NCBI RefSeq assembly: GCF_000003815.2
Contig: NC_049981.1
Location: 8,528,232-8,592,231 of the forward strand
DNA: 64,000 bases
From: Branchiostoma floridae
Taxonomy: Eukaryota; Chordata; Leptocardii; Amphioxiformes; Branchiostomatidae
Reading direction: 5' to 3'
Shown here: piece by piece, positions 1 to 64,000 of the stretch
Layout of the letters: each line of letters begins with the position of its first letter
Position numbering within the stretch: position 1 is the first letter of the stretch
Translations under genes and position numbers: made by a program
Notes under the pieces: generated by a model
The model's database searches: none
The model's input: the letters and a program-made list of their open reading frames with translations, nothing else
What the model was told of the DNA's origin: nothing

Positions 1-2340
1 GCGTCAATCGCAGGTGAATCATAGTAAATCGGGGAGCATCCTATGACGAAAATAGAGCTGAAATAGATTTTGAACATGTTCAAAATTTCTCCACCGTCGT
101 ACGATTTTTATTGCCCCCATAGCAGACTTCATTACGGCCATTTTTTCTACTGATGAAGTTAAAGATTTATAAATTCTTAGCATGTGGTCATTGTTTCAGT
201 TTCCCCTGATATTGACGTTGTTGACGAAAAAAGAAACTATATCAGTTGCAACTGTTCACTGTAGCAACCCGAGAACAAGAGCCCGTAGAAGAGCCTGTGT
301 TCAAGGCAATATTTTCCACGTGGCAGATTCAGTATCACGCACAGGTGATGCATGCATTTGTTTGATAGCTACATACTCGTGGGTTCATAATTAGATCAGA
401 TCTCAGCACTCGCCTGTTTCGGGTCAGTTTACCATAACCGTAACCACGGGGAAACTTGAACAGAAAGGCAGGCTTATGATATAATGTTTATGATATGATT
501 TTTGTCTGATGGTATTTTTTCTTGATAGCATATCATTAAAAAAATGCAAAATATGATTTTCGAAAAAGCCTGACTCGTAAAGACGGCAAGTAGGCCGATA
601 TAACCATACTAGTACCTGATTTGAATCTATGTTTGTAAGACTCATTTTGTTAAGGTTTCTTTTGATTTGTTTTTTTAGTAAAAGGCATCATAGGAAAGTA
701 TTCAACAGCTAGGTTCACATTTGGTTGGTTAAAGAAGCACAAAAGCGGTCAGGCGGCTATTCAGAAGAGACACTAGTGGTAAAATCGTACGACGCTGGAA
801 AAATTTTGAACATCATCCGATGCTCTGCGATGGCTGATTTTCATTACGATTTAGCTGCGATTCACTGCGATTATCGTGCGATATGCGGAATATGCCATCG
901 CAAGGACGTCGTACGATTCTTGTGACCGGGGCTTAAAGTAGAGTTCATCGGAACACATGAAGGTATATTTAGGAGAGGGACAAGGAAACAACGTTTCCCT
1001 GTGAGAGACAGATTCTAGTTTAGATTCCACTCTGAGCAAATTGCCACACAAATTCTCCGTTAAACAGCAGAGTATGTCACGACCTTCAATTCATGTAGAT
1101 TCCTTGTCTTGAGCTGTTTGTTATAGAGCGATCATCACATAATCTCTAACCTATTGTTAAGAAACCTAGTCCACTACCTATCAATCTTCCCTACGTCTCT
1201 GTAATCAGATCACAGTGCCCATGAGAATATCGTGCCGTGCTTTCCCCGTGCTCATAAACACACGCAGTCCTTCCTGTATTCCCAACTAGAGTTCCGCGAA
1301 CACATTCCTTCGTCAAATAATCATGCCTTTATTCGAGACTTTAAGGTCTCATTCATGTATCGATAAAGAGTACCTACCCAAAAAGCAAACGACTGCATGA
1401 ACTTGTGTTTGTAGCAGTTTTAGCAAAATTCCATTTTAGTCATCCCAACTAACCTCAAGTAATGTTTTCCACAAACACACGTGGGAAAACCATACAAGAA
1501 CCAAACAATGGAGCCAGCTTAGCTGCTTTGTTTATGGTATCAATATTTTTATGGGGGAAAAATGACGCAAATTTTTCCAACAATGAATAAAACACATGTT
1601 TAAAAACTGTTCTAAATAAAGAGATGTTTGTACCATTAATTTCCCTATGTTTCAAACAAATATAAATAGGTTCAAGCAAGTTCAAACTTTCATTTTGATT
1701 TTGATAATTTAGAAGTATATTGACTGAAATATTCTTTTACTCAAAATAGTTCATACTTATTACAAATATTATCCTAAAACCCTCTCGGCGACTCGGAATG
1801 GACTCTACAGCCAGACAGCACTACCCATTAACTTAATGAGTTTTGTACAAAGCAAGACGAAATAATTCCTTAACTGTAAGGACGTGGTATCTGAGGTATT
1901 TTCTCTCAAGTAAGCTAATACCGCACTAATGCGGTGCCATTCAGTAAAAATCAATGGAGACCATTAGAGCAATTACCGGATAGTTACTTCAAGTGGCTTT
2001 TGAAGGTAATTGCTGACAATCTTGATTCATCTCCGGATAAAGAATATTATTGTGAAAAGGTGAAGATTCTTCAGGTCCATATGACGCACAGACATGCTTT
2101 GGGTTGATGCGAGCATTCAACCAGATTTCCGGTCCTTTTCGTGAGAAATTTCCGTGAAGTAAATATCAAGAGCTCATCTAAGTACTCTCTGGTAATGTTT
2201 ACATGTGTACATGACATGCAAGCCTGTGATTGACAGCGCGAACACGTGGGGAACTAGAAAGGCAACATTTTCAAGAAAATGCAGGATATTTCCCTAGAAA
2301 TATACATTCTACAAATCCATGTAGTAACCATGTAATTGCA
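1..2340. other. Downstream intergenic sequence, no gene seen
   Basis: Short ORFs only, without recognisable domains or coding bias. A fragment at about 780-937 ends in CGTACGATTCTTGTGACC followed by GGGGCTTAAA. This resembles the inverted end of the terminal-repeat element at 11834-12716, so it is probably transposon debris. Confidence 0.5.
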
Positions 2341-2527
2341 GAAATGTTCGCGGTGGATTTCTGTTCGCGGTTTTCGCGGTGGCCACTTCACCGCGAATTT
2401 AAAACCACCGCGAACATTTTTCCATGGTATTAAGAGACTACAGTGCATGGTCATACCATGAACTTAAAACCACCGCGAAAAGTCATTTTTCCCGGTACCG
2501 CAAAATTAAATTCCCGCGAACTTAAAT
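2341..2527. repeat. CGCGG-rich inverted repeat element
   Basis: Contains AAATGTTCGCGGTGG at 2342-2356 and its perfect 15-base inverse CCACCGCGAACATTT at 2405-2419. Further CCACCGCGAA and CCGCGAA copies follow. CpG-rich words inside AT-rich surroundings suggest a dispersed palindromic repeat. Confidence 0.65.
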
Positions 2528-3671
2528 GCATTACAGTATTCCATCTTTTTTTCCACAAATTTTCAGCAAATTTTTATTCACAAAATATGAATTACAAATA
2601 ATTATAAGAGCTTTTTAAATTGCTAACACTTCCATGCCCTAGACACATAAATGACTAGTTTCCAAACATGTGAGCTAACTAGAGTATTTTATATCAGCAC
2701 TTCTTTGTCATTTTTAACACTAGCACTTTCTTAAGTCTACCTTTACTCATTTATCTGAGCACATGCATTACTATATACTATAAGATATTTACCTATTGTT
2801 ACAGGGGCCGTTCCCATTGACTTTTTGGCTAGGGGTTGCTCCCCAGAACTTTTTTTACCGGGGTGTTTTATCCCTCCTGGATTTTCTGTGCTAGTGTTAC
2901 TTCCCTAGGACTTCAGTGCATGGGTGTCATCCCTGGGTTGTCATCCCTGGGTTTCCTTCCCTATCGTTTCGATTTTACAAATTTTAAAACGTTTATACAT
3001 ATGACAAATTTACACCAGCATCAGTTTCTGTTCAGTTTATTTATGTAACACACATCGTCTACTGGCGTTTTTCAATGCCTCCTGAGGGGGGGGCCGTTAC
3101 TAAAACACAACCAGTCACATGCAAAGTACCCAATTACCACGTACTGATCTAGTGGCACGGCAGGGACAGGGATGAATAGTTCACACCTATTGTCTGTTGA
3201 TTTATGATTTTCGTCGAGCTTTCTTTTGATAGTTTGCTAGTTATTTGGAGTCGAACGTTATATTTCATAATTCAGTAAAGTCGCATTTTACCTTGAACTG
3301 CGTTAGAACTGCGAACCATGTTTATTTTACGTTCAATCTTCGAAATACAAATAACGTTACAAGGTATTATGAAGACTGTATATTGTGCCCATTTAACTAG
3401 GATTGTCTGCAAGGTCTCTCTTCCATTTGTTTCCTTCTACAGACGAGTTGCGAAGGCATGTTTCTAAACTACACAGCCAGATCTGTAATGTTTCGACAAT
3501 AAACTACCAGTATCACTTCAATTTATTTCAATGAATACACACTGTGATAGCGCAAATAGATAGTATCAAGAAGGTTATTATGAAATGAACACAAGAAGCA
3601 AACCCTTATAAAAGCAAAATTTCAATATGAACGACCGTATAAGTGATAAATAGTGAAATATATATTATCGA

Positions 3672-3749
3672 AGAAAAAGTACACCAACTTGGAATCGAAC
3701 CCGAGACCATGAGTTTAAAAAGTCTACTCGTCAATCCACTACGCCACGA
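3672..3749 (-). repeat. tRNA-derived SINE-like sequence or tRNA pseudogene
   Basis: On the minus strand there is an A-box-like TGGCGTAGTGG (3736-3746) and a B box GGTTCGATTCC (3691-3701), spaced as in a tRNA. The presumed acceptor arms do not pair, so it is not a working tRNA. It is best read as a SINE head or tRNA pseudogene. Confidence 0.55.
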
Positions 3750-4139
3750 TACATTACTATGTGTATAGGTGTGCTAATACAACTGAAGTGGTGGAGAACC
3801 CAACATAAAATAACACAACACCACAACAACTGATCAAAATAAAATCAAAGGTCAACTTAAATAACTAAACGTTCGTTCGTAAGTCGTCAACTACTTACAA
3901 TACAAACAAATTGATATAATAATAATAATGATAACAGATGCAGGCAGTCTATTAACTTAAAATCAAAGTAACGAAAAGTGGAATTTGCATATCAATATAT
4001 CGCTGGTCGGGCAGTGTTTGTTATATCCCCATAAAATTCCATGGAAAAATTGGAATTAATTTCCACTGGGCCATAGGTCCATTACAAAATCTCCTGACCC
4101 ATGAAGCTAGTAGACTTCGAATATGACATCTAACATTAA

Positions 4140-5230
4140 CCATCATTATTCCACCTTCACAGCAATTACCACTTATGCAATTTCTACAGCTTTTATCCTG
4201 TCAATCATTCCAAAGATAACTCCATAATGATCTCTATTTTCTTTATTGCCCATTCTGGGGTATCTATATTCATAAAGTTCGAAATCAGCTGAGCCAATGA
4301 CTATTTCTTTACCATATAGGGTTAATTTTCTACCTTTCCACAAATTAAGGATGTTATTTAGCTTCTCTATGTTCTTTTCCCAACTTAAGAGCTCACTTAC
4401 ACTTGGGTCATGGCCAAACCAACACCAAGTGCTTTACCAGTTCTTTTGTCCAATCCAAGTCTAAGATTCTTTTATCACTTTTCTCCCACACACCTATCCG
4501 TACAGCATAGGTTTTAGATTTATCGAGTTTAGTTCCTGCTACCTACTATTTTTTATAACCCCTACTGCATTTATGATAATGCTCATCTGCTAGGTTTAAT
4601 GACCTGCAACCTGAGTTTGATCTTATAGGCTCTGATACCCAGCCGTTATCTAATATATCACAGCATGCATAGTATTTTACACATTTTATAACTTTGTAGA
4701 GCCAAAGTTAGAATTTGTGTAGAGCTTCGTTTACAAGAAATCTCTATTAACAGAGTCAAAGGCTTTTTCGAAATCTAAGAACAACAGAGCTCTAGACTTT
4801 CTTTCATGTTTATAAAAGAATATTATGGTCATTTATTATTCTGATATTTTGTCCAATGAAACGCTCATTAATATATGCCAGTTGAATTTGGTTTATAGGT
4901 TTTGGAAGTATCTTTTTAACTATATCAGCCACAATTAAGTCACACATAAGAAGGCTAATGGGTCTCAAATTCTTTAAAAGATAAATTTCATTTTTTATGT
5001 AACAATTTCAAGAGTGTCCTGCATTGCGAGTAAGATAATTTTTGATAAAGGATTTATGTACTAAAGGTCATAGGCTAAATTGACTCCAAAATGATTAAAG
5101 ACGTCAGAATGATGTCCATTAGGCCATTCGGCTTTATTATTTTTTCATTCCTTTCAGAGCTTGCTCACATTCTTCCAAGGTTATTGGTTGCTGCAACAGC
5201 TAATACTCTGTCCTTATTTGCTGTAACAGC
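4140..5230 (-). mobile_element. Decayed L1/Tx1-like LINE reverse transcriptase fragment
   Basis: Reading the minus strand through several stops and frameshifts gives reverse-transcriptase segments in the right order. ITLEECEQALKGMK comes first (about 5190-5145), then NLRPISLL, FIGQNIRI and LLFLDFEKAFDSVN (about 4790-4740). A C-terminal part with WEKNIEKLNNIL and LTLYGKEIVI follows (about 4400-4290). These match L1/Tx1-type LINE polymerases. No intact ORF remains. The flanks from 5230 to about 6340 show nothing I recognise. Confidence 0.7.
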
Positions 5231-6348
5231 GAATGTGATGACGTCAGCGGCAGTGCTAAGCTCTGATTGGTTCATGGCAGGAGAAGAAGAAGGAATAATA
5301 GTTATAATACGCCAGCAAAAACAATTTGCCGTTTAACGAAAAACGTTCTTGGGTACGACGTTCGATATACGGTGCCGAACTGGTTGGTGTATTTACCGTG
5401 TGACGACAAGGTGAAAATTAGGAATCAAGTACTGGAAGAGTCATTTGGAAGCTTCGATGTTAAGTTTCATCATGATCAGAATAGTGTATATTTTGTGCAT
5501 CGTCTATGTTAATTGAAGAATACTTAGAATCAAGAACTGTTGTATTTTAGTGCCATTAATCACATGAAAATTTCCAATGGTTTCGTTGTCAAATTCAGAT
5601 CATCATGTCTGAGTTTTGGAAAATTAATATGCCTTGGAATAAAATTGAATGTACAAAAAAATATAAAGCGAATATCTTCTCTTTTCAATCAGCTGTTCTA
5701 TGATCAACTTAGAATTGAACATGACAGATGAAAAAGTTGTGGATGTAGAGATAGTGAAAAAAACGTGGCAAGAATGAAAAAATGCTGTTTCAAAAAGAAC
5801 GTTTGCATCAAAACTAGTCCTGTAATATGTCCCTCAGAATAATTTACTTTGTATATCTGTATTCAAATCAGACATAATATTATGGTAAACACGGAAAAAC
5901 TCGTCCAAGAAATAAGTAACATTACCCAGTCATATATCGTACATATCATCAAGTTCAATTATCATTATCAGAGTCTGCATCTTATTTCCGGTAGATAATA
6001 CTTTCTTGAAACTGTCATTTAATGTTCCCAAGCGGATGTTGGTGTGAACGATTTTGTGCCTGTATACATTTTTTATCCCCTGGCAGACCGATGTATTCTA
6101 AATCTCAAATTGCTCAGCGTTATGTCCTAAATATGGGATGTTATCGTGGACGTCTGGCAAATCCTAATCAATTCCGTAACTTACCTCAGCTCCTGTATAG
6201 CTCATGTTTCAAACGTGGCTCAGCTACAGTAGGGAAGCTTAGGCCATGTTCATTCGATCTTATGGAATTACTATCATTTATATCCGCAATTTTAGCTTAG
6301 ATTTGTGTTCTCTCCATAGTACACCGAGATATTGCCTGGATATTGAGG

Positions 6349-6414
6349 ATGTATGTATGTATGTATGTATGTATGTATGTATGTGTGTATGTATGTATGT
6401 ACGTATGTATGTAC

Positions 6415-6445
<31 letters not shown>

Positions 6446-6573
6446 TGTATGTATGTATTTATGTATGTATGTATGTGTGTATGTATTGCGTGTATGTATG
6501 TATGTGTGTATGTACGTATACATGTATGTTTACATACATATGCATATATGTGTGTATGTATGTATGTATGTAC
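6349..6573. repeat. (GTAT)n tetranucleotide microsatellite
   Basis: About 225 bases of ATGT/GTAT repeats with scattered variants (ACGT, GTGT, ACAT). It opens long spurious ORFs rich in Tyr, Val, Cys and Met on the plus strand and Tyr, Ile, His and Thr on the minus strand. They are not genes. Confidence 0.95.
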
Positions 6574-8748
6574 AGAGGATGATACAGGTTCTTTCTCATT
6601 GAATTGCGCAAAATGCTGTCGCCAGTCTTTACGACTTGAAAACAATCAAAGGCGAGATCACTGATTCTTCTTTCCACTCGCAACACTTATCATGTTTAGG
6701 GAAAAACACAAGATTCAGTATTATTCAATGGCTTTGGAGAGATTACAACCATAGGCGCAATTCCTTCCCTAAAAACGGCTGTAAAGTGTAAATCCTGTAA
6801 ATCATTTCCAAGAAGAAAGCCAAAGTACGTTGCTGTACATAGCACACAACAATTAACACAATTCTATATCAAATATTTCCATTTGAGATCATCTAAAAAA
6901 TAAGATATGGTGATGAATAAAATGTTTTTCTATTTTTGGAAGCTGAAAGTGACTATTCTGCACATTTCACCGAATACGAGCCAGAGGTCCGTTCATCTTC
7001 AATCAACAATTGGACTGACGGAAATGAAAGACTGCACTGTGTGCCGCAGGGACACACTGGTGCCCCCGGCTGACGGCGGTGATTAGGTAGAATAGAAATG
7101 GTTCAGATACTTCAAAGTGAGTCCGCAACCTTGGAGACCTTTGGCTTAAACTTTGTATAAAAGCAAATAAAATCAAATCAGAAAGGAGGGGATGATGCGG
7201 TTAGAAATACTTCGGTACACTTTTTGAAGTGAAAACAAATTTTGGTCTTTTTATTGAACAACAAAGACGACACATCAGTTAGATAAAGGGAACACACTTG
7301 CTTATCTATTGAAGTAAACTAGTAGTCTCAAGATGGAATTAGCTAAAGAAGAGTCTGAAGATATTACGCATTATTATACACAGATACATACACACACACA
7401 CTGACACACATTCACACATACACACACACATAAAAGAACACACACACGCACACATACATATGCTCACACGTGTGTGGTGAAAGTGTATCTTTAGTGAATT
7501 CGATATATCAGAGTTGCATTGTTGTGTAATACTTACGTTATATTTCAAACGGCATGAAAATTTGCTGTAAAGAGGTTGATCTTGTAATATCAATGTATGG
7601 TTATGTCTTGTCTTGTACTAAACATTTTATGCTAGCCTACCTATACTCTACCAAAACTAATATAATAGGTAGTACAACGCAAGTCCTGGATATTACCTTT
7701 GACATGACTTAATTCATCTGCAATAAAAATGTTAGACAGACAGCAAACTGTTTCTCTAAGTATACAACCCATCCTGTCGGGTATATCTTTAATTCTATGA
7801 ATATAAAATATTAACATTGCAGACCCTGTGTGATGCACGGTAAAATGGTGGAAAGTCTCATAATCTGCTGCGAAATGACATTAGATACTAACATGGCTGA
7901 AAAGCGTATTATGGAGTGGCGTGTTCTTGATGAAATTGTGTTTGGACACGAGCGTTGCTTCCTGATATATTCCACTGAACCCGTTGAAGGTTAACAGGAC
8001 TGGTGTTTTAACCTCGATTGACCTCCTCTGTTGTGCTGTGGAAGCAAAGTTGTGCGCGCCGTGGAGGATCACCGCAGACTAGAATCATCCTTATAATTAA
8101 CTTTATTATACGCGCGGTTTTTTTCTCTTTCTGATAACTTCGGTCTTTTTAGCGAAAAAAATCACTGGGTTTTATACATGGCGAAAATTGAAACGATTAT
8201 ACAGAATCCAGTTGTTGTCTTAGCTAAAGGGATATTCTCTATCCCTATACACACTAATATCTTGACGAATCTACATCTATGGGTGTCATCTTTATAAGCC
8301 TATGTGGCTGACAGTGTTGAATCGTGAGATATAGAGAGTACAATTTGTAAAGTTTGTATGCCTAATACTAATAAAGTATCCAAAGTTTTGAATCATGTAG
8401 ATAAGAAAAAGCTTCTATGAGGGTCAACTTTATTTTCAACTTAGTGATTGAAATTTTGAAATGTGCACGTGAAATGTAGCAATGCGGTTTTTTTATCACA
8501 TAGATCAGGAGAATCATCTATGTATAACAATAAGTGTCGAGTTTATTTTTTCAATGGTTGACGTATTTGAATCGTGAAATGTGGCGATGCAGCTTTGAAT
8601 CATATTAAGACTAGAAATGCCATCTATCTGCGTCAAATGCGGTTGCCGATTTTGTATTTTGACCAACCCGAAATTGCTCATCAGTACATGTACAGGCATA
8701 CGTAACATTTTCTGAGTAATTTCAATACGTGCTTCAAGAGAAGGAAAC
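6574..8748. other. Intergenic sequence with one CA-rich tract
   Basis: A CA-rich dinucleotide tract lies at about 7379-7470. Otherwise there are only short ORFs with no recognisable domain and no RNA gene. Confidence 0.5.
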
Positions 8749-8880
8749 ATGTTGTTAAACTTTGTTGTTGTAAATAAAAGGCTTCCTTCCCGGAGATCAT
8801 CAGCTAAACGGACACAATCTATTTGAATTGACTTTCACTTGAAAGTTTAGAATTCTATGATATTGATTTTACTAATTGAT
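8749..8880. repeat. Dispersed repeat, copy related to 12204-12320
   Basis: Begins ATGTTGTTAAACTTTGTTG and continues through GGAGATCATCAGCTAAACGG to a GAAAGTT stretch. The segment at 12204-12320 follows the same order with modest divergence. Similarity may extend upstream (GCTCATCAGTA at about 8677 and 11909). Confidence 0.7.
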
Positions 8881-9424
8881 ATCATTCGATTTTAAGTTAA
8901 AACAGTAATAATCTGCTGTAACTTTGAATATCCTTTGAAGACCAATGGTAGAAACAAGACTTAAATTGACATAGAGTTATCTCCTTGCCATGCTACAAAT
9001 GTTCTGTATTTATTTGTTTTCAGGAATTGTGGATTAAAATCTTTGGGTAACATTTCGTATTGTCTATGGATTTTCTTGTGTAACGAAAAGGCACAAAATG
9101 CTCTTAATGTATTGAATCTGCGTGGTGAATGGCAGTGACGTCATAGTAAATATGGTGGGCAAGTTTGGAACCCACAAAACATTCTTGCTGAGAAGCGGAA
9201 AAGAATTATGAAAAGGGGCAATTGTATGTACTTAACGATGATTATGCACTGTTTGCTTTCCGAAATAACGTTTTATTTGGTGCCCGGTTTCTATTGGTTC
9301 GTTAAACTTTGCTTTTTGTTTAATGTTTGAGCTTTGTTTATTCATGGGGAGCTCAAATCGGCCTGCAGGCCACTTTTCATTGATGGCATTAGACAGCTGT
9401 GCCTACGTAGCTGCACGATTTCCA

Positions 9425-9605
9425 TTAAGTTCGTAAGAATTGTATGAAAAGTACACATATCACTATGCGTAAAAGTACAAATTTTATGCAAAACGAACGA
9501 ATCAATATGCAAAATGTGCGAACCTTAATCAATCGATACGTACGAATCACTATGTGAAACGCACGGCTATCATTATGTGATACGTACGAACCTTATACGA
9601 ATCCG
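9425..9605. repeat. Degenerate tandem repeat of CGTACGAATCACTATG-like units
   Basis: Six or more diverged units of about 25-35 bases share the words TACGAA, CACTATG and GTACG. No coding potential is visible. The rest of 8881-10539 shows nothing recognisable. Confidence 0.5.
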
Positions 9606-10539
9606 GCAATTACAATGGCGACCTTGATCTTCGGTGACGTGAAAGTAGGATGTGACGCGCCGAAATAAAGCGAGAGAGTAGCTCACAGGCTATATCAAAA
9701 ATACGTCTTCGTGACAGTATGTCCTTTAAATGCTTTAAAATAAGAATACCGCGGATGGAGACAGTCAGAAATATTACTTTTCCCGATGTGGCGACCGGCC
9801 GCTGGTTGCATAAGATTCGTGCGTGTACAATAAGATACTTGAAAAAAAACTAGTGATTCGTGCGAATGTCATAAAATGATAAGGCACCTCTGTTTCAGTT
9901 AAGACTTGAGACTTCAAGTGTTTTCGAAAATAATGTCGTTTGGGGTTCACCAAAGCCAGTGATGGCCACAAATGACAATGGGGACGACTATCGGTTGGTG
10001 TAATTTCGGCAGCCTAATCATTAGATGGAGATCCTGAAAAGTCTGGATGACGTGCAACCTGTTGAAAGTGCCGTTGTGAAAGTGGCGTGCTTGAAAATAT
10101 CATTACTATGCTGCTCATGCACATCAATCGACTGAAACAAACCTACAGTTGATTTGGGAATGCAAAGCACATGATCCGCGGTTATCAGTATTTTGGAACG
10201 AAATATACGAATAGACAAATACGATATCGGCATTGACGAATTTACACCACCTACCTATTGGGTGTGTATGTGCAGCGGTTCGTTGTAAGGTATCGGCACT
10301 GGCGTGCGTAACCTGACTGAACCTTGCTCATTTTGAAAATGATGTGTTTCCGGTTACCCTACAATTCCTGGCAAAATCCTGCCTACAGTAACCTAGGCCC
10401 CTTTGGTCTACCGCCATGGCTGGGAGGACACATCAAAATTTCAATTTGAGTAATGACAAAAAACTTTTGCCAACATGTTCTCATTTCTGTGGAAATAGAA
10501 TATATTGCTTGTACAATGTATACCTGTGGAATAAGAAAA

Positions 10540-11186
10540 AGTAACACTGAATAGATCTGGAAGAAACTTGTCTTTGATACCCTAATATGATTAGTATGAA
10601 TGAAGACAATTTTAGATGTCCAATAGGAAACATTGTAAGGCATAGTCAAGCTGAAGACAATGTGAATTCCAATAGAAAACAAAGGTAAGGCAAAGTCAAG
10701 CTGAGGACAGTTTTGGATTTCAAAGCTAATACACATTTAATGCAAATGAGTCAGTTAGCTCCTGTTGTTTTAGTTACAGGAGGTAAATGTTTTGTTGCGG
10801 GGTGGGTGGTGGAGTAGGTAGTGCTATGCTCCAAGTGCTGGAAAGTTCCATACGTAGCCCCCTTTCCTGTTGAGGGTGGGAATGTATATTCTCTCATATA
10901 TTATATATAGTCTCTCTGACTCCCCATTCGAACAAGCGGGGTTCGCGATCTAGGATACGGGATACGGGTGGATTGGAGGTTGAAGGAGTGTCCCTGGTTG
11001 TGTTTCAGGTGGTTGAAAATGGCAGAGGAGTTGCCGTTGGCGCTGGTTTTGTTTTCTATTGGAATCCAAATTGTCTTCGGCTTGACTTTGTCTTACAATG
11101 TTTCCTATTGGACATCTAAAATTGTCCTCATTCATAGTAAGGGTATAAAAGACCAGTTTTTTTCCAGATCGCTTCAGTGTCACTGA
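10540..11186. repeat. Inverted repeat pair with about 340-base spacer
   Basis: Arms at about 10540-10695 and 11035-11186 are inverse copies. Both contain ACAATGTTTCCTATTGGAC and ATCTAAAATTGTC when read in the same sense, and both translate to the same NVSYWTSKIV peptide. The spacer holds a hairpin AGCTCCTG...CAGGAGGT near 10756-10783 that recurs at 18942-18969. Confidence 0.7.
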
Positions 11187-11833
11187 CGAAAGATAGTGAT
11201 GCATTGCATGTTTTGAACTGAAGATACTTCCTGCAGCGACATCATTGCACTTGTCAGAGAATAAAAGGAATACGTGTTGTTTGGGATATCATTGGTATGT
11301 ATTTGTTCTCGACAGAAAAGTTAGAAAATGCAAAGTTGATACACAAAGACCACTCTGCGATATACAAAGCTACTCATAACGTGCATTTAGGGGAATTCTT
11401 GATACGACGTAGCCCTCAGTAGACGAAGGTGACTGTCTGTGTACTCATCGACTGAAACTTTAAGTGACACTTGAGATTTCCGATCCATTGTGAGTCTTTG
11501 CGAATAATGGTTAACATTTCTATTTGGCATGAAGTATTACTCTACATGGCAGATATTACAATGGTGATATCACAGCTATATCTAGGTACATGTAATCTCT
11601 TAAAGTATACAACAGAAAAGTATTCAATCTCAATCTGTTTTACCAATTAGTTTAACAAAAGCTATCAAGGGTTTTATAAAAATGGCATTTCATGCCGAGT
11701 AATTACAACAGAATATACATGAATCAGAAAAATAATTCGGATACAGCACAAGTTGCCAAGCATTGTAGGTGTTACAGTTGTTGCGCAATACAGTTCTCTA
11801 ATCTATTTCTCTACGCGAGGAGCACGTGAAGCT

Positions 11834-12716
11834 TAAGCCTTGGTCACAACCCGCCGTACGTGAAGCTGCGTGCTGTCCACGTGCAAAATGTGGGCAACCT
11901 CAAATCGCTCATCAGTAGATTAAGATGTAAATATGATACCCATTTGCTTAATTCATATTGAATATTATATCAAATGGTATTCTACCAAAGGAATTGACTT
12001 TCACATGTCCAATGTATTCTATTTTCGTAGAGAAGAACATCATTTAAAAAATATGTAAGCTTATTACGGCAATTTTTGTATAATCAATGAGACGAGATAA
12101 AACAGAAAATTTAGATAAACTGAATATTTTATGCAGGTATGAAGTCTCCGAACTCTTGTTTCAATACGTGCTGTATTAAGTGACAGATTTGAGAGAAGAC
12201 AAAATGTTGTTAAACTTTGTTGTTGTAACTCAATAAAGGTTTCCAGGAGATCATCAGGTGAACGGACACAATTTATTTGATTTGATTTTCATTTGAAAGT
12301 TAAGAATCTTATGATAAATAATAAGTACCGCCTACGTACGACATCCTACGGTATTCAATGGATTTATGAGAACGTAGAAACGCCGTAGCATGTTAAGTGC
12401 ATACAAAACTTTATCTGTGTACGTTTGGGTTGCGGATTCTCCCCCGTACGAGCTAGTATGGGCGACTCGCATGCCCTATACAGCACACTTACAGCAAGTG
12501 AGTAAGTAACGAAACCGTTCGTAAGCAGCAAGTGTAAGTACGGCCTGCATACGGTAACGTGGTAATCGCACAGAGATCGTACGTTGTAAGCATTAGCCGC
12601 TCACGGCCAGGCGTGGCTTGCCTTACCTAGTACGTTTTCAGAAAAACTCGGTGGACATGGCCTCCCAAAAGACGAACGGACAAAACCACGTACGGGGGGT
12701 TGTGACCTTAGCTTTA
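11834..12716. mobile_element. Terminal-inverted-repeat element, about 880 bases, non-coding
   Basis: The left end reads TTGGTCACAACCCGCCGTACG and the right end is its near-inverse (CGTACGGGGGGTTGTGACC at 12689-12707). The interior is rich in CGTACG words and contains the dispersed repeat at 12204-12320. No transposase is visible, so it is probably a non-autonomous DNA transposon. Superfamily not determined. Confidence 0.55.
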
Positions 12717-12987
12717 CGTGGCTGACACGTGAAAAAAGTATACCTAAAAAGCACTATCCCTTGGTTCTAAAAGCTTGCCATCAATTATCATGGTATGTAG
12801 AGCGTCAGTAGTAAAAGCACAATTGTTCTTAGTAAAGAAATAAGAATTGATAAAATAAGAAAATCAATGAATTTCAAATATTGAGATTGTTTGGACTTGG
12901 TTGTCTCTCTGCTCCCGGCAGGTTAATTCTTTATAACTAAAGGAGAATGGTATAAAGCTACATTTGTCTTCACAATGTTTCCTGTTG

Positions 12988-13211
12988 TCATGCCTGACTT
13001 TCAGGCATGGTGACTGTGCCGCTGGTAGCGTCGTAGAGAGCGTTGTCGAAGCCAGTGTTCAGGGTCGCCGGAGACTTCTCACCGAAGGACAATAGTGTCT
13101 TTGTGCCCTGCCGTTTAAAGTAGCACCATCCGCCCACCAAGGCCAGGATACAGACCATCGCAATCGCTAAGAGAATGGCGATGACGGACCCAGCATCCAA
13201 ACCACCCGATT
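12988..13211 (-). CDS. Last coding exon: transmembrane helix and endocytic cytoplasmic tail (exon 60)
   Basis: About 73 codons and a TGA stop. After SGGLDAG comes a hydrophobic stretch of about 22 residues ([20 protein letters not shown]), then WCYFKRQ as a basic stop-transfer border, then a 45-residue tail. The tail contains FDNALYD, closely matching the FENTLY internalisation motif of mannose receptor tails (family knowledge), and a TLLSF dileucine-like segment. This points to a single-pass endocytic receptor with its lectin array outside the cell. No clear AATAAA is visible close to the stop on the minus strand; only a weak variant (TATAAA) lies at about 12931-12936, so the end of the 3' UTR is unknown. 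Confidence 0.92.
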
Positions 13212-16200
13212 CTGTGAAGATTGTCAACTATCAAAAACCCTCCTACAAAACATATTCACAGGGCATGCATTGTGACTTTGTAATAGAACCTTTACCGTCC
13301 CCTTATTCCTGCACCAATGATTTCTCTGCAATTAGCACAGAAGACTTTAGGCCACTACGTTCTTCAGCGCAGAGCTGAATCCGCGTCGTTGGAACTCCTC
13401 TAGATTCACCTCTGATTAATCACCCTGTCCCTTGCACTATTGACTAATGAGTTACCCTTTCCTTCGTACAAGCCAATCAGTGTGCAGCGCCTAGTGACTT
13501 CGCATGCCCAATACGGAGTGCATGCAGGATGACGACTTGCTTCAGCAAGATGATGGTTTCTAAGTGTTTTCGCACTATACCTACACATCCTATGAATATC
13601 GTATTTGTTACGTAATAAACAACATTGGACATAGAAAGGACCGTTGAAAAGTATAGTGTGTTAGGTATAGTTGATATGTGTAATGTGTCCGTTGAGTATA
13701 TACAAAATTTCTCACTGCAAACTAGCATGTTTACTTACTGTTGCCGGTTTGGCCGGAGACCTGTCCGGGTCCCGGGGAGATGACCACCGGGTTATTCGGG
13801 TTGTAGGGAGGACGGGTACCAGCCACTGTTATCAGGTGATAATGATGCCTATTAGTAGCTAATATTATGACTTCAAGCCTAGAAAAGTAGTCACGTTCGG
13901 AAAATCATTACTCCTTCAAAAAACGCGATCTTTTAAAAAAGATTTATGGGAACACAGATTCTTGCTTGCTTACTTACAGATTCCAATGATCTGTTTTCGT
14001 AATCAAATTATTTCAAGATTCCCTTCCTCCTCCCTTCTTCCATTTGTTAAACAAAGAAAAAATATCTCAATGATATAAGCAACTTTTAACGTGATAACAC
14101 AGTTGAGAATCACAGGCAATAAATTGAACATAGAAGCAGTTGCAATGTAGCCCCTGACCAAAGGCTTTGACCATGTTGTCCTAAGCAAATTGAAAATAAA
14201 GTTCACTTTATCTTGAACGCTCTCAATACGATAGACTTGATACCAAAGCAGGTTTGACCATACTAGATTGCTCAAGTGTAATAATGAAATATTGCTTTCT
14301 CATTAGAAAATAAATTCACAGGTCTCGGCCCACCTGATCGTTTCGAGATGTTAGAGATGCATGTACGTTAGCCATTATTGCTTGGTAAGTTGAACTTCAA
14401 TATTCATCATGTATTTCTATTTCCTAGTTTGTAGTGATTATGCGAAGTCCAATGTACTTTTTGTCGCTCTCACTAAATACTGAAATCTACCGATAACAAC
14501 CTAAACAACTTTCACTTATTACCGAAAACAACTTGAAATTTACCGTGAACAACTCGAATATGGGGCATCTATCTGCGGTAATACACCTTTAAGGTTTGTC
14601 CTTTTAAACCGACTTGTAGTGGTAGTGGAAAATGTATTTGAGCAGGAAATATAACAGACGTTTTACAATTGTTTGCTAGAAAAATATTTCAGTACACATT
14701 GGATAAACAGGCACCAAAGTTTGCCAGCTGTTAACAAACCTATGCTCCAAGCAGAGGTTTCATCGGAGGATAGCAGTGACCGCGATTTTATTGTGTCCAC
14801 TACTACAACAACCCCACCGTTACCTCTGCTTGGAGAATAAACAAGCAAATGGGTTACACAATAAATGCCAAGAAGTGAAGTAATCCATTTTGGGGTTTGA
14901 GAGTTGACCAAGCAGTCGCCGTTTATAGCAGGGTCCGCGAATCTGGATTCTAACGTTAATATATTCCAACAGGCAAAAGTTTGATCCTATTTCTACCAAT
15001 ATTAGGTATTCATAATTATTCCTAACACGGGGGTCTGTATTGTATTCAATAAATATGGCCTAGCCTACAATGTAACGCCAAAATCACGATTAATAAATAT
15101 AACCCATTGAAATGATTCAAAGTGGTAGATAAAAGTAAAAAAGAAATATTAAAGTAGAGAAAGTGTCTCTGTTTCTCAAACCTGTTATCATTTATATATA
15201 TAGTTTTCCGTCGCTTTTGTGTGTTTTCGACTGTTTTCGACTGTTTATGGATGTCTCCAGTTGTTTTCGGCTGTTTCTTTAGCTTTCAAGCTGTTTTCGG
15301 TAGTTTTCAAGCTGTTTTCGGTATTAAGTGGTAGTTGTTTTCGGTCGTTTGTGTTTTTTTGCGTTGATTTCGGTATTTCGTAAGACCCCTTTTTTGTTGT
15401 GCCAATAAAGTTTAACCTGACTGTTATCCTCCGCAGTAACCGCCAGCTCAATCTTTTCACTTGCTACCAAACGAAACGTTTGAGCCAGCAGTTACTATGA
15501 AGGATGGCTAAATAAAGACAACTTCTGTAATAACTTACGTTTGGGCATGCTGCAGATGTACCCCTTCCTAACCTGACAGCCCGCCAGCTCCCACAGGCCG
15601 GAACTTAACATCTGCGTGCAGCCATCGTCACCATCCGGCTCGCCCTCTCTAAAGGCGGAGAAATCGACTGGAGTCGAATCCAGCCACGCCACCGTTCCTA
15701 TAGCAGGAATCAATAGTTATATGGTTAATCTCATAATGATAGTGGTCTATTGAGTTTTGATACTTTTGTACTTTTGTACTAATGGCTGATCACGACTCAA
15801 GGTCCACTATCACTACACTCGCGTCACGCTTGCGTCGCTTCGGGCTTCGTTCACTGTGTCACTGTTGTGTTATTTTCGCCGATTTTCTGTTGCACTCACA
15901 CTGACGTGCGTCGCTGTTGCCTTTCTAGACTAAATTAACAGGTTATCGGAAGTCGCAGCGTTGTCAATTTATTAAAAATCACCGTAAAATGATAAAAATG
16001 AGATTTATAATGAAATTATTTCCCTTGTGATGATGCATAATATGTTACATATGTTATATGATAACCTTGAAAGACTTTTACAGTGAAAGAAGTGACCGAA
16101 TGAATTAACACGAACCATATACCAGATTTGATTCGATCGCTTACGTGTTTTGCACCAAGTATGCGTAATGGTGTATTTTTATAGGTTTATTGAACAATTT

Positions 16201-19200
16201 TCAAATTTCACAAATGAAAAAGTATTTTCAATGTCGGCGGATGGCTTGCCAAACTAATAATGTCTAATTCTATCATACTTGTAAGAAGGCAGGAAAAACA
16301 TGCCTGCAAGTTTAGTGTTCTGTCTGCGGCTTGTATCGCAAGCTCAAAAGCAAACGTTATCATCCAAGATAGATATAATTTATTTTTCAACGTTTTACGA
16401 CATTTTGTTTCTCCACATTTGCAGGTTTATGAATCGATAAACCAGTTACTTATTTGGTGTTTACAAGTATAGACTTTTGGCCTATTTCCCATTAAATAAA
16501 ACAACAGATATTTTAACTTAGTCTGAATCCGGATACAAGTTAAGTTTTAGCTGGATGATAAATCCTTGAAAATCCTTCTTTGTCCTCGGAAATTTTTGCC
16601 CAATCTGACCAAAAAGTACCTTTCGACTATACACAGTTTTGAACTTCGTAGAGCAATTACAAAGATAAGAATCTGTAGTCACAAACTAAATGTAGAAGCC
16701 GGAAGATATACTAAAATTCCCCGTGACCAGAGGTTTTGTCCATTCTTCTCAAATGACTCCGAAGACGAACGTCACTTTGTTTTGGATTGTTCGCGATATA
16801 ATGATAAACGCACAAAGCTACTTCCGCTTGCTCTAAACAAATTGCTACAATGGATAAATTCAACTACATTCTGGGAGGCGATAACCCTTACTTTGTACAA
16901 GAAGGCAAATATATCCACGAATAGTGTAAACGACATGCTAGACCTAGTATGTTGATTTACTCATTCCTGTAGAAACCCATATATGTCTATTTAGTTGTAC
17001 TGTAAGTAGTTGTTATAGACCTTACGAAAGTCGCTGTACTTTTGTCGTGTCAATAAAGATTTCCTTTCATACATCGAGCATTTCTTGTAGAATGAGCAGA
17101 ACAAGCCCCGCTTTCTTTGATTGGTTATAAACTAGACTCAAGTGACTTTCTGGTGGAGGAGAATTTTTAAGATTGAAACATAGGTTAGTACTTTTTAGGC
17201 TTTCATTCAGTGTATTTTGACATGTTTCCTACGGGCATCCCTAACACCGATGTCTACCTTAATCTCCACAACTGTACTTACCATCAGATCTTAGGTACAT
17301 GCCTATCCACACCCCCCAGCCGTGGTGTTGCTTGAAGACATCGATAACGTGTTGACTGTGGATGCTGGTCAATACAGATTTCTTGTTCGTGCACTCTATG
17401 TAGCAATGGCATAAGATTATAACGTTAGTTTACGTGTATACGTGCTGTACAAAGTAAAAGGTTACAAATGTACCCATGGTTCAATAAAATGGAGTGAAAC
17501 CGATGCCATAAAAATTTGTAAGTTGTTAAAGTTCCCTTGGCCAATTTGGAGCCTGATGATAAGTTCCCCTTTGTTTCCCAGTCCCAACCAGTAAGTCCCA
17601 ACCATATTTCATCAGGTTTTAATCACAGTTTGTTTTGTCGAGTTATGCTGTTGACATACAGACAAACCTAAAGCATAATATTCTTGGCGAAGTTGTACGC
17701 AGCATATAGTATATATGCTCGAATACATACCTGCTTGGGCCTCTACAAATGACCTCCTGTTCGTAGCAATTGTGCCGGTCTCTATGAAGAAGCATGCGTC
17801 TCCGACCTCAAACCATCCATCCAGACAGTAGCCGGGGGAAGGGGGAAGTGTTGGCGGAGGTGTGTCTGCAGAATAAAGGTGGTCTGTGACTTGTTGTATG
17901 TTGTATAAAAACAGATTTGTATCTTTAGATATCAGAACTCCCGTAATGAAATAAATAGGCAAATATATCAAGGACTGCTTTGTTATTAGAAAGAGTACCG
18001 AAACTAATGATTGGCCTACTCTATTGCAATACTATATCAAAGAATTGTGTTAGCCCTTATGGTTATGTTAAGTTAACTTTAAAGTGCCAAACCCGGATAT
18101 ATCCGGCACACATATACATGCCCTGTGTGCCGCACCCGGATATATCCGGGATAGCGTACTCTCCCGAAGTAGCAGTTTTGCGCGCGCGTAGCGCACGAAC
18201 CCGGAAGTTAGGGACTTCGGCCTTGTTCGGGGGTTTCTTTTTGGAAGTCAGCAGCCAACCCTGGCACTTATAGTATTTTATAGGGCTGAAACTCTGACAG
18301 TTTAAGGGTTAACTAGGTTGTTAAAGCTTTATCCTATACCTTTATTTTGTATTTTGTGTAATAGCTGTTGCCATACATTGTATCATGTACAATTGTCATG
18401 CAATAAAGTTCTTCATGTAAAGGTTGTTGAGCTTAGTTACCCAGCCAGGGAAGTCCTCTCAGATAAGATGTTAAGTACAGGTCCATATTTGAGGAGAGTC
18501 TCACCCTCACCGCACGCACGTGAAGTTACGTCACATAACGAGAAGAGTAGGTCCTTACCGGCGTCACTTAATCATACCTCGCAGTCCGGCATCCGATTTG
18601 GCATATTGAAAATGTCATAGCCATCACTTATACGTCGATGTAGGTTTGACATCCTGATAATCAGATACGCCCAAAAAGCAGTTACTCAAGCAACTTGATA
18701 TGTTTTGGGAAATGGTCATACGTTTCAAACACTATCCAATGCCTTTCGTCAGTGACACTGGAGAGATCTGTTAAATAGCAGTTATTATATCCTAGCTATG
18801 AGATCTAGCAAAAGAGATCTAGTTGGAGAACAGGTTTATCCTAAATATGAATTAATATGCAAAAAGGGAGGAAGACAAGTTTTAGTAGTCCAAGGAAACA
18901 GGGGAAAGACAAGACTATGTTGATGCAAATGAGATAATAAGCTCCTGTTGTTTAAATTACAGGAGCTAACGTTAGCTTACAATTTGTCATGAGAAGATAT
19001 TGTCTTTTATCAAGAGGTTGATGATAAATGACAAGATTCTTTGCAGTAATTTTACTCAAGTTTTTTAATTCAAACAGCGATTCAGTGACCATATTGCACC
19101 TTCCTCGGGGCAATTCTTATTAGTTTGCAATGCAGCATAGGTGTCGCTGCTTACAGATGCTTACATATATACACAAATGGTTATGTGGTGTTTACAATGC

Positions 19201-22200
19201 TGACCCAAATGTAAAGGGCCGTATTAAATAGCCGTTGTCAAGTGGTAATGATAACAGTGCAACTACTTGTATTTACTTCTGAGGGATGTGACATGAGGCC
19301 ATTGAGACGTCGGTTGAATAAAACGGTTGTGTACAAAGAATCTTGTTGTCAGTGACTCATCAACCTTATCACACTATTAACGATGAACATTGAATACAGT
19401 TTATGATTCGGCCACAAATATTTGCGCGCAGAGAATATTGACTCTTCTTGTCAAGGCAAGTGAAGAAGCAATTCTTACCAAACGTCTTCTTGCACACAGC
19501 TGGAAGTTGTTGCGAGCAAACACTGTCCGTCCATAGTCCATTCATTTCCATTGCAACACAACCTTCATTAGCGCCCCTGCTAGGCTCCCCCTCGCCCCAG
19601 TTGTCGTAGTAAATTGGCCAACTGTCCGACCAAGTGTAGAGACCGGCCGTCTGAAAAAGCAATCGATGTTAGGAAAAAACGATTACGTGGACAGCCTGTG
19701 ATAGTTTTCACAAGAGTTCATATCAAAAGAAAACAATAATTTACATTACAAGTTTGTGTGGCCCTGCCTCTGGATCTAGAAGACTTTAGTTTGATTCCAA
19801 GATCCTGTAAATACTGTACATGTATGGCGTCTGTCTTTTGCTCCCAGTACTAGTGAAGAATACTTCTTCAGTGAGCTAAACTGGATCGATGTCACTTTCT
19901 TTATTTTTGTCATTGTCATTGAAGAGTGAAGAAATGTCACACGCATACTGTGAAGTAGTTTCCTTTCTAATTACAACTAGTCATACTCTGCAGCAGAGTC
20001 TGACAGAACGAAACTAGTAGATTAGGGCCAAGACTAAGCCATTATATATGTCAGCCAAGACTATGTCATTATAATAGTTTTATTGCACAACAATTGTACG
20101 GGGTACAAAGTATGGCATCTGCATAACTACAGTTCTATAACTTATATGTCAGCAAAAGTAGATCAGGGCCAAGACTATGTCATTATATATGTCAGCAAAA
20201 GTAGAACAGGGCCAAGACTTTGTCATTATATATGTCGGTAAAGTGCATGAGTAGTATATGGTCAGCAGGATGGCGATCATTTTTCAGGCTCGGTCAGACT
20301 TAGCGTTTCATGCATATCCTATAAGGATATATTATGCTTATGATGATGCCGAGCCTGAATGATATCATTCATCCTGTTGGCCAAGGAAAACTATATGTAG
20401 CTGTACGAGAAGTGGATCTCAAAGAGCCGTACCTGGCGATCAGACAAGCCGATCCAGACCTTCTGTTTGAGCCACGAGGTGAGGAAACCCTGTTCGTACG
20501 GACTCGTTACACTCGCTAGTTCAGTAGCATCCTGCCGGCAAATTTGAGCTGCAGGGATCGTAAAAAACACTTCGTCGTGAATATGTTAAACAAAAATCTC
20601 TGACAGCACTTTTCGTTTTGGGAATCATATTTGATTCAAAAGGGCCTCTACCAACACAGGTAAACCTTTGAATTAACATTCGACGCTGGTGTCGTCCATA
20701 TCATAATCTTTTAGTAAGTGCCCATGGTAGTTAAAAAGGGTAAACTAAACTGATCGTCATTGATATGATATAGGACATTGAATAGACAGGCCAACATCGG
20801 ACGACTCACCTGAGGAGTCCCAGTCCTGGCTACTTGATATCAGCTGTAGTAAAAAAGGTATAAATATATCATATGTATGGTTGTTATAATAAAGAAGCAA
20901 GTAAAGCGTAAATCTACCGTGAGGTTTTATTCTGCTCATTTATTGTTATTGCTATCATCTGTCGTTGTGTAAAATTGCTAATCTAAAGTAAGAATATGTG
21001 AATAGACATACCTTGTAACAGCTATTGGCATAATTCCTGTAGCCTGGTGCGCACTGTACGGACGGTGTCGGTGTGGTAGCAGGCAGCTGTGGATCTGGGA
21101 GAACGAGAACATTGTCGAAAGACACTTTAAAATGCTCCTATTAATTTCAGCATCGTCACAATAACAATGGACAGGACAGAAGTAACATGATGGATCCATT
21201 TTCCGGCCAGTTTCTTTATAATGTATTCCAAATGCGAGACCAGATTACTCATACATAACTGTACTGTTATCGATAATGTTTTGTTGTTGTTTTGTATGTA
21301 GCCTCTTAGTACTATTGTACTGTCTGTATAGCTATTAGTTGTTATTGGTTGCCATACATTGCACCCTGTGCGATTGTTGAGCAATAAATACATTCATTCG
21401 TATTCATAATGTATGTAGAACTATTAATTGATACCACTAACAAAATTATTAAAAACATGCATGCAAAAAGAAAACGTATGCAATAGAAATCAGTTATGTT
21501 GGTGTGCAGCTGGAGCAAGTGTAATAAGATTATTTTCAGGGTTGAAACTATTAGATCTGAGGTTGTACATGTAAGGTTTGATAGCTGTTTAAAGGTGTCG
21601 ATTGAGATATTTGTCTATCAAATGTGTGCACCGTTATCTAACCTGGTAGTGTGTTCTATATGAGAATGAGTGGATGTATGTCTGTGACTACTTGGCCTAT
21701 TGTTCATGGGCAGGTACACTGTCCAACAAACTGTAAGGCTTAGTGTGAACGATATAGAGAAGCACCAAATTGGGATGTGCCAATTGCAGATTTTCCGAAA
21801 CACATTTCACAGATAGGTTAGCCCATTGAGGAACCTTCAAACAAACAAATACCGAATATGTCTATACCACAGTCTATGCCCCAAATCTCACAACCATATA
21901 ACATGATAGGCTTAATGCACGTATTGAATAGCTTAAGTAGAGTCTTGGGGGCAGCGTTGAAAGAGTGAGAGGTTTAAGGCAGACTACAGCTTTACGTGCC
22001 TTTAGAGACACTTTCATTTTATCTAAAAAATAAGTACCTGACGAGGACAACTTCAGGCCTAGGTAAGGGTAGGAGCTTGCGATTTCGATGTTATCTACGC
22101 CAAATGGAAAATTGATGTTCTTGAGGAGTCGTCTTGATTTGTTAAAGATCACGGCTTTAGTTTCCATTTCTCGCGGAATGAATGAAGCCTGTCAAGGGCA

Positions 22201-22435
22201 CACCTGGGCACATTGTAAATGGTTGCCATCATCATTATAGACGGGAACAGTACCTTTGTATTTCTGGCAGATGAAGCCCAGTTCCCTGCTGCATTCTGCG
22301 TCGTTCCATTTCCCTGCCAAGGCACTCTCCCAATGGAGCATCACACAGTTTTCATCCTGTGATGATAAATTAACATCGTTATCTCAGTGTTATTACCTTC
22401 GCCAATAAGGTTATGTCTTCATCAGTGTTCGTGTG

Positions 22436-22517
<82 letters not shown>

Positions 22518-25500
22518 TTAATTTTACTGAAAGTCCCTTTTATCATGATTTTTCTAATCCTCAGAGAGCCTTGTATTTAGTGTACTTACTATCAGGAAAG
22601 AAAGAAACAACAGTAGAAGTATAAACATAAGTTACATAACGGCAGTTAACTGTACCGAGTTTTTCCTACAGGTATTATGGAACCCCTTCCCGAGCACACG
22701 CCCGTTCTCAATTCATTTCCACAGTGTGTTACGAATGTTCCGAGCCGACAAAAACATTACGAGCAGAAAACGTAAGTTTTGAGATCGACATGTAACTGGG
22801 GAAAAATTCGTCGATCATTTGCTAAATTTGTGCCGATTTGTGCGAAATTGTACTTGGTAATGGGTGTTACATATTGATAAGAGATTGATATAAACTTGAC
22901 TTACCCCCTGCTGGTTATTGAAGCCGTTTGGTTGCCTGTCGTTCCAGTTGGTGTAGGTCACGGAGTGTCCACTCGCCCAGAAGAACTTGTTCTCGTTGAT
23001 AGAGTCGAACAGACCAATCCACATTCCAAGCCTTTCCGTCAGAAGACTTGTTATGAATGCTGTCGTGACAAAGAAAATTAAAAATTTCTTCAGCATATCT
23101 TCAATCAAGGAAGGATGGCTTATTCTACAATAAATACCCAAAAATGAACTAATCGTGCGAAATTCGAAATCTATCCCACACCAAAGTAGGCAATGAATTA
23201 TTGATAATATGCAGAACCCAAAATGTACGTTTTTGGGGCGATAATATCCCAAGAATCTAACACAGTGAATACTTACCCTGTTCGTATTCGTTTTCAATTG
23301 CCACCAAGTTCGCGTCGAAGTCAGTTTGTCCAAACGATTTGCAGTATGATCTTGCCTCTTCCCAGTTTCTTTTTAAGTTGTAGTTATTGACGACGTAGTA
23401 ACACTTGTTTCCATAGGGCAGCCAGTTGTTTGGACATCCTCCGGCCCAGGGACTTGTGGGAGGGGGCGGGGTCAGCTGGTGGTAAGGTCGCTTGCAGATG
23501 AACCCCTGCTTATCGCCACAGTTGAGATCATTCCAATAACCTGTAAAGGTGGAAGGAGTTCAAGAGTTAAATCGACGTTTCCTGTGGCTGTCTGTCACCT
23601 CCATCAGGGCAATGTTGTCTGGTTGTCTGGCACTGTAGTCTAGGAGTTGCTACTTACAAACGTCTTTACATTGATACATGGTAGTTTAAATTCGTATTGT
23701 AATTATATACGCATAGGCAGCAGTGCGATGTTTACCAGTAGTAATTGCCCCGGGGAGGTGACAGAAACGTCGGTGAAATAAAGCCTTGTTTGAAAACTTT
23801 ATCTATCATTTTGTCGTACCTTCCAATCTACGAAGAAACTATATGGAAAATGCCAGTGTTGAGTTTTGTACATAAATGTTCATTGTAGTGTCTAGGGTCG
23901 TTGGCATGCCCTAACGTCTGACGGAAGAAAAATTTGGTGCTCTATTATTGTCATTAGAACCTACCAATATTTGGTCTACATGACGTCAAGAATATAATTT
24001 GCATTCGATTTGCATTCACACTAGGATTGGTAAAATTGAACTTCTTGAGAACATGCATGATGCACGCCTGAATTATTATGTAAACAATCTCTCATTCTAT
24101 TTACGGTAAAACTCTAGAATCGTTAGAAAAACATGCAAAACAATACCTTTTTTTATTTGATTTCAAGTTTAAAAGGTATTGAAATTTAGATACCGTCGCC
24201 TTTGTGAAACTCCACGCACTGCTCAGCGCCCATGTAGTCGTTTGGCTCCCCGGATTTCCAGTTGTGGAAGAAATAAGCCGAACCATCGCTCCACTGGTAC
24301 AGGCCATCAAAGTTGTACTCTCGCAGGCCAATCCAGAAGTTGTCAACTCTTAAATTGGCAACCTTGATAGAAAATAGAAAATGTTCTCCCCAATACCATC
24401 TCTCGTTTACAGGTCAAAGGTACCTGCCGGTCCGCATCGGCCCCCATCTTAAGCTAAGTCGAATAAGCCAAGTCGAATATTCAACTCATCTTGGGATCCT
24501 TGTCTAGACAACTATCATATACGCTGGTAAAAGGCTGTATGCTACTCCAATATAGACTTACATATTGTCTGCTTTGTCACACAAAATGGCAACATGCAGC
24601 AAGTGATATAACAGTTTATCACACCCTAATTTAGGCAACTAGAAGCAGCCGAAAGTAATAAAGATTACAAAGTGTTACATGAGGATTTCTATTTTTGTGT
24701 TTTAAAACTAAATAAACATCCTCGGTTGTATGTTCTCGACTTTCAGAATATCATCATCATCCTTTTGACTAACTTAAACAAATGTTATGATATCAATTTA
24801 TCTGAAAAACGATCTATATGTTATCATGGAACCTCATCTGCGTTGGTAGTAATCACAGTGCAATGCTAAACTTTTTAACAGCACAAAGGTATACACGGAG
24901 CACATTTTCAACGACCACTGTCGCCTTCTTCAGGATCAATACTGATTCTGAAGAAGGCGACGCAGTGGTCGTTGGAAATTTGGTCCGTGTATACCTTTGC
25001 TTTGAGTTGCAAGAAAGTTTTGTATGTTAGTGATGGTGGGTACCTGTGTTAGTAAGAATTCTGTCTCTGCCCCGCTGTTGATGGAAGTCAAGTCGCCACC
25101 GAACAAGAGACAGATGCTCCGTGCTCCCGCCCAGTCCTCTGGCTGCTCATCATGGAACCGGTAACAGTTCCCTCTGAACAGTATCTCCGCTGTTGTCTGA
25201 CAGTACTGAACAGTTGGTACTGATCCGGGGTTGATGCTGTTGCTAGTAATAGCGCTGTAGGCAACTGGCAAGAAGAACGTCAGGGAATGAAAATATCTTT
25301 ATTCGATCACGAAGCCTGCGACATGCGGCAATACCTATTCTAGAGGTGTTCTTGCAGGCTGCACACAAAAATAGTACAGGAAATATTGGACATTTTAATC
25401 ACAGAAATGAAACCCTTCACCTTTCAAAAGATAGAAAAACAAATTGTGATGGACCGGTCCCTTTTACTCTTTTCCTTAAATGTAATGCTACAGAAACTTA

Positions 25501-28500
25501 CTTTTGTCTCTTTTACAAACGTAGCCATTCCTCCGTGTACAAATAACGTCGTTCCAGGTCCCATCATTGTCCATCATGACGCACTGCCCACTGGAAGGAT
25601 TATTTGGCTCGCCATCTCCCCACGAGGTGAAATCCACAGGGTCGCCGTCGTACCATCCCAGTGACCCTGAAAGGGGTAGAAGCCACATGTTGGCGTCAAT
25701 ATATCTATAACTATACTAAGCTATAACTAAGAAATATCTATAAACACATAAATGATCATCGCTATACTTTTGTTTAGATATCCTTAATTTTTAACGGAAA
25801 CGCCCTGCGATTCCAGAGCAATCAGTTAGGGGAACCAAACCTACTTCTCTTCTTCCTTGTACCACAAGCTATATGTCACCAAAAAATAAGACCATAGTAT
25901 GTCTAGGTCAGAAGGGAAAAAGGAAGCTTCAGTACCAAGGTCCCACAACCAGCGGGCCGAAAATTGACCTTGACCACCGTCATATCAAATGTCATTAATC
26001 CCATCTTCAGTGTCGGGGATTTATATATATGGTTGATTATTACAAATGATTACATAAGGAGAAATAGCAGTTACTCAAGCAGCTGAACATGATTTTGGAA
26101 ACGGTCAAATGTTTCAGGCGTTATTCACTATCTTAAAAAGATTTGTCGATGACCATCTTTTAAACCAAAAACTATGAATTGATATGCAAATGTGAATGAC
26201 ACTTTTAGATAGCGAACGATACTTACCACTTGTATCCCTAAACATTCCTATCCATAGCGGGGACCCCTGTCTGCTGATGATTGCGTTTCGTTCCTCACTG
26301 CTGTGGAGACTTGCCAGATGGGCTCCTCGCGAGACGCACTCGAACTCAGCTTCGTACCAGGTTTTCCTGGTCTTTGGAATATGGAGCACGGAAAGAAGTA
26401 GAACGTGTTTAGTGACATGTTGGCGTAATGGCTTTCAAATTAAAGGAGAATGACAATAAACTCTCAGCAAATACCAAAATGCTATTGAAACACTAAATCA
26501 CAGGACTAAACAACGTGACCAATCAAGATAGCATTTATATACAACAAAGATATTGCAATTATACATTTCAATACATCCTATGTAACGTGTTGGAATGTCG
26601 ATGTAATCATCCGAAATAATGCAAGCAGTTTTTGATCGCAGACGTGTAAACTCATGTGTCGTTTGAATCCGTCGCACCTGATCAGTGTTGGCCAGTCCAT
26701 ACTCCACATAGAAGCAATAAGACCCAATCGCTAGCCAGGTGTCATCTGGACAGCGGCCAAACATGGGCGGAGCTGTTGGAGGGGGCGTGGCTGAGGGACG
26801 AGAAGACAATATTATTACATATTAGGTATCCCTTAGTAACGGCCATAACTAACTAAATTAGCTAGTCATGAAGAAGGTCCACACAAAGCAATGCTCTTCG
26901 CTTAACCTTTTCCTTCCACGATTATATGACATTTGGTCCTATCAAATGGAGTGTCAGTAGAAGTCGCCAGACCTGAGGTGATTTCACACAGCGCCGGCAG
27001 CTGAAGTGAGCAGTCCGTGTCGTCCCAGGTGCCGTTCCTTGACATGGCGACACACCCCTCGCCATCCGCCCGGCTCGGCTCGTTAAAACCCCATGCAGTG
27101 AAGTGGACAGGCCAGCCGCTTGACCACCGGTATTCTCCAGCGATCTGAGGATAACATAAAACTAATGACAATCTGCCCATACTTGGGTGTTACATTAACA
27201 AAAGGGCTGAAGTGGGGTGTCCATGTGAACAAAATAACAACTTAAGCTAACCAGACATTGTGAGTAATCAAACGCAACTTGTGGACATGCACAGCTAGGG
27301 TAAAATCACTTGCATACGCATCACTGGTAACATTGAATATGCTATAACAGTATGGGAACCTGCAGTGGATGACTCTTGAAGACAGAGGGATAATGTCTAG
27401 GGCTTTGCATGATGCACAAAATGACCAACAAACTGGTGGACGTACTAACTGACAAGTATCTGATACCAGTTAAAAAAATAACAAATTAAAGTCATGCCTT
27501 CAAGCTCCAGAGTTGCCAACCTAGGATTGATGTGTTCAAAAATTCATATTTTCCAAAAACTATCATAGAGTGGAATTGGGTATCATCAAACACAGTAGGG
27601 ATATCTTCGTTCCATGAAGATAGAAGTGTGAAAGCTAGGAGTGACAGGTCGCCGTGTGCCTGTGAAGCTGGTGTGTTACGTACGCCGAAGGGCGGTTATA
27701 CCCGCTATGTAGACGCAGATACAGATAAATTAAAGCCAATTTCCCCGCTACTATGGCACAAGCTAAAACACATTTTTTGCTTAGGTTATGAATGTGATAT
27801 CTGTAATATGCAGGGGTAACAGTCGTGAGTCCTGAAAAATATTCTTAGCGTAGACACTGATTCTTTGTCATTAACATCTCTTATAACAGGATTATTGTTT
27901 CATTTTATTTAGACGATCCTAAATCGCTTCTTTTCCTTTTCTTTTTCTCTACGCGTATATTTCCACGCGCCCTTGCAATACTGTCTAAGAATATACTGAT
28001 AGATCATGTCAGGTAAAAAAACACGAAAATCAGTTCATACGTACTTGACCTATCCCTTCTCGATGTCTTCATTCTACCGAAGTTCCAAAGAATGTTGCTA
28101 GAGGCTTAGCTCAAACTTAGGTCAATCATATAAATTATCTGCCAAACAAAAATCGCGACCATGGCTTCGTTTAATATCTTGAGGTATCAAAACTGGAAGG
28201 TCTACAACAGTCTGAAAGCCGCTTAAGGCTAAAATGTCATTTCAACCTCTATAAATAATTCACACTTTGAGTGGACTGCATCAACTGACCTGCTGATCAG
28301 ACAGGCCGATCCAGGCTTGCTGCTGCACAAATTGTGACTTGATGAAACTCTGCTCGTAGATGTCGTAGATGCTGACGACCTGGGCTCCCGCACCCTCTCT
28401 GCTGCAGGCGTCATCGGCCTGAGCCCACGGCTGGGATGTTTGTGTCAGCTTGTAGCAGCTGTCTCTCCACGCCACAAAACCACTGGGGCATGTGGAAGTA

Positions 28501-31500
28501 GCAGGCTGCACAGGGAGGCTAGGATCTATATAGATAGCGGTACAAACGGTGTTGTTACCTCCATGAAATGTCATGGAATGGAGGTTATATTTTCTGTTAT
28601 GTGTCTCTGTCTGTGTAGATGATTACTCAAGAACGGCTGGATGGATTGGTTTCATACTTGTTGTGTTGGTGGGGTGTGATGAAAGCTCGAATCGATGAGA
28701 TTTTGGGCGCCGTATCTGTCGTTATAATCGATGTAATAATATCAGAAATCACCCCTATATGTGAGATATATTGGTACAGGCATCGTGCTGTATGTGTTTG
28801 TTAATGGGCTTAGCTCCAAGCAGATGGTGACAGCTGTTTGGGGGTGTCTCTGTCTGTATACAAGATTACTCAAGAATGGCTGGATGGATTGGTTTCATAC
28901 TTGTTGTGTTGGTGAGGTGTGATGAAAGCTCGAATCGATGAGATTTTGGGCGCCGTATCTGTCGTTATAATCGATGTAATAATATCAAAAATCACCCCTA
29001 TATCTGCGATATATTGGAACAGGCATCGTGCTTTAAGTGTTTGTTAATGGGCTTTGCTCAAAGCAGATACCCATAACAGTAATATCCATTACTCTTAAAT
29101 ACAACCGACCATCAACATACATAACATCCACAAAAAGCAATGAATATTTCATGGAGGTATGAGGTCCCCGAACTCTAGTTTGAAAATGATTTGCCTTTTT
29201 CAAACTTTCAAACATTACAGTATTGCAGCCAACAAGATACACATAGGTGGCTGAATTGCAATGCTAACCTACAAGTCGGACGGAAATACAAATAAACATA
29301 CAGATAATGATAATCTTATTCTTACATTCAAGCAAGATTTATGAATATTTCCAAAGAAACATGTAACGAATAAGTTTGATAAAAGCAGTCAATTAATCCG
29401 CGTATACTTTCATCCTTACATTTAAGTTAAATAAACCCATTTTCCCTAAACTAAGTATACAATTTTGATAAAAGGAGTCGCGCACCTTTGTAACTTTGGC
29501 AAATAAACAGTCTAAGGTGGTCACAAGGAGCGTCGTTCCACAAGCCTGCCCTAGCCTGGTCTGAATACATGTCCACACAGTCCTCGTCCTGTAGAATTGC
29601 ATCTTGTTTTAACAACTGTCCACACGTAAGTGCTTTAAAAGTCTACATACACGTGTATATCGTTTATGCATTACACTGCTTCAGCTGAGGGCTGACTGCC
29701 TTATTTTATCATACCCACCGATACTATTTATTCATGTCATACCGATAAGAAAACAAGTTTCAATGCGAAATTGGCAGGAAGTTGACAAAATTTGTTGTCC
29801 TCGAACATATGTTAACAAATTGTAATAACAGCAATTCCAACGACCGAATCTGGAATTAGACCGCGCCGCACTCGGTGCGATCAGAATGCATTCGATTTAT
29901 GAAATGGAAGCCCGTGTGATATAAATGGAGATCCATGTGATACGGTATAGCTTTCACCTGGTTCGTAACATCCGTATCAAACGTTATCGCGGTCCAGATA
30001 TGACGTAAGCTTAATTAGATATGATGGCTATCTACCTGGCTGTTCCAGTTGTTAGGCTCTCCGTCGTTCCAGTTGGTGAAGGTGACCGGGTGGCCGCTCG
30101 TCCAATAGAATTGATTTTCGTCGATGTTGTCAAAGAGTCCGATCCAAACGGTTCTTCTAATACCTTTGAGCTGGCTTATAACGAAAGCTGAAAGGTAGAA
30201 ATATGAACAACCGTGTACGACTGGGTAACAAAAGTTCTCTATACACCACCACGTTTTTTTTCAAGATCAGCCGTTTCGATGTCATCCTCTTAAAGTCCTT
30301 TTTACCGCATTATCTCATTTGTGCTTAACAATATCTATGTATGTGACAGTACTGCGCTAAAAAGGAGTTACTCATGCAACTACATATGATTGTGGGGTTT
30401 TTGAGTAACAGCTTTTTAGCATTCTTGTTACGAGGATGTCTCTCATCGACGCGCGACAATACAGTGTATTTGGTACTGCGTGATCTAGTTATTTTCGTCC
30501 TGAAGAAGGTGACAGATTTAACACTGATCATTGATTACAAAAACGTTGGCTCTTGGTGTTGTCAACGTGGCAAGTTCTTATCCACGAAACGGCGTTGGGA
30601 GGTGAAATCGCAAGAGACTGGAGGTAGAATCTCTAGGGACGGTGCGCCACCCACCTTGTTCATACTCATTCTCTATGGCCACCAGGTTGTAATTCTCGTT
30701 ACTTCCCAGGCCCCTGCAGAAGTCCCTGGCATCTCTCCATGTCTTCTCCGTGTCATCAGAGAGATAGAATCTGTAGCACTTGTTTCTGTAGCTATTCCAT
30801 CCGACCGGACAGCCACCGGGTAGCGGTTGTGTCGGCTGCGGTGGCTGAAGAGGGTTGAGAGGACGCTCGCAGATGAAGCCATTGCTAGTACCACAGTTGG
30901 CATCATTCCAACGTCCTGCGACAAAGAACAGTTGAACATTGAATGTCGGGTCATTGAATGTCGGATCAAGATTGCTCGAGACGACGCAGTAAAGTTAATC
31001 AGCTGAAGCTATTAACGTTAACACACGTTACATGACCTAATTTGGACACGGACATGGATACGGGTGCAGCTGCATCATTTCATCTCCAACGTTTGTTGAT
31101 AACTAAGAATATTTTGCCCCGATCAGCCTAAGTGTGTATAGCTCAAAGGGGATATTAACAGGGATAACGTTATATGGTATTGCAGATAAAACACAAACAT
31201 CATATAAACACTTGAGATACGATCCGTCAAAACGGTGTAAAACATGTAAGTAGATGTTTTCTATCTTGATGTAAAATAGAAACCCTATACTGACCGTTAT
31301 TTGGATAGAATTCTGCACACTGTTCTGCTCCGCCGGCATTGTTAGGTTCGTTGACCAGCCAGTTGAGGTAGGCGTACGCAGAGCCGTCAGACCAAGTGTA
31401 GACGCTATCAACGCCATACTCTCTCAATCCTATCCACAGATGAGTAGCGAGGGAGCCGTACGTCTGCAAAAACGACATCCCCTTGAAGTATTCTCATATT

Positions 31501-34182
31501 TTTGCGGCAGTAAATCTAATTTTGCTATTGAATGAGAAATTTATTCTGTCATCGCAATCAGACAAAAGATGAGGCATGGCCTTTTTCGTCAGCAAGAGGT
31601 GCAACGCGCAAGGCTTAGCTTTTTTATTAGCCAAGCACATCGAGATACTTCTACCCAGTGTGCTGGGTCTTATCAGAGGATTGGCTCATGGGGCTTACGC
31701 CTGAAGCTCCATCATGCACGGGGCCACCGGCTTTACGTCATCATCCGAAATAACGAATACAATACCTTATAACATGTCCGAGCTGGGGCCGATCCACGAA
31801 ATGTGATCTAGATAGCCAATCAGCGTTGTTGCGCTTGCACCGCCGGTACAAATCAAAATCATAGTTAAGCTGGAAATCTAAATAAACCATAAGTTTTAAA
31901 CACATTAACTCACTTGGCCAATCAGAAACCGACTCTCTTGCATGTCGTTGATAGAAACAAGGTCTCCACCGTTTGATTGACAGTAGGCACGTGATTCTTG
32001 CCAAGACAGAAGATTGGAGTCACTGATATAGTAGCAGTGGCCGCTGTAAAGTTTCCAGTCAGTTGTTCCGGAACAGAGTGGCGCTATAAATACAAGATAC
32101 AACTCATACTCATCATATGTCACGAGTCACATGTGCTATCTACAGAACCTGACTCGGTGTGCAGTGGATCATAAGTTGCATGAAGTCTATGGTGCATACC
32201 ATCTCTGTTAAGGTGACAGGGAAGCAATGGATTGTTCAGTCCTTGACAATGACTGGAGTTAATCAGTAGATAATCAATAGAAATCCATAAAAAAGTCCAT
32301 ATTTTGTGTTTGCCGATCAAATAAAGCAAATATGTTTTTTTCGCAAGGCGTGGCGTTAGGACTAATATAGTCAATATTTAATCTAATTACCTGGAGAGTA
32401 TCTAGAGCTGGAAGTATGGGTTTTATGGTACATCGGGTGGTCTGTATTTGCTGTAAACGTTTATGTTCATTGAATCCTGCCATTCTTGCTATAAGTAATT
32501 TAAAGTAGAGAATCTTTTCGAAGATGTCGTAATCATGTCAAGATTTTTCGTACGTATTATTGAGCGATAAAAGTACGCAAGGCAAGCTACCTACCGTTTT
32601 CTGGGACGGATGGAGGTGTCGTGGGGATGACGACTGAGTCACCTGGTGGGAGCACATGACGTTAGGAAAGTAGGAACGACACAGGTACGAGGCAGATTAG
32701 ACAGATGTTAATCTAGATATATCAAACCTAGTTGGAGGAATGATTGGTGATGAGAAAAGGAAAATAGATTTTCTAAATCATAAAGTTATCATCTAGCTAT
32801 CATCTTTTAACCTCAAACATCAATACTGGATCTGGATCCCAGGCGTAAATCGTAAATCATTGAATCTTATTTGAGAGAAAAAAATCCCTTCTGCGACTTT
32901 GTAAACGTCTCCCAAATTTAGCAGTTATTTTCACAATAGAGAGAAAATCATAGAGAAAAGTCTGTATCGAGACTGACTGGGGCCCATTTGCACACCAGCA
33001 ATATGTGAAGTTTTCAAAACACGAAATTGTCTGGTTGTCCTCTTAAAGAATTGTTTTTCAGAAAAGTAAGGTAAAAAATAAAGTCAGTACCGTAGGAAAT
33101 AACGTTTAATATTGTTAGTGCAAAACGTGGTCTTTCTGATCTTTCTGCATAGATCATGATAATGAGCAGGGATCATTCACACGTCAAGCATGTAAAATAT
33201 TCCTCTTACATTGATGACGTAATGTAACGCTATGTACAATGATCACCGAAATGTAAACAGTAATTATTACTGACCAAAACATGATGAGGTCCGTTTGGAC
33301 CCTGCTCATTTTAGATATCAGTAATACATTCACATGTACACGTAGTTCAACTCCCGTGTATGTACAGTTTGCCATGCATTGACATTCTTTTTTAGTCGCA
33401 AAAATGATGGGGTGTTGGAGGTTTGGAAAGAAGAATGATATAGTTATGACTAGGTCTTGTCTGCTTACCCAAGCACCTTCACCTACGATAATAAAATAAT
33501 AAGCCTACAAGACGGGAGACCGGCGAGCGCGCGGGATTCGAATACTTAACTGTTCGTTTTTACAAAACGCAGTTCTGTAATATAATATAATTTCTTGTGG
33601 CTACATGGCAACTAGCGCGTACCTCTGGAAACCATGCAGATCCAGTTTCTGTAGGAGGTACAGGACAGGTCGTTCCAAAAGCTATCCGATCCGGCCACCA
33701 CGATTTCCACACAGTGCTCGTTGTCGCCAGCGTTGTTAGGTTCGCCGTCATTCCACTCTGTGTACCCCACCGCTCTCCCATCGGACCATTTAAAACCTTT
33801 CAACAAGAACAAGGTTGAGAGTGATATCATGGAATGCAATGGATTTATAAACTTTCCTCATGAACTGTAATGTGCAAATTAGCTATTGACTGCTATTTTC
33901 ATACCAACATAACAAAACCCTGACGATCCGACAACACCTTCTTGAGTTATTCTCGTCCAAAGTTTGAAACACTGCAGTACAAAATAATTACTATGGTCAA
34001 AACCCAGAGCACTTACGCTCCTTTCTAAGAGCTGTGTACCACTTTACCAATTCTACCGCATGCCCATAGCACGAGATATGAAAACTGCAAGCCGCTACCT
34101 TCTTTTTTCAAGCCCCCATATACACACCTACCAAATCATCCATCCATGGCTTCTCGAGTTATACTGTTCACAGTAAGACATG

Positions 34183-34258
<76 letters not shown>

Positions 34259-37200
34259 AATGGCACCAAAAACATTACCTTTCTGGCAAAGGCAAAGAAA
34301 ATACTTTTATGCTATCGGCTAGATACAGGAGTTGTGGAGCTTCATGTAAAACGTTTGAAAATGTTTGTAAAATTTGTAGTCGTCCTCACCCCCCTCGTCA
34401 TCCTTGTCATTCAGTCCAATCCAGAAAGCCATCCAAGCTGAACTGTACAAATGATAAGAAATGAATTTGGTCAAATAAAACAGAGAAAAGAAATAACTAT
34501 GATTTGCGGAATAAGCATAATGTAGCTCATTGTAAAAATTATGTATTCATTCACTTAAGAAATAGAAATAACACAGAGGCCTAGGTCATAACCCAACTAT
34601 CTAATCATCAGATGGCCTCAATATGTAACATTATCAATAGATATAATAACCCTCGCCAGAAGATAGTGTTTTGTCAGGTTCAGTAGGTGATTTGGTGTCT
34701 ATAATCAGTGTAACTCAAGAATGGCGGATTGTGTTGATATTTCGCATGTGGTTAGATCTTAATGACACCTAGAAATGATTAGATTCTGACCCCAATAGTT
34801 TCTTCATGTGGTCTTCCTGTTTTACGCATAAATTGGCGAATGGTTTTATACTTATTCTCCATATCGGTCTTACTTGATTTGGTTACTGAGCAGCGCCATT
34901 TCCGCATCTCTGTGAAGGCTGACCAGATCAGCACCCTGAGACTGGCAGTGCGCACGCGCGTCTTCCCACGTCTTCCGGTACGGCTCGTCAACCTGGTTAA
35001 TCTGGACAGGAGATTGATACAAAGTGTCAGTCGTAGCCTGTCTACATGCTATTTATAGTCTATAGATATATATTCCCTTGCATGGTTAATATCTATCAAT
35101 GTTCATTTCTTTCACGTATGCAAGAACGCATGTAAGTGCTATCATAATAATGAAACGCAGTGCATCTAACGTTATAAACAAGAGATACATTGAAAACAAG
35201 TGCTTTAAAAAAGCTGGCATTTTGCCAAGGTTTGCGTGTGTACACGGTCTTTTCTAGTTATTGGAATGTGCTGAAACTATTGTTTATATTAAATGGATGT
35301 AAAAAGGAAACAAGAACAATTGAAAATCACCCTCCCCTGGACTCGATCCCGGACCGTAGCTCTGCAAATCAGGCTGACGTCAGAGGTATTTGTGTAGTGA
35401 CCCCTGAACCCGGAAGTCACTTCCCCGGTGCATCATAGCGCACTTTTCAGAAAATGATATCTCAGCAATCGTTTACCCCTGCTTTAACATTTTTACATTG
35501 TCACGGTCTCCATAGTACATACTACAAATCTGGTAAGTTAGAAGGTCCAGTTCTTTTTCGATAATACAGGGCGATCAATGAAAAATCGTGGCAATTTCCA
35601 TTTTCGCACTGGAAATCCTACTAATGAATATTAACTAAGTCGCAAAGGAATCTGGGATAGGCTATATGTAACTGTTATATATATATATACACGATTTATT
35701 TGGAAAACATTTCATCTTTATGAATTGGTAATACAACATTAAAATGTAAGAGCAATAATTTGATTATATGCTGCATCAATCTTAGGAATATCATACTTCA
35801 TTCATTTAATCTAATCAAATATCAGGCCCCATTACGGACCACAGACAATGACTCACGACAGAGCTTTTAAATTGTATACAAATGCATTGCAGATTTTGAA
35901 CAGGTCCGTTCATCTTAACATCACTCCATCACCCCATCACAACGGCGACTACACTGGCCGGAAGGCATTTTGCCACTGCAAGTGGCAAAATGCAAAAAAC
36001 TGCTATGATAGAATATTGTCATTAATTATGCCAATGTCTCCACTTTTGCATGAGTAGCATTCTCATTTTTGTACATTTTTGTCTTAAGTACCTAGTAATA
36101 CATACCCCAAAATAATGAAAACCCGTTATTTCTTTCTTGATTTTCCTCTTCGGAAAATGCCCTTTCAATTCCAACTTTAGCTGCTAGAGGGACCAACCTT
36201 ACGCCAATTCTTTCCGAGCACAAGATCTATCTAACGCCTAGAAATATCGTGACTATAGCTTGTTCAGAAAACAAAGAAATGAACTAAAAAATGAAAAAAA
36301 ACATGATTGAGGTAAATATCCTTATTAATGCATCAAAGTAAATTCTACATTGTATTAAACTGTGCTGATTATTAATAAGTACCTACATTCCAAAAATCAA
36401 CCCACCATCCCTTTTTATAGATCAAGACAGTCAACGTTATTACCTTCTAATGTTTCAACCAAAAAGCCCTCTGCAATTTTAAAAAAAGCTGCTAAGTGAG
36501 ACCAAATCTGACTAGTATGAAAAGCATCATAACCATAGCATGTCTACAACATGAGTAATGGAAACAGGAGCTTTCGATGACTCATGACACATGCACACAC
36601 ACACACACACACACACATACATACACACGCATACACACACACACACACACACACATAAACACACATGTGTAGCATAAAAGTTGGTATTTCAAGGGGAGAG
36701 GAGACAACGGAGGGTTGTATCCATTGATGTTACCTGATAACAGTAGTTAACTCCAGTTTGTGTCAGCCATCCATTTGGACACCTGGCGGTGGATGCGTGA
36801 GTTACACCAGGAGGAGGGGTGTACCCGCTCCGCAGCTTCTCGCAAATATACGGGAACGTCTCCACGCACCTGTTGTCGTCCCACAATCCACCGCGTAGTC
36901 CAGCGGTCATACTGACACAAGCACCCCAATTGAAACCTGCCAAGATTTCAATTTAGTAAGCAAAAGTGACAAATATGATAAAAGTATTTGGCATCACATG
37001 CATATCATTTGATGCATATTTGTAAATTAATCAACGTAATATGCATTTTATGCCATACCTGGCTTTGGCCTTCTAATGATTCAATAGGTTTCTAATGTGA
37101 AACGAAGGAATCTTGAAACATAGTTTTACAAAGTACTATTATCATACTGATGACACATGTGATAACAATGGATCATGTTAACTGTCTGTTTCAAATGGTT

Positions 37201-40200
37201 GGAGGCTGTTATTCTATACCTGTTTATATGGTGACACACATTGTGACCTACTCATGTTTCTGCATAAATGCGTGACTCGGCCATAAACAGTAAGGGTTTG
37301 TGTGACATTCAATTGACATATTTTTGCTCAGTTTCTTCTTCTTATTCTCAAATAAAGTCAGGCCAATGACCTTGACCGGGCGGCTGTCACCATGGAAACG
37401 CCATGTGGTGTTTATGTACATTCTGTAGCGTCACAGGGCCTGGTATATGCTACATTAGTGGCAGAAGAGAACTACCTGAAAGGCTGATATATAGATATAT
37501 CTATATAGATATATGAATTGTGTGTTTTTCCTAAGAGTTAACAGAGCGGTATCTCGTTAGAATAGACCATTTGAAGACAAACATCATGTATTTGCTTGCA
37601 GATGTAACCTTTTAAGTTTGAGATGTCTAAGCTTACTCGGCTGGAGGCGGTCCCAGTTTGTGAAGCTCAGTGGTTCTCCATTTCTCCACTGGTAAACCAC
37701 AACTCCAGTGTCGTCGTCCCGGCTGCCCCTCAGACCTGTCCAGTAGTTCCCGTCGCGGTTTCCCAGTTGAGCAGAAAGGAATGCCTGTTCAAATCTAACG
37801 GTCAGCAGAGATGGCAAATGTTAAACATACGGCATATCTACATCTGAGAATTTATCTGTGCAGGAGTCTTTCTGGCTCAAAGTTGAACTGTTATTGATTC
37901 ACTCAGATTGTTGACTGTCCAACTTCAGTCTTGATTAAATGGTTAGGGAAATGTCTAAAACCATTATTGATGATATACTCTGTAAGACATCTGTGCATTC
38001 GCATCATAGAGAGCGAAGAAAATCTATGCTAATATCACAATTTAGAAAAGGAGCCGTGCACGTATTAGAAAGGCACCTGTCGGTAACAGCCACTAGGTCA
38101 GCGCCGAAGGTTCGGCAGGATTGCCGTGCGTCTTGGAACGCAGCAGGGTTGTTGTTGAAGAGGTAGCAGCTGTTTTCGTACCCCAGCCATCCCTATGGCA
38201 TATACAAGAACAACATTAAAATCAATAAAAAGTATGAAGAAGGAGCGAAATTACTGTTTAAACAAAAAACAGACGGTGAGCTGAAATATATAATATTGTC
38301 GAGCCAGTTAGCTGAAAAGTATACTAGAGTAGGATTACATATTTCTGTTTACCCCAACACCTGCTTAGAGATTATGAAATATAAAAACATGTTTTGACGT
38401 ATGATCATCAATGCGATTCGTTCACTGAGGATTCGTTCACTGAGGTTTAACAAGTTTAACGATTTCCCCCTCTTCCTGCACCTGCTTTTATACATTCTTT
38501 CTGTATTGCTTTATAAATAAACAAACAAACAAACAAACAAACAACGTATTAACTTCCCTTTATATTCAATGCTGTAGGTTTGCAGTTAAGGATTTTTACC
38601 CACCTGTTCGCACCCTGCCACTGTAGGCAGCACAGTCGGTTCTGGTAGTGACTGCTTCGGTATCTCACAAACATACGGGTAGTGACTATCACACTGGGCG
38701 TCATTCCAAAACCCATTCTGTAAAGTTTATACATTCATATTATATCGTCAGATAGAATTCAAAATAACGATACAATAGAAAGTTTTCTTGTATTTCTGCG
38801 CTTATTTTGAATTTTGAAAAATGCAAAATACTTAGGATTTGAACCTTGAAGAATACTAATTTTGAATTACTCACCTATCTTCCATTTCAATGGGTAGACG
38901 GTAATGTAGAAGTTTTGGGTGTTCACATACCACAGGACTTAGACACCATTGTTGTTTTGAACTTTGAACCTAGCTTAGCAAAATTACATAGAATCCTATA
39001 TCCATGGAGAGTTAAGGGACTGTCTTAGTTGGGTAAAATAACTAATTTTAATTCATTGATCACTTTTCAATTCACATATCTCTTTCAGGTCATTCAAACT
39101 CCAGATACGTATTTGTTTTCAACGATATGAAATGGATTTTTTTGCCCCAAAACAAACCCGGTGTGCGCAACGTGTCCCACGAGGTAGGTCAAGTAGAGGT
39201 CACGCACGAAAGTGCAACTAAACAGCCCGTAAACAAATTGTGACTAGCATAATGAAATGTAACTTTTGTAGTGAGTTCTTACAGTTTTGTACATGTTGAC
39301 ACAGTCTTCGTCTCTTCCTTGATAGTTGTTCGGTTCATTGTCGTTCCACAATGTGTAGGTTACGGGTGTACCGTCAGACCACTGGAAAAACATCTGCACG
39401 TCTCTGTCGTTCAGACCCAGCCAGACATTGTTCATTGACGCTGTAAGCAACACTCGTTCTTAGTAAAGTCATAGATGAATAATGACTAGGTGTGAGAAGG
39501 GTTTCCACCGCTAGGTTTCGGCTCAAAATCACTAGATGGATACTTTGAGGGCCAGGCTACGCTGCCAATGTGAGTTTTCCATAGACTAGCCCTCAGGTAG
39601 GTGACTTTTGACACCCTGTCTCTTACATGTTTTCTGTGTATTTGAGTAGGACACAGAATTGGTGTAATGTGCCTTAAGTCACAAGGGGATCGGGCGGTTG
39701 TCAATCGGCGGTAACTCAGGTGACTTTAATTAGACAGTACAGCAGTAATTTTCATAAGATTACCTTTGCTGGTTTCTTATACGCTTGTTTCATACAAGAG
39801 ACACAGGGAGCAAACTGCTTTATCCCACTGTTAGAATGCGGGCATCATTCAGGATCAGCGTTGGCCATTGAATTGTGGAAATGAGGGTTATGGACAGCGA
39901 AAGGATATGGGCAAACAAATCAGTTAGAGCAGGCCATAGGAATACATGTTAAAATACACTGAAGTAAGGCTTCATTAAATGCTAACCCGAATTTCAATAC
40001 TAAAAGTTCGTCTCCATCAGACAGGGTCTTTGTAAAAACAGGGGATTGTTCAGAAGTAATGGTCGCTCTGTGAAGGAAGCCTCCCCTTTGACCCCATGCA
40101 GTATCCATCCGCAGGACGCCAAATTAACTACTGAATCAAACAGATCTTGACCAAAATGGCAACGCTTAGACAATAACTGTTCCTTCTAACCAAAAACGTC

Positions 40201-43200
40201 TGCATTTTGAGCAATGTTTCAAGGAAAAGGAGGGTTTGCAAGCATTTAGTTGGCACATTCTCATTTTGAGCCACCCACTGTGCAACTCATGATCAACTGT
40301 TACGTCTACACATCTGTCCCATCGGTAAAGCGTCTACAAATTTGTTTATAAGCTGGTTAGAACACCTGGTTGAATAAGACTGTAGACAAAGTTTTGTTCA
40401 GCTTGGTTGGCGATGGAAGCCAACTCGGCTCCCTGCAGCCCACAACTCTGGCTGGCGCGTCGCCAACTCTTCACGTCGTCAGCCCCGCCGTCGTACAGTC
40501 TGTAGCAGTTGTCTCCAAAGGACGTCCAACCAGTAGGGCATCTCAGACCTGTCGACAACAGAGGAGCTTAGATGCATTTGTTTGAGAATACATAAACATG
40601 GTGGAACATTAACAGATACAAAACATGCAAATGAGGAACTTATTTGCATAATTAATGCAAAAATAGCAAACCGCTTTGTGACTTTTACTTGTTACATGTG
40701 TAAGGTAGTCAATGATAAAGACCATCATGCATAAAACATGTAAATGTGTATGTCATTTGCATACTATCTACAAAAGCTCGAAATATTTCATGGAGGTATG
40801 ATGTCACCGAACCCTAGTTATTTTTGTTTTCACACGTTTTGTCCATTTGAAAGTGATATGTAAACCCACCGTTCATGTTGAAAGTAAACGAAGCGTCGTC
40901 GGCTCCAAAGCTGAAATGAAAACAAGACAATGTTACAAGAAGGAGTATGAATAATGCAAGTTGTATCATAACAGGCTCATTTTTCATCGAATGAGGTGAA
41001 TGTGGCAAAAAGGTAAGGCACTTATTTCCTTGAGACTAAAAGAGAATTACTTTAAGAGGCTGAAGTTACAATGATAAATACCATTGTAGGCTACGTAGAA
41101 AATTGATGTCCTGAATTCTCACCAGTTTCTCTTTTCTCACCACATCATATTTCAGCCATACTACAGGTATGTATGCAATATTTTGTATATTATAATGTTT
41201 CTGTTTCTTCTTCTTCTCCTATCAAACCCTCAAAGCAATGTGTCTCTGTCGTTCTTGAACTGAATGACCTGAACTGAGTAAATTGATACCCTAGGACTTG
41301 AGATTTTGGGCCATTTTGGACCAAAACAGTATATGTATGGCTCCTGTTCCCTGGAGCACCTTGGTTTTACAACCAAATGACCTAAAATGTGGTATAGGGG
41401 TGCATTATGTATTTATTCACAAGACTCATGTATAAATTTTGGCATGAAACACTTCAAAATGATTTATCTTGGGATTTTTTGGTGTCGTTTCCAATGTTAT
41501 CTGGAAGAGTCCATTCACGAAAGGGAGAACTTTGGGACTGGGTTGTTATACAAAAGGCCATGTTTTCAGTGGGAGCATTTTCGGACAGGTCTATTTTGAA
41601 TTTTACATGGGGTGTACTTGAAGAGTCCATTCTTGCATGGAGGGGGGCTTTTTTAGCTGAAGAATTTTTTAACTGCTCCACTTTACATATGGGTAGTGGT
41701 GCGTACCTAAAGCCCGGACTTGGAATTGGACCTAAAAATGTTTAGGTCCAAGTCCAAAAAAAACCTAAATGTCCGGACTCAAGTCCGGACTTGCGAAAAG
41801 TTATCTGTCACTTATATTCCCTTTTCTTGTTCTAAACCATCCAAAACCTTCCATAGACAGTGAAATTTGCGCTTGAAAAAGCCAAAAACATTTTGTGTTT
41901 ACACTGGCTGTATATAATTTGCATGTATTTTTCACATTGCATTTCAGTTCATGCTAACATGCAATTTTATATGCACCCCCCCCTCCCCCTCAAAAAAGAA
42001 AACTTTCTAGCGCACATAATATGCAATGATGGGTTCAGGTCCGGACTTATAAGTCCGGACCTGAACCTGAACTGCTGGACTTGAATCCGGACCTGAACCT
42101 GAATATGAGTTTAGGTACGCACCACTACATATGGGTATCACAGGAAAAGTCCATTCTTGCCCGAAGTTTTTTTTTCAGTTTTGGACGGGTGATGATTCAA
42201 AATTCCATTTCTTAAGCATGTTTATGAACTGGTCTATTTTTACATGGGGTGCACTGGAAGAGTCCATTATTGCATGGAGACATCTTTAAAGATTCATTTT
42301 TGGACTATAGTGTAATTAGTAAAAGTCCTCCTTGAGCGGAAGTGTTTTTGGACAGCTACATAGAGGTATTGCTGGCAGAGTCCACTCTTGCAAAGATGGT
42401 GATTTTTTACGTTCAGATTTGATTTGATTTGATTGGTTGCTCAATCTTTTTTACTTTTGTGAAGTGACGCCGTTCATACTGCTGCCCACATAGACAGTCT
42501 CTCCGCCCTGCATCAGCACTGTCACTTCCCCACCGTTGGCATCAGTGATCTTTCCATCGTGAATGGCCGAGGCACAGACAAAAGAATCCTTTGAAACAAC
42601 AAGATATATAAGAATAGTGTAAGAGGTGCGGAAAGTAGCAATAGAAAACTATTAAAGGGTAATACATCATAGAAATATACCCAAAATCATGAAGACCCGT
42701 CAACACCTTCTTGACTTATTCTCCTACAAAACTTGAAGTACAGATGGCGCTTGACGTTCCATGAAATTCGCTAGGGGGCCTGTGCCTATTCCACTTACTC
42801 TCTGAACCAAAAACTACCAATATCAATATAGAATCACGACCGAAGTATGTCCGATACACGAGACATCAAAAACATATGGTCCGCTGCCGTACCTTAGAAA
42901 GCCCCAAGTGGGCATACTATCCAACTTAACCTTTATCCTCCTGACATCCTCCCACCTACCAAATGCCATATGGATCCAACTACAGCTTCTAGAGTTATGC
43001 TGTTGACAGTCAGATACACACAAAAACGACACGGAAAACAATTTTCTTGGCCATGGTTATCATTACAACTTTCAAGGAAGAACGCTAATAGTGGAGAGAG
43101 GGGAAGTACCTCAATGCAAGTACTAATGTTGTTTATATTTCTACTGACGTCACTAAGTCCTATAAATGCATTCAAATCTTACATCAGTATACGTTCCTGT

Positions 43201-46200
43201 TCCCCAGACGAAGTAGCTTTGGGATGCACAGCCAGGTGGGCAATGAACCCTGGAATCAACAGATAAAAGTGACGCTGAAATAACTGATTGTGATTTGAAA
43301 TTCTGAAAAAAAAAAATGAAAATACTAGTATATGATACCGTTATTGTATCATCATCATCATCACAGGCGGGTTGCCCGGACCAGCTCCACTCTCTCTTTC
43401 CGGACAACTCTGTCTCCATAGCGTTCTTGAAATATTCCCTTATTCTAAGGAAATATTACCAAATCAAATTAGCTGTTTGGGATGATAATTTACATCTTTT
43501 GCAATACATGTTACCGGGCAAATCTGGGCTTTATAAAGCATTTGTAACTCATTAAACACAATTGTCATTTTTTGAAATATTTTTGCTGTAGATGTTACCA
43601 AATACGTACGTGTAATACTGCTCCCCGATGGATGCCGCAAGGTCTTTTCCCGAAGATAAACAGGTTGCAATGTCTGCAAAGTCAAAACATTATGCATAAT
43701 TTAATCTGTTATAAAATAAAAGCCAAATTCGGAATTCGATATTGGACTGCGCATGTAATATCATGTCATAGCTGTCGGAACGGGAGGTGCCCCAACACGG
43801 TACGCTTTTTCTTGCGCTCAAACTCATGGCGCTCCATCGCTAGTTGCTAGAGAGTGGTCAAATTTTGATGACTGAATTTTTTACACATAGATTTGAACAA
43901 CATTTTTTTGTTTTGGCATCCGTCTGTCTCGGAAGACAATGGTAGGCAGACAGGGTGGGTTTAAGACGACCCGTCCGCCTGGCCTGCACTTTTTAAGGTG
44001 AAGGAGGGGTGTGCACTTCCTTCTCCACCACCCTCTCGTCCACTGGCGCACCAAGTCCTACAGGGGCAATTGTTTGCAACGTGTAAGACGGCCCCAGCAG
44101 ATGCAGGTTTGTTATTTGGAGTTTCCGTCTCCTAGGAGGACTTCCGACCAAGGATGTAAGGGGTTCCTCCTACCCCTGACTCGTGTGTCATGGCGGGTGC
44201 GTCATGCCCGAACATGCCCCTATGGCCTGTCACCACAACAAAGGCCTGTCACTGCCACTAGCCGAAGCTATGTACTCATTTACACCTGAGTTAGGTGAGG
44301 AAAGTCGTGTAAAGTGCCTTTCCCAAGGGCACAAGATCGGTGACACGGCAAGCGGATTTGAACCCGGGACCTCTCGGGCCTGAGACCAACGCGCTCCCGA
44401 TCGTGCCACGCGGTCCCACAGTATGAACAACATACTTGAATAAGAAATGCATTCATGGGGTTCATGGACCTTTCGCGCTGCGTGTTACAAGCGGCAAACA
44501 CTGTGAGACAATTTCGTGTATGTAACCTTCCAATTTTGTGCTACACTGGACAGTGTGCCGAACTTGGTGCGCTTTTTTACATTTTGCTCTCTTCAGAAGT
44601 AAGTGGTAAATTTAAGTACACAGAAAAAAATTAACAGAATGATATTTTAGCTTTCTTTTGACAGTAAAATCGTGACTGTATGTACTTCTTGTCTCACATG
44701 AGGAAGGCTGTACCTAGAACAATCCAGCTGATGTTTTTACGGGCAATGGGCTGAGTACACGAATTGTGAATGCCCGACTAAAAAAAACCATTACGAAAAA
44801 ACGACACCGCCAACATCAACAAAACTCTGTCTGATTATATGAAAATATAATCTACATCTCTCTATCAAGTCTTATTTTCATAGACAGCACGAATCATTTG
44901 TTACAGTCAAATAAATCTTTGGAGCGTTCTCTAGTCTGCCACCTTCACGGCCACACTCCCTTGGGAGTACAATGGTGGCAATGTTTATGTCGCTTCCTTT
45001 TGGTTGCTTTTTTACTCAACAAACATTTGAAGACCCATATTCATAGTGTTTTATGGAGCTTTATTTATGTGTATCATGGCAGTTGTGTGACTGCTTGGAA
45101 GAGTTCGTATAGTTAGCGACACGAGCCGCCAATACGCAGAGGCCGGTGACCGCAGTGATGCAGCACTGTCAACATTACTGTTAGAATTCTGTTTAAAAAA
45201 AAAAAACATGAAGTAGATATGTTAAAGTAGACTTAGAATGCAAATTAAAGCTGTGTGCATGGACTTGGTTTATTTACCTTTGTAATCAGCATAGTCAGTG
45301 GCAACAAACACGGTGTACTTATGGATAATAAGATCAGCAAAAAATCCGTACCGTCTTACGACGGGAACCATCTTAGAGCGGCCCCCGTTACATTTGTGTT
45401 CACAGGGCAATGAATTGACTTCAGCGGTATCAATGACTCAAGGAAATCAACAAGACTGGATAGGTGCAATCGTATGCGTTGTTCTTACAAAGGGACAAAA
45501 AGCGGTCCTCGGCAAATATAGACCTACTTCACTGATCCGTATTTTCTGCGCATACTAATCGAACGAACTATCTACAGATATTTCCTGAAGCACGCAGAAT
45601 GTACAAATACTTTGACGAATAACTAACATGTTTTAAGGCCCAACCTATCCACAGAAACACAACTTGCATCAACAGTTTGCCTTTACAGAAGCCTTGCCTT
45701 CAAGTTATGAATCTAGGATTGATGTGTTCACAACTATCGGAACTCGTAATCATCAAGTATTGTTAGATCGTCCTCACTAGATAGCTTTAAACAACACCTG
45801 CAGTCACATGGGAAAAACTCAGATGTGAGATGTACACTGTGATATAATCAGCTGCTGCCGCACAGCTTGTCTGTGAAGCTGGTGTGTCACGCAGATGGCG
45901 GTTACATCGACTATAATGATTCAGATTAGTTTGCCTAACATGTCAGCAATACTTCACTGCGGTCAGCGTGAGATTCTAAACGTTATGATCACATCATTAT
46001 GTCCACGTTGGATGTGCTCGAGATTTTACGATGTATTTTGATGTTTATGTTCCTTCTCTATATTAAAATGTACAGAATCGAACTTACTTGCTGGGTCGCA
46101 ACCCAGAACTTCAAACCGTAAGCCTGCCGCCCCCTGGTAGTCTATGGGTGCTATCCGAAAGAACCGTGTAAGGATGGAGTTGGCATTGGCGAGATTGTTC

Positions 46201-49200
46201 GATACGCTGGATGATCTGTCTGTGTTAGCTGTGAAAATCTGGAAAGAAGACAGTCGATCAATTTTTATAAGTCTCTCAAATTGACAGTTGAAAATATAGT
46301 CAAGGTACGTTATATTGATATTAGCAACATCATCTATGTACTATAGGAGCATAAATCCAAAGTTACCGATTACTCGTTCCTAACAAAGACTGGAGTTAGA
46401 CAGTCCCAGGTCAATTTTTGTGTTAGAAAGTCAGCTTTTGTGCACGAAATTACAGTTGAATATGAATTTTCAAGTTAATCTATCTTTATGTATTAGAATT
46501 TAATCTATCGTTTTATTAAGGACCAACGAACTACGTTTGAATCTCAAAACAAGTCATTTATGACGAAATGAGGTAGTCAGAAGTACCTTGTCGTTGCCAT
46601 CAATGCCCTTATAGGTCCTGTAGGATATGCCGTCATCACTGAACTGCACCATGAACGTCTTCACCCATTGGTCTGCATCTTGTCTCCCCTGTGTGATCAC
46701 ACCAGTGACCTGACGTGGACGGCAGAAACATTGTTATTGATAAACATTGTTATTGATAAACATTGTTATTGATAAACATTGTTATTGAACGTCTCCCAAC
46801 GACCCACCAGGAGGTCAAGGGATAGGTGAGGTTAGGCAATGTTTGAGATCGGTAGTATCTGAAATATATCAATGTGCCAAGACTTCACAGTAAGAACTAC
46901 CATCCTTACATTTGCGTATGTAGTCCATCGCGTTTCCTTCTTTACTATTTCCCCAATTCAGTTGAATCTTCGCACTTCTTTAAGCTATGTAATGGCTAAG
47001 TTATATTTGATATCCTGATTTCAGTTGTGTCATTTAGACCTCTTTCTCTGTGTTGTGGCATTGCTGTTTTATCCTCTTCAAAATTAGATGTACTCTTATT
47101 TCGTGTTAAACTTCTCATGTCTTTGATTAATCTGTGGTTACTATATTGATTAACATAATATTCTTCTTATGTAATACACGTTACAATAAAATGAATGGAA
47201 GTTCAGGTTGATATGTTGATATGTAAATGTATATATGTCACGTACAAGATGACATTTTTGTTTGTCATATTATATGGAAAGTAATTCTATGTCCAATGTG
47301 TTATCGGTGATTTCTTTTGCAAATGCCAAATCTAATGCGGCCATCGGGCGAAAACAAGATTACTATTAAGACATGTCATCTCAACCAACGAATCTCTTAT
47401 TCCTATTTCAATAAAAGGGTAACTAATGCTAAAAGAACATACCAATTCTCAACACCCTGGAACAATTTTTCCGCTTATACTAAAATTTTATTTTCAAATA
47501 TTCTTGATACCTTTTTGGTTGCCCTAAAGTCGACCTGTACCCAAGGCTGCCCGTCTCCCGACAGAGGCACCCAGCCGCCAGGGTTATTATCACTGGATAT
47601 GTAATTCAGACGAGCCCTGAAAAACAAAACATTCAAGACCATGGCGATCGGCCCTGTTCTTCATCTAAGCCACACTGACTTGATTTTATGGATGACATTC
47701 GCAATAATTTTGTCAAACCATTGGTCAAACTGTCCTTATGAGTATTCTTATGACAGCCATATATCATCCACAGTCCTTTGAGAGATATACGTTGTAATAG
47801 TTTACTTCTTTGATAGTTCTTGTTATCTAATATCGATTACTTCAGTTGAGTCTGCTAACATGAACCAGACAACCTACTTGTGCCTCCTACAAAGAAAGAC
47901 GTAATGTTCGATACACTGTGTTTTGTGGTTTAATTCGTAATATTAGTCCCGTGGTTTAACAGCATTTCTTGTGCTGGTTTTTGTAAACCCCCCCCCCCCC
48001 AATTACTTTTGGGTTCTCCAAAGGATGTCATCTATAAAATTAGGCGAGCGTGGCCTTTAGAAGTCATAACATATCAGAGGGACAGGAATGGTCAGGAAGG
48101 ACCGTGGCACAGCTGACCTGACTGGCTGATGACGAGCGTCAAAAGTGGAGAACCTTTATAGACAGACAGACTGCCCCTACGGCTACATAGCTATGGGACT
48201 GAGTATGTGAATGAGCAGAGATTAGTCACGTAGCAAATCTATGTTTGCAGTGGTAATTTTCTGATGTTTTCATACTGATAGTCAAATGTTGCTTTCTGAT
48301 GATTTCCTACCTTCCAGCGTACTGGTTGTTACTTGAGGCAGACAGCTGGTAGTCAGCAATGTTACCAGCCTCCATCCCCATGGGAACAAGACACACTGTG
48401 GAAGACATATGATGAAAAGTCTCTTTAGAATTCTTTAGAATATCCTTGCAAAGACTTTTTGGATAATGTAAATTCAATTTTTTTCGCTTGATTCTGGGTT
48501 CATTGAGACAATACTGACTCTTCTGGCCGGTCGAATCCCCTAGTACGCTATTCCCTCTATTTGTCTAATTTCTACTATTTGACCAACGATCCGCGGAGCC
48601 TAGAATATAGAGGCTATCTGCCCACCTAAACCTTTATTTCTACCACAAATGTACAATTCTCTTCCTATCGAATGATTAGAAACCCTGGAACTTAAATGTA
48701 GTTACAGAGTATTTAATTTGTTCACTTTTTTCGGTATGATTCGTTAACAACTACAAACGTAGTATTTACTTGTCTTGTAATTGTCATTGCAGCAACTTGT
48801 CGAAAACCTTGTAAAAGATGATCACCTACCGCTTAGAGTACACCTGTAAAGGACTTCTAAGTACTTATAGGTTCCACTACACGGGTCTCCAAACACAGCG
48901 TTGGTGGCGTCTAGCGTACAAGACTGTTGGTTGTCGCATATGCTTTGAACCTGGCATTGGCAAAATGCATGCATTACTGAACAGATAAGGGTAATATTAT
49001 GTGTTCTCTATGTATACCACTTGAGCCTTATATATTAGAGAAGTGCAATTGTATTCTAGGGTAGACAATTTCTCCAGTTTAGCAATAGGCACATGAGTTA
49101 GAATTTTAGAAGTGGTAGTGAAATTGTATTTTCTTATAACGATGTAATCTGTATCCATAGTTGTAGTACCTTACGAACGTTTCTGCACTTTTGTGCCCAT

Positions 49201-52200
49201 TATAAATTCTGTTTTGTGGCCATATCACTAGTATAAAGATGACAGACGGTCACTGAAAAGTGGCTGTGTACAAAGAATCTTGTTATTTATCTATAAGACG
49301 GACTTACAGTCTGAAATGCTGTTGAGCTGAGGCAGTCTACTACAGATACGGGGTTGTTGGAGCAGACGTTGGGGTCAGTCCTGCCATAGTTGGCTGACAC
49401 TATCTGAATAACTTCGTCTCCTTGACAGCTGATGCTGTCACTGTTACGCTCGCATATGTGGAGAATATGCTCATCTGCAAAGATTGTAACACTTAAGATC
49501 ATATCATTGAAAAGTATCATTTTTCTCACAGTTTTGCTATTTTGACTTCATTTGAAACAATAGAATCCCCTCGCTATTGAGATACTTAAAAAAATCATAC
49601 TCACCTGGCTGGTCGGGGACGGGAGTTGGAGTTGGTACATTTGCTGTAGAAACGAGGAGAGTAAAAGCATCCGCATTTTACTATGGTTGGTTGTATGTTC
49701 TTGATAAAAGGTTTGATTGGCGTGATTTCTTCCAGCTTTCGAGGCCTGATTGAGTTCGAATTTGGGGAATTATCCTGAAGTAAACTAACGGTAGTGTGAG
49801 AGGACATCCCTTCATGTACTAGTCTCAGAACAGCCTATCTAGCAACAGTAAATTTTGAGGGGCAAACACTTCCATGTAAAAGATAAGAGTAAAACTTAGA
49901 ATATTCTTCATAAACAAATGAAAACGTATATGCATAGTAACAACGACAACAAAAAACCTGAAAAATATTATTATGAGCCAATAAAACGAGGTCCGTATGG
50001 ACCCCAAATGCTCAAATTAGTCGCTTGTATCGTTCGTATGAGGGCAATTAGATCAAATAACCAAGTTCTAAAATGAATTGCGTTAAACTGTCTAGAGAAG
50101 GAAACAACAGTTTCTAGAATGTCTAGAATGCTTCAATAAGCTTCAGCATATCTGTTCGAAGAAATATCAAAACATGAATGACTTTGACAAGAACAATGTA
50201 CCTCTCATTTTGCAGATGTACCCTCTAAGATTGTCACAGTTCAGGTCATTCCAGTTGCCATTGGTCACGGCGATCTCCGTACAGTCCTCGCCACCGTTTC
50301 CAGCATTGTTAGGCTCCCCTGGAGGGTAAACAGTTTACACTACAATTAATCATCAGGTAAGGTGATTTGATTTTATGAATGAGTTTTTTTACGTATATGT
50401 TGATCCATGGTTTGTCTCAATTAAGTTATTTGTGCGTTGTCGCCTTGCTTTACTTACCACCTCCCCAGTTGAGAAAGGTAAAAGGACTCCCGTCGACCCA
50501 ACTCCAGCCTCCCTCTGTCGTCTGGTCATGAGCACCTATCCACATGGTGGCCATGTTGGTGACAAGGGAAACTCTTCCTGTATGGCAATAGACAGTGATT
50601 CAATTACCCAGCGTAAAATGGAGGTCCCGTGTTTGAGGAGGAGAACCACATCTAGGGCATATAAGAGAACCCACCACACTTATTGAAAAGTGTAGGTGTG
50701 AGTGGTTAAAAAAAACATGGTCCTATGGCCGCACCTGGGGTAATTTCTGTCGTATAAGTTAGCGTCTAATGGCAAATACTCTGCAATCTAGCCCAGCCAA
50801 GTGTATAACAGTACTGCAAGGATCCTCAATATAGCATGTCTAAACGTATACGCAATTCTGGGAGGCTGGTCACACTACTTCCGAGGTCAGAAAAGTTGCT
50901 CCAAATCACCTGTGATATATGCACTTTCAGAAGGTGTGTTGATGCTGACCAGATCGCCACCGTTTGCTTGGCATACTGCCCTGGCGTCGTGCCACGTTCG
51001 GAAGGACCCGGTGTGGAACTGGTAGCAGAAGTCGTTTAGAGGATTGTCTTCCCAATCTGGTGGACACACGTGACTGGTCCAGCCTGTGCGAATAGGGAAA
51101 CAGTAAAATAAGTAAAGCAAATTACTAAGTAATAGTCATTGCAATTGACTTTAGACTTAGGGGCTCCCGTGTCGTCCGACACATGAGGCAGTCAGGTTGG
51201 CCCAGCAAGCTCTGTCGGCAGCTATCCTCTGTATATCCCTCCAGTTGATGTTAGCTGTTTGTAGGTCTCTCTCGATGGTGTGCCTGTAATTCATCCTGGG
51301 GCGACCTCTACGTCTCTTTCCCCGTGGTGCCCAGTGCATAACTTGGTATGCCAGTCTGTCTGGTGAGAGTCTCATGACATGGCCCAACCAGCTCAAGCGC
51401 CGCTTTCGGATTGTCACAGACACTGGTTTTTGGCTGGTCCTAGCTCTTACTTCAGTGTTGGGTTTGAAGTCATCCCATCTGATGCCTAGTATCTTCCTTA
51501 GGCATTTATTGTCGAAGACATCTAGTTTCTTTTCTTGGCTTGACTTCATGTGCCATGTTTCGCATCCGTAAAGTAGGGTAGAGAGAACATTGCTGTTGTA
51601 GAATCGCAGTTTAGTTCCCAGGGAGAGCTTCTTGCTAGACCACAGCTTGCCAAGCTGGTTGAAAGCAGCTGAGGCCTTCCCTAGCCTGCAGTCTAGTTCC
51701 TTGTCCATGTCCCCTCTGTTGTTCATGGAGCTGCCTAAGTAAGTAAAGTTCTCCACCACTTCCACTTCATTGTTGTCAATGATCACACTTGTGGGAGGGG
51801 GGTGCGTCCCTACTAACATGTTCTTGGTCTTTTTGGCACTAATGGTGAGTCCAATACTGCCTGCAGATGAGCCTATGTCCTCCACTAGGGGTTGTAGGTC
51901 CTGTGTGCGGTCTGCTAGAGCAGCTATATCATCAGCAAAGTCAAGATCTGCTAACTTTGTGTTCTGTATCCACTGAATCCCTTTCCCCTCTGTTGCTGTT
52001 GCAAGGACCCAGTCTATCGCCATGGCAAAAAGAATTGGAGACAACATGCATCCTTGGCGGACCCCGCTTACCACCTCAAACCATCCGCTGTATCCCTCAC
52101 CCGTCCGCACGCAGCATTTTGAGTTGGTGTATATTTGTCTGATTGCGGAGATGAGTTTACTTGGGATGCCGTAGACATACATGATATTCCAGAGTGATGG

Positions 52201-55200
52201 TCTGTGGATGCTATCAAATGCCTTGGAGAAGTCAATGAAACTAATGGCCAGTGGAGTTTGCAGTTCTGTACAATTCTCGATGATACGTCGAAGGGTGAAT
52301 ATCTGTTCTGCACAGGACCTCTTTGGGCGGAATCCAGCTTGTTGTTCTCGTAGGACCTTGTCTACTGCATCTCTCATACGGTTCAGGATGCATGCAGTAT
52401 ACACCTTTCCCGGTATGGAAAGAAGCGTCACTCCCCTCCAGTTGTCACATTCTGCCAGGTTGCCCTTCTTTGGGATGCACACAACTGCTCCATTCTTCCA
52501 GTCCTCCGGCACTTCACCTGAATTCCAGGCCCGATTACAAAGTTGGCTCATCCATTTAACAACAGATTCGCCCCCTGCTTTGAGCATCTCCGCAGTAATG
52601 CCATCCATACCTGGAGACTTGTTGTTCTTCAGGGTCTTGATGGCTTCCTGTACCTCAGCTTCTGTGAAGTCCCCTGTGTCAATGGGTAGGGGAAGTGATG
52701 GCTTCTTGGAATTTGCTTTCATGGAAAATGGAGTGCTTTCATGACAAATGGAGGTATATTTTTTTTATTTATTTTGTGACAATATTTCGTATCTAGATAG
52801 AGGTTGGGAAGGCAAATATCAATGTCTATTTGGGGCCCCCTGGTGTGTGACATTGATACTGCACCAGAACTGCAGCAGTTTTTTTGTATCTGTTGTCCCT
52901 GGACTGCTACTTTCTTTCTTTTTCGGTGGCACATGCTGTAGGGACGAAGTGATGTGCCTCCCGGCAGCCTAGGATTTGGGAAATCTTCAATACCTTTCCT
53001 ATTTGTCAGTTTTACCATATTTCATGAAGTATAGCAAAACTACTTGACATTTTTAAATATTCTTACCCACGGTTGTCCTTGGAGGTGGCGGCGACCCATT
53101 GTCTGAAAAGAAAGATGAAGACATAATTTAGCGCATCACCATAACCATCCAGATATGCAAGAGCAATGCATATTAATTAGGGCTGTGTACCGGTAAGGTG
53201 TACCGGTACAAAACCGTTTTTTCTTATTGGACTGGTCCGGAAAAAACGGACCTGAAAAAATTTGACCCAAAAGTTTGACCCATAGGAAAATAAACAGATT
53301 ATATAATAATAATAATAATGATAACCTTTATTGCAAACTCATGCGCGAAGGCTAATTGCAAAAATACATGTATGAAAGTACAATGATGATAATGATACAA
53401 TAACAAAGTGGACATGAAGTAAAATAGGGGTCGTCAACTAGTGATACTTCTAAGCTAAAATGAATATTATTGGGTTTGATTTCTTTTCTGTGGAGAGGAG
53501 GATGAAATAGAGTTAATTCCAGTTGTGGCGGCCATGTTGGATTTCTGGGGTCATCCGGGGTCATGGCACCAGAACGAGACTGCAGGTGGTGCCAGCTGGG
53601 CATTCTACTATATAGGCTGTATTGCAGACATTAGTATGCCATCTTCGGGAGTGCATTTCACCCCTCTAAGGTTCACAACTGCACAATATATGCCTGTTAT
53701 CTATAGAAAATATTGTTTGTGACATTTGAACTTGATTTTGGTGATATTTTTTATCAATTTCTCACATTTTTTGACGGTTGACCTGAGAGCAACTAATGTC
53801 AGTGTTTATATCCTCCATGTGCGCTATGTATCGGTAACTGTGATTAAACCCTACAAAAAACATGGAAATATCGGACTGGCAGACCTTTGGGTAGAAATTT
53901 AGAAGACATTTGGCTGTTATTCTGATGATTTCTCGATGCCAAGAACCGTTCTGCAAACTACACTCTATGGGAAAATCCTGCGGCACTCAATGGGGAAGGC
54001 GGTACATGTACCGGGTGTGCCCCTTTACTTGTTTCCAAATTTATCTGACAGTATTTTTATTGTTTTATTTTAGCTTAAACAACATACCCCGTAACAAAAA
54101 TGTCCACATATTGCATAACATTGTGGGATAAAATGTAGCAGATTGTTTACTGTTGTTTTTGCAATTTTTGAATGCCAAGGTGGAAAAAACCATAACTTTG
54201 ATTATAAGTGCCAGCGGAGGAAGGATTGTAGCCTGAGTGTCATCCTAGGTAGCTTACCGGGCTCCCACACTCACCCCTCACAAAACAAAGGGGTGAGTAT
54301 GAGAGCCTCGGTAACCAACTAGGATGACACTCAGGCTATAATCCCTCACATTACTCTAAAATCCGGGCTTCATGCCAGTTTCAGATCAGTGTGGGTGGAA
54401 CTGTGACAGAATTTTCGAAGATCTGTTCATAAAACTACGTATTACTAAGTTCTATCACCAATTTACCCCTGTAGCTCTTCAAATGGGATAAACCCCACAA
54501 ATGTAAAATGTTACAAGGGACAAAGTGATATGCTATGTCTAGTCTACATGTCTACACTCAGGCAACAATTCCTCTTGCACTGACGATAAACTTTACGTTT
54601 TTCTCCACGTTGGCATTGAAAAATCCCTAACAGAAAAAAAATCTGCTACATTTCATTCCACAATTTTATGGACCCAACATGTGGACTTTGTTCTGTAGGG
54701 TTATGTTGTTTAAACTAGAACAAAACAATGTAAAACAATGAAAACGTGAATTGGGAAGAAAGTAAAGGAGCACACCCGGCATGATATTCCCATAGAGCGT
54801 AGTTTGCAGAACGGATCTTGGCATCGATAAATCATCAGAACAACTGCCAAATGTCTTCTAAATTTCTACCCGCAAAGATGTCATCCCCGTATTTTATGTA
54901 TTTGTAGGGTTTAATCCCAATAGTAAACTTACTATATCACAGTTACCAATACAAAGCACTCATGGATGATATAAACACTGACACTAATTGTTCTCAGGTC
55001 ACCCATTAAAAAATGTGAGAAATTGATAAAAAATATCACCAAAATCAAATTCAAATGTCCCAAACAATATTTTCTATAGATAACAGGCATATATTGTGCA
55101 GTTTGTCACCTTAGAGGGGTGAAATGCACTCCCGAAGATGGCATACTAATGTCTGCAATACAGCCTATATAGTAGAATGCCCAGCTGGTACCACCTGCAG

Positions 55201-58200
55201 TCTCGTTCTGGTGCCATGACCCCGGATGACCCCGGAAATCCAACATGGCCACCACAACTGGAATTAACTCTATTCCTGACATTTTGGGAGACATATGCAT
55301 TGGGTGATGCTAACAGGAAGACAGTTTTTTGTAGTTCGGTACGATGTGCAAAGCTGGGAAAAATTTTGTTGCCTAGTTTAAATAGTACCTTTGTACCTCC
55401 TTCAAAAGCGCCTTGTACGAATTGCGGGCAATGCCACTTTCACAGCACACACAGCATCTCTTTCATGATTTAAATGTTATGACGGTATTCTATATCAACA
55501 AATTTCAAGTTGCCATATTTGTACATAAAATTGTCCACAATAGTTCTTTACTACCACAGCAATTTAGATGTCTTTTTAATTTCAATTCAAATTCAGATTT
55601 TCACCACCACTTCACAAGACAGCAGAATCTTTTAAGACCAGTTAAAGCAAAATCTTGTCTAAAACAACACACAATAAAGTTTAGAGGCCCCACCATCTGG
55701 AATAATTTAAGTCAAGTCCAACAATGCTGCTTATCATTACCCAGGTTCAAAAAGCTTATCAATATTGATTGCATCACACACCCAAGCATAAATTTTACCT
55801 GATTTGTTTGATTTCCTTGTTTCCTTGTTTTTCATATTCGTTTTTGGTTGTTCTTGGTAGACGTCCTGTCTGTCATGCGCGACAGGGTCGTGTGGAAGAA
55901 CTACATAGTGTCACCGGATGGATGAACTGAACTGAACTGGTAGTTAATAGCTATTGTTTCCAAAGACTTAGAGATCCTACCTTTTTTGTCAAATTCCGAC
56001 TTACTTGTATATGATTTGTCAAATTTTGTTTTGTATTTATTATTTCATTTGATCATTTGTAATATAACTTCTATTCCATAAGTATACTTCACATAATGAT
56101 TTCAACTTATGTGCATTTTTCGTTCACTTTAATTATGTATAATTATTATTTCTGTGACTTAGTTCTGGGGGAGGCCCAAGAAAAGCCACATAGGCTTCTG
56201 CCCACCCCCCGCATGTACTTCATTTCTGTATTTACATTTCCTTCAAGCCATGTTATGTGCGAATAAAGAAAGAAAGAAAGAACAGCATCTGTGTTCAGTC
56301 ATCGATTTATGTACCTGTCAACTATGTTTGATAAATGAAAGCATTGCCAAGCAAATGGATATTTATGAATAATAAGATTGTTATGTGCTTATTTCTTACA
56401 AGACTTACTGGGGGCTTTCTTGCAGACGGAATCTTGTTTGACATTATTGTTGTTGCACCTGTTGTCGTTCCAGCGCCCGTTGGTGTGCATCTCCACACAG
56501 TCCTCCGAGTTTCCAGCGTCGTCTGGTTGATTAGGTAGCCAATTTAGGTAGCCCTGGAACACAAATCAAGAAACGTAGGCCGGACTCTACCCTCCCTTTC
56601 GTCCAAAAATTAATTTATTGTTTATCCGTTAATTAGGGTTTGTTATTTGGGTTTGTTGAACATTGGGTTCTTCCCACTTTGGATTGACATTTGGATGCGA
56701 GGCATATCCACTAGTCTATCTTGATTTATCATTTTTGCTTTCATACGATATGACTGCGATGGCAAATTCGACATTATCGTGTCGTTGATAGCACTGTCAC
56801 GTTATCTACGATTTTTGGGCGTACTTCGCGATTGCTGGGAGGTCGACCGAATTACTCGCTAGTTCAATGAAGGCTACATTTGCCAGCAAACAGGAGTCGG
56901 GCTAAACTCGTCCGATCAACGGGCGTGCGTCGTCCAATTTGCTACCGATGGTCAACAAGTCGGTCTCCCTACATCTCAAAGCTCTGCGACCTCAAAGATC
57001 ACCGGCGACTAGTCACTGATGTTAAGAACAAATTTCGGTGCACGGCGAGCATCTGGCAACTCCTTAAAATCGCCGACGATCACTAATAATCGCGCGATGA
57101 TCGAGAAAACACCGGACGTCTTACTGCCGAAAATGTCATCAAGGGCTCAGAAAAGTGTCGTCCGATCGATTCTCGCGCAATGTGACAGGTGTATAAAGCA
57201 AACTACACAAAGGACAGCTTACCACTCCGGTGCTATCCGTCCATCGCCAGGTGCCTTCAGTTCCCTTGTCGTTCAAACCGATCCAGATTTTCCGAGCAGC
57301 ACTGTGGGCTACAAGAGTAACAGGGACAATTACGTTTATCTTGATATATAGATGGAATTCATTGATTTGTTTTCACGCAAAATACAAACTCATTTTTTTT
57401 CTTCATTTTGTTATGTTACTATTCACAAATAAAAGTAGCATCTGAACAAAAAAGGAATTCCCATGAAAAGAATGGGAATTCCTGGCACTGGCTTCCTGGT
57501 TGAAAAAAAGAACAACAACACTGTCTTCCTGTTTGGAATTGCAGGGGTCTTGTTTGCCCCTCTCGCTGGAATTCCATCAATCTGTAGCTGACTGTTCCAG
57601 TTTTCTAGGCCGAATGCCTCCAGGCCCAAAGGGAGCCCGCTTTGAGACCCACTTTCTACAAGCGGTTGGAATTCAAGCAGCCGTGCGAAACACTGACTCC
57701 CTGACTGGAATTCCAAACATTCCCATGGACCAGCATTCCTCTGGATAAATGCCTGTACAATTCCTAAAATTCTTGCCCCTGACGCGTCGCAAAGTCGAAA
57801 ACAACCAAAAGTGACCGAAAACAAACTATAACAAGAAAGATGTTACGGAGACATATTCTATTCACTTTCATCTAACCCTTTGAATAATTTCAATGGGTTA
57901 TTATTCAATAATCAGATTTGATTTTGGACACGAGTTAAGCTAGAACGTTATCAATAGTCAATTTCCATGTTATCAATAGTCAATTTCAAGTTGTTTTCGG
58001 TTGCTTTTGTAAGTTTTCGGTTGTTTTTGGTAGTTTTTTTCTTCCCAAATATTTATGTAGCTCGATAAAGAGAATAGTCACTTTTCTGCTATTTAACTCT
58101 AGTACCACAGTGGCTACAAGACTAGAAAAGTATAAAGAAATCGAACTTACAGCGAATGAACTCGTTCTCCTGGCCGGTTCTGACTGAAGCTAGATGTGCT

Positions 58201-58482
58201 CCTACTTGAGAGCAGCGGTTTTCCGCCTGTTGCCAGGTCAACTCTTGTGTTCTGAACAGGTAGCAGTAGTTTTCCCAGATGACCCAGCCGTCATCACAGT
58301 ACGTTGTCGCTGATAAAACAGTTTTTATTCTTAGTAACTGATAGATTAAAAATATTGTTGGCGAATTAGTAGGGAAAACTGCATTCAAAAACACACACTC
58401 ACAAAGAGAGAGAGCGAGAGAGAGAGCGAGAGAGAGAGAGAGAGCGAGAGAGAGAGAGAAAGAGAGAGAGAGAGTAGGAGAA

Positions 58483-58527
<45 letters not shown>

Positions 58528-61500
58528 AAGAGAGAGAGAGAGCAGGAGAAAGGAAAGAAAAGGTACAACAAATATCAGGGCAAATTTCCTCAGTGACACT
58601 GAAGAAAGGTAGTGATATCTACCTCAAACGGCTCACCATTTCCAAAATGCAAATTTCCTCAGTGACACTGAAGAAAGGTAGTGATATCTACCTCAAACGG
58701 CTCACCATTTCCAAAATCATATCCAGTTGCCTAAGTAATTGTTATTTGGCGTATCTTATTACCTGGATGTCTAACCTTCATCGACGCGTTAACAGTAATT
58801 CTACCTGGTTTTGTGTCACATCCCAGCAGCTCCAGTCGCATAGCGGCGCCTGCTGGGGCCCAGTCTACCGGGTACACCCTGGTGAAGCGGGTCACGTGGG
58901 GTTCCTGTAGAATGTTCCTCACGCGCGTGTCCTCGTCGTTGTTGGCGGGGAAAATCTGCGCCAAATATATCGTAATTAAGTCACACAACTACGTAGAGAT
59001 CATTAACATTTTGGTTGAATGAAGCGAGCCGCGGTCATGCTGGTATCTTTTATTTGCATTTCAATGTATAAACTACAATCATCGACATAGTGAAGCATGA
59101 GAGAAAGACTTATTTATTTATCAGATTGATAGTTGCAGAGTAGGTACGTATAGATCTAACAAAATGTTGGGCAAAGTTGGATGCAGATTTACAGCAACTT
59201 TATCGATCTGATATGATATCAGAATAACCGTTATCACTTTGATATTGTATTTAGGACCGTCATGTTAAGTGTTGGACCGCAGAAAGAAAAGATAACAAAA
59301 CGTGAAGCTAATTGAGGATCAAAATATGGCCACACTGACTTAATTTCGATGACATCCGCGTGAATATTGAATTTTATGCTTGCCAGAGGACCTGCTGTCC
59401 AGGGTAAGGGCACATGGTCAGAGCATGGAGCCACAGTGCCCCTTTTCCCCTCTTTAAACAAGAATGACAATATAAACATGATTGAAATGGCGTTGATTGG
59501 ACATAGGACAAATCAAGCCTGGGAAAGAATGGACTTGATGCTTAGTCCCGTGGTTTAGCAGAAATGCCCCCCCCCCCCTCACGCAGTAGTTTTGGGTCCC
59601 CAGAGGATGTCATCCATGGAATTAAGTCAGTGTGGCCAAAAGTCTAAGTCAAAGAATATGGACTCCATCGGTCGTTTCGCATAACGATGTGCAGACGTGT
59701 TTTGTATATGTCTTCATCTTTGTTCTGCGCATGAGCTAAATGTCGAAATGAAGTATATATTACCCCGTTCCTATGGTTGATGTCAGTGTAATTGACCCAT
59801 TCATTGGTCGGGCTGTCCCTGAAGGCTAATTTGTAGCTCACCACCCACTTGTTTGTTCTGGCACCCTGCGTCTCAATGCCTGATATCTGAAAATAAAATC
59901 ATAGAGCTGAAACTTCGATTGTGGCGTTCCGCTGAGCAGAATTGTTAAGAAGAATGTACTACATACTACGGAAGAGCTGAAGGTGTAAGTCTCAGGCGCG
60001 AACCTTGCATGTAGAAGAACACAGCTTCCTCGGTGGTAAGTGTAGAGGTGAAAGATGTCATTGAATACCAAACCATACCGTTGCAATACGCTGACTGAAG
60101 TTTGGGTATGTCTCAGAAAAATCTCGACAAACATTTTTTTCCCCAGGTGAATTTTGCAGAAATCAAGGACTTCCATACAATACAAATTTGTAAAAATGAT
60201 AGTGCTCCCTTCTGGCATGTAAATCGCCGACCTACCGCATGTAACAAAATATTTCAGAATAGAAGAAATGTGCATGAACTTGCATGATATCTATAACCAA
60301 CACGGTTGCTCTATTTGAGGTACTTTGCACATTTATCCCAGCAATTAACGAAAATGAAGCAAGCACAACTTGGGATACTTGGCAACAGTCGGGATACTTT
60401 TCGCATTTTGAAATCTTTTAAACGGTTTGTACTTTATTCGAGAAAATACAGTACTTACTTTGGACGTGACATACTTTACCGCAATCTGAGGTTACCCAAT
60501 TTTTTTCAAAACATCAAAGTGAAAAATTAAGCTCACGCGAAAGCCGGGTAGGCCTAGGTCTACTTCTATCCAAGGAGCAGAGTCTGTGCTGGTTGGACAC
60601 CAGGCGGCGCCGACGATACTTGCGTCGTAAATGCCCAGTCGACCGTATTTGGCAGCGTGCTGAGGATCAAGTTCCGTCGATGCTGATATCTGCCCGTCCG
60701 GTATGAACCTGTCTTCCATACCGAGCGGTGTGTAGCAGTCTGGAAATAGATATAACGGTTTGAAAAAATAATAAGTTTCAACTTTAACTTTTTGAATAAA
60801 GCTATACATGTAGTTAACTCAGAAAAGTTTTAAGTTGTTCAAACAATTACAATGTAACTTAAGTGAATAAGTGAACAATAAGTGAAATTGCCCATATATT
60901 TTGGATACATTGTAAAAGTAACTGTGTAGATATTTCTTTATTTATTTAGAACATTAAGAACTTTATTTCAAGCATCAGTTTGTTTTTCCATCGTTAGGTT
61001 ATGTTCTAATAATCTACATCATTTTTCATAAACCGAGGTGCTCAGACAGACATAATTTCCTGTACTTTGCAGGGATGTGTGGATTCCCATTTCCCCAGCA
61101 CACTGACCCAGTTTCAAAATGTTGTGTCATCTTAGAACGTGTTAGAACAAATGCTAAATCTATGTTGAAACAATTTAAACACTATACAAATGATGTAATC
61201 GATATTATAAATTTTCTTACATGTTTGAATACAGTAGCAAACATCTAGAAAATCAAAGGGGTAGAATTGTTCAAAACATATACTTACTCTGTTTGATTGT
61301 TGAAAAATTTTGGATTCTTACAAAATGTTCACATTAGGTTGTGTGGAATGGACGATAGCCTGGAGAAAACTGTTTTTACATCCACGTGTGATCAGCATTA
61401 GGCTTTCATTACTTCCCACCACTTCTATTGTTGTGGCTGTCTAAATGTACTTCGCTAACATCACAAACTTACCTCCAGACAATAAAGACGTTCCTGCAAA

Positions 61501-64000
61501 AACAAAGACAAAAAATTGATAGATAAAGTCAAATTGAACCACTTGTAAAAGACTTCTAAAAGATATCTTACTTTGTCAATCAATCAAAGAAACTTATTAG
61601 CATTTGGCAGATGTCAGTATCTGAAGTATCGCTAATTTACAATGTCTAAAAACTTTCTCATTGTATTAAAAACACGAATCAGAAAATCCAGAAGGAAGCG
61701 CAATTACTATGCATATGCCTATTACGCTGAAGGGCGGTTATACCGGCTATATAGATACAAATACAGATATGTTATGAATACACGAACGAATGCGAAGTAT
61801 GCAATGAGACTTCTTCAAACCTTCAGGAATTTGACAAACGTATCCGTGTATGTTCCAACAGTCCACAGCCTCCCATTGGCCGGTGGGTGACCCTGTAAAA
61901 CAAATTTGTTCAAAGGAAGATTTTTTCACTTGGAATATTCAATATCCAAATATCCAATATTTGGAACTCAAGGGACACAAAATTGACATGTAAGGGACAG
62001 AACATAGCAAATGAAAAATGATTGATCGAAATTACCAGTATAGACTCGAGCACAGTCCTCTCTGTTGACGGTGTTTGGCCCAGGATTGTTTGGGAACCAG
62101 TTTTGAAAGGTGTTCGTGTAGCGAACTCCATCTTCCCAATGCCACACTCCGTCGTCACCCGTGTCTAAATTTAATTAAAGGACAATACATTCATAACCAG
62201 AAGGATAGTAACAACAAAAATATGCGTATTACCTTTAATATTTATACTTATCCCTTAGACCATTCAAGAAATGGTGATCCTTTAAAACAACTGGCTGAAA
62301 AAATTTACATTTTTCGCATTTTACTTTTTTTGAAATGACTGAAATTTCTTCCAATCGGTAAACCATTTAAGCCGCCGGTGCGATTTTAAGATAAGCATCG
62401 TTAACGGGTGATAGAAATTGATAGTGCAACGTTACTAGAAAATAAATCTTTGCACTTCAGTTTTCTCTCACCTAGGTGCTACGGCGGTTTCTTCACAGTA
62501 TTGGTGGTAAATATGCAGAAATGCCGTACAGCCTACGTTCCTTTGATCCCTTTACGGTTGTGGAAGAATACTTTTTGTACAAACTTAGGCCATGTCAATT
62601 TGATTAAATGGATAGCATCAATTTCCGTCCTTTTCCCAGATAATGTTTTCGTTCATACTGCAAATCAGATAATATGTACTGTATGTTCCAAACTTTTATA
62701 AGAAAATGTTGATTGATACTAATAACGTAAAATGTCAAATCAAATTCTAAGGTCTAAGAAGATGGTGTGAAAAGAAAAAAATGAGTGATCTATTTTTTGT
62801 TACACCATATCCTACGTTAAGGCATCCGCACGACCGCATCAGTTTAGGGTTCCCAGATGTTATCTAATAATTATATAAACGAATCACCATGCACTTATGC
62901 AGAGAATGTTGTGAAGAACTACCAACACACATACCAGATAGGCCTATCCAAAGGTCTGTCACTCCAGCTGCTTGTAACGACGGGAACATGGAATTGATGA
63001 AATTTTGCTGATCTTGGCTAAAGGGAAAATGAAAAAAAATCAATATAGTTAGAATGTAGTAGTTGGATAAGATGAACATGCTAATTACCATCAATGTATT
63101 GATGGTGCAAATACCGTCACCATTCAAGAATCTAATGTTAATAGATAAACAAGTAGAAGTAACATGTTGCATAACATTCCTGATAAACACGAATGCTTTG
63201 ATTAAAGTCATAGGACATCAAATACAGATCAGTGTCAACAATAAGAGCATCATTCAATACACATAGACATTTGCACCAATACAACTCTCTAATATTATCT
63301 AAAATCGTGTTTCCGATTCTCATTTGCTACCGCCAGGTAATTAAGCGTTGTTTATTACCTCGATGACGTCACAGTGAACACGTTAGTCTGTTCAGAACCA
63401 GGCACCGTGACTCGTTAAAGTACTTTTGGAAAGCAAAGAGTGCAATACATCATGATTTCGTACATCTTACAAGACATTGCAATATGCGACATTTGCTTCA
63501 CGGGATTATTCAAAGGCGGTGCCAGTCTCTGAATCGGCTGCCATCTTGATTGTGACGTCATTGGATGAATAATCAACGTTTAATTCAATTACCTAATGGC
63601 AGTAATCAAGAGTTAGAAGTAAATCGTGTGATCATATATGGTTTAATTTTGAAAACCGAAGGCTGTTTGTTTAGTACAAAAGTCTATATCCATAAAAGTA
63701 CTATTGTCATTGCAAATAATACGAAAAGTATGTACGTAGTGTGGGAAAATCATTAGATACATTGATTGCCTGTGACATTATTTTGCAAAGGCATGTGTAA
63801 CTATTAACCGAAACCCAGTGTTCTGCACACGTTGTTCTGTTTACGAAAAGATATTGATTAGCTCGTGAGTACTTATGAATGGTGGCCAGTCTGGCTCCGT
63901 GTAGCTCGCAGTCATCTCTGGCCTCTATCCAAGGTCCCACGTTTGTCACACTGAACTGGTAGCACTTGTTTTGGAAGTTGCGCCAACCAGCCGGGCAAGA
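12988..64000 (-). CDS. Giant mosaic C-type lectin membrane receptor, 60 exons in window, 5' end outside
   Basis: Predicted type I membrane receptor with 14 C-type lectin-like domains (CTLDs), two F5/8-type C (discoidin) domains, one SUEL/rhamnose-binding lectin domain and one LCCL domain. A single transmembrane helix and a short cytoplasmic tail follow. I read the exons on the minus strand from canonical splice borders and checked that each exon length and phase joins the next. The chain is open for 2,633 codons and ends in TGA at 12988-12990. The reading frame enters the window at 64000 in phase 0, so the signal peptide and possibly more domains lie upstream. The array of CTLDs, single membrane pass and FxNxLY-like tail resemble the mannose receptor (MRC) family, but that family has a ricin-type domain, a fibronectin type II domain and eight to ten CTLDs. 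Here discoidin, SUEL and LCCL modules are present instead, so it is not a simple orthologue. Likely role (inference): binding and uptake of glycans in immunity or gut. Exon borders could differ by a few bases where alternatives exist. Confidence 0.9.
13739..13825 (-). CDS. Pro/Gly-rich stalk exon (exon 59)
   Basis: An 87-base exon bordered by CCTGATAACAG and GTAAGT. It encodes a juxtamembrane stalk rich in Pro, Gly and Asn (for example [10 protein letters not shown] and [10 protein letters not shown]). Entry and exit phases match exons 58 and 60. The junction with exon 60 creates an Asn-Lys-Ser N-glycosylation sequon just outside the membrane. Confidence 0.85.
13826..15538. other. Intron 58 with GTTTTCGG repeats
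   Basis: At about 15200-15350 there is a degenerate array of CTGTTTTCGG / AGTTTTCAAG words, and the inverse word ACCGAAAACAAC occurs near 14520. No exon was found: a candidate minus ORF near 14750-14900 has no useful splice frame. The intron at 13212-13738 shows nothing of note. Confidence 0.6.
15539..17865 (-). CDS. CTLD14, divergent membrane-proximal domain (exons 56-58)
   Basis: Exons 17731-17865, 17282-17395 and 15539-15697, about residues 2395-2530. Motifs: linker [83 protein letters not shown] and GYICSMP. EPN is EPD and WND is WEL, so the classical sugar site is probably lost. It may serve as a structural or protein-binding domain next to the membrane (inference). It corresponds to CTLD10 in the other cassette. 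Confidence 0.88.
16560..17075 (+). mobile_element. LINE 3' end: C-terminal RT tail plus 3' UTR
   Basis: A 129-residue ORF (16566-16955) resembles the C-terminal tail of non-LTR retrotransposon polymerases. It contains [20 protein letters not shown], then [20 protein letters not shown] and a final hydrophobic stretch. A short 3' UTR with AATAAA at 17052-17057 follows. It is 5' truncated and lies in intron 57, opposite to the lectin gene. A related tail occurs near 49150-49220. Confidence 0.7.
18058..18312. mobile_element. MITE-like element with paired CCCGGATATATCCGG palindromes
   Basis: The ends read GTTAACTTTAAAGTGCC and TTTAAGGGTTAAC, partly inverse to each other. Inside are two perfect palindromes CCGGATATATCCGG. 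It is short, non-coding and located in intron 55, so a miniature inverted-repeat element is the simplest reading. Confidence 0.5.
18315..18420 (+). mobile_element. LINE 3' UTR remnant (copy 1)
   Basis: Contains GTTGCCATACATTGTATC, then TGTCATGCAATAAAG. The same tail appears at 21280-21395 with GTTGCCATACATTGCACC and GAGCAATAAATAC. Both end shortly after a polyadenylation signal. Confidence 0.6.
18650..18790 (+). repeat. Dispersed short repeat (CAGTTACTCAAGCAACTTGAT family)
   Basis: Shares with 26068-26160 and, inverted, 58590-58745 the order GCAGTTACTCAAGCA, then a GGAAA-GGTCA block, then a CAGTGACACTG end. This copy lies in intron 55. Confidence 0.65.
19479..21094 (-). CDS. CTLD13, EPS type, cassette B (exons 52-55)
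   Basis: Exons 21012-21094 (83), 20810-20843 (34), 20433-20548 (116) and 19479-19650 (172), about residues 2260-2394. Motifs: linker [78 protein letters not shown] and LPAVCK. The WND position reads WTD. The first three exons (233 bases) equal the single 236-base exon of CTLD9, and the last exon is 172 bases in both. The 34-base exon 53 is supported by its phase and by the continuous domain it restores. Confidence 0.87.
20020..20240. repeat. Short tandem repeat, about 43-base unit
   Basis: Several copies of GGGCCAAGACTATGTCATT followed by ATATATGTCAGCAAAAGT, with one unit interrupted by unrelated sequence. Intron 54. Confidence 0.65.
21280..21395 (+). mobile_element. LINE 3' UTR remnant (copy 2)
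   Basis: Same 3' tail as 18315-18420, with AATAAA near 21382. It sits in intron 51 next to a second LINE piece in the opposite orientation (21874-22167). Confidence 0.6.
21874..22167 (-). mobile_element. LINE reverse transcriptase C-terminal fragment
   Basis: A 97-residue ORF with [14 protein letters not shown], then [19 protein letters not shown] and LKARKAV. This matches the thumb/connection region of LINE polymerases (typical pattern: K-x-K-V-M-I-F-N then Y-x-Y-L-G). No catalytic part is present. It is a truncated insertion in intron 51. Confidence 0.7.
22254..23540 (-). CDS. CTLD12, QPN type, cassette B (exons 49 in part, 50, 51)
   Basis: Second part of exon 23277-23540, then 22905-23059 and 22254-22356 (103), about residues 2118-2259. 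Motifs: [69 protein letters not shown] and GFICQ. It is the duplicate of CTLD8, but the triplet changed from EPN to QPN, which may shift sugar preference. The linker [12 protein letters not shown] precedes it inside exon 49. Confidence 0.91.
22439..22515. repeat. (GT)n microsatellite
   Basis: An uninterrupted run of about 38 GT units, 80 bases upstream in gene sense of exon 51 (high end 22356). Confidence 0.97.
23277..25264 (-). CDS. CTLD11, EPN type, cassette B (exons 47-49 in part)
   Basis: Exons 25044-25264, 24194-24362 (169) and the first part of 23277-23540, about residues 1956-2103. Motifs: [74 protein letters not shown] and GFICKRP. Strongly similar to CTLD7 (WIGLREY and WSDGSAY in both). 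EPN and WND are complete. The exon 47 donor lies only about 45 bases from a hairpin-forming repeat at 24883-24999. Confidence 0.92.
24883..24999. repeat. Foldback hairpin element
   Basis: Two inverse arms of about 50 bases, from CAAAGGTATACACGGAGC to GCCTTCTTCAG and back through CTGAAGAAGGCGACGCAG to CCGTGTATACCTTTG. They are separated by about 15 bases. A strong stem-loop is expected. It lies in intron 47, about 45 bases from the exon 47 donor. Confidence 0.8.
25502..26790 (-). CDS. CTLD10, EPN type, cassette A (exons 44-46)
   Basis: Exons 26678-26790, 26227-26371 and 25502-25666, about residues 1815-1955 with its leading linker [11 protein letters not shown]. Motifs: [66 protein letters not shown] and GYVCKR. 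EPN and WND are intact. The acceptor of exon 45 was set so that the frame reads TRKTWYEAE. Its partner CTLD14 keeps the WIGM signature but not the Ca2+ site. Confidence 0.9.
26068..26160 (+). repeat. Dispersed short repeat, second copy
   Basis: Reads GCAGTTACTCAAGCAGCTGA, then GATTTTGGAAACGGTCAAA and GTTTCAGG. Same family as 18650-18790 and 58590-58745. Intron 45. Confidence 0.65.
26973..28525 (-). CDS. CTLD9, EPS type, cassette A (exons 42-43)
   Basis: Exons 28290-28525 (236) and 26973-27144 (172), about residues 1679-1814. Motifs: linker [86 protein letters not shown] and LPALCE. The triplet is EPS and WND is WDD. Some lectins with EPS still bind sugars, so activity is possible but not assured. 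Exon 42 is unbroken; its CTLD13 partner is cut into three exons. Confidence 0.92.
27480..27835 (+). mobile_element. LINE 3' end remnant
   Basis: A frameshifted tail with [12 protein letters not shown]-like residues matches the 'R-T-I-x-x-W-N' end of LINE polymerases. The nucleotide signature GAAGGGCGGTTATACCCGC then GTAGACGCAGATACAGAT follows. Related tails occur at 45680-45930 and about 61720-61780. Intron 42. Confidence 0.6.
28557..29158. mobile_element. TIR element containing a 243-base tandem duplication
   Basis: Perfect 13-base terminal inverted repeats ACCTCCATGAAAT (28557-28569) and ATTTCATGGAGGT (29146-29158). Between them lie two copies of a block starting near GATTACTCAAGAA (28621 and 28864) and running through GATTTTGGGCGCCGTATCTG. 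No coding capacity. Intron 41. A related end (ATTTCATGGAGGTATGA) occurs at about 40786-40801. Confidence 0.7.
29486..30915 (-). CDS. CTLD8, EPN type, cassette A (exons 39 in part, 40, 41)
   Basis: Second part of exon 30655-30915, then 30036-30187 and 29486-29588 (103), about residues 1540-1678. Motifs: [70 protein letters not shown] and LFICQ. EPN and WND are intact. Its counterpart CTLD12 has exons of matching length (155 and 103) but a QPN triplet. Confidence 0.92.
30655..32083 (-). CDS. CTLD7, EPN type, cassette A (exons 37-39)
   Basis: Exons 31914-32083, 31295-31463 (169) and the first part of 30655-30915, about residues 1394-1525. Motifs: [67 protein letters not shown] and GFICERP. EPN and WND are intact. 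Exon 39 is shared with CTLD8 and contains the linker [13 protein letters not shown]. Exons 38 and 39 have near-identical partners in CTLD11/12 (169 bases, and 261 versus 264), showing tandem duplication. Confidence 0.92.
32595..32642 (-). CDS. 48-base Pro/Thr linker exon (exon 36)
   Basis: Encodes [17 protein letters not shown] between CTLD6 and CTLD7, bordered by CTCCCACCAG and GTAGGT. Symmetric phase 1-1 and a multiple of three. Confidence 0.75.
32643..33622. other. Intron 35, no recognisable feature
   Basis: About 980 bases without exon-like ORFs, domains or clear repeats. The neighbouring introns 29589-30035, 31464-31913 and 32084-32594 are similarly plain. Confidence 0.5.
33623..36936 (-). 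CDS. CTLD6, EPN type (exons 32 in part, 33-35)
   Basis: Second half of exon 36734-36936, then 34874-35001, 34390-34442 (53 bases) and 33623-33796, about residues 1241-1377. Motifs: [67 protein letters not shown] and NWICMV. EPN and WND are present. For exon 34 the acceptor ending at 34443-34444 is required; a nearby AG a few bases further in would shift the frame. The exon 32-33 intron is about 1.7 kb. Confidence 0.88.
34182..34256. repeat. (CA)n microsatellite
   Basis: About 37 uninterrupted CA units in intron 34, close to exon 34. A second, interrupted CA tract lies at about 36592-36664 next to exon 32. Confidence 0.96.
35002..36733. other. Intron 32 with a perfect 13-bp hairpin
   Basis: The only structured piece is GCATTTTGCCACT / AGTGGCAAAATGC at 35965-35993 with a three-base loop. 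A short TA run lies near 35680. No gene was seen. Confidence 0.55.
36734..38192 (-). CDS. CTLD5, degenerate sugar site (exons 30-32 in part)
   Basis: Exons 38077-38192, 37637-37794 and the first half of 36734-36936, about residues 1101-1240. The domain shows [42 protein letters not shown], then LQPS in place of EPN, LWDDNRC and YPYIC-like FPYICE. With QPS and WDD the Ca2+ site is altered, and sugar binding is uncertain. Exon 32 also carries the linker SGYTPPPG and the opening of CTLD6. Confidence 0.88.
38510..38544 (+). repeat. (CAAA)n tract, probable LINE tail
   Basis: TTTATAAATAAACAAACAAAC and further CAAA units follow a pyrimidine-rich stretch. This is a common form of LINE 3' end with a tetranucleotide tail. 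Confidence 0.6.
38604..40548 (-). CDS. CTLD4, EPN type, plus linker (exons 27-29)
   Basis: Exons 40366-40548, 39283-39440 and 38604-38717, about residues 949-1100. Motifs: [61 protein letters not shown] and [11 protein letters not shown] and WND are complete, so it is a good candidate for mannose-type sugar binding. The last exon also encodes the Pro-rich spacer ([12 protein letters not shown]) and the first Cys of CTLD5, so domain and exon borders no longer coincide from here on. Confidence 0.92.
38880..39180 (+). mobile_element. L1/Tx1-like LINE fragment
   Basis: Reads [20 protein letters not shown], then [14 protein letters not shown]. After a stop comes sequence resembling [20 protein letters not shown]. 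This is the segment after the catalytic core in L1-like polymerases. It lies in intron 28 in the opposite sense to the lectin gene. Confidence 0.6.
39441..40365. other. Intron 27, no recognisable feature
   Basis: Several short ORFs but nothing with lectin-like or transposon motifs, and no usable splice frame. Confidence 0.5.
40870..43673 (-). CDS. LCCL domain split over four small exons (23-26)
   Basis: Exons 43610-43673 (64), 43183-43249 (67), 42455-42588 (134) and 40870-40910 (41), about residues 847-948. The joined product reads [50 protein letters not shown] and [11 protein letters not shown]. This follows the LCCL pattern (CPxxC, Y-T-D, SxxCxAAIHxG, NG-x-x-S) known from Limulus factor C, cochlin, CRISPLD and DCBLD proteins. 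LCCL domains bind bacterial lipids such as lipid A in some family members. It directly follows an F5/8C domain, a pairing also seen in DCBLD receptors but in the opposite order. The donor at 43608-43609 was chosen because only it gives a Thr-Val-His-Cys junction. Confidence 0.87.
41340..42400. repeat. Degenerate tandem repeat around AGAGTCCATTCTTGCATGGA
   Basis: At least six diverged copies of an AAGAGTCCATT-type core (near 41506, 41621, 42144, 42252, 42320 and 42373), with GGGGTGCACTGG or TTTACATGGGG between some of them. A hAT-like element splits the array. It fills intron 25. Confidence 0.55.
41686..42135. mobile_element. hAT-like MITE with 8-bp target site duplication
   Basis: The element at 41694-42127 has terminal inverted repeats TAGTGGTGCGTACCTAAA and TTTAGGTACGCACCACTA. 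It is flanked on both sides by the identical 8-mer CATATGGG (41686-41693 and 42128-42135). TAGNG ends and an 8-bp duplication are the hAT signature. The 434-base interior has repeated TCCGGACTT words and no ORF for a transposase, so it is non-autonomous. Confidence 0.88.
43910..44419 (-). mobile_element. tRNA-derived SINE-like element
   Basis: The minus strand begins GGGACCGCGTGGCACGATCG with an A-box-like stretch. It then has GGTTCAAATCC (B box, about 44350-44360), then TTGGGAAAGGCACTTTACA. The order head, boxes, body fits a SINE transcribed from the minus strand. The body probably extends to about 43910, but its left limit is uncertain. Intron 22. Confidence 0.6.
45300..45960 (+). mobile_element. 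Decayed LINE fragment: RT core piece and 3' tail
   Basis: Around 45440-45600 the plus strand encodes a reverse transcriptase piece, [17 protein letters not shown] followed by [13 protein letters not shown] across a stop. From 45690 a tail like that at 27480-27835 follows. It is broken by stops and lies in intron 22. Confidence 0.62.
46088..48395 (-). CDS. F5/8 type C domain 2 (exons 19-22)
   Basis: Exons 48311-48395 (85), 47511-47616 (106), 46587-46709 (123) and 46088-46238 (151), about residues 692-846. It starts [11 protein letters not shown] and carries [41 protein letters not shown] and [10 protein letters not shown]. The last two exons have the same lengths as those of domain 1 (123 and 151). 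The first 203-base exon of domain 1 corresponds to two exons here, so an intron was gained or lost. The donor at 47509-47510 (GTATCA) is weaker than the others but is required by the frame. Confidence 0.88.
46729..46788. repeat. 16-base tandem repeat, about four units
   Basis: Unit TAAACATTGTTATTGA repeated head to tail, 20 bases upstream in gene sense of exon 21 (high end 46709), within its acceptor region. Confidence 0.9.
47669..48058. mobile_element. TIR element with internal poly-C (copy 1)
   Basis: The left end AGCCACACTGACTTGATTTT then GGATGACAT is inverse to the right end GGATGTCAT...AAAATTAGGCGAGCGTGGCC. The interior contains TTAGTCCCGTGGTTTAACAG and a run of C. The same layout recurs at 59331-59641. 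Intron 19. Confidence 0.7.
48830..49474 (-). CDS. SUEL / rhamnose-binding lectin domain (exons 17-18)
   Basis: Exons 49308-49474 and 48830-48950, about residues 596-691. It has the family pattern: an early LHICER segment, a central cysteine-rich stretch (VCSNN, VVDCLSS), the motif [28 protein letters not shown] and YRC at the end. In known rhamnose-binding lectins the YGR-type and DPC segments frame the sugar pocket; here NYGR and FGDPC are both present, so binding of rhamnose- or galactose-like sugars is plausible. The length of about 95 residues is normal. Outer borders are phase 1. Confidence 0.92.
49605..49643 (-). CDS. 39-base Pro/Thr linker exon (exon 16)
   Basis: Encodes [13 protein letters not shown] between CTLD3 and the SUEL domain, with splice borders TTTCTACAG and GTGAGT. 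Symmetric phase 1-1 and a multiple of three. Pro/Thr composition suggests an extended, possibly O-glycosylated spacer (inference). Confidence 0.78.
50202..51083 (-). CDS. CTLD3, EPN type (exons 13-15)
   Basis: Exons 50910-51083, 50458-50577 and 50202-50318, about residues 446-582. Visible motifs: [62 protein letters not shown] and GYICKMR. EPN plus WND predicts a Ca2+-dependent mannose/fucose/GlcNAc-type site (family knowledge). An extra Cys-containing loop near the start resembles the long-form CTLD hairpin. The domain is phase 1 at both ends. Confidence 0.92.
51157..52760 (-). mobile_element. RTE-like non-LTR retrotransposon, reverse transcriptase ORF, 5' truncated
   Basis: An open frame of 521 residues (51157-52722) and slightly longer upstream. 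Motifs in order: NNKSPGMDG (about residues 33-41), [18 protein letters not shown] (130-137), [10 protein letters not shown] (162-171), RQGCMLSP (222-229), the catalytic FADD (262-265), [19 protein letters not shown] and a C-terminal [14 protein letters not shown] and [10 protein letters not shown] segment. The tail is like RTE/BovB-type or related LINE polymerases; the clade is tentative. No endonuclease precedes it, so it is a dead-on-arrival copy. The absence of stops suggests a recent insertion. It lies in intron 12 in the same sense as the host gene. Confidence 0.9.
53067..53102 (-). CDS. 36-base Pro-rich linker exon (exon 12)
   Basis: Flanked by TTTCTTTTCAG and GTAAGA, this exon encodes [13 protein letters not shown] between CTLD2 and CTLD3. 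It is phase 1 on both sides and a multiple of three. It lies between two introns heavily loaded with transposons: a large inverted repeat on one side and an RTE-like reverse transcriptase on the other. Confidence 0.75.
53305..53440 (-). mobile_element. LINE 3' tail with (ATT)n end
   Basis: On the minus strand, TTTGCAATAAAGGTTATCA runs into an ATT repeat (plus-strand ATAATAATAATAATG). Just upstream on the plus strand (about 53176-53300) is TAGGGCTGTGTACCGGTAAG with a second TGTACCGGTA. This looks like one end of another DNA element whose partner end I could not find. Confidence 0.5.
53508..55276. repeat. Large inverted repeat, about 730-base arms
   Basis: The left arm (about 53508-54242) and right arm (about 54552-55276) are inverse copies over nearly their whole length, with small indels. 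Examples are AATAGAGTTAATTCCAGTTG at the left edge and CAACTGGAATTAACTCTATT at the right. Both arms translate to the same [17 protein letters not shown]-type peptide or its near copy, on opposite strands. The spacer holds another hairpin (CCTGAGTGTCATCCTAG and CTAGGATGACACTCAGG). No transposase is visible. It is either a foldback element or an inverted duplication in intron 11. Confidence 0.87.
55400..56283 (+). mobile_element. LINE 3' end with C-terminal RT tail and (GAAA)n
   Basis: An ORF at 55413-55802 resembles the last part of many LINE polymerases, with [30 protein letters not shown] and [14 protein letters not shown] 3' UTR follows, with a possible stem (GGGGGAGGCCC / GCCCACCCCCC) and the end GAATAAAGAAAGAAAGAAAG. 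Opposite in sense to the lectin gene, intron 11. Confidence 0.75.
56409..58309 (-). CDS. CTLD2 with QPD galactose-type motif (exons 9-11)
   Basis: Exons 58151-58309, 57223-57308 and 56409-56553, about residues 304-433. It shows [37 protein letters not shown], then [15 protein letters not shown] and RWND. The QPD triplet is the one associated with galactose/GalNAc-binding CTLDs, and the WND Ca2+ ligands are intact. This is the only QPD domain in the array. Phase is 1 at both outer borders. The intron between its first two exons holds GTTTTCGG and GGAATTCC repeats. The intron upstream holds an AG-rich microsatellite. Confidence 0.9.
57440..58035. repeat. GGAATTCC-rich and GTTTTCGG-rich repeats
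   Basis: Between 57454 and 57720 the word GGAATTCC or a close variant recurs at least five times, including the palindrome GGAATTCCCATGAAAAG followed by AATGGGAATTCC. From 57785 to 58035, GAAAACAACCAAAAG and the inverse GTTTTCGGTTG words recur, related to the array at 15200-15350. Intron 9. Confidence 0.6.
58403..58550. repeat. (AG)n-rich microsatellite
   Basis: AGAGAG repeats with GCGAG and GGAG interruptions in intron 8. They create false Leu/Ser-rich ORFs on the minus strand that run into exon 9. Confidence 0.95.
58590..58745 (-). repeat. Dispersed short repeat, third copy with tandem duplication
   Basis: CAGTGACACTGAAGAAAGGT and ATCTACCTCAAACGGCTCAC occur twice in a row, then ATCATATCCAGTTGCCTAAG. 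This is the inverse of the family at 18650-18790 and 26068-26160. It ends 60 bases from exon 8. Confidence 0.7.
58805..60739 (-). CDS. F5/8 type C (discoidin) domain 1 (exons 6-8)
   Basis: Exons 60537-60739 (203 bases), 59764-59886 (123) and 58805-58955 (151), about residues 145-303. Family hallmarks are visible: a starting Cys in [11 protein letters not shown], the segment [10 protein letters not shown], then [29 protein letters not shown] and a closing RLELLGC with the partner Cys. Length (about 155 residues) is typical. Such domains bind phospholipids, glycans or collagen through surface loops; which applies here cannot be told. Phase is 1 at both outer borders. The third exon ends GCDTKP and the next begins CTLD2 directly, with no linker exon. 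Confidence 0.9.
59331..59641. mobile_element. TIR element with internal poly-C (copy 2)
   Basis: Ends GGCCACACTGACTTAATTTC and GAATTAAGTCAGTGTGGCC are inverted repeats. The next inner pair is GATGACATCC / GGATGTCATC. The interior has TTAGTCCCGTGGTTTAGCAG and a C run, as in 47669-48058. Intron 7. Confidence 0.75.
59887..61472. other. Introns 5-6, no recognisable feature
   Basis: Apart from exon 6 (60537-60739) this stretch shows only AT-rich sequence and short ORFs without recognisable domains. Confidence 0.5.
61473..61493 (-). CDS. 21-base linker microexon (exon 5)
   Basis: A tiny exon flanked by TTTTTGCAG and GTAAGT. It encodes GTSLLSG between CTLD1 and the first F5/8C domain. It is phase 1 on both sides and a multiple of three, so skipping it would keep the frame. 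The phase fits both neighbours exactly, which supports the call despite its size. Confidence 0.72.
61821..64000 (-). CDS. CTLD1 (exons 1-4), 5' side cut by window edge
   Basis: Exons 63873-64000, 62935-63017, 62036-62164 and 61821-61892, about residues 1-137 of the visible protein. It starts with CPAGW and has a CYQF strand, [12 protein letters not shown] and WIGLSD, and ends with HGYVCQIP, all hallmarks of the fold. The usual EPN triplet is replaced by FPN within NWFPNNPG, and the WND motif reads WEA. Two of the main Ca2+/sugar ligands are therefore missing, and classical sugar binding is unlikely. The first donor was set at 63871-63872 (exon ends CATAA). A later GT at 63843-63844 would break the frame of the next exon. 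The exon continues beyond position 64000 or begins just there. Confidence 0.87.
62165..62934. other. Intron 2, no recognisable feature
   Basis: AT-rich sequence. A 97-residue plus ORF (62408-62701) has no recognisable motif and looks accidental. Confidence 0.45.
63328..63602. mobile_element. MITE with about 48-base imperfect TIRs
   Basis: The left end GCCAGGTAATTAAGCGTTG ... GATGACGTCAC is matched in inverse by GTGACGTCATTGGATGAAT ... AATTCAATTACCTAATGGC at the right. It is about 275 bases, non-coding, in intron 1. Confidence 0.72.

Follow-up and report, generated by a model that had tools for sequence, protein, structure and literature searches.

What kind of gene occupies this stretch of the Branchiostoma floridae genome, and which known receptors is its product related to? 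The window, meaning the whole stretch analysed, is 64,000 nucleotides long (contig C3, 8528232-8592231), and a preliminary description of it had joined sixty exons between 12988 and 64000 into a single protein. For the present analysis, 60 kb beyond 64000 were added, with coordinates above 64000 continuing the window numbering, and genome-wide searches covered 513,431,437 bases in 431 contigs. The receptor gene lies on the minus strand, at 8,541,219-8,610,380 of contig C3, and runs past 64000, with its 5' part located 0.3 to 18 kb beyond the window edge. As CTLD1, CTLD2 and a signal-peptide exon were found there, the extent of 12988-64000 had been drawn too short. The in-frame chain itself was recovered and its exon number changed: 58 exons touch the window and are joined in frame to a stop codon at 12988, and the curated model has 65 exons in all, with 8724 coding bases, 2907 amino acids and one stop at the very end. 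All 64 introns of this model are GT-AG, and the longest reach 6.9 kb.

The exons of the curated list were chosen by domain homology and phase, and the model was built from sequence alone. Its least certain parts are exon 1, picked from several signal-peptide candidates by hydrophobicity, donor strength and phase; exon 28 at the start of the LCCL domain, picked among three candidates by phase and cysteine and not reached by the Pfam match; exon 8 at its 3' end; and exon 64, which encodes the stalk. An exon scanner combining splice weights with a codon table, both trained on hand-picked fragments, gave 63 exons at an exon cost of -11 and 60 at -13, in each case in one frame with the stop at 12988. 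Lowering the cost to -9 raised the number to 73 exons and put the end at 8008 (848.6) first, 2.4 points ahead of that at 12988 (846.2). The claim that the in-frame exons form one protein ending at 12988 is borne out by the common stop at costs of -11 and -13 and by the agreement of the Pfam domains. In control runs at a cost of -13, the minus strand scored 590.4, the reversed sequence 41.7 and three shuffles 0.1, 0.3 and -2.3; this control is partly circular, because the codon table fragments were hand-picked on the minus strand, and Pfam provides the independent test. A gene on the plus strand was rejected, with a scanner score of -0.3 in the same control and no domain frames seen by eye among frames of at least 45 amino acids. 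Two other settings over-predicted short exons and were abandoned: splice weights retrained on the complete chain, which gave 190 to 417 exons, and a low exon cost on the longer stretch, which gave 128 to 206. Raw scanner chains contained reverse transcriptase pieces, which were taken out of the curated model along with exons 57700-57593, 44226-44174 and 44131-43971, all without domain support.

Searching the predicted protein with domain profiles, a check that the preliminary description had proposed, recovered all four domain kinds above Pfam cut-offs: 16 Lectin_C stretches, two F5_F8_type_C domains, one SUEL_Lectin and one LCCL. The Lectin_C stretches were scored in six pieces of 3, 2, 3, 3, 3 and 2 (3.7e-58, 1.9e-49, 1.7e-68, 4.1e-68, 8.4e-65 and 1.2e-33, respectively), and lesser overlapping matches in the same scan included UL45, which is itself a CTLD-like family. 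Read from the amino terminus, the order is signal peptide, CTLD1-3, F5/8C, CTLD4-5, SUEL, F5/8C, LCCL, CTLD6-16, stalk, membrane helix and a 42-residue tail (Table 1). With the sole membrane helix seen in the protein at its C-terminal end, these matches uphold the reading of one membrane receptor carrying four kinds of ligand-binding module (CTLD, F5/8C, SUEL and LCCL).

Table 1. Features of the receptor gene (window numbering, continued beyond 64000) and positions of its two paralogues (contig C3), with Pfam values for single domains
Feature	Position	Strand	Remarks
Signal-peptide candidate, exon 1	82149-82080	-	beyond 64000; less certain
CTLD1	75222-66851	-	beyond 64000; signal peptide spliced straight to CTLD1 in the model
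CTLD2	65196-64313	-	beyond 64000
CTLD3, exons 8-11	61821..64000	-	Lectin_C; exon 8 starts 2 bases outside the window
F5/8C domain 1, exons 12-14	58805..60739	-	F5_F8_type_C 1.8e-16
CTLD4, exons 15-17	56409..58309	-	Lectin_C; QPD and WND
CTLD5, exons 18-20	50202..51083	-	Lectin_C; EPN, WND; predicted equivalent of mannose receptor CTLD1
Short proline-rich linker, exon 21	49605..49643	-	gene model only
SUEL lectin domain, exons 22-23	48830..49474	-	SUEL_Lectin 3e-21
F5/8C domain 2, exons 24-27	46088..48395	-	F5_F8_type_C 1e-23; factor VIII/neuropilin-like in PDB
LCCL domain, exons 28-31	40870..43673	-	LCCL 1e-21, profile positions 16-96; exon 28 less certain
CTLD6, exons 32-34	38604..40548	-	Lectin_C; EPN, WND; predicted equivalent of mannose receptor CTLD2
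CTLD7, end of exon 34 to exon 37	36734..38618	-	Lectin_C; predicted equivalent of mannose receptor CTLD3
CTLD8, exons 37-40	33623..36787	-	Lectin_C; EPN, WND
Linker exon 41 and CTLD9-12 (exons 42-51), first four-CTLD block	25502..32642	-	Lectin_C
CTLD13-16, exons 52-63, predicted duplicate of CTLD9-12	15539..25264	-	Lectin_C; absent from paralogues B and C
Proline-rich stalk, exon 64	13739..13825	-	gene model only; less certain
Membrane helix, 42-residue tail (FDNALY, FxNxxY type) and stop, exon 65	12988..13211	-	exon starts in phase 1
Paralogue B	8,797,347-8,870,873	+	CTLD1-3, F5/8C, CTLD4-5, SUEL, LCCL, CTLD6-12, membrane helix, tail
Paralogue C	27,256,606-27,217,136	-	receptor order, both F5/8C, extra CTLD between CTLD10 and CTLD11

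Six cysteines are present in 16 of the 16 CTLDs. The motif pair EPN and WND occurs in eight of them (CTLD1, 5, 6, 8, 9, 10, 12 and 13), CTLD14 has QPN with WND, and the six CTLDs other than these and CTLD4 have no such pair. Nine or ten CTLDs are thus predicted, from these motifs, to form calcium-dependent sugar sites.

The closest relatives of the predicted protein were sought in the PDB. With the whole receptor as query, the top matches were FcRY (4.1e-149), DEC-205 (2e-120), PLA2R (5.1e-111) and MRC1 (8e-77), all of the mannose receptor (MR) family, and the alignments paired CTLD6 onwards of the receptor with CTLD2 onwards of the MR-family chains. When CTLD5 was searched alone, its best match was CTLD1 in 11 of the 11 MR-family chains among the matches listed, with bit scores against MR CTLD1 and CTLD2 of 88.8 and 61.7 in FcRY, 78.9 and 44.2 in DEC-205, 60.9 and 54.7 in PLA2R, and 86.3 and 81.7 in MRC1; the MR lead over the best non-MR chain was just 5.7 bits. 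CTLD6-7 aligned with CTLD2-3 of MRC1 in one continuous alignment of 191.7 bits, and CTLD6 alone matched an MRC2 fragment first (100.9 bits), aggrecan (84.8) being near FcRY CTLD2 (85.8) and ahead of PLA2R CTLD2 (72.1). Further towards the membrane, the best register of CTLD13-16 was on CTLD5-8 of FcRY, PLA2R and DEC-205, and CTLD9-12 as a block gave no clear register on MR chains. Taken singly, CTLD16 was nearest to CTLD8 in FcRY and PLA2R and to CTLD1 in DEC-205, CTLD15 to CTLD7 in FcRY and DEC-205 and to CTLD2 in PLA2R, and CTLD14 to CTLD6 in PLA2R, with near ties elsewhere; searched alone, CTLD14 and CTLD15 scored higher with CD23 and aggrecan than with any single MR CTLD.

A best-hit test was run with 22 vertebrate CTLDs taken from the PDB alignments against the CTLDs of the receptor, those of paralogue B and 11 control CTLDs of the genome. 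This test and the trees below were made without MRC2 CTLDs, and vertebrate CTLDs beyond the printed alignment ends, including CTLD8 of every chain, lie outside both. MR CTLD1, 2 and 3 found CTLD5, 6 and 7 of the receptor in 12 of 12 cases (one a tie) and the same three positions of paralogue B in 12 of 12, and none of the 11 controls came first for any vertebrate query. MR CTLD6 found CTLD10 or CTLD14 of the receptor in all three cases and CTLD10 of paralogue B in none of three. The remaining positions were less regular: MR CTLD4 found CTLD6 of the receptor rather than CTLD8 (3/3), MR CTLD5 was ambiguous, and MR CTLD7 was split between CTLD15 (DEC-205) and CTLD6 (FcRY, partial).

Maximum-likelihood analysis of 58 CTLDs, leaving out CTLD3 of paralogue B (end not found), the partial PLA2R CTLD6 and FcRY CTLD7 and all paralogue C CTLDs, grouped CTLD5 of the receptor and paralogue B with four MR CTLD1 (98/96), CTLD6 with four MR CTLD2 (95/93), and CTLD10 and CTLD14 with CTLD6 of FcRY and DEC-205 (97/92, with a long-branch warning on both vertebrate rows). 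The 11 controls formed a separate group (100/99), and MR CTLD3 was not grouped with CTLD7. In a second tree, made with the same omissions, six human non-MR lectin CTLDs were added and four of the 11 controls kept. The three groups stayed (88/96, 97/87 and 95/91, in the same order), CTLD7 now joined MR CTLD3 (90/78), and no outgroup CTLD fell inside the four position-specific groups. On this evidence, CTLD5, 6 and 7 are read as the position equivalents of MR CTLD1, 2 and 3, and CTLD10/14 as that of MR CTLD6. For MR CTLD4, 5, 7 and 8, registers and trees disagree or give no grouping; the block CTLD9-12, with its internal duplicate CTLD13-16, probably corresponds to MR CTLD5-8. Outside the presumed array, CTLD1, 3 and 4 had their top scores with ordinary lectins (ASGR1, COLEC12, aggrecan) and CTLD2 with MRC1 CTLD1. 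An invertebrate gene with CTLDs assigned individually to MR-family positions is not known to us, and none was found in the open-licence PMC full texts searched.

The duplicate nature of CTLD13-16 is indicated by several comparisons. The pairs 9-13, 10-14, 11-15 and 12-16 are mutual best partners at 48, 54, 45 and 35% identity, and the first three outscore all 116 other pairs (maximum 284), which pair 12-16 (226) does not. Exon lengths run parallel for six exons (169/169, 261/264, 152/155, 103/103, 236/233 and 172/172), with the 236/233 pair split by two extra introns, and differ for the remainder (170/221, 113/135, 145/114 and 165/159). Paralogue B has just one such four-CTLD block. CTLD13-16 are accordingly best described, at the level of sequence and exon layout, as a duplicate of CTLD9-12. 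Exons 46 and 47 are separated by an intron that contains, at 28601-29068, two copies of a 243-bp tandem unit, 94% alike.

The same chromosome carries the two paralogous loci, at distances of about 0.19 and 18.6 Mb from the receptor gene; both have nearly the same domain order, their exons being partly unjoined at present. Pfam confirmed one F5/8C, SUEL and LCCL in both. Each CTLD of paralogue B is closest to its receptor namesake (12/12, 37-55% identity), and in the other direction CTLD3 of the receptor is closest to CTLD3 of paralogue B. A second F5/8C was not found in paralogue B, where relaxed settings gave two weak chance pieces only. An FxNxxY motif is present in three of three tails: FDNALY in the receptor, the same within GFDNALY in paralogue C, and FGNLVY in paralogue B, the last a weak match (E 0.035) that agrees in splice phase on manual reading. 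Genome lists of at least 46 LCCL and at least 105 SUEL matches were compared by eye; among the matches listed, only these three loci have a SUEL with an LCCL after it on the same strand at a distance of up to 20 kb. The sole other LCCL/SUEL pair within 20 kb among the matches listed, at C2:16173536-16159068 (-), has the reversed order, LCCL then SUEL. At the locus of paralogue B, the exons for CTLD11 and CTLD12 flank a pentraxin-like open stretch (C3:8862688-8863004 (+); Pentaxin 3.1e-17), and at C3:8807080-8807724 (+) the last CTLD1 exon is preceded by two partial copies. In paralogue C, the first F5/8C exon occurs twice in a row (C3:27250806-27250403 (-)), possibly as alternative exons.

Passages of PMC7948739 and PMC4635314 define the MR family by CysR, FNII, 8 or 10 CTLDs and coated-pit tail motifs. 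No FN2 was found near the three loci among the 47 fn2 matches listed genome-wide, nor by regular expression, and no Ricin_B (CysR) was found on C3 among the nine matches listed, with a Pfam model that may miss a divergent CysR. Since the CysR-FN2 head was not found, the predicted receptor stands outside the MR family by definition, while the array appears common to both. It resembles MRC1/CD206, MRC2/Endo180, PLA2R1, LY75/DEC-205 and avian FcRY in its type I arrangement, with a contiguous CTLD array and one membrane helix, and in position-specific homology at MR CTLD1, 2, 3 and 6. Like MMR, PLA2R and DEC-205, it has a short tail with FxNxxY, an endocytosis motif described in passages of PMC9033714 and PMC8551360. 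Unlike the family, it has CTLD1-3, F5/8C and CTLD4 in front in place of a detected CysR and FN2, and its equivalents of MR CTLD1 and CTLD2 are separated by SUEL, F5/8C and LCCL. Its contiguous CTLDs number 11 (CTLD6-16, with the duplicated block), compared with 8 or 10 in the MR family, and CTLD5 is set apart.

The other modules have relatives of their own. The single SUEL domain is related in the PDB to CSL3 and an L-rhamnose-binding lectin, small secreted proteins, whereas here it is one module of a membrane protein. Factor V/VIII, neuropilins and retinoschisin share the F5/8C domain and provide its PDB relatives; the receptor has two copies, joined with CTLDs and without CUB, MAM or A domains in Pfam. 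Cochlin and Limulus factor C are LCCL proteins, and the receptor shares this domain with them but has no protease or vWFA domain in Pfam. In open-licence PMC full texts, no published receptor had the same domain order, as the preliminary description had supposed, and no MR relative of such architecture was found in lancelets or other invertebrates.

Taken together, these results make it likely that the gene encodes a type I receptor sharing its CTLD-array ancestry with the vertebrate MR family, with another head, a SUEL-F5/8C-LCCL insert and a role in endocytic uptake. The product is probably an endocytic scavenger receptor. Such a receptor would bind particles that carry glycans and lipids: the CTLDs and SUEL would capture glycans multivalently through many weak sites, F5/8C and LCCL would capture lipids or further glycans, and the FxNxxY tail would draw the molecule into clathrin-coated pits, to be internalised and recycled in the manner of the mannose receptor. 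We infer its expression, ligands, calcium dependence and endocytosis from the predicted protein. The earlier suggestion of a possible undescribed pattern-recognition receptor survives in part: the order had no counterpart in the open-licence PMC full texts, and the homology of the array with the MR family together with the FxNxxY tail points to endocytic uptake as the most likely role and away from a sensor of a kind not yet described.

Alternatively, exon shuffling within the large lancelet CTLD pool might have built a multi-lectin receptor peculiar to this lineage, with no special tie to the MR family and resembling it through convergent CTLD stacking. This reading would suit a genome as rich in CTLDs as this one (1565 first-look candidates, of which 150 were scored; 300 CTLD-containing protein genes reported in B. 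floridae in a passage of PMC10140915). It would also suit the absence of the CysR-FN2 head and the higher scores of late CTLDs against non-MR lectins, CTLD10, 11, 12, 14, 15 and 16 being nearer in raw score to non-MR lectins than to any single MR CTLD. Against it stand the consecutive CTLD5, 6 and 7, which in each of two paralogues follow the order of MR CTLD1, 2 and 3 and fall in groups free of outgroup and control CTLDs, and a tail motif common to the MR family; we regard it as unlikely. F5/8C-, LCCL- and SUEL-type modules serve adhesion elsewhere, and these roles, along with the closeness of F5/8C domain 2 to factor VIII and neuropilin domains, would fit a matrix or adhesion receptor fixed by these three modules to matrix or neighbouring cells, with the CTLD array as a spacer. 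That explanation sits poorly with the homology to endocytic receptors and with FxNxxY, the one tail motif examined, in every tail, and is decidedly improbable.

A wrong joining of two or more genes, in which a secreted or short lectin would form the 5' part and an MR-like protein the 3' part, is conceivable for models built from sequence across introns of such length, one of them carrying a reverse transcriptase. The single open frame across all exons with uniformly GT-AG introns and the one membrane helix at the end speak against it, and the nearly identical order at two further loci argues against separate genes having been joined by error, so that we consider it very improbable indeed. The reverse transcriptase, a 535-aa open frame at 52764-51160 (-) in intron 17 (RVT_1 3e-34), is probably a LINE and is outside the receptor protein. 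Beyond the window, upstream of the receptor gene on the same strand, 97477-86687 (-) contains exon-like fragments of a gene for a receptor tyrosine kinase, which match PF07714 at 6.9e-33 when joined by hand.

Returning to the shared array, a wider reading can be put forward tentatively, as a joint proposal that we hold to be somewhat doubtful. The MR CTLD array may be older than the CysR-FN2 head, descending from an ancestral chordate membrane array with FxNxxY. Vertebrates would have placed this array behind CysR-FN2, and lancelets behind a CTLD-F5/8C head, with SUEL-F5/8C-LCCL following the first array CTLD. The lancelet product might then be one endocytic receptor that captures microbial lipid as well as glycans of the mannose, galactose and rhamnose types, its gene having multiplied to three or more on a single chromosome. 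The question bears on the origin of the MR immune-receptor family. If the kinship of the lancelet array with the MR family is real, that family gains an invertebrate-chordate counterpart, its head and array become separable modules, and where the collagen-binding FN2 head came from becomes a testable question; a single uptake route would be served by nine or ten predicted sugar sites together with binding modules of three further kinds.

Elsewhere in the genome, the same searches showed a dense cluster of single-exon CTLDs at C10:21.6-22.9 Mb and dense clusters of LCCL exons at C10:13.56-13.58 Mb and C7:16.83-16.87 Mb.
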